DNA of 64,000 nt from Microbacterium sp. CGR2. GTDB taxonomy: Bacteria > Actinomycetota > Actinomycetes > Actinomycetales > Microbacteriaceae. The DNA lies in contig NZ_RBHX01000001.1 of the NCBI RefSeq assembly GCF_003626735.1, positions 1,550,001-1,614,000 on the forward strand, in the 5' to 3' direction. The notes under the pieces are model-generated. The model did not search any database. It was given only the letters and a program-made list of their open reading frames with translations, and had not been told where the DNA came from. Shown here piece after piece: positions 1 through 64,000 of the stretch. A program made the position numbers and the translations under genes. Numbering within the stretch: the first letter of the stretch is position 1; every line of letters begins with the position of its first letter.

Positions 1-2
1 AG

Positions 3-1169
<1,167 letters not shown>

Positions 1170-1184
1170 GCATCCGCCCCGTAC

Positions 1185-1227
1185 AGAGAAGACCCCCGGC
1201 CGCAGAGCGGTACCGAGGGTCTTCTCT
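1185..1227. terminator. Bidirectional terminator hairpin between M23 peptidase and ppa
   Basis: Arms AGAGAAGACCC and GGGTCTTCTCT pair perfectly (11 bp) around a GC-rich loop, in the 75-bp gap between two convergent genes. Confidence 0.75.
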
Positions 1228-1244
1228 TCGTCTGGCGGCTGAGG

Positions 1245-1736
1245 TCAGTGACCCTGCTCGCCGTAACGCACGATCGACTCGTCGAGGATGCGCTGCGCCT
1301 CGGCGGCGTCGCCCCACGCGTCGACCTTGACCCACTTGTTGGGCTCGAGGTCCTTGTAGTGCTCGAAGAAGTGCTCGATCTCCTTCTTCGTGTACTCGGC
1401 GAGGTCGCCGATGTCCTGGATGTGGGCCCAGCGCGGGTCCTTGGACAGGACGGCGACAAGCTTGTCGTCACCGCCGGCCTCGTCGCTCATCTTCAGCACC
1501 GCGACCGGGCGGACCTCGACGACGACGCCCGGGTAGATGGCGTGGTCGAGCAGCACGAGCACGTCGAGCGGGTCGCCGTCCTCGCCGAGGGTGTTGTCGA
1601 AGTAGCCGTAGTCGGCCGGGTAGCCGAAGGTCGTGTAGAGCACCCGGTCGAGGTGCACTCGTCCGGTCTCGTGGTCGACCTCGTACTTCACGCGGCTGCC
1701 GCGCGGAATCTCGATGACGGCGTCGTGTGCGCCCAT
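1245..1736 (-). CDS. ppa: Inorganic pyrophosphatase (family I)
   Basis: A 163-residue cytoplasmic enzyme that hydrolyses diphosphate to two phosphates and pulls biosynthetic reactions forward. The family I signature DGDPLDVLV (around residues 53-61) gives the metal-binding aspartates, and YPADYGY and KDPRW are also typical. The length matches bacterial hexameric PPases. The ATG start is preceded by GAGGAGCA on the minus strand. It is divergent from tilS across a 65-86 bp gap that must hold both promoters, and it converges on the M23 gene. Confidence 0.97.
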   Translation of the reverse strand: MGAHDAVIEIPRGSRVKYEVDHETGRVHLDRVLYTTFGYPADYGYFDNTLGEDGDPLDVLVLLDHAIYPGVVVEVRPVAVLKMSDEAGGDDKLVAVLSKDPRWAHIQDIGDLAEYTKKEIEHFFEHYKDLEPNKWVKVDAWGDAAEAQRILDESIVRYGEQGH

Positions 1737-1822
1737 GCGTGTGCTCCTCAGAAAGACGGGTGGATGCCGCGGACTAGCCTACCCGCGCACTCCGCAGCGC
1801 AGTGGTGTCTTACCGTGGAGCT

Positions 1823-2812
1823 GTGCCCTCGCTCTCACCCGCCATCGCCGAGATCCGCCTCGCCGTGCGCACCGCGCTCGCTGACCTCCCCGAAGAATCG
1901 ACCGTGCTCGTCGCCCTCTCCGGCGGCGCTGACTCGCTCGCACTCGCCGCCGCGACCGCCTTCGAGGCTCCGAAGCGCGGGCTCCGTGTCACGGCGGTGA
2001 CCGTCGACCACGGTCTCCAGCCGGGGTCCGCGGACGTGGCCGCACGCGCGGCACGAACCGCGGAGGAACTCGGCCTCGACTCTCGTGTCGTGGGAGTCGA
2101 CATCGCCGGCGATGGTGGGCCGGAAGCCGCTGCACGCACGGCGCGCTATCGAGCGCTCGAAGAGGCCGCATCCGATACCCGCGCCTCCGCCGTGCTCCTC
2201 GGACACACGCTCGACGATCAGGCCGAAGGCGTGCTGCTGGGCCTCGCCCGGGGTTCGGGCGCGGCGAGCCTGCAGGGAATGGCGCCGGTCCGGGAGAGCG
2301 CAGATGGGGTTCGGTGGGTGCGACCCCTGCTGACGGTTCGTCGAACCACGACGAGGGCATTCTGCGCGGCATCCGCTCTGACACCGTGGGACGACCCCCA
2401 AAATCTCGAGGAGCGTTTCGCCCGCGTTCGCGTGCGCGAGCGGGTGCTTCCGGTGCTCGAATCCGAACTCGGCCCCGGCATCGCCGAGGCACTCGCTCGA
2501 ACGGCCGAACAGCTGCGGGAGGATGCCGAGGCCTTCGACGAGATGATCCACGAGACGATCGAGGACATCGTCGAGCACGCCGAGGCAGGGATATCGGTGA
2601 GCGTCGCCGCGCTGGCCGCGAACCCCGCAGCCCTTCGCAACCGGATCATCCGCCTGGTGGTCGACAGCGAGTTCGGTGTGAGTCTCACCCGCCTCCAGAC
2701 CGTCGAGGTCGCCCGGTTGGTGACCGACTGGGCCGGCCAGGGGCCCATCGATCTGCCGGGCTGCTCAGCGATCCGGCAGGGCGGGCGCATCGTCTTCACC
2801 GCGCGGGACTGA
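1823..2812 (+). CDS. tilS: tRNA(Ile)-lysidine synthetase
   Basis: This PP-loop ATPase modifies C34 of tRNA-Ile(CAU) to lysidine so that it reads AUA. The P-loop SGGADS is at residues 33-38, VDHGLQPGS and GHTLDDQAEG follow, and the C-terminal part is the short TilS substrate-binding region. I chose GTG at 1823 (MPSLSPAIAEIR); an upstream in-frame GTG at 1802 would add seven residues unlike the family. The 329-residue length is normal for actinobacteria. An 18-bp tandem duplication spans the stop codon. It usually lies next to hpt and ftsH, as here. Confidence 0.93.
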   Translation: MPSLSPAIAEIRLAVRTALADLPEESTVLVALSGGADSLALAAATAFEAPKRGLRVTAVTVDHGLQPGSADVAARAARTAEELGLDSRVVGVDIAGDGGPEAAARTARYRALEEAASDTRASAVLLGHTLDDQAEGVLLGLARGSGAASLQGMAPVRESADGVRWVRPLLTVRRTTTRAFCAASALTPWDDPQNLEERFARVRVRERVLPVLESELGPGIAEALARTAEQLREDAEAFDEMIHETIEDIVEHAEAGISVSVAALAANPAALRNRIIRLVVDSEFGVSLTRLQTVEVARLVTDWAGQGPIDLPGCSAIRQGGRIVFTARD

Positions 2813-2830
2813 TTCACCGCGCGGGACTGA
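2795..2830. repeat. 18-bp perfect tandem duplication across the tilS stop codon
   Basis: The unit TTCACCGCGCGGGACTGA occurs at 2795-2812 and again at 2813-2830. The first copy encodes the last residues FTARD and the TGA stop of tilS; the second lies just downstream and would supply the same C-terminus and a backup stop. Confidence 0.9.
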
Positions 2831-2873
2831 ACTCACCGGTGCGCTCCGCGCGAACTTCCGCGGCCCGTCGCAA

Positions 2874-2910
2874 GTTCTGCCGCCTCGCAGACGATGCGAG
2901 GCGGCAGAAC
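2874..2910. terminator. Perfect 16-bp hairpin between tilS and the DUF937 gene
   Basis: Arms GTTCTGCCGCCTCGCA and TGCGAGGCGGCAGAAC pair perfectly around a 5-nt loop, between two convergent genes. There is no clear T-tract, so an intrinsic terminator for both strands is the likely but not proven role. Confidence 0.7.
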
Positions 2911-2951
2911 TCGAGTGCCACCGTCGTTGTTCGGACTCCGGCGAGGCGGCG

Positions 2952-3497
2952 CTACTTCTTGCCGAAGAGGCCGCCGAGGATCCCGCCGAGATCGATGCCG
3001 CCGGCACCACTGCCGCCGGCGCTGCCGCCCGAGGACCCGCCGAGCAGACCCCCGATGAGGTCGCCGATGCCCCCGGACCCCTCACCGGCGGCGTCCGTCT
3101 TCTGGCTCTTGTCCTTGCCGGCATTGGCGATGAGGCCCATCACGATGGGGGCCAGGATCGGCAGAAGCTTGCCGAAGTCGACGGCCGGCGTCGCCTTCGA
3201 CTGGGTGAGCTTCTCGGTGACCTCCTGCTTCTTCGATCCGAGGATGTGCGAGACGATCTTGCCGCCGTCGGCCTGATCGATGTCGTCGACCTTGGCCGCG
3301 CTCGTCGTTCCGCGGTGCTTGCCTAGCGCCTTCTCGATGGCGGCGGATCCCTCCTCGGTCTTCGCGTTCTCGGAGAGCCCGCTCAGCAGAACGGCTCCGC
3401 CCTGTTCGACAGCGACCTTGGCCTCGTCGCGTGAGACGCCCAACTTCTCGGCGATGTCGTCGATGGGAACCTGCGTGAGGATTTCGTCAAGAGCCAT
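2952..3497 (-). CDS. DUF937 domain-containing protein
   Basis: A 181-residue protein with a DUF937-type N-terminus (MALDEILTQVPIDDIAEKLG) and VEQGGAVLLSGL, then AIEKALGKH and a GGKIVSHILG-like segment, all typical of the family. The tail is Gly/Ser-rich and ends in GGLFGKK. No signal peptide or enzyme motif is visible. The function of DUF937 proteins is unknown. It has its own promoter region, being divergent from hpt and convergent with tilS. Confidence 0.85.
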   Translation of the reverse strand: MALDEILTQVPIDDIAEKLGVSRDEAKVAVEQGGAVLLSGLSENAKTEEGSAAIEKALGKHRGTTSAAKVDDIDQADGGKIVSHILGSKKQEVTEKLTQSKATPAVDFGKLLPILAPIVMGLIANAGKDKSQKTDAAGEGSGGIGDLIGGLLGGSSGGSAGGSGAGGIDLGGILGGLFGKK

Positions 3498-3628
3498 GCT
3501 CAGTCCTTCCGTGGGTGGGCGTCTGCCCGTCTGTCCGTCACAGTAATCCGGATGCCGCGATCACGGGAGAGGGGTTGCATTCGGCTCGCGCGGTCGGAGA
3601 GTGCGCAATGGTCACCTAAAATCGATCC

Positions 3629-4180
3629 ATGCGCGCCGCGGAGATTCAGGATGACCTTGCAGAGATCCTCGTGACCGAGGAGCAGATCCTCGCCAAACTC
3701 GAGGAGCTGGCGAAGGAAGTCGCCCGCGACTACGAAGGCAAGGACCTCGTCCTGGTGGGCGTGCTCAAGGGCGCCGTCATGGTCATGGCCGACTTCGCCC
3801 GGGCGCTGCCGTTCCATGCTCCGATGGACTGGATGGCGGTCTCGAGTTACGGCGCGAGCACGAAGTCGAGCGGAGTCGTGCAGATCCGCAAAGACCTCGA
3901 CACCGACCTGAACGGCAAGCACGTGCTGATCGTCGAGGACATCATCGACTCAGGCCTGACCCTCAGCTGGCTGCTGGAGAACTTCGGATCCCGCGGGGCG
4001 GAGTCGATCGAGGTGCTGGCACTGCTGCGCAAACCCGAAGCGGCGAAGGTCGTCATCGACTGCAAGTACGTCGGGTTCGACATCCCCACCGACTTCGTCG
4101 TCGGATACGGGCTCGACTACGACGAGCGGTACCGCAACCTCCGCGACGTCGCGGTTCTCGCGCCGCACGTGTACAGCTGA
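3629..4180 (+). CDS. hpt: Hypoxanthine phosphoribosyltransferase
   Basis: Transfers ribose-5-phosphate from PRPP to hypoxanthine or guanine in purine salvage, in the cytoplasm. The PRPP-binding motif VEDIIDSGLTL is at about residues 102-112, and LVGVLKGAVMVMADF and the GFDIPTDFVVGYGLDY region match type I PRTases. It is 183 residues, the usual length. The short leader before the ATG contains CACCTAAAAT, consistent with a -10 just upstream. The tilS-hpt-ftsH neighbourhood is conserved in actinobacteria. Confidence 0.95.
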   Translation: MRAAEIQDDLAEILVTEEQILAKLEELAKEVARDYEGKDLVLVGVLKGAVMVMADFARALPFHAPMDWMAVSSYGASTKSSGVVQIRKDLDTDLNGKHVLIVEDIIDSGLTLSWLLENFGSRGAESIEVLALLRKPEAAKVVIDCKYVGFDIPTDFVVGYGLDYDERYRNLRDVAVLAPHVYS

Positions 4181-4291
4181 GCCCCCGAACACTCAACGCG
4201 CGACCGGTCTCACTCAACGAGGCACGACGCGGTACGCCGTGGGTGAACGCACAGCGGCCGCCTAGGGCGCGCGCGATACGCTGATCCGATC

Positions 4292-6292
<2,001 letters not shown>

Positions 6293-6293
6293 C

Positions 6294-6896
6294 GTGACCG
6301 TCGACCGTCAGCGAATCGAGCGGCTCACCAGAGAGCTGCTCGAGGCGATCGGAGAAGACCCGGATCGTCCAGGCCTGAAGCAGACGCCGTCGCGAATGGC
6401 AGAGTTGTACGCCGAGTTCTTCGCGGGTGTCGGTGAAGACCCGGCCGCGCCCCTGGCGCGCACGATCAGCGTCACGCGAGGGCCCGCCCCCGACACCCTC
6501 CCGTCGGGAGCCGTGCTTCTGCGCGACATCCGTTTCCGCTCCGTCTGCGAGCATCATCTTCTGCCGTTCGCCGGCCTCGCACACCTCGCCTATCTGCCGG
6601 GGGAGCAGGTCGTCGGACTCGGCGCGCTCGTGCGTGTGGTCGAGATCCTCGCGGCGCGGCCACAGGTGCAGGAGCGGCTCGGCGAACAGATCGCCGACAC
6701 GATCGCGGAGCACCTCGACACCCGCGGCGTGCTCGTCGTCCTCGACGCCAGCCACGGCTGCGTGACCATGCGCGGCGGTCGGCAGACCGAGGCCACCACG
6801 CTGACGATCGCGGCACGCGGCGAATACACGGATGCCGTAGCCAGGACCGAGCTCATCTCCCTGATCGGCTCAGCCGGCTCAGGAACCCATCGATGA
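6294..6896 (+). CDS. folE: GTP cyclohydrolase I
   Basis: Converts GTP to 7,8-dihydroneopterin triphosphate, the first step of folate synthesis. The zinc ligands are visible in SVCEHHLLPF (Cys and His) and DASHGCVTMRG (Cys), and the C-terminal RGGRQTEATTLT is typical. It is 200 residues. The start is GTG at 6294, one base after the ftsH stop codon; initiation is probably coupled to ftsH translation. It is followed by folP after 16 bases. Confidence 0.96.
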   Translation: MTVDRQRIERLTRELLEAIGEDPDRPGLKQTPSRMAELYAEFFAGVGEDPAAPLARTISVTRGPAPDTLPSGAVLLRDIRFRSVCEHHLLPFAGLAHLAYLPGEQVVGLGALVRVVEILAARPQVQERLGEQIADTIAEHLDTRGVLVVLDASHGCVTMRGGRQTEATTLTIAARGEYTDAVARTELISLIGSAGSGTHR

Positions 6897-6912
6897 GGGG
6901 GCGGATCCGACG

Positions 6913-7719
6913 ATGACGGCCATCTGGGGCATCGTCAACGTCACTCCCGATTCCTTCAGCGACGGGGACCGCTATCTCGACGTCGACCGAGCCGTCGCCC
7001 ACGGGCTCCGCCTGCGTGCGGACGGCGCAACCGTGCTCGATGTGGGGGGCGAGTCGACACGACCGGGTGCGGAGCGCGTCGGCAGCAAGATCGAGCAGCA
7101 GCGGGTGATTCCGGTGATCGAGCAGCTCGTCGCCGCGAACGTTCCGGTCAGCGTCGACACGCTCGACGCTGCCACCGCCGCTGCAGCCGTTCGGGCGGGA
7201 GCCAGAATCGTCAACGACGTCTCCGGTGGGCTCGCGGACCCCGAGATGCGGTCGGCGGTCGCCGAATCGGGCGCGGACTTCGCCATCGGGCACTGGCGCG
7301 GCTTCTCTGCGGACATGTACGCGCGCGCCGAGTACCATCGGGTCGCGCGCGAGGTCGCCGGCGAGCTGCAGGAGCGCATCGGTGAAGCCGCAGCATCCGG
7401 CATCGCGCCGTCGCGACTCATCGTCGATCCCGGCATCGGATTCGCCAAGACAGGGGCGCAGAACTGGGAGCTGCTGCGCGGCCTCGACGAGATCGTCGCA
7501 CTCGGCCCTCGCGTGCTCATCGGCGCGTCCCGCAAGCGGTTCCTCGCCGAGACGCTGCGGACCACCGGCGCCGGCGGCGAGATCTCCGAGTCGCGGCGCG
7601 ACCTCGCCACGGCGGTCACGAGCGCCCTCGCTGCCCGCGCAGGGGTCTGGGCGGTTCGTGTTCACGACGTCGCCGCCACCCGCGATGCTCTGGCCATCAC
7701 CCACGCTTGGGAAGGCTGA
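6913..7719 (+). CDS. folP: Dihydropteroate synthase
   Basis: Condenses dihydropterin pyrophosphate with p-aminobenzoate; this is the sulfonamide target. The hallmark IWGIVNVTPDSFSDGDRYLD is at the N-terminus, LDVGGESTRPGA follows at about residues 39-50, and GASRKRFLAE gives the C-terminal substrate loop. It is 268 residues, the normal TIM-barrel length. It sits in the folE-folP-folB-folK cluster. Confidence 0.96.
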   Translation: MTAIWGIVNVTPDSFSDGDRYLDVDRAVAHGLRLRADGATVLDVGGESTRPGAERVGSKIEQQRVIPVIEQLVAANVPVSVDTLDAATAAAAVRAGARIVNDVSGGLADPEMRSAVAESGADFAIGHWRGFSADMYARAEYHRVAREVAGELQERIGEAAASGIAPSRLIVDPGIGFAKTGAQNWELLRGLDEIVALGPRVLIGASRKRFLAETLRTTGAGGEISESRRDLATAVTSALAARAGVWAVRVHDVAATRDALAITHAWEG

Positions 7720-7753
7720 GGCGCCACACCAGAGCCCCCCGTACGCTAGGGGC

Positions 7754-8149
7754 ATGGATTTCCTTGACGAGATCGTCCTCACCGGACTGACCGTGTTCGG
7801 CCGCCACGGGGTTTACGCCCGCGAGCGGGAGACAGGTCAGGAGTTCGTCATCGACCTCCGCCTGCATCTCTCCCTCGAGCAGGCCGGAGCATCCGACGAC
7901 GTGAACGACACCGTGCACTACGGGGAGCTTGCCGAGAAGGTGGCGGCGGTCGTCGGCGGTGAGCCGGTGAACCTGATCGAGACGCTCGCCGAGCGGATCG
8001 CCACCGTTGCGCTCGAAGACCGCCGTGTGCAGGGTGTCGTCGTGACCGTGCACAAGCCGTTCGCTCCCATCCCGCTCACCTTTGCCGATGTGGCCGTCAC
8101 GGTGCACCGCACTCGGACACCCGAAGGGCTCGAGGACATCACGACATGA
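7754..8149 (+). CDS. folB: Dihydroneopterin aldolase
   Basis: Cleaves dihydroneopterin to 6-hydroxymethyl-dihydropterin and glycolaldehyde. The start LDEIVLTGLTVFGRHGVYARERETGQEFVIDL contains the FolB active-site Glu/Lys framework (GxHGVxxxEr), and DTVHYGEL and NLIETLAERIA are typical. The ATG at 7754 gives 131 residues, the family length; the frame is open far upstream but overlaps folP there. Its stop overlaps the folK start (ATGA), implying translational coupling. Confidence 0.95.
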   Translation: MDFLDEIVLTGLTVFGRHGVYARERETGQEFVIDLRLHLSLEQAGASDDVNDTVHYGELAEKVAAVVGGEPVNLIETLAERIATVALEDRRVQGVVVTVHKPFAPIPLTFADVAVTVHRTRTPEGLEDITT

Positions 8150-8685
8150 GTCGGAACCTCACCATCCCCCCTGAGGTCCCGGGTCCGCGGCCGGGCAGGC
8201 CGGAGACGGTCGCCGTGGTCGCTCTGGGCGCCAACCTGGGCGACCGTGATGCCACGATCCGCGGTGCGGCCGAGCGCATCGCCCGCCTCCCGCTGGTCAC
8301 CGATGTGCGGTTGTCTCGCCTCTTCGAAACCGTCGCCCTCCGTCCCGAAGGGCCCGACCCCGACGCCCCCGCCTACGTCAACGCCGTCGCCCTGGTCGCG
8401 ACACGGCTGGCCCCGGAGATCTTTCTCGGGCTGCTGCACGCGATCGAGGACGAGAACGGGCGGGAACGCCACGAACGGTGGGGTGACCGCACCCTCGACC
8501 TCGATCTCATCGCGTACGGCGACGTGTTCTCGGACGACCCGCGGCTGCAGCTGCCGCATCCGCGCGCAGCCGAGCGTCTGTTCGTGCTCGATCCCTGGCT
8601 GGACGTCGATCCGGAAGCCGAGCTGCCCGGGCGCGGCAGGGTCAGCGATCTTGCCGACGAGCTGCGCGCGCGGGGTCGGGAATGA
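8146..8685 (+). CDS. folK: 2-amino-4-hydroxy-6-hydroxymethyldihydropteridine pyrophosphokinase
   Basis: Transfers pyrophosphate from ATP to hydroxymethyl-dihydropterin, giving the FolP substrate. VVALGANLGDRDATIRGA and the signature RHERWGDRTLDLDLIAYGD are clear, followed by LPHPRAAERLFVLDPW. It is 179 residues. It overlaps folB by four bases and the next gene by four bases. Confidence 0.95.
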   Translation: MSRNLTIPPEVPGPRPGRPETVAVVALGANLGDRDATIRGAAERIARLPLVTDVRLSRLFETVALRPEGPDPDAPAYVNAVALVATRLAPEIFLGLLHAIEDENGRERHERWGDRTLDLDLIAYGDVFSDDPRLQLPHPRAAERLFVLDPWLDVDPEAELPGRGRVSDLADELRARGRE

Positions 8686-9164
8686 AGCGCACCTCGGCGG
8701 GACTCCTGGCGGTCCTCGCGTTGCTCGCCACCGGAGGCGGGTTCCTGCTCAACCACCTGTTGACCGCGAGTGGACGTGCGACGTTCACGCCGTCGCTGCT
8801 GCTGCCGGTCCTGCTGCTGTTGATCGCGGCGGCGTCGGTCGGGGTGGCCTGGCCGGTTCGCGCGAGTGTGCGCACCGGCATCCGTATCGACCCGTTCCGA
8901 GCGCTCCGAGCGGCGACGCTGGCACGGGCTTCCAGCCTCCTCGGTGCGATCATGGCCGGGTTCGGGGCCGGACTGCTCCTCTTCCTTCTGTCGCGGCCCA
9001 TCGATCCACAGGTAGGGTCGACTGTGGCCATGCTGGCCCTGATCGGAAGTGCGGTCATTCTCGTGATCGCCGCACTCATCGCCGAACAGTTCTGCACTCT
9101 GCCGAAGGATCCTGATGACTCAGAACCCCGAGACCGCGCCCCTGAACCCGGCGGAGGGCACTGA
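8682..9164 (+). CDS. DUF3180 family membrane protein
   Basis: A 160-residue protein with four predicted transmembrane helices (about residues 5-30, 38-60, 85-108 and 118-142). It matches the DUF3180 proteins that regularly follow folK in actinobacteria. The function is unknown. It overlaps folK by four bases and the next gene by 50 bases, so it is part of the same transcript. Confidence 0.85.
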   Translation: MKRTSAGLLAVLALLATGGGFLLNHLLTASGRATFTPSLLLPVLLLLIAAASVGVAWPVRASVRTGIRIDPFRALRAATLARASSLLGAIMAGFGAGLLLFLLSRPIDPQVGSTVAMLALIGSAVILVIAALIAEQFCTLPKDPDDSEPRDRAPEPGGGH

Positions 9165-9696
9165 TCGACACGCCCTCGATCAGGGCACCTACACCCAGCT
9201 GCGCACAGCACGAAATGAGGCACGACTCGAGCTCGACGGCGTCTGGCACCAGATATCGCCTCGCTACGTGGTCTCGCAGATCCTCCAGAACGTGATCTTC
9301 ATCGCCTTCGTGGCGGCGGTGGCCATCGTGCTGCACCTCGTTCTCGATCAGACATGGGTGTGGATCCCGGCCGGGGTGATCCTGATCGTCACGGTGCTGG
9401 CGCTCGTCATCCTCCCGCGCCAGGCGAAGGCCATCGGGTACATGCTCCGCGCCGACGACATCGTCTTCCGCAAAGGCATCCTCTGGCAGCGGATGATCGC
9501 CGTTCCCTACGGCCGGATGCAGCTCGTGGACATCACGCAGGGACCGCTCGACCGCGCGTTCGGCATCAGTCAGTTGAAGATGGTGACGGCGGCAGCGACC
9601 ACCGGTGTGCAGATCCCGGGGCTCACGCAGAGCGCCTCCGAGGCGCTGCGTGACACGCTGATCGAAGTGGCCGAGACCCGCCGGACCGGCCTGTGA
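9115..9696 (+). CDS. Bacterial PH-domain (DUF304) membrane protein, YdbS-like
   Basis: A 193-residue protein with two transmembrane helices at about residues 62-100, followed by one bPH2 domain: YMLRADDIVFRKGILWQRMIAVPYGRMQLVDITQGPLDRAFGI is the family core. Pairs of a short and a long bPH2 membrane protein correspond to B. subtilis YdbS/YdbT. The ATG at 9115 lies inside the preceding gene; later starts would cut the polar N-terminus only. It overlaps the next gene by four bases. Confidence 0.85.
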   Translation: MTQNPETAPLNPAEGTDRHALDQGTYTQLRTARNEARLELDGVWHQISPRYVVSQILQNVIFIAFVAAVAIVLHLVLDQTWVWIPAGVILIVTVLALVILPRQAKAIGYMLRADDIVFRKGILWQRMIAVPYGRMQLVDITQGPLDRAFGISQLKMVTAAATTGVQIPGLTQSASEALRDTLIEVAETRRTGL

Positions 9697-11633
9697 GCGA
9701 GCAGAGCCCCGCTGCCCCGAGCGCGCAGGTGCCCACGGGCGTCAAGGACGCATCGACGACCCTCGCGGACGGCGAATGGCATCGGATGCATCCGCTCACG
9801 CCGCTCTTCAAGGGCGGCTTGGTCCTCATCATCGTGGCGGGAATCGTCATCACGAACATGCGGGACCGGCTCATCAACTGGTTCGTCACCCTTTTCACGC
9901 CCGAAGAGGCGAACTACAACGGCTACTCCGGCGGCGACCCTGTCGACTGGGTGTTCGAGAACAACCTGATCCTCCTCGTGCTGCTCGGGGTCCTCGGCCT
10001 CGTGGTCGTGCTCGTGCTCGTCTTCTGGTTCTTCTGGCGGTTCCACCAGTTCCGCATCACCGGCGACCACGTCGAGGTCCGCAAAGGCGTGGTCTTCCGG
10101 TCGCACCGCCGCGCGCCACTCGATCGCGTGCAGGGAGTCAACCTGACCCGTCCGTTCCCCGCCCGCATCATCGGGCTGGCGAAACTCGAAGTGGTCGGCG
10201 CGGGCAACGACGCGAATGTCGAGATGGAATACCTGGCGACGTCCCGCGCTGAATCGGTGCGGACCGACATCCTTCGGCTCGCATCAGGGGCACGGGCCGC
10301 GCGCAAAGCGGCGCTCAACCCGCAGTCCGGGGGTGCGGCGACGGGTGCACCGGCGTCGGTTCGCTCTCAGCTCCGGGGATCGATGAACGAGGGCGTCACC
10401 GGTTTGATCGCCGGCGTGGACCTCGACGACGTCGCTCCCGAGAGCGTGGTGAAGATCCCGACCGGCCGCCTGGTCGGTTCGCAGCTGATCGCCGGAATCC
10501 TGTGGCTGGTCTTCTTCGCTGTGATCTTCGCGGTGGCGCTCGGCAGCACGATCATCGGCATCCTCATCGACGGCGACCCTGACGGCGGCGTCGTGCTGCT
10601 CGGCATCGGCCTCGGGATGGGGATCCCCATGGTGATCGCCGTCGTCGGTATCACCTGGGCGCAGATCTCCAAGTCCTTGCGGTACTCGATCGCGCCGACA
10701 CCCGACGGAGTGCGCATCACATATGGGCTGCTGACCACGGTCACAGAGACCCTCCCGCCGGGCCGCATCTTCGCGGTGGAGGTCTCGCAGTCGCTGCTCT
10801 GGCGACCGTTCGGCTGGTGGACCATCAAGATCAACCGGATGAGCGGCAAGAGTGCGGCGCAGCAGACCTCGGGCAGCGCGCAGCAGTTCAACGTGGTGCT
10901 GCCCGTCGGCAAGCGCGCCGACGTCGAGCGTGTGCTCGGGCTCGTCCTCCCCGATGTGCCGAGCGAGCAGCTCGGCTTCCTGTGGGAGCACGGCATCGTC
11001 GGCCCCATCGACGGCGACCCTTTTCTCCGGATGCCTCGGCGTGCGTGGTGGCGTCGCCCGCTGTCGTGGAAGCGCGCCGGGTACTTGGTGGCCGATTTCG
11101 GGTTGGTGCTGCGTCGCGGATTCGTGTGGCGCAAGCTCGCCGTGTTCCCGCTGGCGCGGCTGCAGGGGGTCTCCCTCTCGCAGGGCCCGATCGACCGGGC
11201 GCAGCGAGTGTCGGGCGCGCAGGTGCACACGGTTCCGGGGCCCATCACCGGCTATCTCTCCGGGTTCGAGCGGGACGACGCCCTGTCGTTGCTCGACGGA
11301 GTGAGCCGGGCGGCGGCGGAAGCCGCTTCGCGCCACACCACTCACCGGTGGAGCGAGCATGTCGCAGAGTCCGTGCCGGTCGCGGTGCCGGCGGGTTCCG
11401 CTTTCCCCGCTGCTTTCCCACCTCCGCCGCCGCCTGCACCGCCGACGGCACCCGCCGCGCCTGTCGCACCGCCGGTCGGCTCGCCGCCTCCTTCGGCTCC
11501 TCCGGCTCCTCCGGCTGCACCGCCCGTGGCACCACCCGTGGCTCCGGCTCCGCCCGTGGCGCCGCCCGGTGCTCCGCTGGCGTTCCCCGCTCCACCCGCT
11601 CCGCCCGCGCCGCCTGCCTCTCCGGTGGAGTGA
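9693..11633 (+). CDS. Long bacterial PH-domain protein, YdbT-like, with Pro/Ala-rich tail
   Basis: A 646-residue membrane protein. It carries three bPH2-type repeats: FRITGDHVEVRKGVVFRSHR near residue 118, YSIAPTPDGVRITYGLLTT near 330, and LVLRRGFVWRKLAVFPLARLQGV near 472. Pairs of transmembrane helices lie near 45-110 and 265-325. The last 90 residues are almost only Pro, Ala, Ser and Val in PPAPP-type repeats, probably an extended arm. B. subtilis YdbST protects against some membrane-active bacteriocins; whether this pair does is unknown. The start is GTG, overlapping the short partner by four bases. Confidence 0.85.
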   Translation: MSEQSPAAPSAQVPTGVKDASTTLADGEWHRMHPLTPLFKGGLVLIIVAGIVITNMRDRLINWFVTLFTPEEANYNGYSGGDPVDWVFENNLILLVLLGVLGLVVVLVLVFWFFWRFHQFRITGDHVEVRKGVVFRSHRRAPLDRVQGVNLTRPFPARIIGLAKLEVVGAGNDANVEMEYLATSRAESVRTDILRLASGARAARKAALNPQSGGAATGAPASVRSQLRGSMNEGVTGLIAGVDLDDVAPESVVKIPTGRLVGSQLIAGILWLVFFAVIFAVALGSTIIGILIDGDPDGGVVLLGIGLGMGIPMVIAVVGITWAQISKSLRYSIAPTPDGVRITYGLLTTVTETLPPGRIFAVEVSQSLLWRPFGWWTIKINRMSGKSAAQQTSGSAQQFNVVLPVGKRADVERVLGLVLPDVPSEQLGFLWEHGIVGPIDGDPFLRMPRRAWWRRPLSWKRAGYLVADFGLVLRRGFVWRKLAVFPLARLQGVSLSQGPIDRAQRVSGAQVHTVPGPITGYLSGFERDDALSLLDGVSRAAAEAASRHTTHRWSEHVAESVPVAVPAGSAFPAAFPPPPPPAPPTAPAAPVAPPVGSPPPSAPPAPPAAPPVAPPVAPAPPVAPPGAPLAFPAPPAPPAPPASPVE

Positions 11634-11637
11634 GGCA

Positions 11638-12330
11638 GTGGTACGAGACGGACGCCTGGGCGTCGGGATCATCGGCGCGGGAAGAGTGGGGCCCGTTCTC
11701 GGTGCAGCACTCGGCGGCGCCGGGCATGCGGTGATCGGGATCACGAGCGGATCTGACGACGAACGCGCGTCGGCGGTCCTGCCGGAAGTTCCGGTGCTGG
11801 ACGCGCTGGAGGTGGTGCGGCGAGCCGAGCTCGTGATCGTCGCCGTGCCGACCGACCAGCTCGCGTCGCTCGTCGCGGGCATCGCGGAAGTCGGCGGATG
11901 GCAGATCGGCCAGCTCGTCCTGCACACCGACCCTGGTTACGGTATCGAGGTGCTGCGGCCGGCCGCGGAGCGAGGCGCGATTCCGTTGGCGGTGCACCCC
12001 GCGATCACGTTCTCCGGAACATCGATCGACCTGCGTCAGCTGCAGGCCGGATTCGCGGCCGTGACCGCGCCACCCGCGGTGCTGCCCATCGCGCAGGCGC
12101 TGGCGGTCGAGATGGGCTGCGAACCGATCGTCATCGCGGAGGAGGATCGGGCGGCCTATGCCGACGCCATCCAGACCGCGACGGAGTTCTCGCGCTCCAT
12201 CATCGGCCAGTCCACCGCGCGGCTGCGCGAGATCGGCATCGAGAACCCGGGCGGTTACCTCTCCGCGCTCGTGCAGTCCACGGTCGAGCGGGCACTGCGC
12301 GAAGCATCCGATCCTCCGCACCTGATCTGA
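11638..12330 (+). CDS. Rossmann-like/DUF2520 domain protein
   Basis: A 230-residue protein starting GTG-GTA four bases after the preceding stop. The N-terminal Rossmann fold has GIIGAGRVGPVLGAAL (GxGxxG), then AELVIVAVPTDQLASLVAG, and the C-terminal DUF2520 part contains AVHPAITFSGT and a helical end. These resemble ketopantoate or pyrroline-5-carboxylate reductase-like proteins, and in many actinobacteria the gene precedes panC, which is absent here. The substrate is unknown; NAD(P) binding is inferred from the motif. Confidence 0.85.
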   Translation: MVRDGRLGVGIIGAGRVGPVLGAALGGAGHAVIGITSGSDDERASAVLPEVPVLDALEVVRRAELVIVAVPTDQLASLVAGIAEVGGWQIGQLVLHTDPGYGIEVLRPAAERGAIPLAVHPAITFSGTSIDLRQLQAGFAAVTAPPAVLPIAQALAVEMGCEPIVIAEEDRAAYADAIQTATEFSRSIIGQSTARLREIGIENPGGYLSALVQSTVERALREASDPPHLI

Positions 12331-12444
12331 CCGAGAGTGCGACGTCGCCGCCCCACAGCGGTTGCATCAGCGCCCGCCGGAGAGGCCTCGGTGTCCGCGC
12401 CTGCCCGGGAGACAGGGCGTCCGCGCTCGTGGAGACGCCGCTCG

Positions 12445-14358
12445 TCAGCGCCCGCCCGAGAAGCCTCCGCCTCCGCCTCCGCCGGAGAAGCCACCGCCGA
12501 ACGATCCGCCCGAGCTCGACGAGCTGTCGGCCGTCGGTGAGGTGTACGTGGCGGCCGCGTGCGAAGATGCCGCGAAGCTGGTCAGGTAGAGGCGCAGGTA
12601 GGGCGAGGTCGGGTCGCCGATCCAGTCGGGGCCGCGCTGCGCACGCGCGTAAGCACCCTCGAGCACCTCACCCCACTCGTCTTCCATGCCGAAGAGCATC
12701 GCGTACGGGAGAAGGCGCTCGTAGAGGTGGATCACATCGACGGCACCGTCCTGCCGGCGCTCGGCTCCGCTGTATGACTGCAGCATCTGCAGTCGGTCGG
12801 CCTCGGCCACGCGGATGAAATCCTCGACACCCTTCAGGTACTCGAAGGCTTGCGCTCCTTCCGCGGTGAGGACCGTGTGCCTCGCGAACGCGTAGAAGCA
12901 GGAGACGAGCACGATGAAGAGAGTGAACGACATCACGACGAGAGCAGGGATGGCGGAGAGCCGACCGCTGATCACGCCCCAGAGCGCAAGTGCGAACCCG
13001 ATGGTCCCGACGGTGACGGCGGTCCACTGCAGGATCGCGGCGCCCCGACTGCGCGCCGTGGTCGTGAAGCCTCGAGACGCCGCTGCGGTCTTTCCGCTCT
13101 GTTCCAGCGCCACCATGCGCATCGCGAAGTCCTCACTCGCGGTGGGAAGGTCTGTCACGCTGTCGTCATCCGCGTCGACGAACAGCGCGTCGAGTGCCTC
13201 TGCGTCGAGGGGGTCGGTATCGAGCGTCTCGGTGGATGCGTCGACGGTGAGGCGTCGCAACCGCGGGCGCTCCGGTGCGTCGCCTTCTTCGATGCGGATA
13301 TCCCTGCGGACGGCGAGGTGCACGATCTCGGCCGGCACCACGCTTTTCACTCCGGGGAGCAGCGGGGCGGCGAGCAGTGGCGGGAGGGACACCGGGACGT
13401 CGTACTGCGCGACGATGATTCCGGTGGCGACCCGGCGGCGGCGGCGGAACGCGGAAACCGCCACCCAGCTTCCGATCGACAGTCCGGCGGCGGCGGCCGC
13501 CGCGGCCAGCGGGATGACGTCGGTCACAGGGTTCGGCATCCGGGCAGGTGGCTGTGCGGCGGTTCCCGCTTCGAAGCCGATGGCCACGGTCACGCCGTCG
13601 CCTGCCTCGCGCTGTGCGGACTCCACGCGGAACACCGCTGCGTCGCCGTCTTGCACCGGGCCCTGGAGATCGCACGAAGCGGTGGAGCCGGACTGTCCTG
13701 AATAGCAGCTCGCAGCGCCGGTGAGTCGCGAGGCCATCGCGTCGTCGAACACGACGTCGGCACGGAAACGCTCGATGGGCTGGGTGCTGTCGAGCGGGAG
13801 GAGATCCCAGTAGAACTCGTCGACACCCTTGCCGGATGGGCTTTCGGAGTCCGGCGAGCCGGACCCGGTCGAGAGGTCGGTCGACAGGATGACATCGCGC
13901 ATCTCGTACTCGATCACATAGGTGGACAGCCCTCGCACGTAGTCGTCGTCACCGGTGAGGACCAGCAGCAGGCCGTCTTCCTCGTCGGTCTCGTACGGCA
14001 CCTCCGAGCCGCTCCCGTCGGTCACGGACAGCACTCGCGTGTCGAGCCCCGCGCCCTCGTACGAGGTGGGCAGCCCGCGGACGATGCCGCGGTTCTGATC
14101 GGCGTCGGGGAAGCGTGCGACGAGTGTCTCGGTGACGTGCATCTCCGACCGGCCGTCTTCATCGAGCCCCACCTCGTACTCGGCCTCCCACGAGGCGTAC
14201 GAGAAGTCGTCGACATCGGTCGGCACGGCCGCGCTGCCGACCCGGGCCGTCTGAACGGTGGCGGTCGAGTCCGACGCCGTGGCAGCAGCCGGTGAGCCGA
14301 GGCCGGCGAGAACTAGGGCGAATGCGGCCAGCGCGCGGATGATCCGTGAGGCGGTCAT
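12445..14358 (-). CDS. DUF2207 domain-containing exported membrane protein
   Basis: A 637-residue protein with a signal peptide (ALAAFALVLAGLGSPAAATA), an extracytoplasmic DUF2207 domain (EYEVGLDEDGRSEMHVTETL..., FYWDLLPLDSTQPIERF), one transmembrane helix near residue 285, and two more near 455-500. A cytoplasmic helical part follows, and the end is GGSFGGGFSGGGGGG type, as in many members. The function is unknown. Just beyond the stop, 12367-12390 repeats the sequence of the last codons and stop with three mismatches. Confidence 0.88.
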   Translation of the reverse strand: MTASRIIRALAAFALVLAGLGSPAAATASDSTATVQTARVGSAAVPTDVDDFSYASWEAEYEVGLDEDGRSEMHVTETLVARFPDADQNRGIVRGLPTSYEGAGLDTRVLSVTDGSGSEVPYETDEEDGLLLVLTGDDDYVRGLSTYVIEYEMRDVILSTDLSTGSGSPDSESPSGKGVDEFYWDLLPLDSTQPIERFRADVVFDDAMASRLTGAASCYSGQSGSTASCDLQGPVQDGDAAVFRVESAQREAGDGVTVAIGFEAGTAAQPPARMPNPVTDVIPLAAAAAAAGLSIGSWVAVSAFRRRRRVATGIIVAQYDVPVSLPPLLAAPLLPGVKSVVPAEIVHLAVRRDIRIEEGDAPERPRLRRLTVDASTETLDTDPLDAEALDALFVDADDDSVTDLPTASEDFAMRMVALEQSGKTAAASRGFTTTARSRGAAILQWTAVTVGTIGFALALWGVISGRLSAIPALVVMSFTLFIVLVSCFYAFARHTVLTAEGAQAFEYLKGVEDFIRVAEADRLQMLQSYSGAERRQDGAVDVIHLYERLLPYAMLFGMEDEWGEVLEGAYARAQRGPDWIGDPTSPYLRLYLTSFAASSHAAATYTSPTADSSSSSGGSFGGGFSGGGGGGGFSGGR

Positions 14359-14435
14359 GCTTCGAGGCTACCCAGAGCGCACGGACCGGACGGTCGGCCT
14401 CGGTAAACTGGGGGGAACTTCAAGGAGCCCCGCAC

Positions 14436-15968
14436 ATGACTGACGCGTCCGCCGCGCCCGAACCTTCCTCGACCGATCCGTCGACCGAGGACGACATCCA
14501 CGAGCAGAAGGCCGTTCGTCTCGCCAAGCGTGCGCGTCTGATCGAGAAGCGGGCGGATGCCGCGGGTGGAGCGTTCCCCGTCGGTGTCCCGGTCACGCAC
14601 ACGATCCCGGCGCTCCGTGCCGAGTACGGCGAGCTCGAGGCTGGAGCCGAGACCGGCGTCGTCGTCGGCATCGCCGGACGCGTGGTCTTCAGTCGCAACA
14701 CGGGCAAGCTCTGCTTCGCCACGCTGCAGGCGGGGGATGGCACGCGGATTCAGGCGATGATCTCGCTCGCGAACGTCGGCGAGGAGTCGCTGGCGGGCTG
14801 GAAGGAGTACGTCGACCTGGGTGACCACGTCTTCGTGCACGGCGAGGTGATCTCCAGCCGCCGCGGCGAGCTGTCGGTCATGGCCGATGACTGGGCGATC
14901 GCGTCGAAGGCGATCCTTCCGCTCCCCAACGCCTATTCGGAGCTCAGCGAAGAGGGTCGGGTACGCAGCCGCTACCTCGACCTCATCGTTCGCGATCAGG
15001 CCCGCTTCACCGTTCGCGCCCGCGCTGCCGTGAACGCGAGCCTCCGCGCCACGTTCACCAGCCACGACTATCTCGAGGTCGAGACTCCGATGCTGCAGGT
15101 GCAGCACGGCGGAGCATCCGCCCGTCCGTTCGTCACGCATTCGAACGCCTTCGACACGGAACTCTTCCTCCGCATCGCTCCGGAACTGTACTTGAAGCGC
15201 GCCGTCGTCGGCGGCATCGAGCGTGTGTACGAGATCAACCGCAACTTCCGGAACGAGGGTGCCGACTCCACCCACAGCCCCGAGTTCGCCATGCTCGAGG
15301 CATACCAGGCGTACGGCGACTACCACCAGATGGCCGCGCTCACTCAGGAGCTCGTACAGCAGGCGGCTGTCGCGGTGACCGGGACGACGACGGTGACGTG
15401 GGCTGACGGCACCGAGTACGACCTGGGCGGCGAATGGGATCGCATCTCGATGTACGAGTCGTTGTCCGCGGCATCCGGTCGCACGATCACCCCTCAGGAT
15501 TCCGTCGAGGATCTGATCGCGTTCGCCGAGGCGAACGGTGCCGACGTGCCCCCGCAGGCGACGCACGGCAAGCTCGTCGAAGAGCTCTGGGAGCACTTCG
15601 TCAAGGGCGACCTCGTGCGTCCGACGTTCGTGATGGACTTCCCGGTCGACACCTCGCCGCTGGTGCGCGAGCACCGAGCGATCGCAGGCGTCGTCGAGAA
15701 GTGGGACCTCTACATCCGTGGCTTCGAGCTGGCGACCGGATACTCCGAGCTCGTCGACCCGGTCATCCAGCGCGAGCGCTTCGTCGAGCAGGCCAAGCTG
15801 GCCGCCCGCGGCGATGTCGAGGCGATGCCCATCGACGAGGAGTTCCTGCGGGCACTCGAGCACGGCATGCCCCCGTCCGGAGGGATGGGAATGGGCATCG
15901 ACCGGCTGCTCATGGCGATCACGGGCCTCGGCATCCGCGAGACGATCCTCTTCCCGCTCGTCAAGTAG
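14436..15968 (+). CDS. lysS: Lysyl-tRNA synthetase (class II)
   Basis: Charges tRNA-Lys with lysine. The N-terminal OB fold (GIAGRVVFSRNTGKLCFATLQ) binds the anticodon. Class II motifs are visible: motif 2 RVYEINRNFRNEGADSTHSPEFAMLE and motif 3 GGMGMGIDRLLM near the C-terminus. From ATG 14436 (MTDASAAPEP) it is 510 residues; an in-frame ATG at 14346 lies upstream of the likely -10 (GGTAAACTG) and was not used. It is divergent from the DUF2207 gene. Confidence 0.96.
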   Translation: MTDASAAPEPSSTDPSTEDDIHEQKAVRLAKRARLIEKRADAAGGAFPVGVPVTHTIPALRAEYGELEAGAETGVVVGIAGRVVFSRNTGKLCFATLQAGDGTRIQAMISLANVGEESLAGWKEYVDLGDHVFVHGEVISSRRGELSVMADDWAIASKAILPLPNAYSELSEEGRVRSRYLDLIVRDQARFTVRARAAVNASLRATFTSHDYLEVETPMLQVQHGGASARPFVTHSNAFDTELFLRIAPELYLKRAVVGGIERVYEINRNFRNEGADSTHSPEFAMLEAYQAYGDYHQMAALTQELVQQAAVAVTGTTTVTWADGTEYDLGGEWDRISMYESLSAASGRTITPQDSVEDLIAFAEANGADVPPQATHGKLVEELWEHFVKGDLVRPTFVMDFPVDTSPLVREHRAIAGVVEKWDLYIRGFELATGYSELVDPVIQRERFVEQAKLAARGDVEAMPIDEEFLRALEHGMPPSGGMGMGIDRLLMAITGLGIRETILFPLVK

Positions 15969-15991
15969 GGTTCCGGGGCTCGTTTCGAGGG

Positions 15992-17113
15992 TCATTCCGC
16001 CGCGACGCGCCGGAACGCCCACTCCGGCAGCATCGCACTGCCGATCATGGTGTCGAGGAGGGCGGCGAGTCCGTAGTCGGGGTCGATCGCCCGTGCCATG
16101 TCGAGGTAGTGACCGGCGTGCGATGAGCGTCCGAGTGCCCACGAAAGCCACGCGGCCGCGGTGAGCGGCGCCGGGCGAGACGCGCGCGGCGCGAGCGCCG
16201 CCGCCGTCCGGACGACGGAGAGAGCGGTCCGCAGCCGATCCGGGTCGGGAGCTGGACCACGTCCGAGGAAGACCTCGCCGAGGTCATCGGGGACCATCAC
16301 GCCCCTCTCCGAGAACGCGAGTTGAGCTTCGAGGGTGCGCATCCCGCCGGAGAGCCCCGTGGCCCATTGTGCGATCGCGACATCACGGAACAGCGGCCGG
16401 TCCATGCACCACAGGAGCGCGGCGGCGGCGAACGGAGATAGTTCGTCGGGTTCTTGCAGCACCGACTCGAAGAATGCCGGGATGTCTTCGAGCATCACGA
16501 GGGCGGCCATCGCCGTCGTGTTCTCACGGCCGGTCGATCGTGCGTGGCACTGGTCCGGATGAAGCTGCGCGGTGAGTTCCCGCAAGGCTTTTCCGACCCG
16601 TTCCTTCGTGGCGAGATCGGCGGGTGGGAGGTCGGACCCTGCGAGCTGATCGCCCGAGACGTCGCCGACGGAGCGCGCCTCGGGGGCGGCGACGATCTCG
16701 CCGAGTTCTCCGAGACGGGGGTCGTCGGCGAGGTAGCTCGCCCAGCCGGTAGGGGTCACGCAGAGAGCATCGACGACACGCAGCCCGGCTTCTTCAGCGC
16801 AACCGAGCAGTTCGTCGACGGCCACCGCCAACGGCAGCACCAGCCCGTCACGCGTCGCGTGCGCCTCGTCGTCGGTGTAGACGACCACGGCCACAGCATC
16901 CGTCCCCTCGACGCGAGCGACCAGTCCGACGGCGGCATCGGCGAATTCGTCGAGGGGAGCGTCGTTCGGCGGGAGATCGAGGCGCATGGCGCCGTAGGTG
17001 CGGGTGCGGCGGAACGGGAGCAGCACGATGCTCTGTCGGGGCGTGAAGCCCGCGAGGGAGGGAACGATGCTGAGGAACTCAGCGGAGTCGGAAGCTCGAA
17101 GCAGTGTCGTCAT
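15992..17113 (-). CDS. DUF4192 domain-containing protein
   Basis: A 373-residue cytoplasmic protein with the DUF4192 opening (TTLLRASDSAEFLSIVPSLAGFTPRQSIVLLPF). Later it has the AAALLWCMDRPLFRDVAIAQWA and WLSWALGRSSHAGHYLDMA segments seen in the family, and the end is tetratricopeptide-like. No catalytic motif is visible and no function is known. It converges on lysS with a 23-bp gap. Confidence 0.85.
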   Translation of the reverse strand: MTTLLRASDSAEFLSIVPSLAGFTPRQSIVLLPFRRTRTYGAMRLDLPPNDAPLDEFADAAVGLVARVEGTDAVAVVVYTDDEAHATRDGLVLPLAVAVDELLGCAEEAGLRVVDALCVTPTGWASYLADDPRLGELGEIVAAPEARSVGDVSGDQLAGSDLPPADLATKERVGKALRELTAQLHPDQCHARSTGRENTTAMAALVMLEDIPAFFESVLQEPDELSPFAAAALLWCMDRPLFRDVAIAQWATGLSGGMRTLEAQLAFSERGVMVPDDLGEVFLGRGPAPDPDRLRTALSVVRTAAALAPRASRPAPLTAAAWLSWALGRSSHAGHYLDMARAIDPDYGLAALLDTMIGSAMLPEWAFRRVAAE

Positions 17114-17226
17114 CCCAGGAGTGTGGCCGAATGGCAGCGCCTCTCGGGGCCGAAACCACGTGCTGTGGACGGTTATCGCTCAGGTCGTCTCGTGTGGACG
17201 AGGAGTCGCTCGCGTACGATGGAGGT

Positions 17227-17400
17227 ATGGAGAACTTCTGGCTCGCTGCGGCATGGTCGCTTCTGCCGACCGTTGGCGTCAGCGTGGTGTTCTTCTTCGT
17301 CCTGCGCGGCATCCTTCGTTCTGACCGCACCGAACGTCGAGTTCACGCGCGCATCGAGGCTGAAGAGCGCGCCGCGCGCGGTCTTCCGCCGCGCAGCTGA
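17227..17400 (+). CDS. Small single-pass membrane protein
   Basis: A 57-residue protein: MENFWLAAAWSLLPTVGVSVVFFFVLRGIL forms one transmembrane helix, followed by a charged tail rich in Arg and Glu. The start ATG 17227 is directly preceded by GGAGGT. Small proteins of this layout sit next to cardiolipin synthase genes in several actinobacteria; the role is unknown. Confidence 0.75.
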   Translation: MENFWLAAAWSLLPTVGVSVVFFFVLRGILRSDRTERRVHARIEAEERAARGLPPRS

Positions 17401-17483
17401 GTCCCACTCGTCCGCTACTGTGAAGCCAACGTGCCGGGCAGGCGCGAGCCGCCGGTGACGGGCACCGCGGTGGGAAGGGACAG

Positions 17484-18944
17484 ATGACTGCGGCCACGTG
17501 GGGTTGGTGGATCGCAGCGTTCATCATCGCGGTCGACATCGCCATCCGCACGGCGGCGATCATCATCATCCCGCGCAACCGCCGCCCGACCTCCGCGATG
17601 GCGTGGTTGCTCGCGGTCTTCTTCATGCCGATCGTGGGTGTCTTCCTCTTCCTGCTGATCGGCAATCCTCGCCTTCCGCGCGCTCGACGACGCAAACAGG
17701 ATCAGATCAACTCCTACATCGCCGAGACCAGTGAGAATCTTCACTTCGGCACTCTGCGTCCGGACGCGCCCGAATGGTTCGGCCCCATCGTGGAGATGAA
17801 CCAGAAGCTGGGTGCCTTGCCGCTGTCGGGCGACAACGGGGCGCACCTCATCTCCGACTACCAGGAGTCACTCGATGCGATGGCTGCGGCCATCCGCGAG
17901 GCCCAGGACTACGTGCACGTGGAGTTCTACATCCTGCAGTCCGACGACGCGACCGACAACTTCTTCCGCGCGCTCGAAGAGGTCTCCGAGCGCGGCGTCG
18001 AAGTGCGCGTCCTCCTGGACCATTGGGCGAACCGCGGCAAGCCCCGCTACAAGCAGACGATCAAGAGACTCGACGCGATGGGTGCGAACTGGCATCTGAT
18101 GCTGCCGGTGCAGCCGCTCAAAGGCAGAATGCAGCGACCCGACCTCCGCAACCACCGCAAGCTGCTCGTCGTCGACGGCAAGGTGGCGTTCCTCGGGTCG
18201 CAGAACGTCACGGATTCGACGTACAACCTGCCCAAGAACATCAAGCGCGGACTGCATTGGGTCGACCTGATGGTGCGCATCGACGGACCCGTCGTGCTGA
18301 GTGTGAACGCGATCTTCCTCAGCGACTGGTACAGCGAGACCGACACGGTTCTCGAGGAGATCGACATCGATCGTGCCGAGATCGGCTCAGGAGATCTGGA
18401 CTGCCAGGTCGTTCCGTCCGGTCCGGGCTTCCGGGTCGAGAACAATCTGAGGCTCTTCCTCGGGCTGCTGTATGCGGCCAAGAAGAAGATCATGATCGTC
18501 AGCCCCTACTTCGTCCCCGACGAAGCGCTGCTGCTGGCCGTCACCGCCGCGGTCGACCGCGGCGTACACGTGGAGCTGTTCGTCTCGGAAGAGGGCGATC
18601 AGGCGATGGTCTACCACGCACAGCGCAGCTACTACGAAGTGCTGCTCAAGGCCGGCGTGCGCATCTGGATGTACCGCAGGCCGTACATCCTGCACACCAA
18701 GACTCTGACGATCGATGACGAGGTCGCTGTCATCGGCTCCAGCAACATGGACATGCGCTCGTTCGGTCTCAACCTCGAGGCGTCGATGCTCGTGCGCGGT
18801 GAAGAGTTCGTGTCGGAGATGCGCGAGGTCGAAGACAAATATCGTTCGCTCAGCCGCGAACTGACCCTGGAGGAATGGATGCAGCAGCCCCTGCGGTCCA
18901 CCATCCTCGACAACCTCGCGCGGCTCACCTCGGCGCTCCAGTGA
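17484..18944 (+). CDS. cls: Cardiolipin synthase (phospholipase D superfamily)
   Basis: Makes cardiolipin by transferring phosphatidyl groups at the membrane. Two N-terminal transmembrane helices (about residues 5-30 and 38-60, PLDc_N type) precede two HKD motifs: HRKLLVVDGK at 224 and HTKTLTIDDE at 404, each followed by GSxN. It is 486 residues, the usual length. The start follows GGGAAGGGACAG. It probably forms a unit with the small membrane protein upstream. Confidence 0.94.
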   Translation: MTAATWGWWIAAFIIAVDIAIRTAAIIIIPRNRRPTSAMAWLLAVFFMPIVGVFLFLLIGNPRLPRARRRKQDQINSYIAETSENLHFGTLRPDAPEWFGPIVEMNQKLGALPLSGDNGAHLISDYQESLDAMAAAIREAQDYVHVEFYILQSDDATDNFFRALEEVSERGVEVRVLLDHWANRGKPRYKQTIKRLDAMGANWHLMLPVQPLKGRMQRPDLRNHRKLLVVDGKVAFLGSQNVTDSTYNLPKNIKRGLHWVDLMVRIDGPVVLSVNAIFLSDWYSETDTVLEEIDIDRAEIGSGDLDCQVVPSGPGFRVENNLRLFLGLLYAAKKKIMIVSPYFVPDEALLLAVTAAVDRGVHVELFVSEEGDQAMVYHAQRSYYEVLLKAGVRIWMYRRPYILHTKTLTIDDEVAVIGSSNMDMRSFGLNLEASMLVRGEEFVSEMREVEDKYRSLSRELTLEEWMQQPLRSTILDNLARLTSALQ

Positions 18945-19005
18945 GCCGCCGGACTGCGCGCTGATTCGCAGTGATCGACGCGAGCGAGCCGAGTACCCTG
19001 TCACC

Positions 19006-19731
19006 ATGGACACACGGACACGAATCGCCGCTGCTCTCGCCGCACTCGTCGCGTCCGTGCTGATCGCCGGGTGCACGTCGATGCCGGGCTCGGATGCGCC
19101 GACCGATGGTCCGGTGCCGGATGTCGACAGTGGCGACACCGACGACATCGAGGGCACGCTGCTCGACGGGGGGCGGATGTTCGCCGTCGTCACATGGGGC
19201 TCGTCGACCTGCGTCCCGCAGATCGATGCGATCTCAGCGGAAGGGCAGACGGTCACGCTGACTCTCGTCGATCCGCAAGGAGACGGCGACACCGCGCCCG
19301 TCTGCACCAAGGATCGGGCACCGCGGGCGAGTGTCGGGGCGTTGCCGGAAGGGGTTGACCCCGCCTCCGAGGTCACGCTGAACGTGAGCTACGGAGATGT
19401 CAGTGACGATGTCGACCTCGACGTACACAGCGCGTCGGCCGACGCACCCGGCATGGAAACGGGCCACCCGTCGGCAGGCTGGTACGACGACGGCGGCCTG
19501 GTGCTGCTGACGTGGGGCTCCTCGTCCTGCCCGCCGATCGTCGAGGCGCTGGAGGGCGCAGGCAACGAGGGGACGGCGACGTTCGTCACCGACGACGAGA
19601 AGATCTGCACCATGGACTTCGCCCCCCGCGCCACCGTCATCGATTTCGGAGATGACGCCGTCGACGACGACGGCACCTTCACCCTCACGCTCGTCGGCGG
19701 CGGCCTCGACGGCACGGTCGAAGTTCGCTGA
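19006..19731 (+). CDS. Secreted lipoprotein with a duplicated internal domain
   Basis: A 241-residue protein with a lipoprotein signal: ALAALVASVLIAGC, Cys at about residue 23. The mature part is acidic and contains two copies of the same unit: ...GGRMFAVVTWGSSTCVPQIDAIS...VCTKDRAPRA and ...GGLVLLTWGSSSCPPIVEALE...ICTMDFAPRA. The two cysteines in each copy probably form a disulfide. I do not recognise a named family. Confidence 0.8.
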   Translation: MDTRTRIAAALAALVASVLIAGCTSMPGSDAPTDGPVPDVDSGDTDDIEGTLLDGGRMFAVVTWGSSTCVPQIDAISAEGQTVTLTLVDPQGDGDTAPVCTKDRAPRASVGALPEGVDPASEVTLNVSYGDVSDDVDLDVHSASADAPGMETGHPSAGWYDDGGLVLLTWGSSSCPPIVEALEGAGNEGTATFVTDDEKICTMDFAPRATVIDFGDDAVDDDGTFTLTLVGGGLDGTVEVR

Positions 19732-19745
19732 CTCCGTCCCCGTTC

Positions 19746-20747
19746 TCAGAGCGTGGACACGGGGTGGCCCGACGGCAGGGCGAGCAGAAGTGCGCCCGGG
19801 TCGGCACGGCAGGTGATTCGCACCGCTTCGCCGAACTCATCACCGTCGAGTTCGACAGGGATCGGTCTTGAGGCGGCTGCCTCGGCGGCCAATCCGCGGA
19901 AATAGTGCACCGAGGCATCCCTTCTGCCGCGACGTTCCAAGACGCGGCGCCCGGCCGGGAAGCGACGCAGCACCGAGTTGTCCCACCAGATCCTCCGCCA
20001 GACGCCGAACCATCCGAACATGCCCGACGGCTGGATGACGGCGACGTCGAGAGCGGCGTCCGTGACGGATGCGTCGGGGATCAGAGCGATGCCGGCGGGA
20101 AGGGTCCCGCAGTTGGCGAACAGGATGCTGTGCACCTTCGTCGAATGCAGGCGTCCCTCGTCGATCTGGTACACCGAGCGGAACGGCTTGGCGCCGGGGA
20201 GCGACCTCGCTGCCCCGTCGACGTAGGCGATCCACCCGACGGAGCGCTTGAGATCCGAGCGGGTGTTGGCGATCATATCGGCGTCCAGTCCGATGCCGGC
20301 GAGGACCACGAAGGCGTGCTCGGACTCTTCCCCGTCTTCACGGATCATGCGCGCCCAGCCGATGTCGATCGGATACCGGAAGTCGCCGAGCGCTGCGCGG
20401 ATCATCTCGGCAGGGTCGCCGAGGGGGAGGCCGAGATTGCGCGCGAGCAGGTTCCCGGTCCCGCTGGGGAGTATGGCCAACGGAACCCCGGTGTTGGCCA
20501 TCGCCTCGGACACCGCGCGCACCGTGCCGTCACCCCCGGCCACGAGCACGACGGAAACCCCGCTGACGAGCGCTCGAGCGGTCGCATCCTGCCCGGCATC
20601 CTCGATGGTGGTGGCGTAGAAGGCCGGCGGCGCCCACCCGGACTCGGCCGACATCTCCTCCACCACTGCGCGGAGGCGGGTCTCATCCACCTTGATGGGG
20701 TTGTAGACGAGCGCCGCCTGACGTCGGCCGGAGGCGCTCGTGGTCAT
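19746..20747 (-). CDS. Diacylglycerol kinase-like lipid kinase
   Basis: A 333-residue protein with the DAGK catalytic domain: VVLVAGGDGTVRAVSEAMANTGVPLAILPSGTGNLLARNLGLP near residues 70-112 holds the nucleotide-binding GGDGT and the substrate-loop GTGN. The C-terminal half matches YegS/DgkB-type lipid kinases. It likely phosphorylates diacylglycerol or a related lipid; the exact substrate cannot be read from sequence. Its promoter faces the metQ leader. Confidence 0.9.
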   Translation of the reverse strand: MTTSASGRRQAALVYNPIKVDETRLRAVVEEMSAESGWAPPAFYATTIEDAGQDATARALVSGVSVVLVAGGDGTVRAVSEAMANTGVPLAILPSGTGNLLARNLGLPLGDPAEMIRAALGDFRYPIDIGWARMIREDGEESEHAFVVLAGIGLDADMIANTRSDLKRSVGWIAYVDGAARSLPGAKPFRSVYQIDEGRLHSTKVHSILFANCGTLPAGIALIPDASVTDAALDVAVIQPSGMFGWFGVWRRIWWDNSVLRRFPAGRRVLERRGRRDASVHYFRGLAAEAAASRPIPVELDGDEFGEAVRITCRADPGALLLALPSGHPVSTL

Positions 20748-20967
20748 GGCGCTACTCTAGCGCCGGCACCCGTGTGCGAGACCGGCGACGATGGGCGCCG
20801 ACGCCCCGCGTATGTCGGCGCGTTACCGTGCGATGGTGAGGTCGCGCACCGCGCCGCTAACGTCGGAAGTCGTCCCGCTCTTCGTCGGCGCAGCTGATTC
20901 CTCGGCTGTACGCGGGACGTACCCGCGCAGTCCCGACGGCCCATCGCCTCGTCTTGCAGGAGCCCGA

Positions 20968-21927
20968 ATGTCAGAGCAGAGCCACACCCAGAATGAGATC
21001 GACGCGCACCTCGCGAAGCAGAAGTCGCGGAAGCGGCTGTGGCTGATCGGCGGTGGCATCGCGGCGATCGTCGTCGCTGCGGCGATCGCGATCCCCCTCA
21101 TCGTGCAGAACAGCAACGCTGAAGCTGCGGGCGCGGGCGGAGACGATCTGATCCCGCTGACGATCGCCGACACCGCGCAGAGCGACTTCCAGGATGCGAT
21201 CATCGAGGTCGGGCGGGAGAACGGCCTCGACCTGACGTTCGTCAACTTCGATGACCCCTACCTCCCCAACACCGCTCTCGTAGAGGGAGAGGTCGACGGC
21301 AACTCCTTTCAGCATGTCGCCTGGCTCAGCCAGTTCAACAAAGAGAACGGGTCCGACATCACGCCGGTGTTCTCCACCGTGATCTCCGCGTGGGGACTGT
21401 TCTCGCAGGACTTCACGTCGGCTGAAAGCATCCCCGAGGGCGCGAAGATCGCCGTGCCGGACGATCCGGCGAACTTCTCCCGCGCGCTCTTCATCCTGCA
21501 GACCGCCGGCCTGCTCGAGGTCGATGAGAACGCCGGCGTGTTCCCCACCGAGGAAGACATCACGGCGAACCCACGCGGCATCGAGCTCGTGCGCATCGCC
21601 CATGAGTCGGTGCAGACGAGCTACGCGGATCCGACCATCTCGGCCGTCGTCATCGCAACGGATGACTTCGACCCTGCGCTCGAGATCACGAGCGACGACG
21701 CTCTGGTGCTCGAAGACTCGTCCGCCACGACGTCGAGCCCCTACGTCATCGTGGTCGCGACGACCGCGGACCGTGCGGACGACCCCGCCTGGGCGCTTCT
21801 GGAGAATACGTACCGCGACGAGCGCGTGGTCGAGGCACTGAAAGAGGAGAAACGTGGCGAGGCCACGATCGTCGAGCTGCCCGTTGATGATCTGCGTGCC
21901 GCTCTCGCGGAGCTCGTCGCGCAGTAG
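20968..21927 (+). CDS. metQ: Methionine ABC transporter substrate-binding protein (NlpA/MetQ family)
   Basis: Binds methionine outside the cell for MetNI. The NlpA-family body is clear (PNTALVEGEVDGNSFQHVAWL, KIAVPDDPANFSRALFILQTAGLL, VIATDDFDPAL). Unlike classical MetQ it has no lipobox cysteine; residues 24-45 are a transmembrane helix after a charged 23-residue cytoplasmic start, so it is probably a signal anchor. ATG 20968 follows AGGAGCCCGA. The roughly 220-nt leader contains no SAM riboswitch core that I can recognise. It heads the metQ-metN-metI operon. Confidence 0.9.
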   Translation: MSEQSHTQNEIDAHLAKQKSRKRLWLIGGGIAAIVVAAAIAIPLIVQNSNAEAAGAGGDDLIPLTIADTAQSDFQDAIIEVGRENGLDLTFVNFDDPYLPNTALVEGEVDGNSFQHVAWLSQFNKENGSDITPVFSTVISAWGLFSQDFTSAESIPEGAKIAVPDDPANFSRALFILQTAGLLEVDENAGVFPTEEDITANPRGIELVRIAHESVQTSYADPTISAVVIATDDFDPALEITSDDALVLEDSSATTSSPYVIVVATTADRADDPAWALLENTYRDERVVEALKEEKRGEATIVELPVDDLRAALAELVAQ

Positions 21928-21972
21928 TCGCGGCGGTGCGGAGATCGACCGCCCTTTCAGACCGAGGTTCGA

Positions 21973-22998
21973 ATGACAGAGCGCATCCAGCTGACCGGGG
22001 TGTCGAAGGACTATCCCGCGCAGGGGAAAGGCGACCCCGTGCGGGTGCTCCGGGACATCGACATCTCGGTGCAGGCCGGCGAGATCTACGGGCTGATCGG
22101 TCGTTCCGGCGCAGGGAAGTCGACGCTGCTGCGAATGATCAACGGACTCGAGAAGCCGACCGAAGGACAGGTGCTGGTCGACGGCGTCGACGTGCACGCA
22201 CTGCCGCCTGCCGAACTGCGTGCGCTGCGACACAGCATCGGCATGGTGTTCCAGCAGTTCAACCTCTGGAACTCCCGCACCGTGTTCGGCAACATCGCCA
22301 CGCCGCTGAAGCTCGCCGGCTGGAAGGACGCCGACATCTCTCGTCGAGTCGGCGAGCTGCTCGACTTCGTGGGGCTCGGCGGAAAAGCTTTCGCGCGTCC
22401 GCGGCAGCTGTCCGGCGGGCAGAAGCAGCGGGTCGGTATCGCCCGGGCGATCGCGGCCCGGCCGTCGGTGCTCCTGGCCGACGAGGCGACGAGCGCACTC
22501 GATCCGCAGACGACCACCGAGATCGTCGATCTGCTGCGATCGGTCAACGAGGAGTTCGGCATCACCATCGTCGTGGTGACCCACGAGATGGACGTGATGA
22601 GTCAACTGGCCGACCGCGTGTCGATCCTGAGCAACGGCGACGTGGTCGAGTCGGGCGACATCCACCAGATCCTCGCAAGACCGCAGCATCCGATCACCGC
22701 CAACCTCGTCGGCTCCTACACCCGCACGATGCTGAGCGAGAAGGATCGGAGGGCGCTCGCCGCCGAGTTCGAGGGACGGCTGATCTCGGTGGCCATGGAC
22801 GGGGTGATCGCCGAGGGACCGCTGCTGTCCTCGCTCGCTCGCGCTCACGGCGTCGACTTCTCGATCATCCAGGGTGGTGTCGCCAGGGTGAAGAACCTCC
22901 CGTACGGTCAGCTCAGCCTGGCGTTGCACGGACAGGACGATGACGTCGAACGGTTCCTCGCTGAACTCGCGACGCGCACCGAGGTGACGACATGGTGA
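21973..22998 (+). CDS. metN: Methionine ABC transporter ATP-binding protein
   Basis: Energises methionine import. Walker A GRSGAGKST, signature LSGGQKQRVGIARA, Walker B VLLADEATSALD and the switch His in VVTHEMD are present. The C-terminal 90 residues (RRALAAEFEGRLISVAMDG...) are the regulatory NIL domain that senses intracellular methionine in the family. It is 341 residues. It overlaps metI by seven bases. Confidence 0.95.
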   Translation: MTERIQLTGVSKDYPAQGKGDPVRVLRDIDISVQAGEIYGLIGRSGAGKSTLLRMINGLEKPTEGQVLVDGVDVHALPPAELRALRHSIGMVFQQFNLWNSRTVFGNIATPLKLAGWKDADISRRVGELLDFVGLGGKAFARPRQLSGGQKQRVGIARAIAARPSVLLADEATSALDPQTTTEIVDLLRSVNEEFGITIVVVTHEMDVMSQLADRVSILSNGDVVESGDIHQILARPQHPITANLVGSYTRTMLSEKDRRALAAEFEGRLISVAMDGVIAEGPLLSSLARAHGVDFSIIQGGVARVKNLPYGQLSLALHGQDDDVERFLAELATRTEVTTW

Positions 22999-23666
22999 GC
23001 ATCGACGCCCTCGATCTCGACGTCGTCGTCCCCAAGGTGGCGCGGGCCCTCGGGGAGACGCTGTTCATGGTCTCGGTGGCCTTCTTCCTCGCTTCCGTGA
23101 TCGGACTGATGCTCGGCATCTTCCTCTACGCCACGCGTCCGGGACAGCTCCTGCACAGCAAGGTGGTCCACACGGTCCTCAACATCGTCGTGAACACGCT
23201 GCGTCCGATCCCCTTCATCATCCTGCTCATCGCTCTCACTCCTTTCACGAGAGCTCTGATCGGCACGAGTATCGGCCCCGCAGCGGCGATTCTGCCCCTG
23301 ACCATCGCCGCGTCCGTGGGCATCGCCCGCGTCGCCGAGTCGAATCTCGTGGCCGTCGATCCCGGCGTCATCGAAGCGGCCAAGGCGTTCGGCGCCTCAC
23401 CCCTGCACATTCTGTTCGGCTTCGTGGTCAGAGAGGCGTTCGGGCCGCTGCTGCTGTCCCTGACCTTCATCTTCGTCGCGCTGATCGACGCGACCGCGGT
23501 CGCCGGCGCAGTCGGCGGAGGAGGGCTCGGGAACCTCGCGCTCACCTACGGCTACCAGCGCTTCGACTATGCGGTGATGATCCTCATCATCATCGTGCTG
23601 ATCGCGCTCGTGCAGCTGGTGCAGTTCGTCGGGAATCGCATCGCCCGTCACTTCATCGACGGATGA
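22992..23666 (+). CDS. metI: Methionine ABC transporter permease
   Basis: A 224-residue inner-membrane permease with five to six helices and the coupling motif EAAKAFGASPLHILFGFVVREAFGPLL typical of MetI. VGIARVAESNL and GAVGGGGLGNLALTYGYQRF are family landmarks. It overlaps metN by seven bases and the following oxidoreductase by four. Confidence 0.94.
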   Translation: MVSIDALDLDVVVPKVARALGETLFMVSVAFFLASVIGLMLGIFLYATRPGQLLHSKVVHTVLNIVVNTLRPIPFIILLIALTPFTRALIGTSIGPAAAILPLTIAASVGIARVAESNLVAVDPGVIEAAKAFGASPLHILFGFVVREAFGPLLLSLTFIFVALIDATAVAGAVGGGGLGNLALTYGYQRFDYAVMILIIIVLIALVQLVQFVGNRIARHFIDG

Positions 23667-24613
23667 CGTCCATGGCAGTCCGTGATCGTCGTCGTGTCGT
23701 CGTCGTGGGCGCCGGCGTGATCGGGTCTGCGACGGCGTCGCGGATCGCGGAACGCGGCGTCGACGTGGTGCTGCTGTCGGCAGAGCGCGCGGGAAGCACA
23801 GCGACGTCGCGGGCGAGTTTCGCCTGGGTGAATGCGCACGGGAAGACGCCGGATGCGTATCGCCAGCTCAACGAGGACAGTCGCCGACTGCACCTTCGAC
23901 AGTCGGCGGTGCATGATGTTCCGTGGTTCCACCGCATCGGTTCGGAGATCGATGGCGTCGTGCATGCCGATGACGGCTACGTCGACGCAGAGGCGTTCAT
24001 CGCGGCCCAGGTCCACGACCTGCGTCTCGCGGGCGGCACGGTGCGGGATGCGATTCCCGTCGAATCGCTCGACGAGGTCCGCGGGCTGTGCGGCCCGGCG
24101 GATGCGATCGTCGTCGCAGCCGGCGCCGGCACAGCGGGCCTCGTGGCCGGCATCCCGCGCAGCGCCCGTCGACTGCAGACATCCACCGGACCGGTCGGCT
24201 TTCTCGCACGCATCGACGTAGACGAGCATCCGCTGCCTGCTCGCGTCTACTCGAGAGACGGTGTGCAGGTGCGCCCGGACGGCGCGGGCCGGGTCGCCGC
24301 ACAGAGCCTGCGCCTCGAGGCCGAGCTCCTCCGCAACGGTGCTGTGGCGTCGCGGCGCACCGTGTGGTCGCGGTTGCGCGACGAGATCGAGCGCACCCTG
24401 GGCTGGCGCATCCCCGCCGATGCGAACGTGCGGATCGACGCTGCGCCGCGCCCTCGTGCAGCCGACGGTCTCCCGGTCGTCGGCTGGATGGCAGAGGATA
24501 CTTATATCGCCCTCAGCCACAGCGGGATCACGCTCGCGCCGCTGCTGGCGGAGTCGATCGCTCGCGACCTGTGCGGCGACGAAGACCCCCGGCTGACCCC
24601 TTTCCGTCCCTGA
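23663..24613 (+). CDS. FAD-dependent oxidoreductase (DAO family)
   Basis: A 316-residue flavoprotein. VVVVGAGVIGSATASRIAERGVDVVLLSAE is the dinucleotide-binding fold, SRASFAWVNAHGKTPDAY follows, and the end RPRAADGLPVVGWMAEDTYIALSHSGITLAPLLAE is typical of D-amino acid oxidase/glycine oxidase relatives. The ATG overlaps the metI stop, so it belongs to the methionine operon. Amine or amino acid oxidation is a family-level inference; the substrate is not known. Confidence 0.85.
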   Translation: MTSMAVRDRRRVVVVGAGVIGSATASRIAERGVDVVLLSAERAGSTATSRASFAWVNAHGKTPDAYRQLNEDSRRLHLRQSAVHDVPWFHRIGSEIDGVVHADDGYVDAEAFIAAQVHDLRLAGGTVRDAIPVESLDEVRGLCGPADAIVVAAGAGTAGLVAGIPRSARRLQTSTGPVGFLARIDVDEHPLPARVYSRDGVQVRPDGAGRVAAQSLRLEAELLRNGAVASRRTVWSRLRDEIERTLGWRIPADANVRIDAAPRPRAADGLPVVGWMAEDTYIALSHSGITLAPLLAESIARDLCGDEDPRLTPFRP

Positions 24614-24627
24614 CCGATCGGACTTCC

Positions 24628-25821
24628 ATGACTGATGCCGCACTCACGCCCAGTGCCCTGCTGGCGGGTCTTCCCGCGCGCCAGGGGTTCGGCGACGCGA
24701 CGCTCATCCGGCTGCCGCCAGGCGCCGTCGATCTGGGTGGGGGGAACCCCGCCACCGATCTGCTCCCCCTGGACGTCTACCGCGACGCGTTCCAGACGGT
24801 GACCGTCGGTGAGGGTTTCGCGTCCCTGTTGAAGTACACGCCCGCCGCCGGCCTTCCTTCCTTGCGGGCGGTGATCGCGCAGCGGGAAGGCGTGTCGCCC
24901 GACCGAGTGCTGATCACCAACGGCGGCGCGCACGGCCTTGCGCTCGCGGTACTGAGCACGCTCGATGCCGGTGATCTGATCGTGGTGGACGACCCGGTGT
25001 ACCCGCTCTTCCTGCGCGTCCTCGACCTGATCGGCGTGGAGGTCGCACCGATACCGGTCGGAGCCGACGGGATCGACACCGACGTCCTGGAGCGCCATCT
25101 CCGCGCGGGTCTGCGACCGAAGGCGCTGTTCACCGTCCCGACGTTCCAGAACCCCTCCGGTGTCACCCTCAGCGCGGAGCGGGAGGCTGCGCTGGTCGCG
25201 CTCGCCGAGAAGTACGGGTTCGCCATCATCGCCGATGACCCGTATCGGGCCATCGCCTTCCCCGGAACCGTGGTGCCGGAGCGCACCGCTTTCCGCGACT
25301 CGGATCGCGTGCTCGGCGTGAACACGCTCTCCAAGACTCTGGGGCCCGGCCTCCGACTCGGCTGGATCGTGCTGCCCGCAGCGCTTTCAGAGCGTGTGTC
25401 ATGGTTGCGCAATCGCATCGACGGGCAGACCGGTGGTGTCGTGCAGGCGGTCGTGGAGCGGATGCTGACGGATGAGCGGCTCGAGCCCTCGATCACCGCG
25501 GCGAGCGAGGCGTACGCCGCGAAGGCGCGCCAGCTGACGACGGCTCTGCGGGCAGAGTTCGGCGACGACGTCGAGGTGGCCGACCCGCAGGGCGGGTTCT
25601 TCGCCTGGGCGCGGATCGGTGGCGAGCTGGACTTCGGCGAGCTGTTCGACATGGCACAGGACCGAGGGGTCACCTACCAGCGTGGCGAGTGGTTCGCCGC
25701 CGCCGGTGAAGGATTCCGGGGGTTCGCCCGGCTGTCCTTCTCCGAGCAGAGCGAAGCGGACCTCGTGGCGGGTGTCGCTCGTCTCGCGGACGCCTGGCGA
25801 GAGCTGATCGGGCGCAGATGA
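24628..25821 (+). CDS. PLP-dependent aminotransferase (class I/II, MocR-like fold)
   Basis: A 397-residue fold-type I aminotransferase. NGGAHGLALAVLSTLDAGDLIVVDDPVYPLFLRVLDLIGVEV, PTFQNPSGVTLSAERE, DDPYRAIAF (PLP-binding Asp) and NTLSKTLGPGLRLGWI (Schiff-base Lys) are visible. There is no DNA-binding extension. ATG 24628 is 12 bases after the oxidoreductase stop. As a neighbour of metNI it may act on methionine-related or other imported amino acids; this is inference. Confidence 0.88.
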   Translation: MTDAALTPSALLAGLPARQGFGDATLIRLPPGAVDLGGGNPATDLLPLDVYRDAFQTVTVGEGFASLLKYTPAAGLPSLRAVIAQREGVSPDRVLITNGGAHGLALAVLSTLDAGDLIVVDDPVYPLFLRVLDLIGVEVAPIPVGADGIDTDVLERHLRAGLRPKALFTVPTFQNPSGVTLSAEREAALVALAEKYGFAIIADDPYRAIAFPGTVVPERTAFRDSDRVLGVNTLSKTLGPGLRLGWIVLPAALSERVSWLRNRIDGQTGGVVQAVVERMLTDERLEPSITAASEAYAAKARQLTTALRAEFGDDVEVADPQGGFFAWARIGGELDFGELFDMAQDRGVTYQRGEWFAAAGEGFRGFARLSFSEQSEADLVAGVARLADAWRELIGRR

Positions 25822-25850
25822 CCCACGGCGCGGCGTCCTAGACTTGGTGG

Positions 25851-27176
25851 ATGATCGACCTCGCACTCCTCCGCGACCAGCCGGAGATCGTCCGCCGTTC
25901 ACAGGCCGCTCGCGGGAACGACCAGAGCACCGTCGACGTGGCACTCGAGGCAGATCGCTCGCGCCGCGCAGCGCTCTCGGCGTTCGAAGACCTGCGAGCG
26001 GAGCAGAACGCCTTCGGCAAGCAGGTGGCCAAGGCGGCCAAGGAGGAGAAGGCGGCTCTCGTCGCGCAGGCCAAAGACCTCGCGGACCGCGTCAAGCAGG
26101 CGCAGCACGCGGCGAACGAGGCGGCGGAGGCAGCATCCGAGGCGCTCGCCCGCATCGAGAACGTCGTCATCGACGGTGTCCCGGCCGGGGGAGAGGCTGA
26201 CTTCGTCGAACTGCGTCGCGTGGGCGAGGTGCCGTCGTTCGGGTTCGAGCCGCGCGATCATCTGGAACTCGGCGAGATCCTCGGGGCGATCGACATGGAG
26301 CGCGGCGCGAAGGTGTCGGGCTCGCGATTCTACTTCCTCCGCGGTATCGGCGCACGGCTCGAGATCGCCCTGATGAACATGGCGCTCGACAAGGCGCTGC
26401 AGCACGACTTCGTCCCCATGATCACCCCGACGCTCGTGCGACCGGAGATCATGCAGGGGACAGGGTTCCTCGGGGAGCACGCCGACGAGGTCTACCACCT
26501 CGACAAGGACGACGACCTGTACCTGGTCGGCACGAGCGAGGTGGCGCTGGCCGGGTACCACAAGGACGAGATCGTCGATCTGACAGGCGGCGCGCTCCGC
26601 TACGCGGGATGGTCGACCTGTTACCGGCGCGAAGCCGGATCGCACGGCAAGGACACCCGCGGCATCATCCGCGTGCACCAGTTCAACAAGTTGGAGATGT
26701 TCGTCTACACGACGGCGGAGGACGCCGAGGCGGAGCACCTGCGCCTCGTCGCGCTGCAGGAGGAGATGCTGACCGAACTCGGGCTCGCCTACCGCGTGAT
26801 CGACGTGGCGGCCGGCGACCTCGGGTCCAGCGCTGCCCGCAAGTACGACATCGAGGCCTGGGTCCCGACGCAGGACGCGTTCCGCGAACTCACCTCGACC
26901 TCGAACTGCACCACGTTCCAGGCTCGGCGTCTCGACGTGCGGCACCGGCCGGAGGGTGACGCGTCCGGCGCTCCGAACGGTGCGGCCAAGACGCAGCATG
27001 TCGCCACACTGAACGGGACGCTCGCGACCACTCGCTGGATCGTGGCGCTGCTCGAGACGCATCAGCAGGCTGACGGCTCGGTGCGGGTGCCGGAGATCCT
27101 GCGGCCCTATCTCGGGGGGATGGACGTGATCCGACCGGTCGGTTGGGTCGAGGAGACGCAGGAGGGTGAGGCATGA
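25851..27176 (+). CDS. serS: Seryl-tRNA synthetase
   Basis: Charges tRNA-Ser. The N-terminal long antiparallel coiled coil (about residues 25-110) grips the tRNA long variable arm. Class II motif 2 is in [32 protein letters not shown], and motif 3 is in the [19 protein letters not shown] region. It is 441 residues, slightly longer than usual because of a short Glu-rich C-terminal extension. Its stop overlaps the HAD gene start. Both serine tRNAs of the window (UGA and GCU) are its substrates. Confidence 0.96.
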
Positions 27177-27994
27177 CCGACGTCTGGCTCGTCGGCCTCG
27201 ACGTCGACGGCACGATCCTCTTGCAGGACGAGACCATGAGCCCCGGTGTGCCGGAGGCCGTCAGCCGTGTGCGCGAGGCGGGTCATGAGGTGACCATCGC
27301 CACCGGCCGAAGTTGGATGGCCACCCGCCGCTACGTCGAAGAGCTCGGGCTGACCGCCGAGTACGTCGTGTGCTCGAACGGCGCCGTGACGATGCGACGT
27401 GTCGGCGACGACTGGGAGCGTTGGAAGATCGAGACGTTCGATCCGCGGCCGGTGCTGGAGCTTCTGCAGGAGCGGCTCCCGGATGCACGGTACATGGTCG
27501 AGTTGGCCTCGGCGCAGCGTCTCTACACCGCGCAGCTCGATGACTGGACGCTCGACGGCGGTCGGCAGGTCGATTTCGAGGAGCTGGGTGCCGAGCCGGT
27601 CTCGCGCATCGTCGTCGTCTCTCCCGGTCACGACGAAGACGACTTCCATCGTCTGGTGGCGGATGCCGGTCTCAACGAGGTCTCGTACGCCATCGGGTGG
27701 ACAGCGTGGCTCGATATCGCACCGCAGGGCGTCGACAAGGGCACGGCCCTGGAGCAGGTGCGCACCGAGCTCGGCGTCGACGGCAGCCGCGTCTTCGTGG
27801 CCGGCGACGGCCGGAACGACATCGGCATGTTCGGCTGGGCACGGACCCTCGGTGGCCGAGCGGTGGCGATGGGGCAGGCTCCGGACGAGGTGAAGGATGC
27901 AGCGGGGGAGATCACCGCTGACGTGGTCGACGGCGGCCTCGCGCAGGCGCTGGACACGCTTCCAGCACCCGCCCAGGTCAGCGCGCGAGAATAG
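27173..27994 (+). CDS. HAD-IIB (Cof-like) family phosphatase
   Basis: A 273-residue HAD hydrolase. Motif I is [21 protein letters not shown] gives motif [11 protein letters not shown] holds the motif III Lys, and [15 protein letters not shown] is motif IV. The Cof subgroup dephosphorylates sugar phosphates or flavin phosphates; the substrate here is unknown. It starts four bases inside serS. Confidence 0.9.
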
Positions 27995-28036
27995 AACTCG
28001 GCTAGACTCACGCGTTGTCGGCAGATGCTTCTGTCG

Positions 28037-28121
28037 GGAGGGTTGTCCGAGCGGCCGATGGAGCTGGTCTTGAAAACCAGTGGGCAGAGATGTCTCGTGG
28101 GTTCGAATCCCACACCCTCCG
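28037..28121 (+). tRNA. tRNA-Ser(UGA)
   Basis: The acceptor arms GGAGGGT and ACCCTCC pair, and the discriminator is G. The anticodon stem CTGGT/ACCAG encloses loop CTTGAAA, anticodon TGA, reading UCA. A long variable arm and GGTTCGAATCC T-arm are present, as in class II tRNAs. CCA is not encoded. Confidence 0.97.
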
Positions 28122-28171
28122 CATACTGAGCACGGTGACCCCGCACCGTCGCCCGATCCGAAAGGCCCCGA

Positions 28172-29425
28172 GTGAGCGAGCACACCCGACGCCGTCGCAC
28201 TATCGCGAGGCACGGTCAGCTCCCCACCCCGGGTCCGGTCAGCCAACTGCTGAAGTTCATCGCCATCGGTCTCGCCGTGGCTCTCGTCAGCGGCATCGGC
28301 ATCGCCGCCTACATCTTCTACGACCTCTCGAGCACAGTGTCGGCCAATGCCGTCGAACTCGACGGTCAGGAGAGCGTGCCGCCGGACATCGGCGAGTATG
28401 AGGGTGGGTTCAACCTCGTCCTCACCGGCGTCGACACCTGCGAAGACGACTACAAGCAGTACTTCGGCGACCGTTGCAGCGGCGGAGACGCCGAGGGAAC
28501 CTTGAACGACGTGAACCTGTTGGTGCACGTCTCGGAGGAGCCCCGCCGGATCACGGTCGTCAGCTTCCCGCGCGACCTGATGATCCCCATTCCCGAGTGC
28601 ACCGACGAGGAGGGCACCGTCCAGCCGGCGATGAACAAGCAGCCCTTGAACGTGGCGTACACCGACGGCGGGCTGAACTGCGTCGCGAAGACGATCTCGG
28701 AGCTCACCGGCCAGGACGTCCAGTTCGCGGCATCCGTCACCTTCGGCGGCGTCATCGAGATCACGAATGCGATCGGCGGCGTCGACGTGTGCCTCGCGAA
28801 CCCGATCAAGGACTACCACACCGGCCTCGACATGACGGCCGGGACGCACACGGTGCAGGGCCTGGAAGCGCTCCAGTTCCTCCGTACACGTCACGGTGTC
28901 GGCGACGGCAGCGACCTGGGGCGCATCGGCAATCAGCAGCAGTACATGTCGAGCCTCGTGCGCAAGATGATCAGCGGTGAGGTTCTCGGAAACGTGCCCG
29001 TCATGCTGAAGCTCGCGAACACGGGCCTCAACAACCTCGAAGCCAGCACGTCTCTCGCCGACCCGATGAAGATCGTCCAGATCGCCCTCGCGGTGAAGTC
29101 GGTGCCGTTCGAGGACATCGTCTTCGTGCAATACCCGACCGTCGAGGATTACGACGACGCGAACAAGGTCGTACCGGACGACGAGGCCGCCACCGCCCTC
29201 TGGGACGCGATCGAGGCGAACTCGCAACTGCAGATCACCCACGAGAACACCAGCAATGACGGCGTCGTCGTGCAGGAGCCCGAGGCTCCGGCTGGCGAGG
29301 CAGACCCCGCGACCCCGACGACTCCGGCACCCACAGCGACACCCGACGACGTCGTGGCACTGCCCGACTCGATCAAGGGCAACTCCGCCGCACAGCAGAC
29401 CTGCTCCAACGGCAACGTCCGCTAG
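28172..29425 (+). CDS. LCP (LytR-CpsA-Psr) family glycopolymer ligase
   Basis: A 417-residue membrane protein: a short cytoplasmic start, a transmembrane helix at about residues 28-52, then the LCP domain with VSFPRDLMIPIPE and GLEALQFLRTRHGVGDGSDLGRIGNQQQYM, which carry the catalytic Arg/Asp residues. The family attaches anionic glycopolymers to peptidoglycan. A Pro/Thr/Ala linker precedes the C-terminal QQTCSNGNVR. The start is GTG 28172. Its TAG stop shares the sequence CTAG with the stop of the convergent LacI gene. Confidence 0.92.
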   Translation: MSEHTRRRRTIARHGQLPTPGPVSQLLKFIAIGLAVALVSGIGIAAYIFYDLSSTVSANAVELDGQESVPPDIGEYEGGFNLVLTGVDTCEDDYKQYFGDRCSGGDAEGTLNDVNLLVHVSEEPRRITVVSFPRDLMIPIPECTDEEGTVQPAMNKQPLNVAYTDGGLNCVAKTISELTGQDVQFAASVTFGGVIEITNAIGGVDVCLANPIKDYHTGLDMTAGTHTVQGLEALQFLRTRHGVGDGSDLGRIGNQQQYMSSLVRKMISGEVLGNVPVMLKLANTGLNNLEASTSLADPMKIVQIALAVKSVPFEDIVFVQYPTVEDYDDANKVVPDDEAATALWDAIEANSQLQITHENTSNDGVVVQEPEAPAGEADPATPTTPAPTATPDDVVALPDSIKGNSAAQQTCSNGNVR

Positions 29426-30429
29426 CCCGTCGTCGATCTCCGCACGATCAACTCGGGCGGGAACACCGTCTGACGCGGGATGCTGTCGGGGTCGGATGCT
29501 TCCTCGAGCACGATACGCAGCGCAGTACGGCCGATCATCCTGCTGGGTTGCCGGATCGACGAGAGGGGTACGGCGGCCGCAGCGGCGAACGAGATGTCGT
29601 CGAAGCCGATCAGGGCGATCTCGTCGGGCACGAGTACGCGTCCGCCTGCGACGAGTGACTGCAGCAGGCCGAGCGCGAGCAGATCGTTGGCGGCGAAGAG
29701 GGCGTCGGGCCATTCGCGTCGAGGGCGGGTGAGGAGCCGTGCGCCCGCCGCCGCTCCTTCCTCGACCGTCATCGCCGAGGTCGGCACGACCTCGAGGGCG
29801 ACATGAACCGAGGCGTTCTCGGCGGCCGCGCGGGCGCCGGCCAGGCGGTCGGTGACCTGCCGCATCTCGAAGGGCCCGCCGACGAACGCGATGCGCCGAC
29901 GTCCCCTCTCGATGAGGTGCTCCACCGCGAGCCGCCCACCGGCGACGCTGTCGACGGAGACGGACGAGAACCCGCTGTCGGCGCTGAAGCGGTCGACGAG
30001 CACGGTGGCGATGCCGCTCTCGCGGAATCGCCGCAGCTGGGTCATCACGTCGCCGTAGGGGGCGATGAGAAGGCCGCGCACCTGCTGCTCGCGGAAGAGG
30101 TCGAGATAGACCTTCTCGCGGGAGGGGTCGTCATCCGTGTTGCCGTACAGGATGGCGATGCCGTGGCTGGAGGCCTCATCCTCCGCACCGCGCACGACGT
30201 CGTTGTAGAAGGGGTTCTGCCCGTCGAGGACGACGAAACCCACGGTGCTGCTGATCCCGGCCCGGAGTTTACGGGCGGCATCGTTGCGCACATAGCCGAG
30301 CTCTTCGATCGCCTGGCTCACGCGGGCGACCGACTCGCGGGACACCTCTTCCGGACGATTCAGCACATTCGACACGGTGCCGACGGATACGCCCGCACGA
30401 ACGGCGACATCGCGGATGCTGACCGGCAC
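29422..30429 (-). CDS. LacI family regulator of the rhamnose transport operon
   Basis: A 335-residue repressor. The N-terminal helix-turn-helix is VSIRDVAVRAGVSVGTVSNVLNRPEEVS with the hinge DAARKLRAG, followed by a periplasmic-binding-protein-like sensor. I chose GTG 30429 (MPVSIRDVA) because GAGGA lies five bases upstream; an ATG at 30468 would add 13 residues. It is divergent from the ABC genes and probably represses them through the palindrome at 30518-30529, with rhamnose or a derivative as inducer (inference). Its stop overlaps the LCP stop in a CTAG. Confidence 0.9.
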   Translation of the reverse strand: MPVSIRDVAVRAGVSVGTVSNVLNRPEEVSRESVARVSQAIEELGYVRNDAARKLRAGISSTVGFVVLDGQNPFYNDVVRGAEDEASSHGIAILYGNTDDDPSREKVYLDLFREQQVRGLLIAPYGDVMTQLRRFRESGIATVLVDRFSADSGFSSVSVDSVAGGRLAVEHLIERGRRRIAFVGGPFEMRQVTDRLAGARAAAENASVHVALEVVPTSAMTVEEGAAAGARLLTRPRREWPDALFAANDLLALGLLQSLVAGGRVLVPDEIALIGFDDISFAAAAAVPLSSIRQPSRMIGRTALRIVLEEASDPDSIPRQTVFPPELIVRRSTTG

Positions 30430-30506
30430 GGTTGTCCTCTCGTCGTCGGGCGGATCACGTTCGGGCATCGGGGGTTGACCTGAGCCCGGCGTCACATACA
30501 CTAGCC

Positions 30507-30540
30507 TGAAACGCGGATGAATCGATTCAGATTGATTCAT
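30507..30540. promoter_or_regulatory. LacI-type operator upstream of the rhamnose ABC operon
   Basis: TGAATCGATTCA at 30518-30529 is a perfect 12-bp palindrome. Wider, ATGAATC (30517-30523) and GATTCAT (30534-30540) form a second, overlapping inverted repeat, and TGAAACG at 30507 is a further half-site. It lies between divergent lacI and rhaT. The CG-centred form is typical of LacI operators. Confidence 0.8.
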
Positions 30541-30576
30541 TCCGCACATCATCCCCCTCAACGGAGAGGAAAGCCA

Positions 30577-32139
30577 GTGGTCGACGAAGCATCCGCCCGC
30601 AGCGCTCCCCCCACGGCTCTGGAGCTTCGCCGAGTTGTGAAGTCCTTCGGCCCGGTCGTCGCGCTCCGCTCCGGCAGCCTCGCGCTCCGGTCCGGCTCGA
30701 TCCACGCACTCATCGGAGAGAACGGCGCGGGCAAATCGACTCTGGTGAAGATCATGGCCGGGCTCTACCGCCGCGATTCGGGCGACTTCCAGCTGCACGG
30801 CGAGGATGTCGACTTCACCAGCACGGCTCAGTCGAAGGCCGCAGGCATCGCGGTGATCTACCAGGAGCCGACGCTCTTCCCCGACCTCTCCGTCACCGAG
30901 AACATCTTCATGGGTCGGCAGCCGACCGGCGCGTTCGGCCGGATCGATCGCAAGGCGATGCGCGCGGAGGTCGATCAGATCTTCCGTCGCCTGGGCGTCA
31001 CTCTCGATCCCGATCGGATCACCGAGGGCCTGTCGATCGCGGACCAGCAGATCATCGAGATCGCGAAGGCGATCTCGCTCGACGCGAGCGTGCTGATCAT
31101 GGACGAGCCGACGGCCGCGCTCAGCGGCGTCGAGGTCGAGCGACTGTTCGCCGTGGCACGGAGCCTCCGCGACGAGGGTCGTGCGATCCTCTTCATCTCG
31201 CACCGCTTCGACGAGGTGTTCGCGTTGTGCGACACCGTCACCGTGATGCGCGACGGGACCTATATCGCGACCACGCCGGTCGCTGAGACCACCGTCGACG
31301 ACCTCGTCCGCCAGATGGTCGGTCGCGACGTCACAGAGCTGTTCCCGAAGCAGGAGGCGGAAGTCGGCGGGGCACTGCTCGAGGTTCAGGGGCTCACCAC
31401 TCCGGGTGTGTTCCACGACATCTCGTTCACGGTCCGGGCGGGCGAGATCGTGGCGCTCGCCGGCCTGGTGGGGGCAGGCCGCAGCGAGGTCGCGCGCGCC
31501 GTCTTCGGCGTCGACGACTATCGGGAGGGTGAAGTGCGGATGCTCGGTGCAGGCGTTCCGCGCCGCAACCCCACCGCCGCCATGCGGAGCGGCCTCGCAC
31601 TGGTGCCGGAAGACCGTCGCAAGCAGGGACTCGTCATCGACGCCGCCGTCGGCGGCAACATCACTCTGGCGATCCGTCGAAACCTGGCGAAGTGGGGCCT
31701 GATCACGCAGGGGATGGAGAATCGTGCGGCCAAGGAATGGGCCTCCCGACTGGAAGTGAAGACCCACGCACTCGACACCGTGGCGTCCACCCTGTCCGGA
31801 GGCAACCAGCAGAAGGTGGTGCTGGCAAAATGGCTGGCCACTGCACCGCGCGTGCTGATCATCGACGAGCCGACTCGAGGGATCGACGTGGGCACGAAAT
31901 CCGAGGTGCACCGTCTGCTCTCGCAACTGGCGGGGGAGGGGCTCGGCATCCTGATGATCTCATCCGAGCTGCCCGAGGTCCTCGGCATGGCCGATCGTGT
32001 GCTCGTCATGCGCGAAGGCCGGATCACCGCCGAGATCGCACGTGAGCAGGCGACCAGCGAAAACGTGATGTACGCCGCCACCCATGCGTCAGAGTCCCAC
32101 CCGGACGACGTTCTCAGCGACCAGAGGGACTCCCAGTGA
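30577..32139 (+). CDS. rhaT: Rhamnose ABC transporter ATP-binding protein
   Basis: A 520-residue sugar ABC ATPase with two nucleotide-binding domains in tandem, as in RbsA/RhaT. The first has GENGAGKST, a degenerate signature (EGLSIADQQIIEIAKA) and VLIMDEPTAALS. The second has GLVGAGRSE, TLSGGNQQKVVLAKWLA and VLIIDEPTRGIDVG. GTG 30577 follows GGAGAGGA; an in-frame ATG at 30517 lies inside the operator. Assignment to rhamnose rests on the neighbouring rha genes. It overlaps the first permease by four bases. Confidence 0.92.
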   Translation: MVDEASARSAPPTALELRRVVKSFGPVVALRSGSLALRSGSIHALIGENGAGKSTLVKIMAGLYRRDSGDFQLHGEDVDFTSTAQSKAAGIAVIYQEPTLFPDLSVTENIFMGRQPTGAFGRIDRKAMRAEVDQIFRRLGVTLDPDRITEGLSIADQQIIEIAKAISLDASVLIMDEPTAALSGVEVERLFAVARSLRDEGRAILFISHRFDEVFALCDTVTVMRDGTYIATTPVAETTVDDLVRQMVGRDVTELFPKQEAEVGGALLEVQGLTTPGVFHDISFTVRAGEIVALAGLVGAGRSEVARAVFGVDDYREGEVRMLGAGVPRRNPTAAMRSGLALVPEDRRKQGLVIDAAVGGNITLAIRRNLAKWGLITQGMENRAAKEWASRLEVKTHALDTVASTLSGGNQQKVVLAKWLATAPRVLIIDEPTRGIDVGTKSEVHRLLSQLAGEGLGILMISSELPEVLGMADRVLVMREGRITAEIAREQATSENVMYAATHASESHPDDVLSDQRDSQ

Positions 32140-33161
32140 CCATCGCACCTGTCGTGATCGCTCCGGCGATCGCCAAGAAGCCGGGCGGGATCGGCCGAGC
32201 ACGTGAACTGGGCATCTTCGCCGCGCTCCTGCTCGTCGTCATCGCTGCCACGGTGAAGAACCCGAACTTCCTGTTCAGCCCCGACGGCTGGCGTGACCTG
32301 CTGCTGACACCGTCGATCCTGGTGCTCGTCGCCGTCGGTCAGGCCATCGTCATCATCACGCGCAACGTCGACCTCTCGGTCGGCTCCATCATGGGGCTCA
32401 CTGCATTCCTCACCGGACGACTGTTCATCGACATCCCCGGCATCCCGATCTGGATCGTGGTGATCGCGTCCGTCGTCTTCGGCGCTCTGCTGGGCCTGAT
32501 CAACGGCGCTCTGGTGGCGTTCGCCAAGGTGCCCGCGATGGTCATCACGCTGGGCACCCTGTACGCCTATCGAGGTATCAACGTGCTCTGGACGGGCAGC
32601 GATCAGATCCATCCGTCAGATCTGCCCAAGGAGTTCCTGGGGTTGGGAACGCAGCAGATCCTGACCATCCCGGTGCTCTCGATCGTCGCGCTCATCGTGC
32701 TCGCGCTCGCCGCCTGGTACATGCGCAACACACGCGGTGGTCGCGAGTACTACGCGATCGGCTCCGACCCGGCCGCAGCCGAGCTCTACGGGCTCCAGGT
32801 CACACGGCGCGTCCTCAGTGCGTTCGTCCTCTCCGGAGCTCTCGCGGGTCTGGCCGGGGTCTTCTACGTGACGAGGTACGGATCGGTGAGCTCTCAGGTG
32901 GGTTCCGGCTGGGAGCTGGATGCCGTCGGCGCCGCAGTCATCGGCGGTATCGCGATCACCGGTGGGGTGGGCTCGGTATGGGGCGCGGCGATCGGCGCGA
33001 TGCTGCTGATGACCATCAACAGGGCGCTGCCGATCCTCGGCATCCCGGACTTCTGGCAGCGCGCCGTGGTGGGGGTGCTCATCATCGGGGCCATCGTGCT
33101 CGACCGGGTTCTCGCAGTGAGACAGAAACGGCAGCTGATCGAGGCGAGGGACGAATCATGA
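32136..33161 (+). CDS. rhaP: Rhamnose ABC transporter permease (first)
   Basis: A 341-residue inner-membrane permease of the BPD_transp_2/RbsC type, about 8-10 helices. NVDLSVGSIMGLTAFLTG and AVGAAVIGGIAITGGVGSVWGAAIGAMLL are family landmarks (the latter with D in ELDAVGAAVIGG). Its GTG start overlaps the ATPase stop and its stop overlaps the next permease by four bases. Confidence 0.9.
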   Translation: MTIAPVVIAPAIAKKPGGIGRARELGIFAALLLVVIAATVKNPNFLFSPDGWRDLLLTPSILVLVAVGQAIVIITRNVDLSVGSIMGLTAFLTGRLFIDIPGIPIWIVVIASVVFGALLGLINGALVAFAKVPAMVITLGTLYAYRGINVLWTGSDQIHPSDLPKEFLGLGTQQILTIPVLSIVALIVLALAAWYMRNTRGGREYYAIGSDPAAAELYGLQVTRRVLSAFVLSGALAGLAGVFYVTRYGSVSSQVGSGWELDAVGAAVIGGIAITGGVGSVWGAAIGAMLLMTINRALPILGIPDFWQRAVVGVLIIGAIVLDRVLAVRQKRQLIEARDES

Positions 33162-34201
33162 CCACGACAGCATCGACGCGGGTGATCCGCGACTACGACC
33201 GCTCGCTATGGCGTCGGATCATCGTCAACCGCGAGTTCGCGATCATCGCGCTGCTCGTGCTGGTGGTGATCGTGGCCACCGTGTCGATCCGCGGCTTCGC
33301 GCAGCCCATCACGGTCAACTACCTGCTGCTGGACGTCGCGCCGATCCTGCTGATCGCTCTGCCGATGACGCTCGTCATGATCACCGGGGAGATCGATCTG
33401 TCGGTCGGATCGATGGTGGGTCTCGCCAGCGTCGTCACCGGTGTCCTCACAGAAGCCGGCGCGCCCTTCGAAGTCGCCGCGCTCGCCGCGCTCACCGTGG
33501 GCGTCGTCGGCGGGGCCTTCAACGGCTTCCTCGTGACGGTCGTCGGACTCCCCTCGCTCGCCGTGACCATCGGAACCCTGGCGCTGTTCCGCGGGCTGGC
33601 CGTGGGCCTTCTCGGCACGACCGCCGTGACGGACTTCCCCGAGACGTGGACGGCGCTGGCGAAGGCGAAGATCGCCGGGACGACGATTCCCTATATCGTG
33701 ATCCCGTTCCTGATCCTGCTCGCTGTCTTCGCCGTGGTGCTGCACTTCACCCCGTTCGGGCGGGGGATCTACGCGATCGGCCTCTCGAAGGATGCCGCGC
33801 GCTTCTCCGGAGTCGATGTCGAGCGGACGAAGTTCATCCTGTTCGTGCTTTCCGGCGTCGTCGCCGCGTTCGCCGGCATCTTCTACACGCTCCGCTTCGG
33901 GAGCGCCCGCGGTGACAACGCGACAGGGCTCGAGCTGCAGGTCATCGCGGCGGTCGTGCTCGGCGGGGTCTCCGTGTTCGGCGGTCGCGGACACCTCCAC
34001 GGCGTCGTCGCGGCCGTCCTTCTGATCGGCGTGCTCGGAAGCGGGCTGCGTCTGGCCGGAGTGACGTCCGACGTCATCAACATCATCACCGGTGGCCTGC
34101 TGATCTTCTCGGTCGTCGCAGCCAGCGTCCTCGCGTGGGCGCAGCGTCTGCGCTCCAAAGCCGGGCCACCGTTCCGCGTCGCAGCCTCTCCCGCACCATG
34201 A
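33158..34201 (+). CDS. rhaQ: Rhamnose ABC transporter permease (second)
   Basis: A 347-residue RbsC-type permease with EIDLSVGSMVGLASVVTGVL and LQVIAAVVLGGVSVFGGRGHLHGVVAAVLL. ATG 33158 (MTTTASTRVIRDYD) overlaps the first permease by four bases. Two different permeases with one ATPase is the arrangement of the rhizobial RhaSTPQ importer, so the pair probably forms a heterodimer. Confidence 0.9.
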   Translation: MTTTASTRVIRDYDRSLWRRIIVNREFAIIALLVLVVIVATVSIRGFAQPITVNYLLLDVAPILLIALPMTLVMITGEIDLSVGSMVGLASVVTGVLTEAGAPFEVAALAALTVGVVGGAFNGFLVTVVGLPSLAVTIGTLALFRGLAVGLLGTTAVTDFPETWTALAKAKIAGTTIPYIVIPFLILLAVFAVVLHFTPFGRGIYAIGLSKDAARFSGVDVERTKFILFVLSGVVAAFAGIFYTLRFGSARGDNATGLELQVIAAVVLGGVSVFGGRGHLHGVVAAVLLIGVLGSGLRLAGVTSDVINIITGGLLIFSVVAASVLAWAQRLRSKAGPPFRVAASPAP

Positions 34202-34256
34202 GGCAGCCTCTCGCCGTCGGCGTCCGCCTGCGGTGATCACCACGAAAGGAAGAACA

Positions 34257-35306
34257 ATGACGTTTGCACGAAAGAGAGTGGCGGGGTTCGCCGCCGTGGC
34301 GGTCGCCGCAGCGCTCGTGCTGACCGGCTGCGCCGACACCGGCAGCGGATCAGGCGACGCGGGCTCCGGCTCGGGGGACGGCGGCGGGTCGGACAACCTG
34401 TCGATCACGTTCCTGCCCAAGAACCTGGGCAACCCGTACTTCGACACCTCGAGCGAGGGCGGCAAGACCGCCGTTGACGAGTTCGGCGGCACGTTCGCCG
34501 AAGTCGGTCCCGCGGAGGCCACACCCGACGCGCAGGTGAGCTACATCAACACCGCCACACAGCAGGCCGTCGGAGCACTCGTGGTCTCGGCCAACGACCC
34601 GAAGGCCATCTGTGACGCGCTCAATGAAGCACGGGACGCCGGAGTGAAGGTCGTCACCTTCGATTCCGACACCAACCCCGAGTGCCGCGACGTGTTCATC
34701 AACCAGGCGGACTCCGAAGGCATCGCGAAGGTGCAGGTCGACCAGGTCGCCGAACAGATCGGCGGGGCGGGCGAGATCGCGGTCCTCTCCGCGTCGGCGA
34801 ACGCCACGAACCAGAACGCGTGGATCGAGCTGATGAAGGAGTACGTCGCGAGCGAGTACCCCGACATCACGATCGTCGAGACGGTCTACGGTGACGACGA
34901 CGACCAGACCTCGTTCGACAAGACCGCGGCCCTGCTGCAGAGCCACCCGGAGTTGAAGGGCATCATCTCGCCCACCACCGTCGGAATCGCCGCGGCAGCG
35001 CGCTACCTGTCGACGTCGGATTACAAGGGTCAGGTCGCACTGACCGGGCTCGGTACACCGAACCAGATGCGCGAGTACGTGGAGGACGGCACCGTCACCT
35101 CGTTCGCACTGTGGAACCCGGCCGACCTCGGTTACCTCAGCGCCTTCGCGGCGAAGGCGCTCGTCGAGGGCGAGATCACCGGTGAGGAGGGCGACACGTT
35201 CGAAGCCGGTGAGCTCGGTGAGTACACCGTCGGTGCTGATGGGGTCGTCCTGCTCGGTGACCCGTTCGTGTTCGACGCGGACAACATCGGCGAATTCGAC
35301 TTCTGA
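34257..35306 (+). CDS. rhaS: Rhamnose ABC transporter substrate-binding lipoprotein
   Basis: A 349-residue sugar-binding protein of the periplasmic_binding_4 class. The lipoprotein signal is FAAVAVAAALVLTGC with Cys at about residue 23, then a Gly/Ser/Asp linker (GSGSGDAGSGSGDGGGS) that tethers the domain NLSITFLPKNLGNPYFDTSSEGGK. GVKVVTFDSDTNPECRDVFINQAD matches RhaS proteins. ATG 34257 follows AAAGGAAGAAC. It ends the transport operon, before a strong terminator. Confidence 0.92.
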   Translation: MTFARKRVAGFAAVAVAAALVLTGCADTGSGSGDAGSGSGDGGGSDNLSITFLPKNLGNPYFDTSSEGGKTAVDEFGGTFAEVGPAEATPDAQVSYINTATQQAVGALVVSANDPKAICDALNEARDAGVKVVTFDSDTNPECRDVFINQADSEGIAKVQVDQVAEQIGGAGEIAVLSASANATNQNAWIELMKEYVASEYPDITIVETVYGDDDDQTSFDKTAALLQSHPELKGIISPTTVGIAAAARYLSTSDYKGQVALTGLGTPNQMREYVEDGTVTSFALWNPADLGYLSAFAAKALVEGEITGEEGDTFEAGELGEYTVGADGVVLLGDPFVFDADNIGEFDF

Positions 35307-35326
35307 GTCGCCGCATCACCCTGAGT

Positions 35327-35353
35327 GCCCCCGCCGCTGTCAGCGGCGGGGGC
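35327..35353. terminator. Bidirectional terminator between rhaS and rhaB
   Basis: GCCCCCGCCGCTG and CAGCGGCGGGGGC are perfect complements separated by one base, in the 55-bp gap between two convergent operons. Confidence 0.85.
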
Positions 35354-35361
35354 TCTCGACG

Positions 35362-36771
35362 TCAGCCGTGCGGGTCGTACCGCTCCGGCTCATGGGTCGC
35401 GGCGACAAGATCCCGCAGACCCTCGAGCCTGCCCGGCGCAGCATCCCGGGCGCGGGCTTGCACGAGGACGTTCCCCAGGGCTGTGGCCTCCACCGGGCCG
35501 GCCAGCACCGGGAGCCCGGTGCGGTCGGCCGTGGCCTGACAGAGCAGACGGTTGAGGGAACCGCCGCCGACGAGATGGATCACGTCGAGTTCGCGGCCCG
35601 AGAGAGTGGATGCCGTGTCGATCGCCTCTGCGAAGGCGGCGGCGATGCTCTCCACGATCGTGCGGGTGAACGCGGCGCGGGTGGTCGGCACCGGTGCCCC
35701 CTGCGCGGCGAGAAGTCCCGCGATGCGAGAGGGCATGTCGCCGGGCGCGCTCAGCGACGGATCGTTCGCGTCGAACAGCGGGACCTCATCGGCGACCGCG
35801 GTTGCCGCAGCCAGCAGCTGGGGAAGATCGACGCTCGCTTCGTCCTCCGCCTCCCACGCGCGCACGGATTCGCTCAGCAGCCAGAGCCCGGTGACGTTGT
35901 GCAGGAACCGGTAGCGACCGTCGACGCCGAGCTCGTGAGTGAAGTTGGCGTCGCGCGCGGCATCCGTCAGCACCGGCTCCGTCAGTTCCACCCCCACGAG
36001 GCCCCAGGTGCCGCAGGAGATGTACGCGGCCGACGGGGAGGTCATCGGCACCGCGACGATCGCCGACGCGGTGTCGTGCGAGCCGACCGCGATCACCGGC
36101 AACGTCTTGCCGAGGGTCGCGGCGTGCTCGGGCCGCAGGTCGCCGATGATCGTCCCCGGGTCCACCAGGCGCGGGAGGAGCGAGACCGGGATCCCGAGGC
36201 GCTCGGCGAGGGCGACATCCCACTCGCCGGATTCGACGCCGAGCAGCCCGGTGGTCGACGCGTTCGTGCGCTCGGCGACACGTTCCCCGGTGAGCAGGAA
36301 CGCCAGCAGGTCCGGGATGAGGAAGGCCGTGTCGGCCTCGTCGAGCCGGCTATCGGCACGGAACTGATACAGCGTGTTGAACGGCAGGAACTGCAGACCG
36401 TTGCGCCCGTAGAGCTCGGCGAACGGCACGATCTCGTGCACCTCCGCGACGCCCTGAGTGGTGCGCTCGTCGCGATAGTGGAACGGCTCCGCGAGCAGCT
36501 CCTCCCCGCGGAGCAGACCATAGTCGACCGCCCAGGAGTCGATGCCGATGCTCTCGATCGAGGGCTCGCGCCTCAGTGCTTCGGCGAGGCCGTCGACGAC
36601 GTGACGGTACAGCGCCGCGAAGTCCCAGTGCAACCCGTCCGCACGCTGCACGGGACCGTTGGGGAACCGCGAGACGAGCTCGAGTTCGAGCGTGCCGTCA
36701 CCGACGCGACCGATCATCACCCGCCCGCTGGTGGCACCCAGGTCGACGGCGGCGACCGCGGTCGCACTCAT
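35362..36771 (-). CDS. rhaB: Rhamnulokinase (FGGY family)
   Basis: Phosphorylates L-rhamnulose to rhamnulose-1-phosphate. A 469-residue FGGY kinase: the N-terminal phosphate-1 motif is VDLGATSGRVMIGRV, GIDSWAVDYGLL follows, TCGTWGLVGVEL and HLVGGGSLNRLLCQATADRTGLPV belong to the C-terminal nucleotide site. ATG 36771 overlaps the stop of the aldolase-dehydrogenase gene (ATGA). It is the last gene of the catabolic operon. Confidence 0.94.
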   Translation of the reverse strand: MSATAVAAVDLGATSGRVMIGRVGDGTLELELVSRFPNGPVQRADGLHWDFAALYRHVVDGLAEALRREPSIESIGIDSWAVDYGLLRGEELLAEPFHYRDERTTQGVAEVHEIVPFAELYGRNGLQFLPFNTLYQFRADSRLDEADTAFLIPDLLAFLLTGERVAERTNASTTGLLGVESGEWDVALAERLGIPVSLLPRLVDPGTIIGDLRPEHAATLGKTLPVIAVGSHDTASAIVAVPMTSPSAAYISCGTWGLVGVELTEPVLTDAARDANFTHELGVDGRYRFLHNVTGLWLLSESVRAWEAEDEASVDLPQLLAAATAVADEVPLFDANDPSLSAPGDMPSRIAGLLAAQGAPVPTTRAAFTRTIVESIAAAFAEAIDTASTLSGRELDVIHLVGGGSLNRLLCQATADRTGLPVLAGPVEATALGNVLVQARARDAAPGRLEGLRDLVAATHEPERYDPHG

Positions 36772-38804
36772 CGCAGGAAGGCGGCGGCCACGCCCGAGTC
36801 GACCGGGATGTGCAGACCGGTCGTGCGGCTGAGCTCGGGTCCGGTGAGGACGTAGACGGCATCCGCCACGTTCTCCGGGACGACCTCGCGCTTGAGGATC
36901 GTGCGGTTCGCGTAGAACTGGCCGAGATCCTCTTCTGCGACGCCGTACGTCGCCGCCCGGTTGGCGCCCCACCCCGAGGCGAAGATGCCGGAACCGCGCA
37001 CGACGCCGTCGGGGTTGATGCCGTTCACGCGAATGCCGTGCTCGCCGAGCTCGACAGCCAGCAGGCGCACCTGGTGGGCCTGGTCGGCCTTCGTCGCCGA
37101 GTAGGCGATGTTGTTCGGCCCGGCGAAGACGGAGTTCTTCGACGAGATGTAGATGATGTCGCCGCCCAGCTTCTGGTCGATCAACGCACGGGCTGCGGCC
37201 TTCGAGACGAGGAACGAGCCCTTCGCCATCACATCGTGCTGGAGGTCCCAGTCCTTCTCGGTCGTCTCCAGAAGGGACTTCGACAGCGACAGACCGGCGT
37301 TGTTGACGACGAGGTCGACGCCGCCGAACGCGAGCACGGCTTCGTCGAGCGCTGCCTGGACCGCGTCAGCGTCCGCCACGTTCGCAGCCACACCGATCGC
37401 GATGTCGGAGTTCCCGAGTTCTGCCGCTGCGGCCTGTGCCTTTTCGAGGTCGAGGTCGGCGATCACGACGCACGCGCCTTCGGCGGCCAGGCGGGTGGCG
37501 ATGGCCTTGCCGATGCCGGAGGCGGCGCCGGTGACGAACGCGATGCGCCCCTGGTGAGACTTCGGCTTCGGCATCCGCTGAAGTTTCGCCTCCTCCAGTG
37601 CCCAGTACTCGATGCGGAACTTCTCCGCGTCGGAGATCGGGGAGTAGGTCGACAGCGCCTCGGCCCCACGCATCACGTTGATGGCGTTGACGTAGAACTC
37701 GCCGGCGACGCGAGCGGTCTGCTTGTTCGCGCCGTAGGAGAACATGCCCACGCCGGGGATCAGGACGATCAGCGGGTCTGCACCCCGGATGGCCGGCGAC
37801 TCGGCGGTCGCGTGTGCGTCGTAGTACGCCTGGTAGTCGGCTCGGTAGGCGTCGTGCAGCTCGTGCAGCCGGGCGATCTGCTCCTCCACCGACGCGGTCG
37901 CCGGCAGATCGAGGATCAGCGGCTTGACCTTGGTGCGGAGGAAGTGGTCGGGGCAGCTCGTGCCCAACTCGGCGAGATCCGGAGCCTTCTCGGACGCCAG
38001 GAAGTCCAGCACCTCGACGGCGTCGGTGAAGTGCCCCACCATCGGCTTGTCGGTCGAAGCGATGCCGCGGATGGTCGGGGCCAGCGCCGCGGCGCGCGTA
38101 CGGCGCTCAGCGTCAGGAAGCGCCTCGAAGCCCGCGCGGACACCGCCGAACGGCTCGGCCTTGCCGTGCTCGGCGATGTAGGCCGCGGCGGTGTCGATGA
38201 TCCAGAGCGAATTGCTCTCGGCTTCCTCGGACGTGTCGCCCCAGGCAGTGATCCCATGGCCGCCCAGGATGCAGCCGATCGCAGCCGGATGCGCCTCTTT
38301 GATCGCCGCGATGTCGAGACCGAGCTGGAAACCGGGACGCCGCCACGGAACCCACACGACCTTGTCTGCGAAGATCGTCGACGTCAGAGCCTCGCCGTCG
38401 GCCGACGTCGCGATGGCGATGCCCGAGTCCGGGTGCAGGTGATCCACGTGTGCGGCATCGACGAGCCCGTGCATCGCGGTGTCGATCGACGGAGCCGCAC
38501 CGCCCTTGCCGTGCAGGCAGTAGTCGAACGCGGCGACCATCTCGTCTTCGCGTTCGATGCCGGGGTAGACGTCGACGAGGGCGCGCATGCGGTCGAGGCG
38601 CAGCACCGCGAGGCCAGACTCCTTCAGCGTGCCCAGATCTCCGCCGGAGCCCTTGACCCAGAGCAGCTCGACCGGCTGACCCGTCACCGGGTCGGTCTCG
38701 GTGCCCTTGGCAGACGTGTTGCCGCCGGCGTAGTTGGTGTTCTTCGGGTCGGCGCCCAATCGATTGGATCGGGCGATGAGGGCGGCGGGGGTTGAGCTGG
38801 TCAT
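36768..38804 (-). CDS. rhaD: Bifunctional rhamnulose-1-phosphate aldolase / short-chain dehydrogenase
   Basis: A 678-residue fusion. The N-terminal class II aldolase domain (residues 1-400) has GGNTSAKG, HVDHLHPD near 119 and a further metal-ligand region GCILGGHGITAWG; it splits rhamnulose-1-phosphate into dihydroxyacetone phosphate and L-lactaldehyde. From about residue 415 an NAD-dependent SDR follows: FVTGAASGIGKAIATRLAAEG, NNAGLS, and the catalytic YSATK. The SDR is thought to oxidise lactaldehyde to lactate, so the fusion handles its own product. The family is known from Bacillus YuxG and rhizobia. It starts 46 bases after the MFS gene. Confidence 0.94.
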   Translation of the reverse strand: MTSSTPAALIARSNRLGADPKNTNYAGGNTSAKGTETDPVTGQPVELLWVKGSGGDLGTLKESGLAVLRLDRMRALVDVYPGIEREDEMVAAFDYCLHGKGGAAPSIDTAMHGLVDAAHVDHLHPDSGIAIATSADGEALTSTIFADKVVWVPWRRPGFQLGLDIAAIKEAHPAAIGCILGGHGITAWGDTSEEAESNSLWIIDTAAAYIAEHGKAEPFGGVRAGFEALPDAERRTRAAALAPTIRGIASTDKPMVGHFTDAVEVLDFLASEKAPDLAELGTSCPDHFLRTKVKPLILDLPATASVEEQIARLHELHDAYRADYQAYYDAHATAESPAIRGADPLIVLIPGVGMFSYGANKQTARVAGEFYVNAINVMRGAEALSTYSPISDAEKFRIEYWALEEAKLQRMPKPKSHQGRIAFVTGAASGIGKAIATRLAAEGACVVIADLDLEKAQAAAAELGNSDIAIGVAANVADADAVQAALDEAVLAFGGVDLVVNNAGLSLSKSLLETTEKDWDLQHDVMAKGSFLVSKAAARALIDQKLGGDIIYISSKNSVFAGPNNIAYSATKADQAHQVRLLAVELGEHGIRVNGINPDGVVRGSGIFASGWGANRAATYGVAEEDLGQFYANRTILKREVVPENVADAVYVLTGPELSRTTGLHIPVDSGVAAAFLR

Positions 38805-38850
38805 GAGGTGTCCTTCGTGCGAGGCGGCAATGAGGGAGGCGGTGGGAGCG

Positions 38851-40161
38851 TCAGACGCGGGCGTCTTCGGCGGGGATCGGGGAACCGTAACGCTCGTGCT
38901 CGATCTCGTCGAGTGTCTTGCCTTCGGTGTTCGGCGCCCAGATGGTGCCGATCAGAAGTGCAGCGACGAGCAGCCCGATGATGAGGAGCCCGAGCTGGCC
39001 GAGTCCGATCGACTCGAGCAGGATCGGGAAGACGAGACTCAGCAGGCCGACCATGACCCGCGCGAGCATGAACAGCATGCCCTGGGCGCTGGCGCGGTAC
39101 TTCGTCGCGAACAGCTCCGCCGTCCACAGCCCGTAGAACGCCTGCGCTCCGACGCCGGCCGAGAGGCCCCACGCGACGGCGAAGAACAGCAGTGAGAAGA
39201 GTCCGGGAGGGGCGAAGATGAGGACGACCCAGGCGATGACACCGAGCAGCGCGCCGCCGAAGTACAGCCAGCGCCGGCTCACGCGGTCGCCGTAGCGCAT
39301 GAATCCGAAGTAGGTCGCTGCGGCCGTGAGGGTCCAGACGAGAACCTGCAGCAGGTTCTGCTGCGTCGGGTCCTCCAGGCCGGCTGCTTCGTACACGCGC
39401 GGCTGGAAGATGCCCGCCTGGCCGGCGACCGTGTTCCAGAGGCCGTATACGCCCAGGAGGAACAGCAGAGCGCCGAGGTTTCGACGATCGGACAGCAGAC
39501 CGCGCATGCCGGAGAACAGTGAGACCTTGTCGCCGTTCGCCACCTCGGAGGCCCGCTGGTCCTTCCAGCGCTTCGATTCCGGAAGGCCGCGTCGCACCCA
39601 CCAGGTGACCGCGGCGATGACGAAGAGGTGGAAGAAGATGATGCGGGCGCCGACGATGCCGAGCGGGCCGAGCACGACGGCGAGGAGGAAGCCGATCGCA
39701 GGGCCGATCGACCACGCCAGCTGGGCGGTTCCGACGTGAGCGGCACGGTGCTCGCTGGGTGCCTCTTCGGCGATGTAGGTCCAGGATGCCGGAACGCCGG
39801 CGCCGACCGCGATGCCCATGAGGACGACACCGATCAGCAGCACCGCGAAGTTCGGCGCGAACGTCACCGCCAGAGCGCCGACCATGAACACGATCAGGTC
39901 GTAGGTGTAGATGAACTTGCGTCCCAGCCGGTCACAGAGCGGACCGCCGATCGCTGCACCGATCGCCGCACCGAAGGCGTTGGCGCTCAATGCCGCGACG
40001 AGGCCGACGGCGGCGTTGTCGAACCCGAACTCGTTCTGCCACAGCGTCAGGCTGGTGGCGAGCGCGATGATCGCTCCCGCTTCGATGTAGTTCGACATGG
40101 CCACGGCGATGGTGGCCTTCCATGCCGTCAGAGGACGACGGGTCTTGGTGTTGCTGCTCAT
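38851..40161 (-). CDS. MFS sugar porter in the rhamnose operon
   Basis: A 436-residue major facilitator with 12 helices. The loop motif GGPLCDRLGRKFIYTYD is between helices 2 and 3, RGLPESKRWKDQ follows helix 6, and the equivalent repeat YGDRVSRRW is in the second half. The end FPIL...GTIWAPNTEGKTLDEIEHERYG is the sugar porter tail (TEGKTLDEIE). Its position between isomerase and aldolase suggests rhamnose or rhamnoside import, in parallel to the ABC system; that substrate is inference. Confidence 0.88.
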   Translation of the reverse strand: MSSNTKTRRPLTAWKATIAVAMSNYIEAGAIIALATSLTLWQNEFGFDNAAVGLVAALSANAFGAAIGAAIGGPLCDRLGRKFIYTYDLIVFMVGALAVTFAPNFAVLLIGVVLMGIAVGAGVPASWTYIAEEAPSEHRAAHVGTAQLAWSIGPAIGFLLAVVLGPLGIVGARIIFFHLFVIAAVTWWVRRGLPESKRWKDQRASEVANGDKVSLFSGMRGLLSDRRNLGALLFLLGVYGLWNTVAGQAGIFQPRVYEAAGLEDPTQQNLLQVLVWTLTAAATYFGFMRYGDRVSRRWLYFGGALLGVIAWVVLIFAPPGLFSLLFFAVAWGLSAGVGAQAFYGLWTAELFATKYRASAQGMLFMLARVMVGLLSLVFPILLESIGLGQLGLLIIGLLVAALLIGTIWAPNTEGKTLDEIEHERYGSPIPAEDARV

Positions 40162-40209
40162 GGTTCTCCGTGAATGTGTGTTCTGTCGAGTGCAGGTGGG
40201 ATGGGGGTT

Positions 40210-41376
40210 TCAGGCGCCCCAGCCGGCCTGCACTCCACCGACGCGGTCGGCCGCGATCTTCTGCTGGTATCCGGATGCCGCGTAGGCGGCCATCGGGTCG
40301 GCGGCGAGGCCGCGCGACTCGCGCCACTCGGCGAGGGCCGGACGCACGTCGGTGTAGAACGCGTCCATGAACACCGCGTTGGCCGCCAGCACGTCGCCGG
40401 ACTTCTGGGCCGCGGTGAGTGCTTCGCCGTCGACGAGCAGCGCGCGTGCCGTCATCTCCTGCACGTTCAGCACCGAGCGGATCTGACCGGGGATCTTGTC
40501 CTCCACGTTGTGGCACTGATCGAGCATGAACGCCACGTCCGGGTTGTTCAGACCGCCACCGCGGACGACCTCGAACAGGATGCGGAAGAGCTGGAACGGG
40601 TCGGCCGCCCCGACGATCAGGTCGTCGTCGGCATAGAAGCGCGAGTTGAAGTCGAACGAGCCGAGCTTTCCGAGGCGCAGCAGCTGCATCACGATGAACT
40701 CGATGTTCGTACCCGGCGCGTGGTGGCCGGTGTCGAGGCAGACCATCGCCTTGTCGCCCAGCGCGCTGACCTGGGCGTACGAGGTGCCCCAGTCCGGAAC
40801 GTCGGTGTGGTAGAACGCCGGCTCGAAGAACTTGTACTCGAGCACCAGTCGCTGATCGTCACCGAGGCGGGCGTAGATCTTCTGCAGGGACTCCTGCAGG
40901 CGGTCCTGACGGCCGCGGAGGTCCGCCTGACCCGGGTAGTTGGAGCCCTCGGCGAGCCAGATCTTCAGGTCGCGGCTGCCGGTGGCGTCCATCACGTCGA
41001 TGCACGCGAGGTGGTGGTCGATGGCCTTCTGTCGGATCGCCGCATCTTCGTGGGTGAGGGCGCCGAACTTGTAGTCGTCGTCCTGGAAGGTGTTCGAGTT
41101 GATCGTGCCGAGGGTGACGCCGAGGTCTTCCGCGTGCTTGCGCAGGTCGTCGAAGGACTCGACGAGGTCCCACGGGATGTGCAGCGCCACGGACGGGGCC
41201 AGCGCGGTGTATTTGTTGACCTGTGCGGCATCCGCGATCTTCTCGAAGGGGTCACGAGGGGTTCCGGGGGTGCCGAACACCTTGAATCGGGTGCCGGAGT
41301 TGCCGAACGCCCAGCTGGGGAGTTCGATGCCCTGCTGCTCGAGGGTCGCGAGGTGGTCGGGGGAGAGGATGCTCAC
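40210..41376 (-). CDS. rhaI: L-rhamnose isomerase (rhizobial/actinobacterial RhaI type)
   Basis: Converts L-rhamnose to L-rhamnulose. The 388-residue protein is a xylose-isomerase-like TIM barrel with AEGSNYPGQADLRGRQDRLQESLQKIYARL, EYKFFEPAFYHTDVPDWG, CLDTGHHAPGTNIEF and FDFNSRFYADDDLIVGA; Glu, Asp and His metal ligands are in these strands. It ends in DRVGGVQAGWGA. Its ATG overlaps the mutarotase stop by four bases. Confidence 0.94.
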   Translation of the reverse strand: MSILSPDHLATLEQQGIELPSWAFGNSGTRFKVFGTPGTPRDPFEKIADAAQVNKYTALAPSVALHIPWDLVESFDDLRKHAEDLGVTLGTINSNTFQDDDYKFGALTHEDAAIRQKAIDHHLACIDVMDATGSRDLKIWLAEGSNYPGQADLRGRQDRLQESLQKIYARLGDDQRLVLEYKFFEPAFYHTDVPDWGTSYAQVSALGDKAMVCLDTGHHAPGTNIEFIVMQLLRLGKLGSFDFNSRFYADDDLIVGAADPFQLFRILFEVVRGGGLNNPDVAFMLDQCHNVEDKIPGQIRSVLNVQEMTARALLVDGEALTAAQKSGDVLAANAVFMDAFYTDVRPALAEWRESRGLAADPMAAYAASGYQQKIAADRVGGVQAGWGA

Positions 41377-41759
41377 GATGCACTGCCTTCTTGGTCGTCG
41401 TCGTTGTCGGATGCTGCGTGCTCGCCGGCTGCGGCGAGCTGGTCTTCGAGGTGGAACACCTCGGTGAGTGTGGTGGCGGCCTGATCGGGGCGTCCGTCGA
41501 GGCCGAGGAAGTACTTGCTCATCTCGGCTTCCCAGCGTGCGGCGACGGGGGACGCGGCGAGGTAGGCCTGCGCCGCAGCGTCGTCATCGGTCTCGTAGAA
41601 CCCGAAGAGAGCGCCGCCCTCGCCGAGAAAGAGCGAGTAGTTGCGGCGGCCGGCGGCCGCGATCTCTGCGAGCATGTCCGGCCGGACAGGGGAGTGGCGT
41701 GCGAGGTATTCGTCCAGCAGCTCTGGTCGTACCTGCAGCTGAAAACCGACGCGGGTCAT
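41373..41759 (-). CDS. rhaM: L-rhamnose mutarotase
   Basis: Interconverts alpha and beta anomers of L-rhamnose. RVGFQLQVRPELLDEYLARHSPVRPDMLAEIAAAGRRNYSLFL is the family core with the active-site His, and PVAARWEAEMSKYF closes the ferredoxin-like fold. From ATG 41759, preceded by GAGGAGAGGACGCC, it is 128 residues, longer than the usual 104-110 by an acidic tail (DNDDDQEGSAS). First gene of the catabolic operon. Confidence 0.93.
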   Translation of the reverse strand: MTRVGFQLQVRPELLDEYLARHSPVRPDMLAEIAAAGRRNYSLFLGEGGALFGFYETDDDAAAQAYLAASPVAARWEAEMSKYFLGLDGRPDQAATTLTEVFHLEDQLAAAGEHAASDNDDDQEGSAS

Positions 41760-41789
41760 GGCGTCCTCTCCTCGTCGAGGGGTCATGGT

Positions 41790-41822
41790 GTTGAATCGTT
41801 TCAACGGATCGATTCACGATAG
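41790..41822. promoter_or_regulatory. LacI-type operator(s) between rhaM and the second lacI gene
   Basis: TGAATCGTTTCA at 41792-41803 is a near-perfect palindrome, and ATCGATTCA at 41808-41816 repeats the right half of the operator found at 30518. Both lie between divergent rhaM and lacI, about 35 bases upstream of rhaM. Confidence 0.75.
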
Positions 41823-41895
41823 ATCGAGATGCGTGGCGATGTCAAGCCGACCTCCGTGCGACACTGGACCGCGATGCGTGAAGAGCAGGGGTGAC

Positions 41896-42915
41896 ATGGC
41901 CGTCAGTGTGAAAGATGTCGCGGCGGCGGCCGGAGTGTCGGTCGGCACGGTGTCGAACGTGTTGAATCAGCCCGAGCGGGTGTCTGCGCGCACGGTCGAG
42001 CGTGTGCAGCAGGCCATTCAATCGCTCGGCTTCGTGCGCAATGACGCCGCCCGCCAGTTGCGGGCCGGTCGCAGCCGCAGCATCGGACTCGTCGTCCCGG
42101 ACATCGGCAACCCGTTCTTCGCAGACGTCGCCAGAGGGGCGGAGGATCGTGCCGCCGAAGCGGGGATGACCGTGCTGCTCGGCAACAGCGACGAGCGCGA
42201 CGAACGCCAGGAGGCCCATCTCGAGCTGTTCCAGGAGCAGCGGGTCAACGGTGTGCTGCTGACTCCGGCATCCGACGATCTCGCGATGCTGCAGCGGTTC
42301 GCCACAGCCGGTATGCCCATCGTTCTCGTCGACCGTGACATCGAAGGCGACGCCTTCGCCTCGGTGTCGGTCGACGATGTCGAAGGGGGAAGTATCGCGG
42401 TGCGACACCTCTTAGATGCCGGGCGTCGCCGCATCGCCTTCATCTGCGGACCGCGATCGGTGCAGCAGGTATCCGACCGTCTCCGAGGGGCGGATGCCGC
42501 GGTGGCTGAGTTCCCTGATGCCGAACTCGAGGTCATCGAACGCTCTGCGCTGACGGTGCTTCAAGGGCGAGCGGCGGGGGAGGCGATCGCGGCACGGGAC
42601 GCCGCGACACGACCCGATGCGATCTTCGCCGCCAATGACCTCCTGGCTGTCGGGCTGCTGCAGGCATTCAGCTTCGGCTCCGGCATCCGAGTGCCCGACG
42701 ACATCGCGTTGGTGGGCTACGACGACATCGATTTCGCGTCAGCCGCCGTGGTTCCGCTCAGTTCGGTGCGTCAGCCCGCGCGGATGCTCGGACGCACTGG
42801 CGTCGACCTGCTCCTGAACCGCCTCGACGGGGTCGAGCACGACAGTCGGGTGCGCTTTCGGCCGGAGTTGGTCGTGCGCGAGTCCAGCGGCGGCTCTTCC
42901 GCAAGCCTTGGGTAG
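41896..42915 (+). CDS. LacI family regulator of the rhamnose catabolic operon
   Basis: A 339-residue repressor with HTH VSVKDVAAAAGVSVGTVSNVLNQPERVS and hinge DAARQLRAGRS, then a sugar-binding core (GLVVPDIGNPFFADVARGAED...). The HTH is almost identical to that of the regulator at 29422-30429 (recognition segment GVSVGTVSNVLN in both). ATG 41896 is chosen because it directly precedes the HTH. It is divergent from rhaM. Confidence 0.9.
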   Translation: MAVSVKDVAAAAGVSVGTVSNVLNQPERVSARTVERVQQAIQSLGFVRNDAARQLRAGRSRSIGLVVPDIGNPFFADVARGAEDRAAEAGMTVLLGNSDERDERQEAHLELFQEQRVNGVLLTPASDDLAMLQRFATAGMPIVLVDRDIEGDAFASVSVDDVEGGSIAVRHLLDAGRRRIAFICGPRSVQQVSDRLRGADAAVAEFPDAELEVIERSALTVLQGRAAGEAIAARDAATRPDAIFAANDLLAVGLLQAFSFGSGIRVPDDIALVGYDDIDFASAAVVPLSSVRQPARMLGRTGVDLLLNRLDGVEHDSRVRFRPELVVRESSGGSSASLG

Positions 42916-42985
42916 CGGATTCGTGACTGTCTCGCCGGACCCGTTATGATGGACGGGTGCATCCGTGCTTTCGGGTCGGATGCCT

Positions 42986-43074
42986 GGAGACGTCGCATAG
43001 TCCGGCCGAGTGCACCACCCTGCTAAGGTGGAGTCCCCTCACGGGGACCAGGGGTTCAAATCCCCTCGTCTCCG
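42986..43074 (+). tRNA. tRNA-Ser(GCU), integration site of the element
   Basis: The acceptor arms GGAGACG and CGTCTCC pair, with discriminator G. The anticodon stem CCACC/GGTGG encloses CTGCTAA, anticodon GCT. A long variable arm (GTCCCCTCACGGGGAC) and T-arm GGGGTTCAAATCCCC are intact. The 3' end of the gene is the left copy of the attachment repeat, so the tRNA stays functional after integration. Confidence 0.97.
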
Positions 43075-43076
43075 CA
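43055..43076. repeat. Left attachment repeat (attL core)
   Basis: 22 bases from TTCAAATCCCCT to CTCCGCA, covering the T-loop to the end of tRNA-Ser(GCU); identical to 58924-58945. Confidence 0.93.
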
Positions 43077-43082
43077 CCGTCA

Positions 43083-43124
43083 AAGGTCCGAGATCCCCTG
43101 GAAACACTGGGATTCGGACCTTTT
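43083..43124 (+). terminator. Terminator supplied by the element behind tRNA-Ser(GCU)
   Basis: AAGGTCCGA and TCGGACCTT pair, with an inner stem ATCCC/GGGAT and a TTTTG tail. It ends the tRNA transcript and, read the other way, the integrase transcript. Confidence 0.75.
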
Positions 43125-43129
43125 GCATT

Positions 43130-44263
43130 TCAATCTGCCATCGAATTGCCACCAACCGCCTCTTGGGTCAGCGCATCTATTCGCGTCAAAAGAGTCTCAA
43201 TGTCGTCGTCGAACAGATCTGCGTAGATGTCTAGCGTCATCGCAGCCGACTCGTGCCCAAGCATCCGTTGGATCGCTTTAACGTTGCCGCCAGCGCTGAC
43301 CGCGATCGATGCGGCCGTGTGCCTCAGATCATGCAGCACCATGTTCTCTGCGCCCGCTTCACGCAGGGCTGACTTCCACCACGACTTCGAGCCGCTGGAC
43401 GCCCGCACTCGCCGCATGTAGCCGCCGCCAGTGCCAGGGAATACCAAGTCGCTCTCTGCCTTCCCCCCGAGCGCTGCTCCCAGTGCGTCAGCTGTGACAC
43501 GGGGGAGTGGGACTTGACGTGATCCTGCACGCGTCTTTGGCGTTCCCTCGTGAATCTCTCCAAGCGTCTCAACTGCGTTGCGTCGAACCGATATGCGCCG
43601 TCGTTCGAGATCCACGTCACGCACGCGCAGAGCGACTGTTTCTCCCCAACGGAGTCCGCAGTACCCGAGCACGAGAACAAGCGCCCTGTGCTGCCCCGCA
43701 GCCTCAGCCACGGCATGCAGCTCCCCAGGAGTCAGATAACGATGGTGCCGCTGCGATGTCTTGCGCGGCAGCGAATCCACGCCCTCGGCCGGATTCCTCG
43801 GTATGCGGCCATCTCGCACAGCCTGTTTCAGGATGCCGTTCAGGACACCGTACGCGCGCAACTTCATCGTCGCGGACTTGTCGATTGCGCCGACCCATTC
43901 GGCGACTTCGCTGTTGACGATCCGGCGCAGCTCGACGTCTCCCCACCGCGGTGCCACGTAGTTCCGCCAGGACGCCTCGAGCGGGGCGAATGACGACGGC
44001 TTCAACGTCGCTTTCTTAAGTGCCAGCCAAGCCGGCGCGAGGGCGCTAACGGTTACCCGGGCCTTCCTCGGGTCGGTCCACTCTCCCGTGTTGAGCTTGG
44101 TCTTCTCCGCCGTCAACCACGCCTCAGCCTGATCTCGGGTCGCGAAGCCGCGCTTTTCGATGATCTTGTGGGAGGGCGAGCGGTACCGCGCCCGCCATAA
44201 AAGTCCAGACTCCGCCTTCTTCGACGGGTAGGAGTAGACGTTCTGAACGACTCGCTTAGCCAT
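43130..44263 (-). CDS. int: Tyrosine site-specific integrase
   Basis: A 377-residue phage-type integrase. An N-terminal arm-binding domain (MAKRVVQNVYSYPSKKAESG..., then an AP2-like RYRSPSHKIIEKRGFATRDQAEAWL) is followed by a SAM-like core-binding domain and the catalytic domain with Arg in GYCGLRWGET, HDLRHTAAS (His-x-x-Arg), LGHESAAMTLDIYADLF (His and nucleophilic Tyr). All catalytic residues are present, so it should be active. ATG 44263 is inside the repressor gene, overlapping it by 8 bases; the two are probably co-transcribed. It lies 54 bases from attL, which is its expected substrate. Confidence 0.95.
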   Translation of the reverse strand: MAKRVVQNVYSYPSKKAESGLLWRARYRSPSHKIIEKRGFATRDQAEAWLTAEKTKLNTGEWTDPRKARVTVSALAPAWLALKKATLKPSSFAPLEASWRNYVAPRWGDVELRRIVNSEVAEWVGAIDKSATMKLRAYGVLNGILKQAVRDGRIPRNPAEGVDSLPRKTSQRHHRYLTPGELHAVAEAAGQHRALVLVLGYCGLRWGETVALRVRDVDLERRRISVRRNAVETLGEIHEGTPKTRAGSRQVPLPRVTADALGAALGGKAESDLVFPGTGGGYMRRVRASSGSKSWWKSALREAGAENMVLHDLRHTAASIAVSAGGNVKAIQRMLGHESAAMTLDIYADLFDDDIETLLTRIDALTQEAVGGNSMAD

Positions 44264-44810
44264 CAGATGAGGGTCGCCACGCCTCAGCGATGATGTTACG
44301 GATCGTCTCAGAAATCTCGTCGTCGTCTCTGAGTCTCTTCTCGGCGTAGCCCCGCACCTCTTCGGCCACCTCGACGGGGTCGTACCGCAGCGCGTCCCGA
44401 AGTTGATCGACTTGAGAATCAGGGAGGTCGACGCCGTCATCGATGCGCGTCAAGTGCCTCGCCAGCTTCATCTGTGCGTCCAGCATGCGTTGGCTGGCGA
44501 AGAACACATCCTCGTAGGCGGCCTCGAGCGGGCGGAGGAGCAAGGTTATTGCGAGCGAGTGTTTGCCATTCACGAGGGAAGTGACATCAGGGAGTTGCAG
44601 CGCCCGTGCGAGGGCTGCCGCCTCACCAATCGTCGCCTTCCTGTTGCCCGACTCGATTTTGTAGACCGTTTGCTGTTGGAACTCGAACCCCAACTGCTGC
44701 ATCTCCTCAGCAAGCGCGGCCTGTGAGAGGCCCTTCCGCTCTCTCGCTTCTCGCAAAGTCTCGCCGAAAGTCTTGTCTACGGCGGTCGCGTCTCTCCCCG
44801 GGCCTGGCAT
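44256..44810 (-). CDS. XRE/Cro-cI family regulator (likely element repressor)
   Basis: A 184-residue protein with an N-terminal HTH_3 domain (TFGETLREARERKGLSQAALAEEMQQLGFEFQQQTVYKIESGNRKATIGEAAALARAL) and a helical C-terminal part of unknown type that is rich in Asp/Glu. It is divergent from the excisionase gene, with a palindrome between them, and overlaps the integrase gene. Role as maintenance repressor of the element is inferred from this layout. Confidence 0.85.
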   Translation of the reverse strand: MPGPGRDATAVDKTFGETLREARERKGLSQAALAEEMQQLGFEFQQQTVYKIESGNRKATIGEAAALARALQLPDVTSLVNGKHSLAITLLLRPLEAAYEDVFFASQRMLDAQMKLARHLTRIDDGVDLPDSQVDQLRDALRYDPVEVAEEVRGYAEKRLRDDDEISETIRNIIAEAWRPSSDG

Positions 44811-44865
44811 GTCATCAAGATACCTCCAAATAAGTGTTGCACTCAAACCGAAATCGGGTGTACGC

Positions 44866-44878
44866 TGAAGTAGCTTCA
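44866..44878. promoter_or_regulatory. Operator-like palindrome in the divergent control region
   Basis: TGAAGTAGCTTCA: arms TGAAG and CTTCA around TAG. It lies in the 93-bp gap between the XRE repressor and the excisionase. TTGCACTCAAAC upstream and TGTACGCT give a plausible rightward -35/-10. Confidence 0.6.
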
Positions 44879-44903
44879 AAACAAAACCAAAAGGAGGTTG
44901 AGT

Positions 44904-45125
44904 ATGGGTGTATCGGCAATAGGAGATCTCCTCGCACCCGATGCGGTGTGCGAGCTGATCCCCGGCATGACGCGGGCGAAGCTTTCTCAGATGCGCTTCA
45001 GCGGAACTGGGCCGGCTTACTACAAGCCAACGGCGAAGACAGTGGTCTATGACCGGGACGTCGTTGTCGCATGGCTCAGGTCCACGGAGCGGGTCGGTAC
45101 CAGTGAGTTTGCGGAGACCGGATGA
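44904..45125 (+). CDS. xis: Excisionase-like MerR/AlpA HTH protein
   Basis: A 73-residue protein with a winged helix fold typical of recombination directionality factors: IGDLLAPDAVCELIPGMTRAKLSQMRFSGTGPAYYKPTAKTVVYDRDVVVAWLRS. The end VVVAWL is the usual AlpA wing/helix. ATG 44904 follows AAAGGAGGTTGAGT, a perfect ribosome site. It is the first gene of the rightward operon. Xis function is inferred. Confidence 0.75.
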   Translation: MGVSAIGDLLAPDAVCELIPGMTRAKLSQMRFSGTGPAYYKPTAKTVVYDRDVVVAWLRSTERVGTSEFAETG

Positions 45126-45484
45126 ACGCACCGTCGTACTCGACTTCCATGCCCCGGGCGAGGTTGGACCCGCACGAAGTCGATCGGCTCATCGTCTACG
45201 CGATGGGAGCGCTGGAGAAGCACAAGATGTCGTTTGTCAACGACAGCGGCGCGCTCGTCTGCGTTGGTACGTCTCGCGGCAAGATGAGCCGGCTCGTGAG
45301 GGATGCGTTGCGAGTGTTCGGCCCCGAGAAAGCTCGCCGGACGATCGACGAGCACATCGCCAACCTGATTGAAGTCGAGCGGGAGTCTTACCGCAGAGGC
45401 TTCACCAGTCAAAAAAGAAAGCGGCCGACCTGTTGGAGCAGGGCGACCGCGGAGTCATCTGAATTGGAGATCCGAAATGACTAG
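45122..45484 (+). CDS. Hypothetical early-operon protein
   Basis: A 120-residue protein I do not recognise. The central part RLDPHEVDRLIVYAMGALEKHKMSFVNDSGALVCVGTSRGKMSRLVRDALRVFGPEKARRTIDEHIANLIEVERESYRRGF is folded-looking and helical, and the tail is basic and disordered. The start overlaps the stop of xis (ATGA) and the end overlaps the next gene by eight bases, so translation is coupled. Confidence 0.65.
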   Translation: MNAPSYSTSMPRARLDPHEVDRLIVYAMGALEKHKMSFVNDSGALVCVGTSRGKMSRLVRDALRVFGPEKARRTIDEHIANLIEVERESYRRGFTSQKRKRPTCWSRATAESSELEIRND

Positions 45485-46004
45485 TACCACCAGTGTAGAC
45501 CACACCCCCGCCGCGCGCACCTTGTTGCTGGACGGGTGCGCCGGGGGTGATGACGCCTTGTTGGACGTGGGGGCGGAGAACAAGACGGCACCTCCGCCCC
45601 CTACTCGCCTCGACCCGGGCTGGGAAGAACACGCTGCGGCGTTCCTGGCCATGCACCCGGAGATCTCGGCTGCGGTGCCCCGGTGGACCGAAGAGCTTGA
45701 CTTCATCGACATTGAGAGTGATGTCGACGGGACGATCTTCTCGTTCGCCCGCACCATTCGAGATGTCGAGATATACGGGGGCGGCAGGCTTCACGCGGAC
45801 GGACGAGTGGAGCTGTGCGACAACGGCATCCCAAACATCTACATCCGTTCAGAGTTGAGGGCGGACGAAGACCCGAATGTCGCACAGTGGGCACTGCACG
45901 TCGCGGAAGATCTCACCGCGGCGGCGTTGTTGTTGCGGGCCGAATCGAAGTTGTTGCGTCGGCCCGTCGATGTCGACGCCGAGCTACAGCGGCTGGACAT
46001 CTGA
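45477..46004 (+). CDS. Hypothetical early-operon protein
   Basis: A 175-residue acidic protein. After a disordered 50-residue start with a Pro run (TAPPPPTRLDPGW), EEHAAAFLAMHPEISAAVPRWTEELDFIDIESDVDGTIFSFARTIRDVEIYGGGRLHADGRVELCDNGIPNIYIRSELRADEDPNVAQWALHVAEDLTAAALLL reads as a compact alpha/beta domain. No family recognised. Its TGA overlaps the next ATG (TGATG). Confidence 0.65.
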   Translation: MTSTTSVDHTPAARTLLLDGCAGGDDALLDVGAENKTAPPPPTRLDPGWEEHAAAFLAMHPEISAAVPRWTEELDFIDIESDVDGTIFSFARTIRDVEIYGGGRLHADGRVELCDNGIPNIYIRSELRADEDPNVAQWALHVAEDLTAAALLLRAESKLLRRPVDVDAELQRLDI

Positions 46005-46327
46005 TGGCCTGCCGGTTCGGCTGGTGTCAGACGCCCGCCAAGCTGCATTCAGAAGACCCGAGCTATCACACGCGAGAACTCGGACACGGAATGCTGCTCA
46101 CCGTCAACATGGATGGGCAGCCGATCGCCAACTGGATGCCCGACTGGGGTGAATGGTGGATCGACAAGCCCGGAGAGATCGACACCGAGTACGACGACGT
46201 CGCGATCATGCTCTGCGAACTCCCGAAGCAGTACAGAGAGTTTCGGGAGGCGCTAATCAACGACCCGGTGTTCGCCGACGAAGTCGCCGCCGTGAAAGCC
46301 AAGGATGCCGCGGAGATGAACAGATGA
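46004..46327 (+). CDS. Hypothetical early-operon protein
   Basis: A 107-residue protein starting MACRFGWCQTP (a CxxxxC pair) with a Trp-rich centre (NWMPDWGEWWIDKPGEI) and a helical acidic end. No family recognised. The same reading frame continues open for 102 more codons behind its TGA, and those codons also look coding; see the next entry. Confidence 0.6.
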   Translation: MACRFGWCQTPAKLHSEDPSYHTRELGHGMLLTVNMDGQPIANWMPDWGEWWIDKPGEIDTEYDDVAIMLCELPKQYREFREALINDPVFADEVAAVKAKDAAEMNR

Positions 46328-46636
46328 CACATCCGAGAGTCCTATATCGAAGCGAATCCGACTATCGCCGTCGAACATGGCGCCGAACTGCTGGCGCGGA
46401 ACTCGCGCCCGGATCTCTTCGCCCTCGCTGACGACAAGGTCGAAGCAGAGCTGGTCCGCACGGGTCGGCTGAGCCTCGAAGCACCTGTGAGCGAAGCGCG
46501 GGGAGAGGAGCCACGCTCTCTCGCCGAGTGGCTGACGATTCGCGATGAACTCGCGGCAACGATCGCCGAGTATGCGCCGCAGGGCGTTTCTGCGTCTTTC
46601 CGAGAGGCAGCAGAGGCCCTTCTCGTGCAGGGGTGA
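46324..46636 (+). pseudogene. Coding region without an intact start (in-frame with the upstream gene behind its TGA)
   Basis: From 46328 to 46636 the frame reads HIRESYIEANPTIAVEHGAELLARNSRPDLFALADDKVEAELVRTG..., with codon use and composition like a real protein, but no ATG or GTG opens it. An ATG at 46324 overlaps the upstream stop in the usual coupled way but is in another frame and ends after 35 codons. Either the TGA at 46325-46327 is a nonsense change joining two halves of one 209-codon gene, or the start region of a separate gene has an indel. Confidence 0.55.
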
Positions 46637-46678
46637 ATGAAAGCCGCAGCATGACCGAATGGCTTGCGCCATCGACCC

Positions 46679-46710
46679 AGCGCCCCTCATCTCGGTTGAT
46701 GAGGGGCGCT
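46679..46710. terminator. 13-bp perfect hairpin in the early operon
   Basis: AGCGCCCCTCATC and GATGAGGGGCGCT around TCGGTT. No T-tract follows; it may be a terminator or a processing/attenuation stem between two operon halves. Confidence 0.6.
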
Positions 46711-46750
46711 GCTGATCTCAACTGAACATCGACCCCGAGGAGGGGATCAC

Positions 46751-46879
46751 ATGACGAACGAACCGAAGGAGACCGCAGCGCAGAGGCGGATGAAGGCATT
46801 TCACAAAGCGCAGGCACTCATCGCAGCCGCCCGCGAAACAGCGAAGCAGAAGCCGCCTCCGGTCGATGACGACGCATGA
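46751..46879 (+). CDS. Small hypothetical protein (42 residues)
   Basis: MTNEPKETAAQRRMKAFHKAQALIAAARETAKQKPPPVDDDA: one basic amphipathic helix. ATG follows GAGGAGGGGATCAC. It overlaps the start of the wHTH gene by 14 bases, suggesting coupled translation. Confidence 0.6.
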   Translation: MTNEPKETAAQRRMKAFHKAQALIAAARETAKQKPPPVDDDA

Positions 46880-47441
46880 GGCGTGGGCGCCGATCCCCAA
46901 CAACCTGTTTCGGCTCGGATGGACGAAGACCGAACTACTTGTGTACCTCGCGCTGCTGTGTCTGCCGTTTGAACGCAACGGCATTGTCATCGCGGGGCAA
47001 ACGGAAATATCGGTAGGTGCGGGCGTCTCGGTGCGCACGACCCGAGACGTGCTTCCCCGGCTGGCGGCGGCCGGGGTCATCGTCCAGAAGCAGCTTTACG
47101 ACGGGATACCGAGCTACTACCGGGTGAACGAACTCCCGCGAGACGGCGGATTCTTTCGGCTACCGCGGCGGTGGCTGTGGGAAACCTCACTGACGGCAAC
47201 CGAGCGGATCGTCTACCTCGTGCTGCTGTCCCGTCGCAACAGACGCACAGGTGAGGCCGTCGTGTCGTGGGTGTCGATCCTCGCCGAAGCCCGTGTGACG
47301 AACCGGACGCTAGCCCCCGCGCTCGACGCTCTGACCGCGGTAGGGCTCATCACACGAATCCATCAACCGCGTCGTGGCAAACGTCAGGGCATCAACAAGT
47401 ACCGAGTCCAGCTGCCTACCGAACATGTTCCGAACATGTGA
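46866..47441 (+). CDS. Tandem winged-helix (HTH_36-like) protein, likely replication initiator
   Basis: A 191-residue protein made of two similar winged-helix units. Unit one is WTKTELLVYLALLCLPFERNGIVIAGQTEISVGAGVSVRTTRDVLPRLAAAGVI, with wing SYYRV. Unit two is LTATERIVYLVLLSRRNRRTGEAVVSWVSILAEARVTNRTLAPALDALTAVGLITRI, with wing INKYRV. Two consecutive wHTH units are the architecture of many plasmid and phage Rep proteins. The stop codon is directly followed by 22-bp iterons. Both facts suggest an iteron-binding initiator; a transcription regulator is the alternative. Confidence 0.7.
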   Translation: MTTHEAWAPIPNNLFRLGWTKTELLVYLALLCLPFERNGIVIAGQTEISVGAGVSVRTTRDVLPRLAAAGVIVQKQLYDGIPSYYRVNELPRDGGFFRLPRRWLWETSLTATERIVYLVLLSRRNRRTGEAVVSWVSILAEARVTNRTLAPALDALTAVGLITRIHQPRRGKRQGINKYRVQLPTEHVPNM

Positions 47442-47506
47442 CCCAGGCAAAAGGGCACACCGACCCAGGCAAAAGGGCACACCGACCCCGGCAAAAGGGA
47501 ACGAGG
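47441..47506. repeat. Three 22-bp iterons behind the Rep-like gene
   Basis: Units start at 47441, 47463 and 47485. The first two are identical (ACCCAGGCAAAAGGGCACAC plus CG); the third differs at the fifth base and in its end (ACCCCGGCAAAAGGGAACG). Upstream, CCGAACATGT occurs twice (47419 and 47430), and downstream AAGACATCT occurs twice in an AT-richer stretch (47509-47532). This is the layout of an iteron origin. Confidence 0.7.
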
Positions 47507-47571
47507 AACAAGACATCTCTATAAGACATCTACACAAGACCTTAGGCGCAACTGCAAGCAGTGGCGCTCGC

Positions 47572-47868
47572 ATGAACTTCCAGAACCTACGAGTGAACCG
47601 GTCAACAGCGAAACAGCGAACCCTTCTCCGTGATCTCTGGATCATCATCAGCGGGAAGCTCCCCTCGCAACAGGTCGAGCACGTGTGGGAAGTTCTCACC
47701 GTCCAACAAGCCCAGGACCTCATCAGCGACTACTACAGCAGGTTCGGGCGCGCCAGCAACTACGACGGTGGCCTCGACGAAGCCGACCCTGAAGTCGAAC
47801 ACCTCTCACCTAAAGGGAGGGCTTTCGTCAGCTCGGGGTTCGACCCCTACTTCGACTTCAACACCTGA
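47572..47868 (+). CDS. Hypothetical protein
   Basis: A 98-residue protein from ATG 47572 (MNFQNLRVNRSTAKQRTLLRDLWIIISGKLPSQQVEHVWEVLTVQQAQDLISDYYSRFGRASNYDGGL...). The frame is open further upstream through the iterons, where the translation is low-complexity, so the upstream part was left out. No ribosome site is obvious. Family not recognised. Confidence 0.55.
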   Translation: MNFQNLRVNRSTAKQRTLLRDLWIIISGKLPSQQVEHVWEVLTVQQAQDLISDYYSRFGRASNYDGGLDEADPEVEHLSPKGRAFVSSGFDPYFDFNT

Positions 47869-47883
47869 ACGGAGATCCACAGC

Positions 47884-48045
47884 ATGAGCGCACCGCGACC
47901 AGCCAACTTTCGTGCTCTCGCTGATGCATGGGATTCGCCCATCGCATTCGCCACCGAGCTATCGCACTACTACTCGCAACTTCGCGAAAGCGGGCACCTG
48001 CTACCTGCACCCGACATCACAGGCGAAAGGAAGGAGATCACGTGA
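47884..48045 (+). CDS. Small hypothetical protein (53 residues)
   Basis: MSAPRPANFRALADAWDSPIAFATELSHYYSQLRESGHLLPAPDITGERKEIT. ATG follows GGAGATCCACAGC. It ends overlapping the next gene (GTGA), and the sequence AAAGGAAGGAG near its end is the ribosome site of that gene. Confidence 0.55.
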   Translation: MSAPRPANFRALADAWDSPIAFATELSHYYSQLRESGHLLPAPDITGERKEIT

Positions 48046-48206
48046 CCATACGCACCGCCGTCCTCTGCGACACCTGCGAGGCCGTATTCGTCACCGACAA
48101 CCGCCAACCACGAGGCCAGCTCACAGCACGGGCACACGCAGACGGATGGACATCGACCAACCACAACGGACGCTGGACCAACCAGTGCCCCGACCACACC
48201 AACTGA
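48042..48206 (+). CDS. Small zinc-ribbon-like protein (54 residues)
   Basis: VTIRTAVLCDTCEAVFVTDNRQPRGQLTARAHADGWTSTNHNGRWTNQCPDHTN: CDTC and a distal Cys/His pair (CPDH) suggest a single zinc site, as in small phage-encoded proteins. GTG 48042 has AAAGGAAGGAG upstream. Confidence 0.6.
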   Translation: MTIRTAVLCDTCEAVFVTDNRQPRGQLTARAHADGWTSTNHNGRWTNQCPDHTN

Positions 48207-48216
48207 AGGAGACACC

Positions 48217-48806
48217 ATGACCACCATGCAGTTTCGCGACACCACCAACAACGTCGTCATCCGCGACACCGACAGCGAAGCACTCGTTGACGTCGCCACC
48301 CGCATCAAAGCACAGCGCGACACCGCCCGAGCATCGAGCAACGCCCACACGCGGGCCATCAACGAGATCAACAACGATCCGACACTCAGCGAACAAGGCA
48401 AGGAGGAGCGCGCCGCAGAACTCGAAGCCACTCGCAGCACCCAGCGCAAGAGCTGGATCGCAGACGAGAAAGCAATCATCAAGAACAAGATCACCGAGCT
48501 CGAGCGACGCCTAGACGGATTCGTCGGGTACTCGAGCGAGAACATCATGGCGTTCCGCGACGCGCAGGACCGAGCCGAGAACATCGGTGACCCAGAGAAG
48601 GCCGCAACCGTCATGGCCCGCGCCCTCCGCACCAACGACAGGACACTGGCGCACGCGCTATACCGCCGAGCAGTCGAACAGCGATGGGAAGACGCGCGAC
48701 GAGCGTTCGCCGCAGATAACCCTGCCGTTGCCCAGCTGTCCATGACGTGCACAAGCTCCACGAACTGCACGACAGCACCTTCACACGAGCCGTCGCATAC
48801 ATGTGA
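48217..48806 (+). pseudogene. Coiled-coil phage-like protein with a frameshift near its 3' end
   Basis: ATG 48217 follows GAAGGAGACACC. The frame encodes a charged, helical protein (DPTLSEQGKEERAAELEATRST..., LERRLDGFVGYSSENIMAFRDAQDRAENIGDPEKAATVMARALRTNDRTLAHALYRRAVEQRWEDARRAFAADNPAVAQ). This recalls small structural genes in actinophage modules, but no family is certain. Around 48735-48742 good coding sense jumps to another frame (VHDVHKLHELHDSTFTRAVAYM, TGA at 48804-48806). One missing base explains it. Without the shift the frame runs on by chance through a GC-rich spacer into the next gene, giving a 535-codon artefact. Confidence 0.6.
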
Positions 48807-48900
48807 CACCCAGGCGGGGGTCCCCGGGTGGGGCCTCCGCCTCCGGGTCTCTGGGGCTTGCCGCCCTCTCTCCCCGACATTTTTTTCCACACGGACACCG
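48807..48900 (+). other. GC-rich structured spacer ending in a T-tract
   Basis: Runs such as GGCGGGGGTCCCCGGG, CCTCCGCCTCCGGG and CTTGCCGCC can pair in several ways (outer GGCGG/CCGCC, inner CCCGG/CCGGG), followed by ATTTTTTTCC at about 48881. It stands out from the A/C-rich coding sequence on both sides and may be a terminator or processed leader before the 48922 gene. Confidence 0.5.
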
Positions 48901-48921
48901 AAACCACACAGGAGCAACCGA

Positions 48922-49824
48922 ATGAAGAAGCACACAATTCAGCTCGAATCGGTCAAAGCGACAGCCGCCCGGGAAGCAGCGGACGAACTTCACCGCCTCG
49001 AATCTCGAACAGAAACCGTCCGCGCCGCAGCTCTGACCGGCAACCTCACGGCCCACGACCTCGCCGCGCACAACGACCAACTCAACCTCGCCAAGCTACG
49101 GGCAGAAGCCGCCTCAGAAGCCGCTGACGCCGAACAGCACAACCTCGGCACGGCAAACACTGTCGCTGATGCCATCGCCGAGTTCATCGAAGATCCAGCG
49201 CTCGATCCCACCGCGATTCTGGACGCAGCCGAACGAGTGCAGGAGGCGATCACCCAGCTCGAGGAAGCCAACACGACACGAAATGAAGCGATAACCACCT
49301 GGGTCAAACGTCTGCGGCAGCTCGGTATCCCCGACCGGGGACTCACCGTAAATGACGACGAGGTGCACATCATCGCGAACGGGACTGGAGGCTCATCTAT
49401 CGCCATCGGCGCCGGTCGAGTAACGAGCGTTCCCAACGTCGCCGGGTACCTCCGACACATCACACAGCGTGCCACCAGCCGAGCCACCATGAGTATCGAC
49501 CCGGTAGGACTGAGCAGCACCGACACCCGCTCACGAATGCGAGAAGACATCGCATCCGTAAGGCTCACCAAAGCGATCGGCGGGCGCAGCATCGGTGACG
49601 TCCTCACGACTCGCACTCACGCTCGCAGCGTGCTCGCACAGATGGTTCACAACGGCAGCGCTGAACTCATCGAGGGTGATATCCCGGAGCGATCCGAGTA
49701 CGAGCGGACCTTGTTCGTCGGAGATACGTCGCGACTCCCGGACACGCAGCACGTCACCACCATCCGCAACGTCAACGACGATGCCATCGTCGCAGCAGCG
49801 GTCACCAAGGCGTTCGAAGCATGA
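48922..49824 (+). CDS. Hypothetical phage-like protein with N-terminal coiled coil
   Basis: A 300-residue protein from ATG 48922, preceded by AGGAGCAACCGA. Residues 1-110 are Ala/Glu/Arg-rich helices (ESVKATAAREAADELHRLESRTETVRAAALTG...), and the C-terminal half is mixed alpha/beta (TVNDDEVHIIANGTGGSSIAIGAGRVTSVPNVAGYLRHITQR...). No family recognised. It was probably expressed together with the 48217 gene and lies upstream of the tail-type gene. Confidence 0.65.
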   Translation: MKKHTIQLESVKATAAREAADELHRLESRTETVRAAALTGNLTAHDLAAHNDQLNLAKLRAEAASEAADAEQHNLGTANTVADAIAEFIEDPALDPTAILDAAERVQEAITQLEEANTTRNEAITTWVKRLRQLGIPDRGLTVNDDEVHIIANGTGGSSIAIGAGRVTSVPNVAGYLRHITQRATSRATMSIDPVGLSSTDTRSRMREDIASVRLTKAIGGRSIGDVLTTRTHARSVLAQMVHNGSAELIEGDIPERSEYERTLFVGDTSRLPDTQHVTTIRNVNDDAIVAAAVTKAFEA

Positions 49825-49902
49825 TCACCGCACTCGTGAGCACTCAGTCAAAGGAGCAGGTGCGGGTGCCTCCCCCTGAACCTCTCAGAGTCGCCGGAGA
49901 TA

Positions 49903-49940
49903 GCGGGTCCTGTTATGCGTGCGCAGAGGCCCCGTTTTTT
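49903..49940 (+). terminator. Possible terminator before the tail-type genes
   Basis: CGGGTCCT and AGAGGCCCCG form an imperfect stem followed by TTTTTT at 49935-49940. Confidence 0.45.
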
Positions 49941-49972
49941 CGACCGATCAACCATCTGAGAGGACCTACTTC

Positions 49973-50101
49973 ATGACTCATTACATCAACGGCATCCACC
50001 TGCCTACTGGGCAGCTCGAGATCGATCAGATGCCAACCATCAGCGGCGTGCAGCCGAACGTGTACGTCGATTCAAACGGCGTCTTCTACCGGATCACCTA
50101 A
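49973..50101 (+). CDS. Small hypothetical protein (42 residues)
   Basis: MTHYINGIHLPTGQLEIDQMPTISGVQPNVYVDSNGVFYRIT, beta-rich, preceded by GAGAGGACC. Its position before the SGNH tail protein suggests a small structural or chaperone role; no family recognised. Confidence 0.55.
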   Translation: MTHYINGIHLPTGQLEIDQMPTISGVQPNVYVDSNGVFYRIT

Positions 50102-50144
50102 TGGGCGCCAACTACACATCAACCACGAGAGAAGGAGCAAGCCC

Positions 50145-51692
50145 ATGGCTGCTGACTATGTAACAATCACTAACCTGCGTGGACCCGCCGCACGGATCAC
50201 ATCATTCACCGCAAACACGGTGCCCGCCGATCAGCCTGCCGCCGCTCGCATGACAGGTGCAGACCAAAACCGGCAGATCGAAGTAGATGTGCCGCGCGGC
50301 CTCTCCGGCCTCAACGCCGTGCCGACCGATGAAGCAGTGGGCACGATGGTAGCCGCTACCGATACGGAAACGGGGATCGCGGTTCGCATTCTTGCGGATT
50401 CGGCAGCGTCCCGGCGCGCGGACCCTCTGGGCGGTGCCGCGGCGGAACGCCTATTTACGAAGATGCGGCAGGTGACCGCTGACGCTGTGATCGTGGCGCT
50501 GGGTGACTCGACAGGCGATGCGCCGTACCGGTGGCCTCGTAAGCTCGCACTCCTCCTCGTTACCCTGTTCCCTGCTTGGACGGTCGCATACTCGCGGTGG
50601 AACAACACCACACGGTCTTACGATGCCGCCGAAGTGTTGAACGTTGGGACGAACGGTCGCACCCTGTTCTTCTGGAACGCATCAGTGTCCGGTGGGAGCA
50701 CGTACACTCACCAGGCGCCTGACGCGGTGCCTATGTATGTGTCGAAAAACCCGGACTTGGTGTTTCTGAACGACGGCCACAATGAAGGATCGCCGGCTTG
50801 GACGCCGCAGAACACTGCACTGGGCTTCCAGGCCCGCTACATGGCCATGGCTGAGGACGTTCGCCGGAACAGCCCGCAGGCTGGGATCGTGTGCATCGGT
50901 CAGAATCCGCCGCAGAATGCGGTGGCTCTGATGGCCGACAAGTCAATCATCATCAAGGGCGTCGCGGCGATGCGTGGGTACGGGTTCGCTGACACGACAC
51001 AGGCTTACATCGACGCCGGAACTCCGGCATCACTGTACGAGCCTGATCTGCTTCACCCGAACTCGGCCGGCGGAGACCTGCAAGCACAGGTGATCCTCCG
51101 GTCGATCTACACGGACACACCATCCAACCCGGTCACTTCGCCAGCGTCAGTTTTTACTGACCCTCCCGCGGTGAACCTGATTGCCAACGGCGACTTCGCA
51201 ACACTCGACGCAACGACGTTCGCGCCCGGTTCGTGGAGTTCGAGCCGTCTCACATTCGCGAAGGACACGACGAACTACGAGAACGCTAAGCGCGGGTATG
51301 GGTTGCTGATGACGCCGACTGGTGGCGGTCAGGCGTTCATCTTCCAAACGTTCCTCAACGCCACTCAGATCGTTCCGTGGCGTGGACGGCACGTGACGCT
51401 TCTTGCTCGGGTGCGTAACAACGCGTCGGCCCCGAATCAGAATGCGGGTATCGTCCACCTCATCGACGGTGTGCAGGGTGTCAGCGGCGGCGGCATCATC
51501 AGCCTGGGCGACCCGTGGACGTTCGGCGGTTTCGTGTGGCGGGCTCTGACGATGCGGATCGCCGACACGGCGACGCAATTGCAGGTCCGCGTGTACGGGG
51601 ACTACTCCACAGGCGCTGCGGCAGGCGGTCCTGGCGTCACGCTCGATGGCGTGTGGCTTACCGAAGGCGCGATAACGCGGAAAGCTGTGTAG
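50145..51692 (+). CDS. SGNH/GDSL hydrolase phage tail-type protein
   Basis: A 515-residue protein. Residues 1-60 resemble the phage head-binding type start (ITNLRGPAARITSF...). The SGNH hydrolase follows: VALGDSTGD (nucleophile Ser near 122), DGHNEG (Asn near 213) and DLLHPN (Asp 301 and His 304). The C-terminal 180 residues (NLIANGDFATLDATTFAPGSWSS...VTLDGVWLTEGAITRKAV) are a carbohydrate-binding-like beta sandwich. ATG follows GAGAAGGAGCAAGCCC. Such proteins de-esterify surface polysaccharides from the phage tail. It is the only clear virion-type gene of the element. Confidence 0.8.
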   Translation: MAADYVTITNLRGPAARITSFTANTVPADQPAAARMTGADQNRQIEVDVPRGLSGLNAVPTDEAVGTMVAATDTETGIAVRILADSAASRRADPLGGAAAERLFTKMRQVTADAVIVALGDSTGDAPYRWPRKLALLLVTLFPAWTVAYSRWNNTTRSYDAAEVLNVGTNGRTLFFWNASVSGGSTYTHQAPDAVPMYVSKNPDLVFLNDGHNEGSPAWTPQNTALGFQARYMAMAEDVRRNSPQAGIVCIGQNPPQNAVALMADKSIIIKGVAAMRGYGFADTTQAYIDAGTPASLYEPDLLHPNSAGGDLQAQVILRSIYTDTPSNPVTSPASVFTDPPAVNLIANGDFATLDATTFAPGSWSSSRLTFAKDTTNYENAKRGYGLLMTPTGGGQAFIFQTFLNATQIVPWRGRHVTLLARVRNNASAPNQNAGIVHLIDGVQGVSGGGIISLGDPWTFGGFVWRALTMRIADTATQLQVRVYGDYSTGAAAGGPGVTLDGVWLTEGAITRKAV

Positions 51693-51739
51693 CGTCGTGC
51701 GCGACGCGGAGGGGGTTGCTGCCCACACCTCACTAGATT

Positions 51740-51781
51740 GAAAGACCCCCGCCTAGCCTTCGGGCCGGGTGGGGGTCTTTC
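51740..51781. terminator. Strong bidirectional terminator behind the SGNH gene
   Basis: GAAAGACCCCCGCC and GGTGGGGGTCTTTC pair around a TTCG-containing loop with T/A-rich ends, between convergent genes. A similar one with the same loop is at 55549-55588. Confidence 0.85.
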
Positions 51782-51805
51782 ATCACCGTGCTCAGTCGTC
51801 AGCGC

Positions 51806-52258
51806 CTAGGCGAAAGGGCTGCCGGGCAAGAGCGCACTACTCGTGGATTCTCTGACGACTGACGCGTTGGTCACCTTCAAGTACCGACTGCTAACCGTGG
51901 CTGTGAAGCATACAGATACGCTGCTCGCGGCGATTCCCGAAGCGGAACACGTTCCGTATGTCTTTTCGGTATTGGCTGTATTCCAGAGGCCTTGGTCCAC
52001 CGCGGTGATCACGGACGATGAGGTCCGGTTTCGTACGATTGTCGCGGCCTGCACGTATTCTCCACTTCGCACGACGCACGCCTGAGCGGATACTTTTGGC
52101 CCGTTTAGTGTGGGACCGCAAGTCCAGTTCGAAGGCATACTGAACCCACCCGGGTACGGCTGCCAGTTGCCTGTAGGGGCGGCACTGGCAGGCTGAGCAG
52201 TAAAGACCCCGGCGAGGAGGAGGACGATAGCTGCGAGGGCTGTGGATCGCTTCTTCAT
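51806..52258 (-). CDS. Small secreted protein
   Basis: A 150-residue protein with a classic signal peptide (MKKRSTALAAIVLLLAGVFTAQPASA). The mature part has three or four Cys (NWTCGPTL, AQACVV, GTCSAS, VCFTATV) that can form two disulfides, and beta-strand sequence. ATG 52258 follows AAAGGTACTCAG. No family recognised. As cargo it could alter the host surface, but that is a guess. Confidence 0.7.
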   Translation of the reverse strand: MKKRSTALAAIVLLLAGVFTAQPASAAPTGNWQPYPGGFSMPSNWTCGPTLNGPKVSAQACVVRSGEYVQAATIVRNRTSSSVITAVDQGLWNTANTEKTYGTCSASGIAASSVSVCFTATVSSRYLKVTNASVVRESTSSALLPGSPFA

Positions 52259-52401
52259 CTGAGTACCTTTCGTGGGCTTCACTAGCCCGTCAGATCGAAG
52301 GTAGAGGCTTCGCACGGCTGACCGCTGTCCCCTTTTTGGCCTACAGACACCGCCGCCGCAAATCGATATGTTGAGAGACTGCCCGCCCAGTGCCTTCGGG
52401 C

Positions 52402-52518
52402 CTATTTGCCAAAGCTACCGATGCGAACCTTCGCGGTGTCTGTCTCGTTATCGATGATCACCAAGCACCGATAGTTGGCCCGGATCATCGCGCCATCCAG
52501 CGCACCGCTCGCGGCCAC
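52402..52518 (-). CDS. Possible small protein overlapping the DUF7882-like gene
   Basis: GTG 52518 overlaps the upstream TAG by one base (TAGTG) and gives 38 residues ending NYRCLVIIDNETDTAKVRIGSFGK. The end looks like a beta-strand of a real protein; it may be a remnant. Confidence 0.35.
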   Translation of the reverse strand: MAASGALDGAMIRANYRCLVIIDNETDTAKVRIGSFGK

Positions 52519-52856
52519 TATGCGGAGTCTGTGTTCTCGAGAGGTGCCACCGGTGCACCTTCGGGGGGCTCGGGCACCAGGTAGAGCCCACTGGGGGAGT
52601 TGGCGGTGAACGCCAGCGCTTCGATCCACTGGCGATTGATTGATGGCTGTCGGCCGCCGAAGTATTTGAAGACCAGTGAACTGCCCGGCTGCAGCCAGAC
52701 AGTGGTGCGCCCACCGCCGACGCTGGCGTCTTCGCGCCAGCTGAACGGGAAGGGCTCACCACGACGCAGCTTGGCCGTGATGACGAACTGAAGGTGCGAG
52801 AGAGCGCGGTCTTCGATCTCGGTCTTCACGCCGTCCTCGTAGATGAACTTGCCCAT
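52518..52856 (-). CDS. DUF7882-like small protein, paralogue 1
   Basis: A 112-residue protein: MGKFIYEDGVKTEIEDRALSHLQFVITAKLRRGEPFPFSWREDASVGGGRTTVWLQPGSSLVFKYFGG... NRQWIEALAFTANSPSGLYLVPEPPEG. I know this family from Microbacteriaceae genomes, where it is often mislabelled ATP-dependent DNA ligase; the family name is from memory. It has no ligase motif. It is divergent from paralogue 2, and both share the 123-bp gap. Confidence 0.8.
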   Translation of the reverse strand: MGKFIYEDGVKTEIEDRALSHLQFVITAKLRRGEPFPFSWREDASVGGGRTTVWLQPGSSLVFKYFGGRQPSINRQWIEALAFTANSPSGLYLVPEPPEGAPVAPLENTDSA

Positions 52857-52979
52857 CCGCGTTCCCCCTTGTCCGCCCGCACTTGCCTCGAGAGGCGATC
52901 GTAACGACCGCCGGTGCAATCGCCAGTGTCCCATGTTCCCCGATGAAGTATCCCTCTCTTGGCGCGTACTGTTCTACTC

Positions 52980-53276
52980 ATGGGAACTCTCGAGTACAAC
53001 AGCTCTCGGCCGCCGATCGAGGTCGACGACGCCACGCTGGCGCATCTGAAGATCGTGATCGGTACGAAGCTTCGCCGCCAGGAGAGTTTCATGATGACGT
53101 GGCTTCCCGATGAGAAGAATCCGGCTGGACGGCTCACCATCTGGATGCACCCGAGCATTCCGCTGATCTTCGCGTTCAACGACCCGAAACTGCACTCGAT
53201 CGAGCCGGAGCGCATCGGACGGATGATGGAACACGTGAACTCTCGCGGTGAATTGATCCTCGACCAACTCAGCTAG
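52980..53276 (+). CDS. DUF7882-like small protein, paralogue 2
   Basis: A 98-residue protein: MGTLEYNSSRPPIEVDDATLAHLKIVIGTKLRRQESFMMTWLPDEKNPAGRLTIWMHPSIPLIFAFNDPKLHSIEPERIGRMMEHVNSRGELILDQLS. It shares the pattern of paralogue 1 (LAHLK.VI.TKLRR.ESF...W......GR.T.W.HPS.PL.F.F). The function is unknown. Confidence 0.8.
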   Translation: MGTLEYNSSRPPIEVDDATLAHLKIVIGTKLRRQESFMMTWLPDEKNPAGRLTIWMHPSIPLIFAFNDPKLHSIEPERIGRMMEHVNSRGELILDQLS

Positions 53277-53760
53277 CGCCCAATCAACTTCGAGCGCCCA
53301 TTCCGTAGGGACTCCAGCGGCCCCTGTTGCGTGTCACGGCGACGTGAAGCCCCCGCTAGAGCTATCCGGAGGCGCACGGGGGTCTCGTGGTGGCGCGTTG
53401 TGGGCCGCGTGCATTCCGGTCCCCGGGGGTGATCCCGACAAGTCTGGGGAACCTGCGGGACCACCTGCCGGCTTCGCTGGGGACTCCACCGGCTTATAGA
53501 CCGCTGTCACGTGCGATCACGCTCAAGCTATCTCTGAAGCCTTGATACCTGTCAACCCCCTAGCAATCGCCTCTGTCCTAGCTACCGTGATCGGTTGCAG
53601 CCCGTGCGGCGATCTGGGGAGAGCCGCGATGGGACTCTGCAGGTCGGTGGCCCGTGGTGGCGAGAAGGGATGCGACTGCGGGCCGCCGCGCTCCGCTTTT
53701 TCGAAACACCCGCGTGAAGAGATGCCTGGCGCGGGTGAAGCCTGGATTCCCAAAGCAGAC

Positions 53761-53866
53761 CGGCGTAGCCTGCTCGCAGAGCCGTGGCAAAGGGCTGAAG
53801 CTGGGGACCAGTCCGGTCGCGATCTGAGCCGTCCACCGAGCCGGCGCTGGGGTCTTGCTCGGTGGA
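53761..53866 (+). ncRNA. Putative structured small RNA, copy A
   Basis: Shares with 55931-56030 the block CGGCGTA..CTGCTCGCAGAGCCG.GG, then CTGGGGA..GTCCG, ATCTGA-like sequence and a closing hairpin TCCACCGAG/CTCGGTGGA with a 23-base loop. TAGCCT sits where a -10 box would be. No family recognised. Confidence 0.45.
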
Positions 53867-53976
53867 TGGCGACAAACGGCGACCCATTCGAGTTTGAGCC
53901 CGGCGTCTGCAGGTCGCGCTTCGTTCGCGCAGTGTCGCGCGTAGAGTAGCCAGGCTGGCCCGGACCCCGCTAGCGA

Positions 53977-54015
53977 CGATGGGTCCGGAGCGGCACCGCG
54001 GCCCCGGACCCATCG
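53977..54015. terminator. Perfect 12-bp hairpin downstream of small RNA copy A
   Basis: CGATGGGTCCGG and CCGGACCCATCG around a 15-base loop. Confidence 0.6.
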
Positions 54016-54108
54016 CCTCGGGCGGTCTGTATCGTGCAACCCCTACGGCTTTCGCTCAGTGAACGCAACCCCGTTTCTGGGCGATCGTCGGCCTCGTACC
54101 GTGAGGCG

Positions 54109-54384
54109 ATGACTTCAATGCAGACGATGATTCGCACGCAGGTGGTGGTCGACGGCGTACCGTTCTTGCTCTCTCAAGGCCAAGATTTGGACGCGCTGAA
54201 GCGGAGCTTCGAAGCCGCGCTAAGCACCGGCGCGTTCGTGGACTTCTCCGTGGTCGGCAATCGAGAAGTCAGCGTTCTCGTCTCGGCCCACACCAGCATC
54301 GTCCTGTCAATTGACACGGTGCAGTTCGACGAGAGGGATGACGGCGACCTCGAGACTCCGTACGGCGGCATGTTCGACTTCTAG
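54109..54384 (+). CDS. Hypothetical protein (91 residues)
   Basis: MTSMQTMIRTQVVVDGVPFLLSQGQDLDALKRSFEAALSTGAFVDFSVVGNREVSVLVSAHTSIVLSIDTVQFDERDDGDLETPYGGMFDF. A compact alpha/beta protein, in the gap between DUF7882-like paralogues 2 and 3. The family is not recognised, but similar size and placement next to DUF7882 genes suggests a functional link. Confidence 0.65.
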   Translation: MTSMQTMIRTQVVVDGVPFLLSQGQDLDALKRSFEAALSTGAFVDFSVVGNREVSVLVSAHTSIVLSIDTVQFDERDDGDLETPYGGMFDF

Positions 54385-54478
54385 AGCGTCATCGCAACCT
54401 CTCCGCGCCAAGTGTCATGAGACGGCTCGAGACCAACCGAGGCGGCCTGGGGGCGATGTTCCAGCTAGGGTTCAGAAT

Positions 54479-54802
54479 ATGGGAACCATTCAGTACGGCG
54501 GCACAGGCGACGCGATCCATATCGACGATCGCGCCCTCGCGCACCTCAAGGTCGTGATCGCGACAAAACTGCGCCGCAACGAAAGCTTCACCCTTTCCTG
54601 GGTCCACCACGACGACGATCCCGACGGCCGATCCACCATCTGGCTTCACCCATCCATCCCCCTGCGGTTTACCTTCGAAGAACCCGAAACCCCGCAACTC
54701 AACGTGAAATGGATCGAAGACCTCATGCACTCGGCCAGTTCCACGGGTGGCATACAACTCATCGACGAAATGCTCGAGACTCCCGCAGACGAGGCTACGT
54801 AG
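54479..54802 (+). CDS. DUF7882-like small protein, paralogue 3
   Basis: A 107-residue protein: MGTIQYGGTGDAIHIDDRALAHLKVVIATKLRRNESFTLSWVHHDDDPDGRSTIWLHPSIPLRFTFEEPETPQLNVKWIEDLMHSASSTGGIQLIDEMLETPADEAT. The core aligns without gaps to paralogue 2; the acidic tail is extra. ATG 54479 is used because the upstream open frame lacks the family start. Confidence 0.8.
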   Translation: MGTIQYGGTGDAIHIDDRALAHLKVVIATKLRRNESFTLSWVHHDDDPDGRSTIWLHPSIPLRFTFEEPETPQLNVKWIEDLMHSASSTGGIQLIDEMLETPADEAT

Positions 54803-54887
54803 ACTGCCTCAACCTTTTGGGCCTGGCGACTGCATCCCGGGTTCGCTCATACTCGGCACGTGCGTACCCGCGGCACTGAAACCTGCA

Positions 54888-55097
54888 TCACAGGCCGTTC
54901 TTGGTCGCCGATGGCTCAGATACTTGAGGCATGCGGCGTCCGGGCAGCGATTCGAGCAGGAGCTTGCTGAGAAGCTTCACGAGCACAACTCTTCCCAGCG
55001 CGGCCAAGAGCGTAACGACAACTGCTGCGCCAACCCAGACCCAGGGTGACAGCGAACGCGCGACACCCTGTCGGCCACTCCATCTCACCTTTCGCAC
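54888..55097 (-). CDS. Possible small membrane protein (69 residues)
   Basis: GTG 55097 with AAGGAAGGATGAG upstream gives a basic start, one hydrophobic stretch (WVWVGAAVVVTLLAALGRVVLVKLL) and a polar tail. No family recognised. Confidence 0.45.
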   Translation of the reverse strand: MRKVRWSGRQGVARSLSPWVWVGAAVVVTLLAALGRVVLVKLLSKLLLESLPGRRMPQVSEPSATKNGL

Positions 55098-55249
55098 AGC
55101 CTCATCCTTCCTTAGATTCCTCGGGAACGGTATGACTTCTGCTGCTACCCCCAGAAAGCAAGGGGGTTACTCGAATGTGGTCGGACTGGTTGTCTCGAGG
55201 AGTTCGGCCGCAGTCGCGCCGATGCCCACCACCACAGCAAGGAATCATC

Positions 55250-55531
55250 ATGACGAACCCCAACACGAACGGGCGCGTCTCTCGTCTCACGACTGAGACC
55301 AAGGCTGCGTTCAAGACCACCGAATTCATCGCTTACGTCGTCATCCTCGTCGCAATGTTCATCGCTTCCGCAGTCGTTGACAACGGTGAAGACGGCCAGG
55401 GATTCGGCGCGTCGCAGGTCTGGTGGTACGCCACTATCCTCACGGTCGGTTACATGGTCAGCCGTGGTCTCGCCAAGTCGGGCAGCCGCGAGCGGTACGA
55501 CAGCGACGACCGCGCCAACCGTCACAACTGA
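55250..55531 (+). CDS. Small two-helix membrane protein
   Basis: A 93-residue protein: MTNPNTNGRVSRLTTETKAAFKTTEFIAYVVILVAMFIASAVVDNGEDGQGFGASQVWWYATILTVGYMVSRGLAKSGSRERYD... with two transmembrane helices and a short acidic loop between them. Proteins of this type are common in actinobacteria; the function is unknown. It has its own terminator. Confidence 0.75.
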   Translation: MTNPNTNGRVSRLTTETKAAFKTTEFIAYVVILVAMFIASAVVDNGEDGQGFGASQVWWYATILTVGYMVSRGLAKSGSRERYDSDDRANRHN

Positions 55532-55548
55532 CGAACGTAGCACCGGCC

Positions 55549-55588
55549 GGAGGCCCCCATCTAGACTTCGGGTCGGGTGGGGGTCTCC
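55549..55588 (+). terminator. Terminator behind the two-helix membrane protein
   Basis: GGAGGCCCCCA and TGGGGGTCTCC pair around a loop with CTTCGG. Confidence 0.75.
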
Positions 55589-55651
55589 TCGCTTTCTGCT
55601 TGTTGCCCCCGGTTCGTGGCGCAACTGCCCGCGCCTCTTCCGACGAGTGCC

Positions 55652-55863
55652 ATGCAACCCAACGACCCACTCGAGTTTAAGCTCCGGGTACTTCGAGATA
55701 CCACCGAGAGGTTCCGACGCCTAGCATCGTCGGGCGCAGATCCCGCGTTCAACTGTCTCCTTGCTGATCAGCTCTCTCGCCGCGCGGACAGGATTGCAGC
55801 GGGAGGGAATGACCACTCGCTGATCCTCTCGACGAGGTGCTCAAGACTCCGCCGGGCGCCTAG
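55652..55863 (+). pseudogene. Small helical protein gene with apparent frameshift
   Basis: ATG 55652 reads MQPNDPLEFKLRVLRDTTERFRRLASSGADPAFNCLLADQLSRRADRIAAGGNDHS, a good helical protein. After about 55820 the sense moves to the neighbouring frame, ADPLDEVLKTPPGA with TAG at 55861-55863; in the original frame the sequence becomes Arg/Ser-rich. One missing base would explain it. Confidence 0.45.
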
Positions 55864-55930
55864 CAGCCGGAGAATCAGCGCGCACCCGCGATCTTGTGGC
55901 CCAAAGTCGACCTAGACGCCAATCGTGTAG

Positions 55931-56030
55931 CGGCGTACTCTGCTCGCAGAGCCGCGGTGAGTGAACTGGGGAACGTCCGAACCGCGTTCTGATCTCCCAC
56001 CGAGCGATACCAGGGGACTCCTCGGTGGGA
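55931..56030 (+). ncRNA. Putative structured small RNA, copy B
   Basis: Second copy of the sequence at 53761-53866. It contains a CTCTG-CTCG-CAGAG hairpin, a CGCGGT/ACCGCG stem enclosing CTGGGGAACGTCC, and the closing TCCCACCGAG/CTCGGTGGGA hairpin. TACTCT is placed like a -10 box. Confidence 0.45.
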
Positions 56031-56034
56031 GGTC

Positions 56035-56307
56035 CTATCTCGGAAGGGTGGCGCGCGTGATTTCGGCTGCGTGGACGGCGGCGCGATGAGCTGCGTCGCG
56101 ACCAGCGAAATTCACTGTGACGAAATACTCATCGTTGATGCCGCGCTCGTGGATCGTGACGGCGTGGTCGACGACGATGAGAACGCGTTGGGCGGTCAGG
56201 CTTGCGTATTCGAACGTGTTGCCGTCGCGGTTCCAGTCACCACCGAGCAGATCGTCGAGCTGCTCGGTGACCGCACTCTTGTTCCAGGTCGTGTCGGTGA
56301 GATCCAT
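56035..56307 (-). CDS. Hypothetical protein (90 residues)
   Basis: MDLTDTTWNKSAVTEQLDDLLGGDWNRDGNTFEYASLTAQRVLIVVDHAVTIHERGINDEYFVTVNFAGRDAAHRAAVHAAEITRATLPR. Alpha/beta, acidic start. It overlaps the upstream minus-strand gene by one base. No family recognised. Confidence 0.6.
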   Translation of the reverse strand: MDLTDTTWNKSAVTEQLDDLLGGDWNRDGNTFEYASLTAQRVLIVVDHAVTIHERGINDEYFVTVNFAGRDAAHRAAVHAAEITRATLPR

Positions 56308-56522
56308 TAGTCGCTCCAGTCAGCGGATCGATGCATAGTGCCCGGGGCCGGGTGTTGCCCAGCAAGCTTTTGAATGTCTCGGAGGTTGATACCGAGCGCG
56401 GTGGCCATTGCCCCCGGTGGGTATCCTTCCTCGCGTAGTGCTTGGATTGCCCGACGGCGCAGGGCGTCCGCGCGAGACAGATTCCCATGTGCCTCGGCGT
56501 GGTCGCCAGCGCGGATCATCAT
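56307..56522 (-). CDS. Small HTH-like protein (71 residues)
   Basis: MMIRAGDHAEAHGNLSRADALRRRAIQALREEGYPPGAMATALGINLRDIQKLAGQHPAPG...: the segment EEGYPPGAMATALGINLRDIQKL resembles a helix-turn-helix. Two adjacent ATG codons at 56522 and 56519 are possible starts. It is divergent from the 56580 gene, whose SOS-type box lies between them. Confidence 0.55.
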   Translation of the reverse strand: MMIRAGDHAEAHGNLSRADALRRRAIQALREEGYPPGAMATALGINLRDIQKLAGQHPAPGTMHRSADWSD

Positions 56523-56552
56523 TCTCCGGCCACAGATCGAGAATAGCAATAT

Positions 56553-56568
56553 TCGAACATATGTTCTA
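56553..56568. promoter_or_regulatory. LexA (SOS) box upstream of the 56580 gene
   Basis: TCGAACATATGTTCTA: the core GAACATATGTTC is a perfect palindrome and fits the actinobacterial LexA consensus TCGAAC-N4-GTTCGA at all but one position. It ends 11 bases before the ATG, overlapping the likely -10 region. Confidence 0.75.
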
Positions 56569-56579
56569 TCCTCGTACTC

Positions 56580-56843
56580 ATGAGTACGCCAACCGTCGCA
56601 CCCACGGCAACACTATGGATGGTCAACGACATCCCCACACGGATGATCTACGCCGGCCGACGATGGCGCGTCACAGACACCCCAACGCGACTGCGCCACT
56701 CGACCTGGACGGTGCCACTCGAGGAGGCTCACACGGGCCTCTACGGCTGGCGATTCCAAGGGACGGATGACGAGGGGCTGTCACTCGTGTTCGACGTCTA
56801 CAAGGGCGCGGACGGCTGGCATCTGCACCGCACGTACGAGTGA
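56580..56843 (+). CDS. DUF6504-like small protein under a LexA box
   Basis: An 87-residue protein: ...TLWMVNDIPTRMIYAGRRWRVTDTPTRLRHSTWTVPLEEAHTGLYGWRFQGTDDEGLSLVFDVYKGADGWHLHRTYE. The order of blocks (xxYAGRRWRV...W..P...GWRF...G..LVFDVYK...W.L.R.Y) resembles DUF6504 proteins that accompany SOS mutagenesis genes in actinobacteria; the match is from memory. The LexA box supports DNA-damage induction. It is convergent with the NYN gene. Confidence 0.6.
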   Translation: MSTPTVAPTATLWMVNDIPTRMIYAGRRWRVTDTPTRLRHSTWTVPLEEAHTGLYGWRFQGTDDEGLSLVFDVYKGADGWHLHRTYE

Positions 56844-56846
56844 GAC

Positions 56847-57485
56847 CTAAGCCCAGCGGGCAGGTCTGTTGAAGTTCTTCCCATCGGCGGTGAATGACGT
56901 CGGGAGTTGCAGCTTCTTGATGCGCCTTCGGTCTATGTGGAAGGAAGCCGGCATTAGGGTCTTGAGATGTTGAGAGACCCGGTTCGGCGGAAAGGCTGCG
57001 GCGACGAAAAGATGGGCACCGATCGATCCCACCGCCTTCACTGCTGGCACCAGATCACTGTCAGCGCTGACGATGATGGCGGAATCCATGCTGTGGAGCG
57101 CGGCGTCGGCCACGAGCGTGACCGCGATATTGACGTCGGTCTCTTTCTCTTCGTAGTGCACATGGGAATTCCCGCACTTGAAGCAGACTATGTTCTTCTT
57201 CTGATATCGGCCCATGATGGCAGAGAACTGGTTGGGGTAAAGCGCCGCCAGAGCCTCCACGTAGTGCGCCTGTCGGCTCTGAGCACGGGGATCGTCCAGG
57301 ACGGGGGCACTGAAGTACTTCACCGCAACCAGTCGCTGCTGGGGTCGAAAGCTCTGGGCTAGGGCAACCAGATCCAGCCACAGCGTTGAGCGCCCGAACT
57401 CTTGATGCATCCCGTGGTAAAGATTGAACCCGTCGACATAGACGATCAATCTCTCCTTGGGCTTCATCGGGACCGGCTGACTCAT
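56847..57485 (-). CDS. NYN-domain (PIN-like) nuclease
   Basis: A 212-residue protein of the NYN/LabA superfamily. The acidic active site is in IVYVDGFNLYHG, EKETDVNIAVTLVADAALHSMDSAIIVSADSDLVPAV (conserved Asp cluster). Between them is CFKCGNSHVH, a CX2CX3HXH knuckle that may bind zinc. Such proteins are metal-dependent RNases or DNases and are frequent in defence islands and prophages. ATG 57485 is used; an upstream extension is Arg-rich and not like the family. The gene stands alone on the minus strand. Confidence 0.8.
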   Translation of the reverse strand: MSQPVPMKPKERLIVYVDGFNLYHGMHQEFGRSTLWLDLVALAQSFRPQQRLVAVKYFSAPVLDDPRAQSRQAHYVEALAALYPNQFSAIMGRYQKKNIVCFKCGNSHVHYEEKETDVNIAVTLVADAALHSMDSAIIVSADSDLVPAVKAVGSIGAHLFVAAAFPPNRVSQHLKTLMPASFHIDRRRIKKLQLPTSFTADGKNFNRPARWA

Positions 57486-57601
57486 CTGGTCATCGTACGG
57501 CACGCACCGCGACACGCCCGGGATTCCGAGTGGTAGCCAGCCACTAGGTGAGAGCCTAAGATTGGACATACCACACCTGGTTGACCTGTACAGCCAGGCC
57601 C

Positions 57602-57637
57602 GACGTCCCCGCCGCAAGCGGGGACGTCTTTGTTTTT
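57602..57637 (+). terminator. Strong rightward terminator with no gene in front
   Basis: GACGTCCCCGC and GCGGGGACGTC around CGCAA, followed by TTTGTTTTT. Both neighbouring genes are on the minus strand, so it must end a short rightward transcript or be a remnant. Confidence 0.75.
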
Positions 57638-57702
57638 GCGGCATCTCAGCCGATCATTCACAGCCACGCCGACCCGTCTTCTCCGGCCATGGGATCGGAT
57701 GC

Positions 57703-58254
57703 CTACCGGTATGTGATCTTCCACGGCTCGTCGGGAAGCGAGTCAACCCATGCTCGAAGCGCATCTGGAGTGAACAGCGGCTTTGTCCCGGCGTAGTGGG
57801 CAACGAGTCGATTCATCTTGACCGCCGCCTGGATCATGCTCACGCTCACGCCTGTAGCTATAGCGGCTTCCTTGAGAGTGTAAGCGACCTTCCGTGAGCC
57901 GAGCGCGTGAATCACCTCGTCGTGGACGATGGACCGCAGCTCGTTCGCTGTGAAGGCCAGCCTGACCGCTCCGGGGTCTGGTTGTGCAGGCGGCTCCGGA
58001 GTCTGTGGGTAGCCGCGAGGAACATCCGGATGGGATCGCAGGTACTCCTCGAGGTCCACCCACTTGCACGGCAGCTTGGCTCGCGTTGTCCAAAGTTCCA
58101 CCACGGCCGGGTCGTCGATGAGTCGGATGCGGATGCTTGCCTCGTAGTGCAGGCCCGGATTCAGGATCAGAGCCCTTTGTAGAGGTAGCGCTGTCCCCGG
58201 CCTGAACGCCCAATACTCACCGGTCTGAATCCCAAGCTCGCCACCAATCGGCAT
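57703..58254 (-). CDS. HTH_17-type DNA-binding protein
   Basis: A 183-residue protein. The N-terminal half (GEYWAFRPGTALPLQRALILNPGLHYEASIRIRLIDDPAVVELWTTRAKLPCKW) is beta-rich and of unknown type. The C-terminal part KVAYTLKEAAIATGVSVSMIQAAVKMNRLVAHYAGTKPLFTPDALRAWVDSLP is an excisionase-like helix-turn-helix. ATG 58254 is preferred; an in-frame ATG at 58293 would reach into the operator. It is divergent from the 58339 regulator. Confidence 0.7.
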   Translation of the reverse strand: MPIGGELGIQTGEYWAFRPGTALPLQRALILNPGLHYEASIRIRLIDDPAVVELWTTRAKLPCKWVDLEEYLRSHPDVPRGYPQTPEPPAQPDPGAVRLAFTANELRSIVHDEVIHALGSRKVAYTLKEAAIATGVSVSMIQAAVKMNRLVAHYAGTKPLFTPDALRAWVDSLPDEPWKITYR

Positions 58255-58290
58255 GGGCCGAGAGTACCCCTTGATGTCTGTACATGCTGA

Positions 58291-58310
58291 CACGATTTCT
58301 GAGTATCGTG
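58291..58310. promoter_or_regulatory. Inverted repeat between the two right-end regulators
   Basis: CACGAT (58291-58296) and ATCGTG (58305-58310) around TTCTGAGT, in the 84-bp divergent gap. Confidence 0.55.
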
Positions 58311-58338
58311 CTCTCTACCAACTGAGGGGAGATCGCTC

Positions 58339-58782
58339 ATGCACATCAGAGAAGACACACTCGATGCGACGATCCGAAAGGTACTTCGGGAAGAGCTTCG
58401 TTCTATGCCGCCCTCTGTGCCAGTCTTCGCCTCATTCAGTCAGGGCGCTGTTGCCGCGGCGGTGCGTGCAGAACTGGCCCGGGCGAACAAGCATCCCGCT
58501 GATCTCACGGAGGTGCTCGGCGTCAGCCGGCCGACCGTGGCTGGCCGATTGAGTGGTGCGTACGCATTTTCAGTCGCAGAGCTGGACAGAGTTGCCTTGT
58601 TTCTTGGCATCGGCGCCTTCAACATCCTCGAGTCCGCGATGCTAGGAGAGCGGTTCGCCGCGACAGAGACTTCGCTTGAGGAGCAAAAACGCGTCTTCGC
58701 ACCGGATGCATGGGCGCAGCCACCGCGAGCGCTGGCGGCTCAGAGACGCCGCGCCGAGGGGCGGAGGCCAGGCCCGCACTGA
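58339..58782 (+). CDS. XRE family regulator at the right end
   Basis: A 147-residue protein. The HTH is AAVRAELARANKHPADLTEVLGVSRPTVAGRLSGAYAFSVAELDRVALFLGIG, preceded by a 40-residue helical start and followed by a basic tail. ATG follows GGGGAGATCGCTC. It is the last gene before attR and a second repressor-like gene in the element. Confidence 0.75.
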   Translation: MHIREDTLDATIRKVLREELRSMPPSVPVFASFSQGAVAAAVRAELARANKHPADLTEVLGVSRPTVAGRLSGAYAFSVAELDRVALFLGIGAFNILESAMLGERFAATETSLEEQKRVFAPDAWAQPPRALAAQRRRAEGRRPGPH

Positions 58783-58923
58783 GTTGGTCTAACGGGGGAG
58801 TAGATCGCCCGCCACGTTTCTGCCATCAAGTGAACAGTGATCAACGTCCCGAGATGCGTCCAAACTGGCTCCGCATCCGCGTCTTTTCGGCAGTCGGCAC
58901 GAGGCGGCCGAGCGACGCTAGGT

Positions 58924-58945
58924 TTCAAATCCCCTCGTCTCCGCA
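58924..58945. repeat. Right attachment repeat (attR core)
   Basis: Identical over 22 bases to 43055-43076. Only the tRNA 3' end is present here, so this copy was created by integration. Confidence 0.93.
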
Positions 58946-58952
58946 GTGAAAG

Positions 58953-58976
58953 TCCCCGCTTCGGCGGGGATTTTTT
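58953..58976 (+). terminator. Original terminator of tRNA-Ser(GCU), now 15.9 kb away
   Basis: TCCCCGC-TTCG-GCGGGGA followed by TTTTTT, eight bases after the attR repeat; before integration it lay just behind the tRNA gene. Confidence 0.85.
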
Positions 58977-59473
58977 GGTCCCGGGAGCGTGAGGCTCATC
59001 CGGTGTGACTGCCGCGTTCCGACTGGGCGCCCCGGAAGCTGTCGGTCCCGCTGTGCGCGGGACGGGCGAGTGCTCGTGGGCACTTGCGTTGTCAGGTTTC
59101 TCGGGCTCACGTCAAGCCCCCGGCACGGCTCAGCCCGCGCGGGTCCTGGCAACCCTTTTGACAACTCGGCGCACCTCGACATGAACCGTCGGCCAGCTCG
59201 CTGGGACTCAGCAGTTCGGCCACCTTCATGTCCGGCGTCGCTCAGCGATTGAAAGGACTCCCTGTGAACATCTCGGTGGTCGAAGACCGGGCCCGGAGGA
59301 AGTGTCATCGCAGCGGCGGCGCTCCCTGTCCTGCGACGGCGGCGGATTCGACGCACCTCGGGCTGACCGCCATCGGGCCTGACGCGCAGAGCGTGCATAC
59401 TCGGCACCATCTACATCGGTCACAGCCGCGATGAGGTGGAGCCCCTCCGCGGGGCCGCCCGTAGGATCGACCC
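58977..59473. other. About 500 bases without a recognisable gene
   Basis: No open frame with protein-like composition and a ribosome site was found. TTGACA occurs at 59157. TAGGAT at 59464, just before the aldo/keto reductase ATG, is a plausible -10 box giving a nearly leaderless mRNA. Confidence 0.5.
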
Positions 59474-60358
59474 ATGAAGACACGTGCACTCGGCAATGCC
59501 ACCGTCGGCCGCGTCGAGGTCGGGGCGGTCGGGCTCGGCCTGATGACCTTCGACCAGACCGGCCACCAGCCCCGCGAGCAGCTGCTCGACACCGTCCGCG
59601 CCGCGCTCGACGCCGGCGTCACTTTCTTCGACACTGCCGACGCTTATGGGCCCGGCGAGGAGCTGGGCGCTGATGCCCAGGGCGAGAACGAGAAGCTCAT
59701 CGCCTCGATCCTCGACGAGCTGGGCGTCCGCGACCGCATATTCCTCGCCACGAAGGGCGGTGCCTTCCGCACGGAGGGCGGCGGCTGGGACCTCGACGGA
59801 CGGCCCGAGTACCTGCGTCGGGCGGTCGACGCCAGCCTGTCGCGGCTCGGGGTGGAGCAGATCGCGTTGTGGCAGCACCACCGCCCCGACCCCAAGGTCG
59901 ACTACGCCGAGACGATCGGCGCGCTGACCGAGATCGCGGCCAGTGGCAAAGTGCGGATGATCGGGCTGTCCAACGCCGACCCCGGTCAGATCCGGGCGGC
60001 GCACGAGGCCCTGGGCGACAGCCTGGTCAGCGTGCAGAATCAGTTCAGCCCGAAGTTCCGCAGCAGCCGACCCGAGATCGACGTCTGCACCGAACTGAAC
60101 GTGGCGTTCCTGCCGTGGAGCCCGCTCGGCGGGCTGTCGGATGCCAAGGAGCTGGCCACCCACCACCCGGCCTTCCAACAGGTGGCCGAGGCGCGCGGCG
60201 TGAGCGCCCAGCAGGTCGCGCTGGCCTGGGAACTCGCCCAGTCGCCGGTGGTCATCCCGATCCCCGGAGCCAAGCGGCCGCAGTCGATTCGCGACTCCGC
60301 CGCCGCCGCCGACCTCGAGCTGACCTCCGAGGAGCTGGCCGCACTCGACCAGGGCTGA
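59474..60358 (+). CDS. Aldo/keto reductase
   Basis: A 294-residue NADPH-dependent TIM-barrel oxidoreductase. GVTFFDTADAYGPGEEL contains catalytic Asp/Tyr, FLATKGG the Lys, and ALWQHHRPDPKV the His. IGLSNA, and near the end VVIPIPGAKRPQSIRDSAAAADLELTSEEL (cofactor site), are typical. The substrate is unknown. It is convergent with the ThrE-like gene. Confidence 0.93.
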   Translation: MKTRALGNATVGRVEVGAVGLGLMTFDQTGHQPREQLLDTVRAALDAGVTFFDTADAYGPGEELGADAQGENEKLIASILDELGVRDRIFLATKGGAFRTEGGGWDLDGRPEYLRRAVDASLSRLGVEQIALWQHHRPDPKVDYAETIGALTEIAASGKVRMIGLSNADPGQIRAAHEALGDSLVSVQNQFSPKFRSSRPEIDVCTELNVAFLPWSPLGGLSDAKELATHHPAFQQVAEARGVSAQQVALAWELAQSPVVIPIPGAKRPQSIRDSAAAADLELTSEELAALDQG

Positions 60359-60382
60359 CGGCAGGGGCGGTCGTCTGCGCCG

Positions 60383-61783
60383 TCACCGCCGAACGCGGGC
60401 CCGCGTCTTCGTCACGCTTTCGAGCGTCGACCGCACCGGGGTGCCGAGGTAAAGGCCCAGCGAAGCGCCCGACGCGAGGGCGATTCCGACCACGGCGGCC
60501 AAGATCAACGAGGTGCTCCCCGTGAGCATGTCGCTCGTCGAACCATCGTTGTTGATCATCTCGAGCAGCCCCTGGAACACGGCGACGCCCGGCACGAGCG
60601 GCACGATCGCAGCGGTCGTCACCGCCACCGACGGAACATGCAGGTGGTAGGCGATCAATACGCCGACGAAGCTTGCGAGCAGTGCGCCGATCGCGCTCGC
60701 GGCCGCCGGATGCAGTTGCAGCGCGGTCGCGACCGTATATCCCGCCATGGTGATGGTGCTCAGAAGTGCGCTGACCAGGATGATCCGGATGCCGGCGCCG
60801 TTGAACACGGCCACCGCGATCGCGATGATGATCGCTCCGGCGAACACGCCGGGCAGAGACCCGAAGGGGATCGGCTCAGCCGAGAGATCCATGGTGAAGC
60901 CCAGCACGCTGCCGAGTTCGAGTCCGACCAGGATGCCGACGACGACGCCCAGCGTCTGCATCGTGAGGTCGAGGATGCGCCCGCCGGCGGTGAGCGCGAA
61001 GCCGTCGATCGCATCCTGAGCGGCTCCGACGACCGTGAGCCCGGCCAGCATGAGCACGATGCCGGAGGCGACGATGATCGAGGGTCGGATGCCGACGAAC
61101 ACGTCGATTCCTGCGGCGCCCAGAGCGGAGACGGCGACGGCGACGGCCGTGGTGACGAAGCCTCCGGCGATCTGGCTGAAGAAGAGCGGCACTCTCAGAC
61201 GGGCGAGACCCGCCTGCGTCAGTGCGGCGCCGAGGGCGGCGACGAAGGTCAGCCCGACGATGATCGGCGACGCCCCGAGCATGATGCTGACTCCCACTGC
61301 GAGCATGGCGCGAGCGGTCACCACGACCGGCTGCTGATAGCGGAAGGGCACGCGGCGGATCGCGCGGAAGGTGAGGCGCGCCGTCTCCAGATCGAGCCCG
61401 CCTTGGATGTCGGCGACCAGAGCTTGGACCCGCTGCAGCTTCGCGTGGTCCGGCGCTGTGACGCGGACGACCCGCAGCAGGGTCTCGGGCCACACCTCGC
61501 CGCTGAGGTGGAACGAGACGGTGATCGAGTTGTAGGTGACATCGACCTGCACGCCGCGAAGCCCATAGGTGTCACAGACGCGCGTGATCGCGAGCGTCAC
61601 CTCATGCGCCGACGCGCCGACGGCGAACATCGCCTCGCCGATGCGGGTCGAGAGATCGAGAACCCTGGGCACCATGCGCTCGTCGATGACGGGGAGGACC
61701 TCCGTGGGGGCGACGCTTGACGGGTCGGTGTGCACGATTCTGCGCACGGAGGCGAGCAGTCGCCTGGGGGAGCTCCGGGGCAT
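60383..61783 (-). CDS. ThrE-like threonine/serine exporter
   Basis: A 466-residue membrane protein combining both halves of the ThrE family. The N-terminal soluble DUF1212-type part (RIGEAMFAVGASAHEVTLAITRVCDTYGLRGVQVDVTYNSI) is followed by about ten helices, the last five forming the ThrE_2 half (PSVAVTTAAIVPLVPGVAVFQGLLEM). C. glutamicum ThrE exports threonine and serine by proton antiport; the substrate here is inferred from the family. ATG 61783 follows GGGAGAATGGGC. Confidence 0.9.
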   Translation of the reverse strand: MPRSSPRRLLASVRRIVHTDPSSVAPTEVLPVIDERMVPRVLDLSTRIGEAMFAVGASAHEVTLAITRVCDTYGLRGVQVDVTYNSITVSFHLSGEVWPETLLRVVRVTAPDHAKLQRVQALVADIQGGLDLETARLTFRAIRRVPFRYQQPVVVTARAMLAVGVSIMLGASPIIVGLTFVAALGAALTQAGLARLRVPLFFSQIAGGFVTTAVAVAVSALGAAGIDVFVGIRPSIIVASGIVLMLAGLTVVGAAQDAIDGFALTAGGRILDLTMQTLGVVVGILVGLELGSVLGFTMDLSAEPIPFGSLPGVFAGAIIIAIAVAVFNGAGIRIILVSALLSTITMAGYTVATALQLHPAAASAIGALLASFVGVLIAYHLHVPSVAVTTAAIVPLVPGVAVFQGLLEMINNDGSTSDMLTGSTSLILAAVVGIALASGASLGLYLGTPVRSTLESVTKTRARVRR

Positions 61784-61827
61784 ATGCCCATTCTCCCGGA
61801 TCGGCGTCGATCCCGACGCCGCCGCGG

Positions 61828-62811
61828 TCACTCTGGCGTGGGACGTTCCCTCGTGTCGTCCCCGGCTGCAGCGTCTGCCGGGGAATCGACTCCGAAGGCT
61901 TTGCGGAGCGCGGCCTCCTGCGCCCGCCAGAAGGACTGGGAAACCGGGCGGCCCGACATGAGGATGTCGAAGCCGTGGAAGGCTCCGTCGACGACCACGA
62001 GTTCGCAGGGCACGCCGGCTTCGCGGAGCCGCTCGGCGTATCGGACGTCCTCATCGTGGAACAGGTCGTTCGAGCCCACACCGATCCACGCCGGCGGCAG
62101 TCCGCGCAAGTCCGCCCGGCGAGCAGGGGCCGCATAGTCGAGAACGTTCTCGCCGCCCGGCGGGTGGCCGAGATACGCAGACCAGGCGTAGCGGTTGCTG
62201 CCCTTCGTCCAGACACGGACACCGCGCACCTGATGATCGCCACGGACGACCGTCCGATCGTCGAGCATCGGATAGATGAGAAGCTGAAAAGCCGGTTGCG
62301 AGCCGCCGGAATCGAGTGCCATCAGCGCGGTCGCGGCCGCCAGTCCTGCTCCCGCACTGGCACCACCGAGGGCGATGCGACTCCCGTCGATTCGCTGTTC
62401 GCGGGCATGGTCTACGAGCCACCGGAACGTCGCATAGACATCTTCGACAGCGGCGGGGGCCGGATGGGCGGGCGCGAGGCGGTATTCGACCGAGACGACC
62501 GTGATGCCCAGTGACCGCACGAAGGCAGCGTTGGTGCGTTCGTCCGAAAGCCGATTGCCGGTGATCATGCCGCCGCCGTGGACCCAGAGCAGCGCCGGGG
62601 TAGACCCGACGGCGTCCCGAGGCCGGTAGACGCGGATGTCGATATCCGGAGCATCCATCGGCCCGGGGATGAGCAGGTCTTCGACGATCAGATCGTCCGG
62701 ACCCTGTCCCGGCCTCACCGGTGCGCGGTTCGCCAGTGCCGTGATTCTGGGGCCGAAGGAGAACGAAGGGATGAATCGCGCTGCCGTGAGGTCGGGATGG
62801 AAATGCGCCAT
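61828..62811 (-). CDS. Alpha/beta hydrolase (HSL-like esterase family)
   Basis: A 327-residue esterase. The oxyanion motif is LWVHGGGMITGN, the nucleophile elbow ALGGASAGAG, the acid in GSNDLFHDEDV and the His in DGAFHGFDIL. The family acts on short-chain esters and lactones. ATG 62811 follows GAGAGGATCGGGC. It sits 44 bases behind the ThrE-like gene in the same direction. Confidence 0.92.
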   Translation of the reverse strand: MAHFHPDLTAARFIPSFSFGPRITALANRAPVRPGQGPDDLIVEDLLIPGPMDAPDIDIRVYRPRDAVGSTPALLWVHGGGMITGNRLSDERTNAAFVRSLGITVVSVEYRLAPAHPAPAAVEDVYATFRWLVDHAREQRIDGSRIALGGASAGAGLAAATALMALDSGGSQPAFQLLIYPMLDDRTVVRGDHQVRGVRVWTKGSNRYAWSAYLGHPPGGENVLDYAAPARRADLRGLPPAWIGVGSNDLFHDEDVRYAERLREAGVPCELVVVDGAFHGFDILMSGRPVSQSFWRAQEAALRKAFGVDSPADAAAGDDTRERPTPE

Positions 62812-62994
62812 GCCCGATCCTCTCAGGTGGCGGCGCGCACATCGCCACTCGGTCCTCGTCGGCGCATACGCAAGGACCGGGTGTCCGCCACGCAACTCCG
62901 CGCGGACGCTACTTAATCACCGAAGACAGCGGCATCGGTGCGACGCAGGCTGCGTACTTTGACGCGAGACAGAACATCGAATCTCGGAGTGGAA

Positions 62995-64000
62995 ATGCAT
63001 CGAAATATCACGCGACTACTGCTCGCCACCGTCCTCACTGCATCTGCTGTCGTCGGCATGGCGGCGCCAGCAAGTGCTACCGAAACGCCCGCGAAGATCC
63101 CCTCGTCACTGATCGGCGCCGACCAGGCTGCGCTATGGACGCCATCCATGTGGGCGCAGCAACTCGATGACCTCGACGCGGCCGGCATCGACGAGGTCAT
63201 CCTGAACTATGCCGTCAAGAAGACTGATGCCGGTCTTCAGGCGTATTACCCCAGCTCGGTGCCGGGCACGAAGCCCGTGCCGCACGCCAAGGGATCGGAG
63301 TCGGTTGTCGACGAGCTTCTCGAGGGTGCGCGCGCTCGGGGCATGAAGGTGTGGCTCGGGACGTACCTGCCCGACCAGGATTGGTTCGACGAGCCGGTCG
63401 TCGCGGACGACATCCCGGCCAACGGCGTGATCACGACACAGGTGCTCGAAGATCTCGACAAACGCTATGCAGGCTATTCCGACGTCGTGGAGGGCTGGTA
63501 CCTGAGCACAGAAGTCTTCAGCAGTTACAGCTGGGTGTGGGACGCCCACGTGGCTCTCGTGGACTACTACAAAGGACTGACGGACGTGGCGAGCACCGCT
63601 GCGACGGCTACTCGCACAATGGTGTCGCCGTTCTTCAACATCCGTGAGGACTCCGACCGGAAGCAGTTGCGAATCGACCTGTGGACGTCGATGTGGACTC
63701 GTATTCTGGACGCTGCCCCTCTGGACGTGATTGCGCTTCAGGACGGTACCGGCGACTGCTGGCAGAACGAGTGCGGCCCCTGGGCGGGTAACCCGTCAGC
63801 CATCAAGAGCGCGCTGATGACGAAGTACACCGCGACGCAGGCCGCCATCGATGCAGCCGGCCGCGACACGGAATTGTGGGCCAACATGGATCTCTACGAT
63901 TCCTACGGGTATAGTCAGCCGATCGGCGACATCCAGGACTTCCACACGGCCTTGACGCCGCTGGTGTCGCACTTCACTTCGTGGAGCTTCTCGCGTCAGT
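62995..64000 (+). CDS. Secreted DUF4434-like protein, 3' truncated by window
   Basis: The frame is open to the right edge: 335 residues visible. A signal peptide (MHRNITRLLLATVLTASAVVGMAAPASA) precedes a TIM-barrel-like domain: SLIGADQAALWTPSMWAQQLDDLDAAGIDEVILNYAVKKTDAG..., GMKVWLGTYLPDQDWF, GWYLSTEVFS and LDVIALQDGTGDC. This matches DUF4434 secreted proteins related to glycoside hydrolases. Glu in STEVF and Asp in QDGTGD are candidate active-site residues. ATG 62995 follows GGAGTGGA. Confidence 0.85.
   Translation, partial: MHRNITRLLLATVLTASAVVGMAAPASATETPAKIPSSLIGADQAALWTPSMWAQQLDDLDAAGIDEVILNYAVKKTDAGLQAYYPSSVPGTKPVPHAKGSESVVDELLEGARARGMKVWLGTYLPDQDWFDEPVVADDIPANGVITTQVLEDLDKRYAGYSDVVEGWYLSTEVFSSYSWVWDAHVALVDYYKGLTDVASTAATATRTMVSPFFNIREDSDRKQLRIDLWTSMWTRILDAAPLDVIALQDGTGDCWQNECGPWAGNPSAIKSALMTKYTATQAAIDAAGRDTELWANMDLYDSYGYSQPIGDIQDFHTALTPLVSHFTSWSFSRQ

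Follow-up and report, generated by a model that had tools for sequence, protein, structure and literature searches.

We analyzed a stretch of 64 000 nucleotides from Microbacterium sp. CGR2 (hereafter, the window) and found that a 15.9-kb element integrated inside a tRNA-Ser(GCU) gene (positions 43055–58945) is probably a satellite of a family marked by a gene that we designate gene A. The particle carrying such a satellite would be built by a helper phage, with a protein encoded in a slot beside gene A replacing the helper's version, and its tail would be chimeric. Comparison of the window with 57 related loci, which together form the gene-A family across the Actinomycetes, suggests that the members of this family remodel the tails of their helper phages. 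Both the satellite family and the tail fibre encoded in the window appear to be new.

Integrated element and its replication module

The attachment gene, tRNA-Ser(GCT), is located on the forward strand at positions 42986–43075, and a 22-bp att sequence within its 3′ end (43055–43076, the integrase end) is repeated exactly at the far end of the element (58924–58945), as an earlier note on this sequence had claimed; approximately 7e-6 exact repeats of this length would be expected by chance in 16 kb. The GC content of the element is 61.4%, compared with 67.5% in the remainder of the window. The same note had named identical synteny in genomes without att repeats as a result that would refute its reading; the relative L035, which is collinear with the window element from att through Rep, carries the identical 22-bp repeat, with copies 14.9 kb apart. 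When an empty site was sought, the right flank matched 4 of 57 other genomes only over short stretches (up to ~90 nt), and in four relatives the reductase gene of this flank was located away from tRNA-Ser. Nothing close to the element was found in the phage and plasmid DNA collections searched. SaPIs and PICIs are ~15 kb in size, similar to the window element, and the specific attachment site, direct repeats and integrase by which PICIs are recognized are all present in it.

The tyrosine integrase (377 aa; 43130–44263, reverse strand) is intact, as previously claimed (PF00589, 1.8e-22; phrog_1, 6.5e-71). Of the proposed repressor/excisionase control, the repressor was confirmed as an HTH repressor-like protein (44256–44810, reverse strand; PF13560, 2.2e-11; 57% identity to L026 and 49% to L035), whereas the excisionase-like small DNA-binding protein (44904–45125, forward strand) was matched only weakly (phrog_66, E = 0.0074) and is conserved in the same two relatives (82% and 80%, respectively). 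On the forward strand, a block of small conserved early genes (45122–46636) has homologues in L026, L030, L035 and L038. The Rep-like gene with iterons described in the earlier note was likewise recovered, as a replication initiator-like gene (Rep; 46866–47441, forward strand; phrog_270, 2.8e-10; 77% to L035) and a putative origin (47440–47540) consisting of 2.7 copies of a 22-bp iteron (47440–47499) and then a 13-bp repeat (47508–47540); the same iteron motif occurs directly after Rep in L035 and L097. A second protein of the Rep module (98 aa) is encoded at 47572–47868 (forward strand). As judged from these sequences, the element would possess a replication gene and an iteron origin of its own, which are also characteristics of PICIs.

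Gene A and the virion-part slot

Gene A (48217–48806, forward strand; A1 alignment) is frame-shifted near its C-terminus in the window copy, and its conserved C-terminus was located in another frame. The 535-aa ORF at 48217–49824 accordingly represents genes A and B fused by this frame shift; gene B (~300 aa; 48922–49824, forward strand) is preceded by AGGAG and shares its reading frame with the shifted gene A terminus. Profile searches detected gene A in 55 of the 58 loci; homologues of gene B were present only in L026, L027, L042 and L043 among the other 57. The gene A product was all-helical in a predicted model of the L029 protein (pLDDT 88.9); it had no Pfam match, no solved structure by sequence and no PDB or BFVD fold match at E ≤ 0.001, and the window A+B protein, used as the query, matched none of 50 697 phage records. 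Scans of IMG/VR detected one gene A locus with a broad alignment, none with a close-group alignment and no match to the window fibre, so that support from viral contigs is almost nil. Gene A lies beside the Rep module and adjoins a slot for helper-type virion parts, an arrangement that we propose as the definition of the family and that is present in the window with gene A in its frame-shifted form. Because of this frame shift the window copy may be impaired; given that the tape measure, chaperone, TerS and scaffold genes of relatives are missing as well, it may be partly disabled. Gene B is separated from the slot gene by a 42-aa ORF (49973–50101, forward strand), which was supported by coding score only and had no match.

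Fourteen relatives were bounded by direct repeats of 22–57 bp that delimit elements of 9.0–16.0 kb, and a tape measure gene lay inside the bounds in seven of them; the bounds were picked by eye among repeats of at least 22 bp, and those of L087, which cut a called ORF, are unsure. Among the 58 loci including the window, a tape measure was found in 26, TerS (small terminase; phrog_1496, 6e-19) in 16, a chaperone in 7 and a scaffold in 5, while 26 loci contained none of these four. Chaperone and tape measure occurred together in 7/58 loci, and all seven chaperone genes overlapped the 5′ end of the tape measure gene. At least one of TerS, scaffold and tape measure was present in 32 loci, none of which had a portal or capsid match, and profiles of TerL, portal, capsid, tail tube and MuF, derived from three phages only, matched none of the 58; L133 encodes a MuF-type head protease. 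Other slot proteins were an esterase, a spike and a minor tail protein beside gene A in L142, L143 and L147, and fibre-like proteins with the N-terminus of Footloose gp27 were found in L026, L030 and L038.

These counts rest on a simple codon-based gene caller made for this analysis. Loci without a virion-part match were kept in the denominators, and L028, in which the contig ends just after gene A, was counted as lacking a tape measure. PHROG and Pfam scans covered 94 proteins (≥170 aa) from 23 loci containing a tape measure (among the families matched, the first 25 of 79 and 25 of 38 were listed), 30 chosen proteins and 10 from a later set of 36 loci, with 194 listed proteins of other loci outside the set-wise scan. 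In this later set, 25 loci were annotated, 23 of them with gene A by profile, and the other 11 were taken as already sampled. The label 'terminase large subunit' (phrog_13702, matched by 4 of the 94 proteins) was rejected for a 214-aa protein following the tape measure of L027, which is too short, has no phage match and shows no ATPase motif by eye.

We further analyzed the virion and transfer genes of the window copy. Scans of 20 element ORFs with Pfam and 20 with PHROGs, with a few small ORFs outside the scan, detected no terminase, portal, capsid, tape measure, relaxase or secretion family at E ≤ 0.001. This result agrees with the earlier view that the element lacks a virion or conjugation core, and the full virion module that profile searches might have revealed was not found in these ORFs; two virion labels were insignificant (phrog_28013, E = 0.3; phrog_1180, E = 0.055). 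The scans thus recovered from the window copy neither the TerS or capsid-size gene of PICIs, nor the own capsid and packaging genes of capsid-forming PICIs, nor the own tape measure and tail assembly chaperone of PLE-type satellites, nor the terminase, portal, capsid and tail modules of a prophage, and the Pfam scan of 20 ORFs detected no relaxase, coupling or transfer gene. The phage-satellite interpretation of the earlier note is supported by the relatives: their small terminase, scaffold-like and AAA/primase-like genes, which are classic satellite genes missing from the window copy, make the case for a satellite stronger than it is from the window alone.

Tape measures of the relatives

The tape measures were assigned by phrog_1533 (2e-89) and PF10145 (4.2e-46). 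Eight of nine aligned with that of the phage Footloose over 782–962 columns at 41–57% identity; the remaining one (L036) showed 27% identity to Footloose and 51%, over 925 aa, to that of the resident prophage P2. In the tree, 16 of 19 were 843–951 aa long, compared with 931 aa in Footloose and 957 aa in P2, and the topology required two or more switches between phage and satellite; tape measures have therefore moved between phages and satellites. They are also under purifying selection (dN/dS of 0.11–0.35 in seven pairs, with synonymous changes near saturation in some pairs). The L085 tape measure is split into two parts of 162 and 744 aa. For the L038 and L104 proteins, the top PHROG label, 'endolysin' (phrog_971), was rejected because most other matches were to tape measures, a call supported for L038 by PF20155, and a 156-aa match in L079 was spurious and left out of the counts.

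These data bear on whether the element is instead a prophage that lost its head and tail genes and retained the fibre by chance, which we consider unlikely. The single recognized virion gene, the frame-shifted gene A and the lack of tail genes that are present in L026 would be compatible with such decay. However, the 14 att-bounded relatives of 9–16 kb do not match head-gene profiles, gene A is absent from the phage records searched with the A+B query, the tape measures are maintained by purifying selection, and TerS, scaffold or tape measure genes persist in more than half of the loci without portal or capsid matches; the same subset of genes has been left repeatedly, which argues against random decay.

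Tail fibre in the window slot

The slot of the window element contains solely a tail fibre gene (50145–51692, forward strand; phrog_15641 'tail fiber protein', 5.5e-78; PF13472, 1.1e-9), which corresponds to the one tail-type protein noticed earlier. The protein comprises an N-terminal anchor (approximately residues 1–75), an SGNH esterase domain and a C-terminal domain. The SGNH catalytic set is complete, and the blocks D121-S122, G211-N213 and D301-H304 are invariant in eight sequences; from its sequence, the esterase domain is predicted to be of the polysaccharide-deacetylase type. The N-terminus recurs on unrelated proteins, as expected of an anchor, and the anchor had no match among the 50 697 phage records. 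A terminator-like hairpin after the fibre gene (51739–51782) matches, at 95% over 40 nt, the sequence that follows the fibre gene of prophage P2; since the hairpin is also found at 55551 and on contig C2, this resemblance is only suggestive.

The similarity of the SGNH domain to acetyl xylan esterases, together with the own Rep and iterons and the large cargo half, would fit an integrative plasmid-like island in which the fibre is mere cargo, such as a secreted esterase. We regard such an island as improbable, however, given that no relaxase or transfer family was detected among the scanned ORFs, that the match to the phage tail-fibre family spans residues 93–513 and the protein carries the recurrent N-terminus, and that tail proteins occupy the same slot in the relatives.

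Candidate helpers and comparison with known satellites

Weak homology makes prophage P2 (41.3 kb, in tRNA-His) a candidate helper, and its fibre is a distant homologue of the window fibre. Exact matches of the element to prophages P1 and P2, examined as a sign of a common packaging site, did not exceed those of a host control; with P2 the longest were 16 nt, as in the control. Homologues of the satellite tape measure, chaperone, TerS and fibre N-terminus are present in the Microbacterium phage Footloose (NC_073460), and the Arthrobacter phage Pitbull (PQ184828) has a homologue of the tape measure and the best match for the scaffold. Unlike the satellites, both phages possess full head and tail modules, and Footloose has an integrase.

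As a satellite of the gene-A family, the element would excise upon entry of a helper siphophage or prophage induction, replicate from its own origin and be packaged in particles made mostly of helper proteins. In these particles, one or a few virion proteins encoded in the slot next to gene A would take the place of their helper counterparts: in the relatives, a tape measure (in some with an assembly chaperone), small terminase, scaffold, spike or minor tail protein, and in the window copy, the fibre with its SGNH esterase domain. The tail of such a particle would be chimeric, with receptor binding set by the satellite, an arrangement suggesting that the host ranges of satellites and helpers could differ. 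It is conceivable, although we hold this only tentatively, that the family travels in the helper's head with its own host-range cassette, composed of a cell-binding fibre and a tape measure that guides DNA entry. If so, satellite particles could enter cells closed to the helper, and satellites would represent a gene pool of tail parts for phages.

Chimeric tails with an own tape measure have been described for the PLE satellites of Vibrio cholerae (PMC12987554, Nature 2026). As proposed for the gene-A family, PLEs are integrated satellites; they use the head of the helper and encode a tape measure and tail assembly chaperone (PMC12987554). They belong to another bacterial phylum, however, and the comparison is by description. 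Moreover, the gene-A slot, unlike PLE, also holds fibres, spikes, minor tail proteins, TerS or scaffold, and tail fibres are listed among the helper-derived parts in the PLE account (PMC12987554), whereas the window copy encodes its own. It is also improbable that the family uses its tail genes as weapons, producing decoy parts that would poison tail assembly in helper or competing phages rather than parts of satellite particles: tail-assembly blocking is reported as a defence of satellites and prophages (PMC11364771, PMC12987554), but most of the tape measures are of phage length and under purifying selection, the chaperone gene is coupled to the tape measure in 7 of 26 loci, and PLE tape measures are described as needed for normal transfer, with that of PLE11 found in particles (PMC12987554).

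We favor the chimeric-tail interpretation for the gene-A family. The window element shares with PICIs and SaPIs a specific attachment site, a repressor and a putative replication origin of its own, and PICI-like TerS and scaffold-like genes occur in relatives of the window element (PMC6092414). The window copy differs in lacking TerS and in having a gene A without a Pfam match, and tail parts are not among the PICI features described in the portion of PMC6092414 cited here. Capsid-forming PICIs also supply part of their own virion, but they make the head and borrow tails, whereas the gene-A family encodes tail parts and no capsid gene was found in it (PMC12409344, PMC12987554); some capsid-forming PICIs have putative tmp genes (PMC12987554, Extended Data Fig. 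10 legend). The Streptomyces phage satellites MulchRoom and MiniFlayer are likewise actinobacterial, and MiniFlayer has a tail fibre gene; they are described as having encapsidation machinery and missing key replication genes, the reverse of the window element (PMC10690885). Candidate PICIs of Mycobacterium are also integrated satellite-like regions in Actinomycetes, but they are reported as an integrase with a major capsid gene (PMC10654092), and none of the 58 gene-A loci had a capsid match with the profiles used.

As of 2026, the chimeric tails described in PMC12987554 comprise one Vibrio satellite family and some putative cases elsewhere. The gene-A family would be a second, actinobacterial candidate in which the swapped part varies by element and is in some cases receptor-binding-like. 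The question of why satellites replace tail parts thereby becomes testable in laboratory hosts that are harmless, and gene A provides an unnamed marker for finding further members of the family.

Cargo half of the element

The cargo block at 52518–54802 contains three DUF7882 genes (52518–52856, reverse strand; 52980–53276 and 54479–54802, forward strand; PF25355, 8.1e-35, 2.1e-30 and 2.1e-38, respectively) and a small protein gene (54118–54384, forward strand). Further small cargo genes (55250–56843) include one for a membrane-like protein and that at 56619–56843. An NYN-domain nuclease-like protein (56847–57503, reverse strand; PF01936, 2.7e-10; phrog_7929, 3.3e-20) and, near the far att, an HTH protein (57703–58254, reverse strand; PF12728, E = 0.011; 82% to L026 over 87 aa) were also identified. 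A further HTH repressor-like protein (58339–58782, forward strand; phrog_4583, 1.1e-12) has a homologue in prophage P2 (40% over 68 aa).

Virion genes near gene A

In relatives of the integrated element, helper-type virion genes sit near gene A, the marker gene of the proposed satellite family, at a site hereafter called the slot. We collected 57 relative loci, namely stretches of about 20 kb (less at contig ends) around every match outside the CGR2 genome and a single IMG/VR locus, and analyzed them together with the window (58 loci). Gene A was detected by profile in 55 of the 58, window included; L026, L042 and L043 entered the set through gene B, the next gene. Tape measure genes were found in 26 loci, small terminase (TerS) genes in 16, chaperone genes in 7 and scaffold genes in 5, with at least one of these in 32. 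For example, a 900-aa slot gene encodes a tape measure (phrog_1533, 2e-89; PF10145, 4.2e-46), a 110-aa gene is a TerS (phrog_1496, 6e-19) and a 163-aa gene is scaffold-like (phrog_233, 1.9e-7). The tape measure of L038 is of a different type (PF20155, 1.6e-20), and L082, L099 and L104 contain additional types.

Profiles for TerL, portal, capsid, tail-tube and MuF proteins from Footloose (a Microbacterium phage, NC_073460), Pitbull (an Arthrobacter phage, PQ184828) and P2 (a resident prophage of CGR2) matched none of the 58 loci (0/58). From 23 tape-measure loci, 94 further proteins with a length of 170 aa or more were scanned against PHROG and Pfam, and neither portal nor capsid appeared among the families listed (25 of 79 PHROG and 25 of 38 Pfam). 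In agreement with the earlier note, which saw no terminase, portal or capsid, profile scans of the window element found no head module. A 214-aa protein of L027 (14832–15473), encoded directly 3' of the tape measure and with homologues in L043 and L044, matched phrog_13702 ('terminase large subunit') and was rejected as such, being too short and having no ATPase motif by eye.

Outside the 58 loci, 25 more were annotated, and 10 of them had a tape measure (one match being weak); slot genes there encode a spike (Paenarthrobacter L143), a minor tail protein (Mycolicibacter L147) and an esterase (Arthrobacter L142). In Rhodococcus L133, a MuF-type head maturation protease (7719–9176), which also matches an ADP-ribosyltransferase family, lies 3' of gene A and TerS and counts against a strict 'no head gene' rule for the family. 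In Mycobacterium L123, L126 and L129, the genes following gene A instead encode a helicase or methyltransferase and resemble defence cargo. Some elements lacking a tape measure have a DNA invertase of 215–219 aa near gene A (L040, 7591–8247; L080, 8779–9423), which might act as a switch for a tail or surface gene nearby.

Extent of the family and structure of gene A

Counting CGR2 itself, the gene A+B query matched 34 of 295 genomes of the genus, profile A1 matched 22 of 398 genomes (16 of 85 genera) of the taxonomic family, and 5 of 396 genomes matched across the phylum. A protein search yielded 247 gene-A proteins out of 7,994 scored candidates; of these, 120 were listed, none of them with a Pfam domain, and such names as were given read 'hypothetical' or 'uncharacterized'. 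Named hosts include Microbacterium, Leucobacter, Curtobacterium, Agreia, Plantibacter, Herbiconiux, Williamsia, Gordonia, Rhodococcus, Mycobacterium, Arthrobacter and Paenarthrobacter. Fourteen relatives are bounded by direct repeats of 22–57 bp, selected by eye, giving element sizes of 9.0–16.0 kb, and seven of them (L027, L029, L039, L073, L092, L099 and L104) carry a tape measure gene within the repeats.

The predicted structure of gene A is all-helical (pLDDT 88.9), and a fold search with this model returned no structural match with E ≤ 0.001. A 535-aa window ORF comprises gene A (~195 aa) and gene B (~300 aa), which are two separate genes in L027. The window gene A is frame-shifted near residue 175: its conserved C-terminus lies in another frame with its own stop codon, the original frame continues into gene B, and gene B has its own AGGAG upstream of the ATG at 48922. 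The shift may have arisen recently, come from a sequencing error or reflect a real fusion, and the window copy of the element may be impaired.

Origin and selection of the tape measures

Footloose contains homologues of the tape measure, chaperone and TerS and, for three satellite fibres, of their N-terminus; the scaffold was matched best by Pitbull. In a tree of tape measures, 19 from satellites and 6 from phages or prophages, three changes of the phage label are needed, of which at least two are forced, indicating that the gene moved between phages and satellites. Sixteen of the 19 satellite proteins are 843–951 aa long; that of L085 is split in two and that of L092 is short. Across seven pairs (six satellite–satellite, one with P2), dN/dS was 0.11–0.35, with synonymous sites close to saturation in several pairs, and it was lower in the N-terminal half in 7/7. 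These lengths and ratios indicate that most satellite tape measures are working proteins.

The window element, its fibre and a candidate helper

An att duplication in tRNA-Ser, as previously claimed, was confirmed: an exact 22-bp repeat lies at 43055–43076, the 3' end of the tRNA-Ser(GCT) gene (42986–43075), and at 58924–58945, whereas about 7e-6 such pairs would be expected by chance over the element length. The relative L035 has an identical 22-bp core. The GC content is 61.4% within the element versus 67.5% across the remainder of the window. Profile matches back the integrase, the Rep-like protein and the tail-type protein that had been named from the sequence; of the proposed repressor/excisionase control, the repressor stands, as an HTH protein, and the excisionase is a weak call. 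Iterons after the Rep-like gene were likewise upheld, and the 22-bp motif with an adjacent 13-bp repeat recurs directly 3' of Rep in L035 and L097.

The window slot contains a 515-aa fibre with homologues (62–85% identity) in public sequence sets. Its residues 1 to ~75 recur on proteins whose C-termini are unrelated, as would be expected of a tail anchor. Since the SGNH catalytic blocks are invariant across eight sequences and acetyl xylan and rhamnogalacturonan acetylesterases are among the solved structures closest in sequence, it is a reasonable guess that the fibre deacetylates surface polysaccharide.

P2, a 41.3-kb prophage bounded by 25-bp repeats at tRNA-His, is a candidate helper. It has a terminase, tail tube, tape measure and lysin (assigned by Footloose homology), a portal and capsid (by position) and a fibre. 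Over 925 aa, the P2 tape measure shares 51% identity with that of satellite L036, and the P2 and window fibres are distantly homologous (30% over 156 aa, 24% over 160 aa). Two terminator-like hairpins in the element (51743–51778 and 55551–55586) resemble each other; a hairpin lies 3' of the window and P2 fibres alike, but it is not confined to them, with a close match also at G000:C2:250023. No packaging site common to the element and P2 was seen in a DNA comparison. A second, larger prophage-like region of the CGR2 genome (G000:C1, ~1.71–1.78 Mb; L051, L052 and L064) has a match at 1.716 Mb to phrog_2, which we take to be the large terminase, and another at 1.772 Mb to the tape-measure family PF10145.

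Besides its integration site, the window element has switch genes, a Rep gene with iterons and a fibre whose catalytic set is complete, and no head module was found in it. We infer that a helper would trigger its excision, that it would then be packaged, and that its fibre would be built into a chimeric tail. The Vibrio cholerae PLE satellites offer a strong precedent for such tails: they carry tmp (tape measure) and tac genes, the tape measure and hub in PLE11 particles are those of the satellite and not of the phage, and tmp deletion lowers transfer by 96% in PLE1, 99% in PLE4 and ~99.9% in PLE11 (PMC12987554). The same study states that no tape measure had previously been reported in any other satellites and shows putative tape measure genes for PLE-like elements and for capsid-forming PICIs (PMC12987554). 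MiniFlayer has a fibre gene, as does the window element, but encodes its own encapsidation machinery (PMC10690885). In the largely open-access literature searched, we found no description of the gene-A family or of a satellite that equips the tail of a helper with a fibre of its own.

Cargo

One cargo region of the window (52518–54802) contains three DUF7882 genes, and DUF7882 also occurs in L026, L029 and L035. A tRNA-Arg(TCT) gene, often toward the integrase, was observed in L028, L031, L033, L034, L037, L039 and L041, perhaps as cargo serving rare AGA codons.
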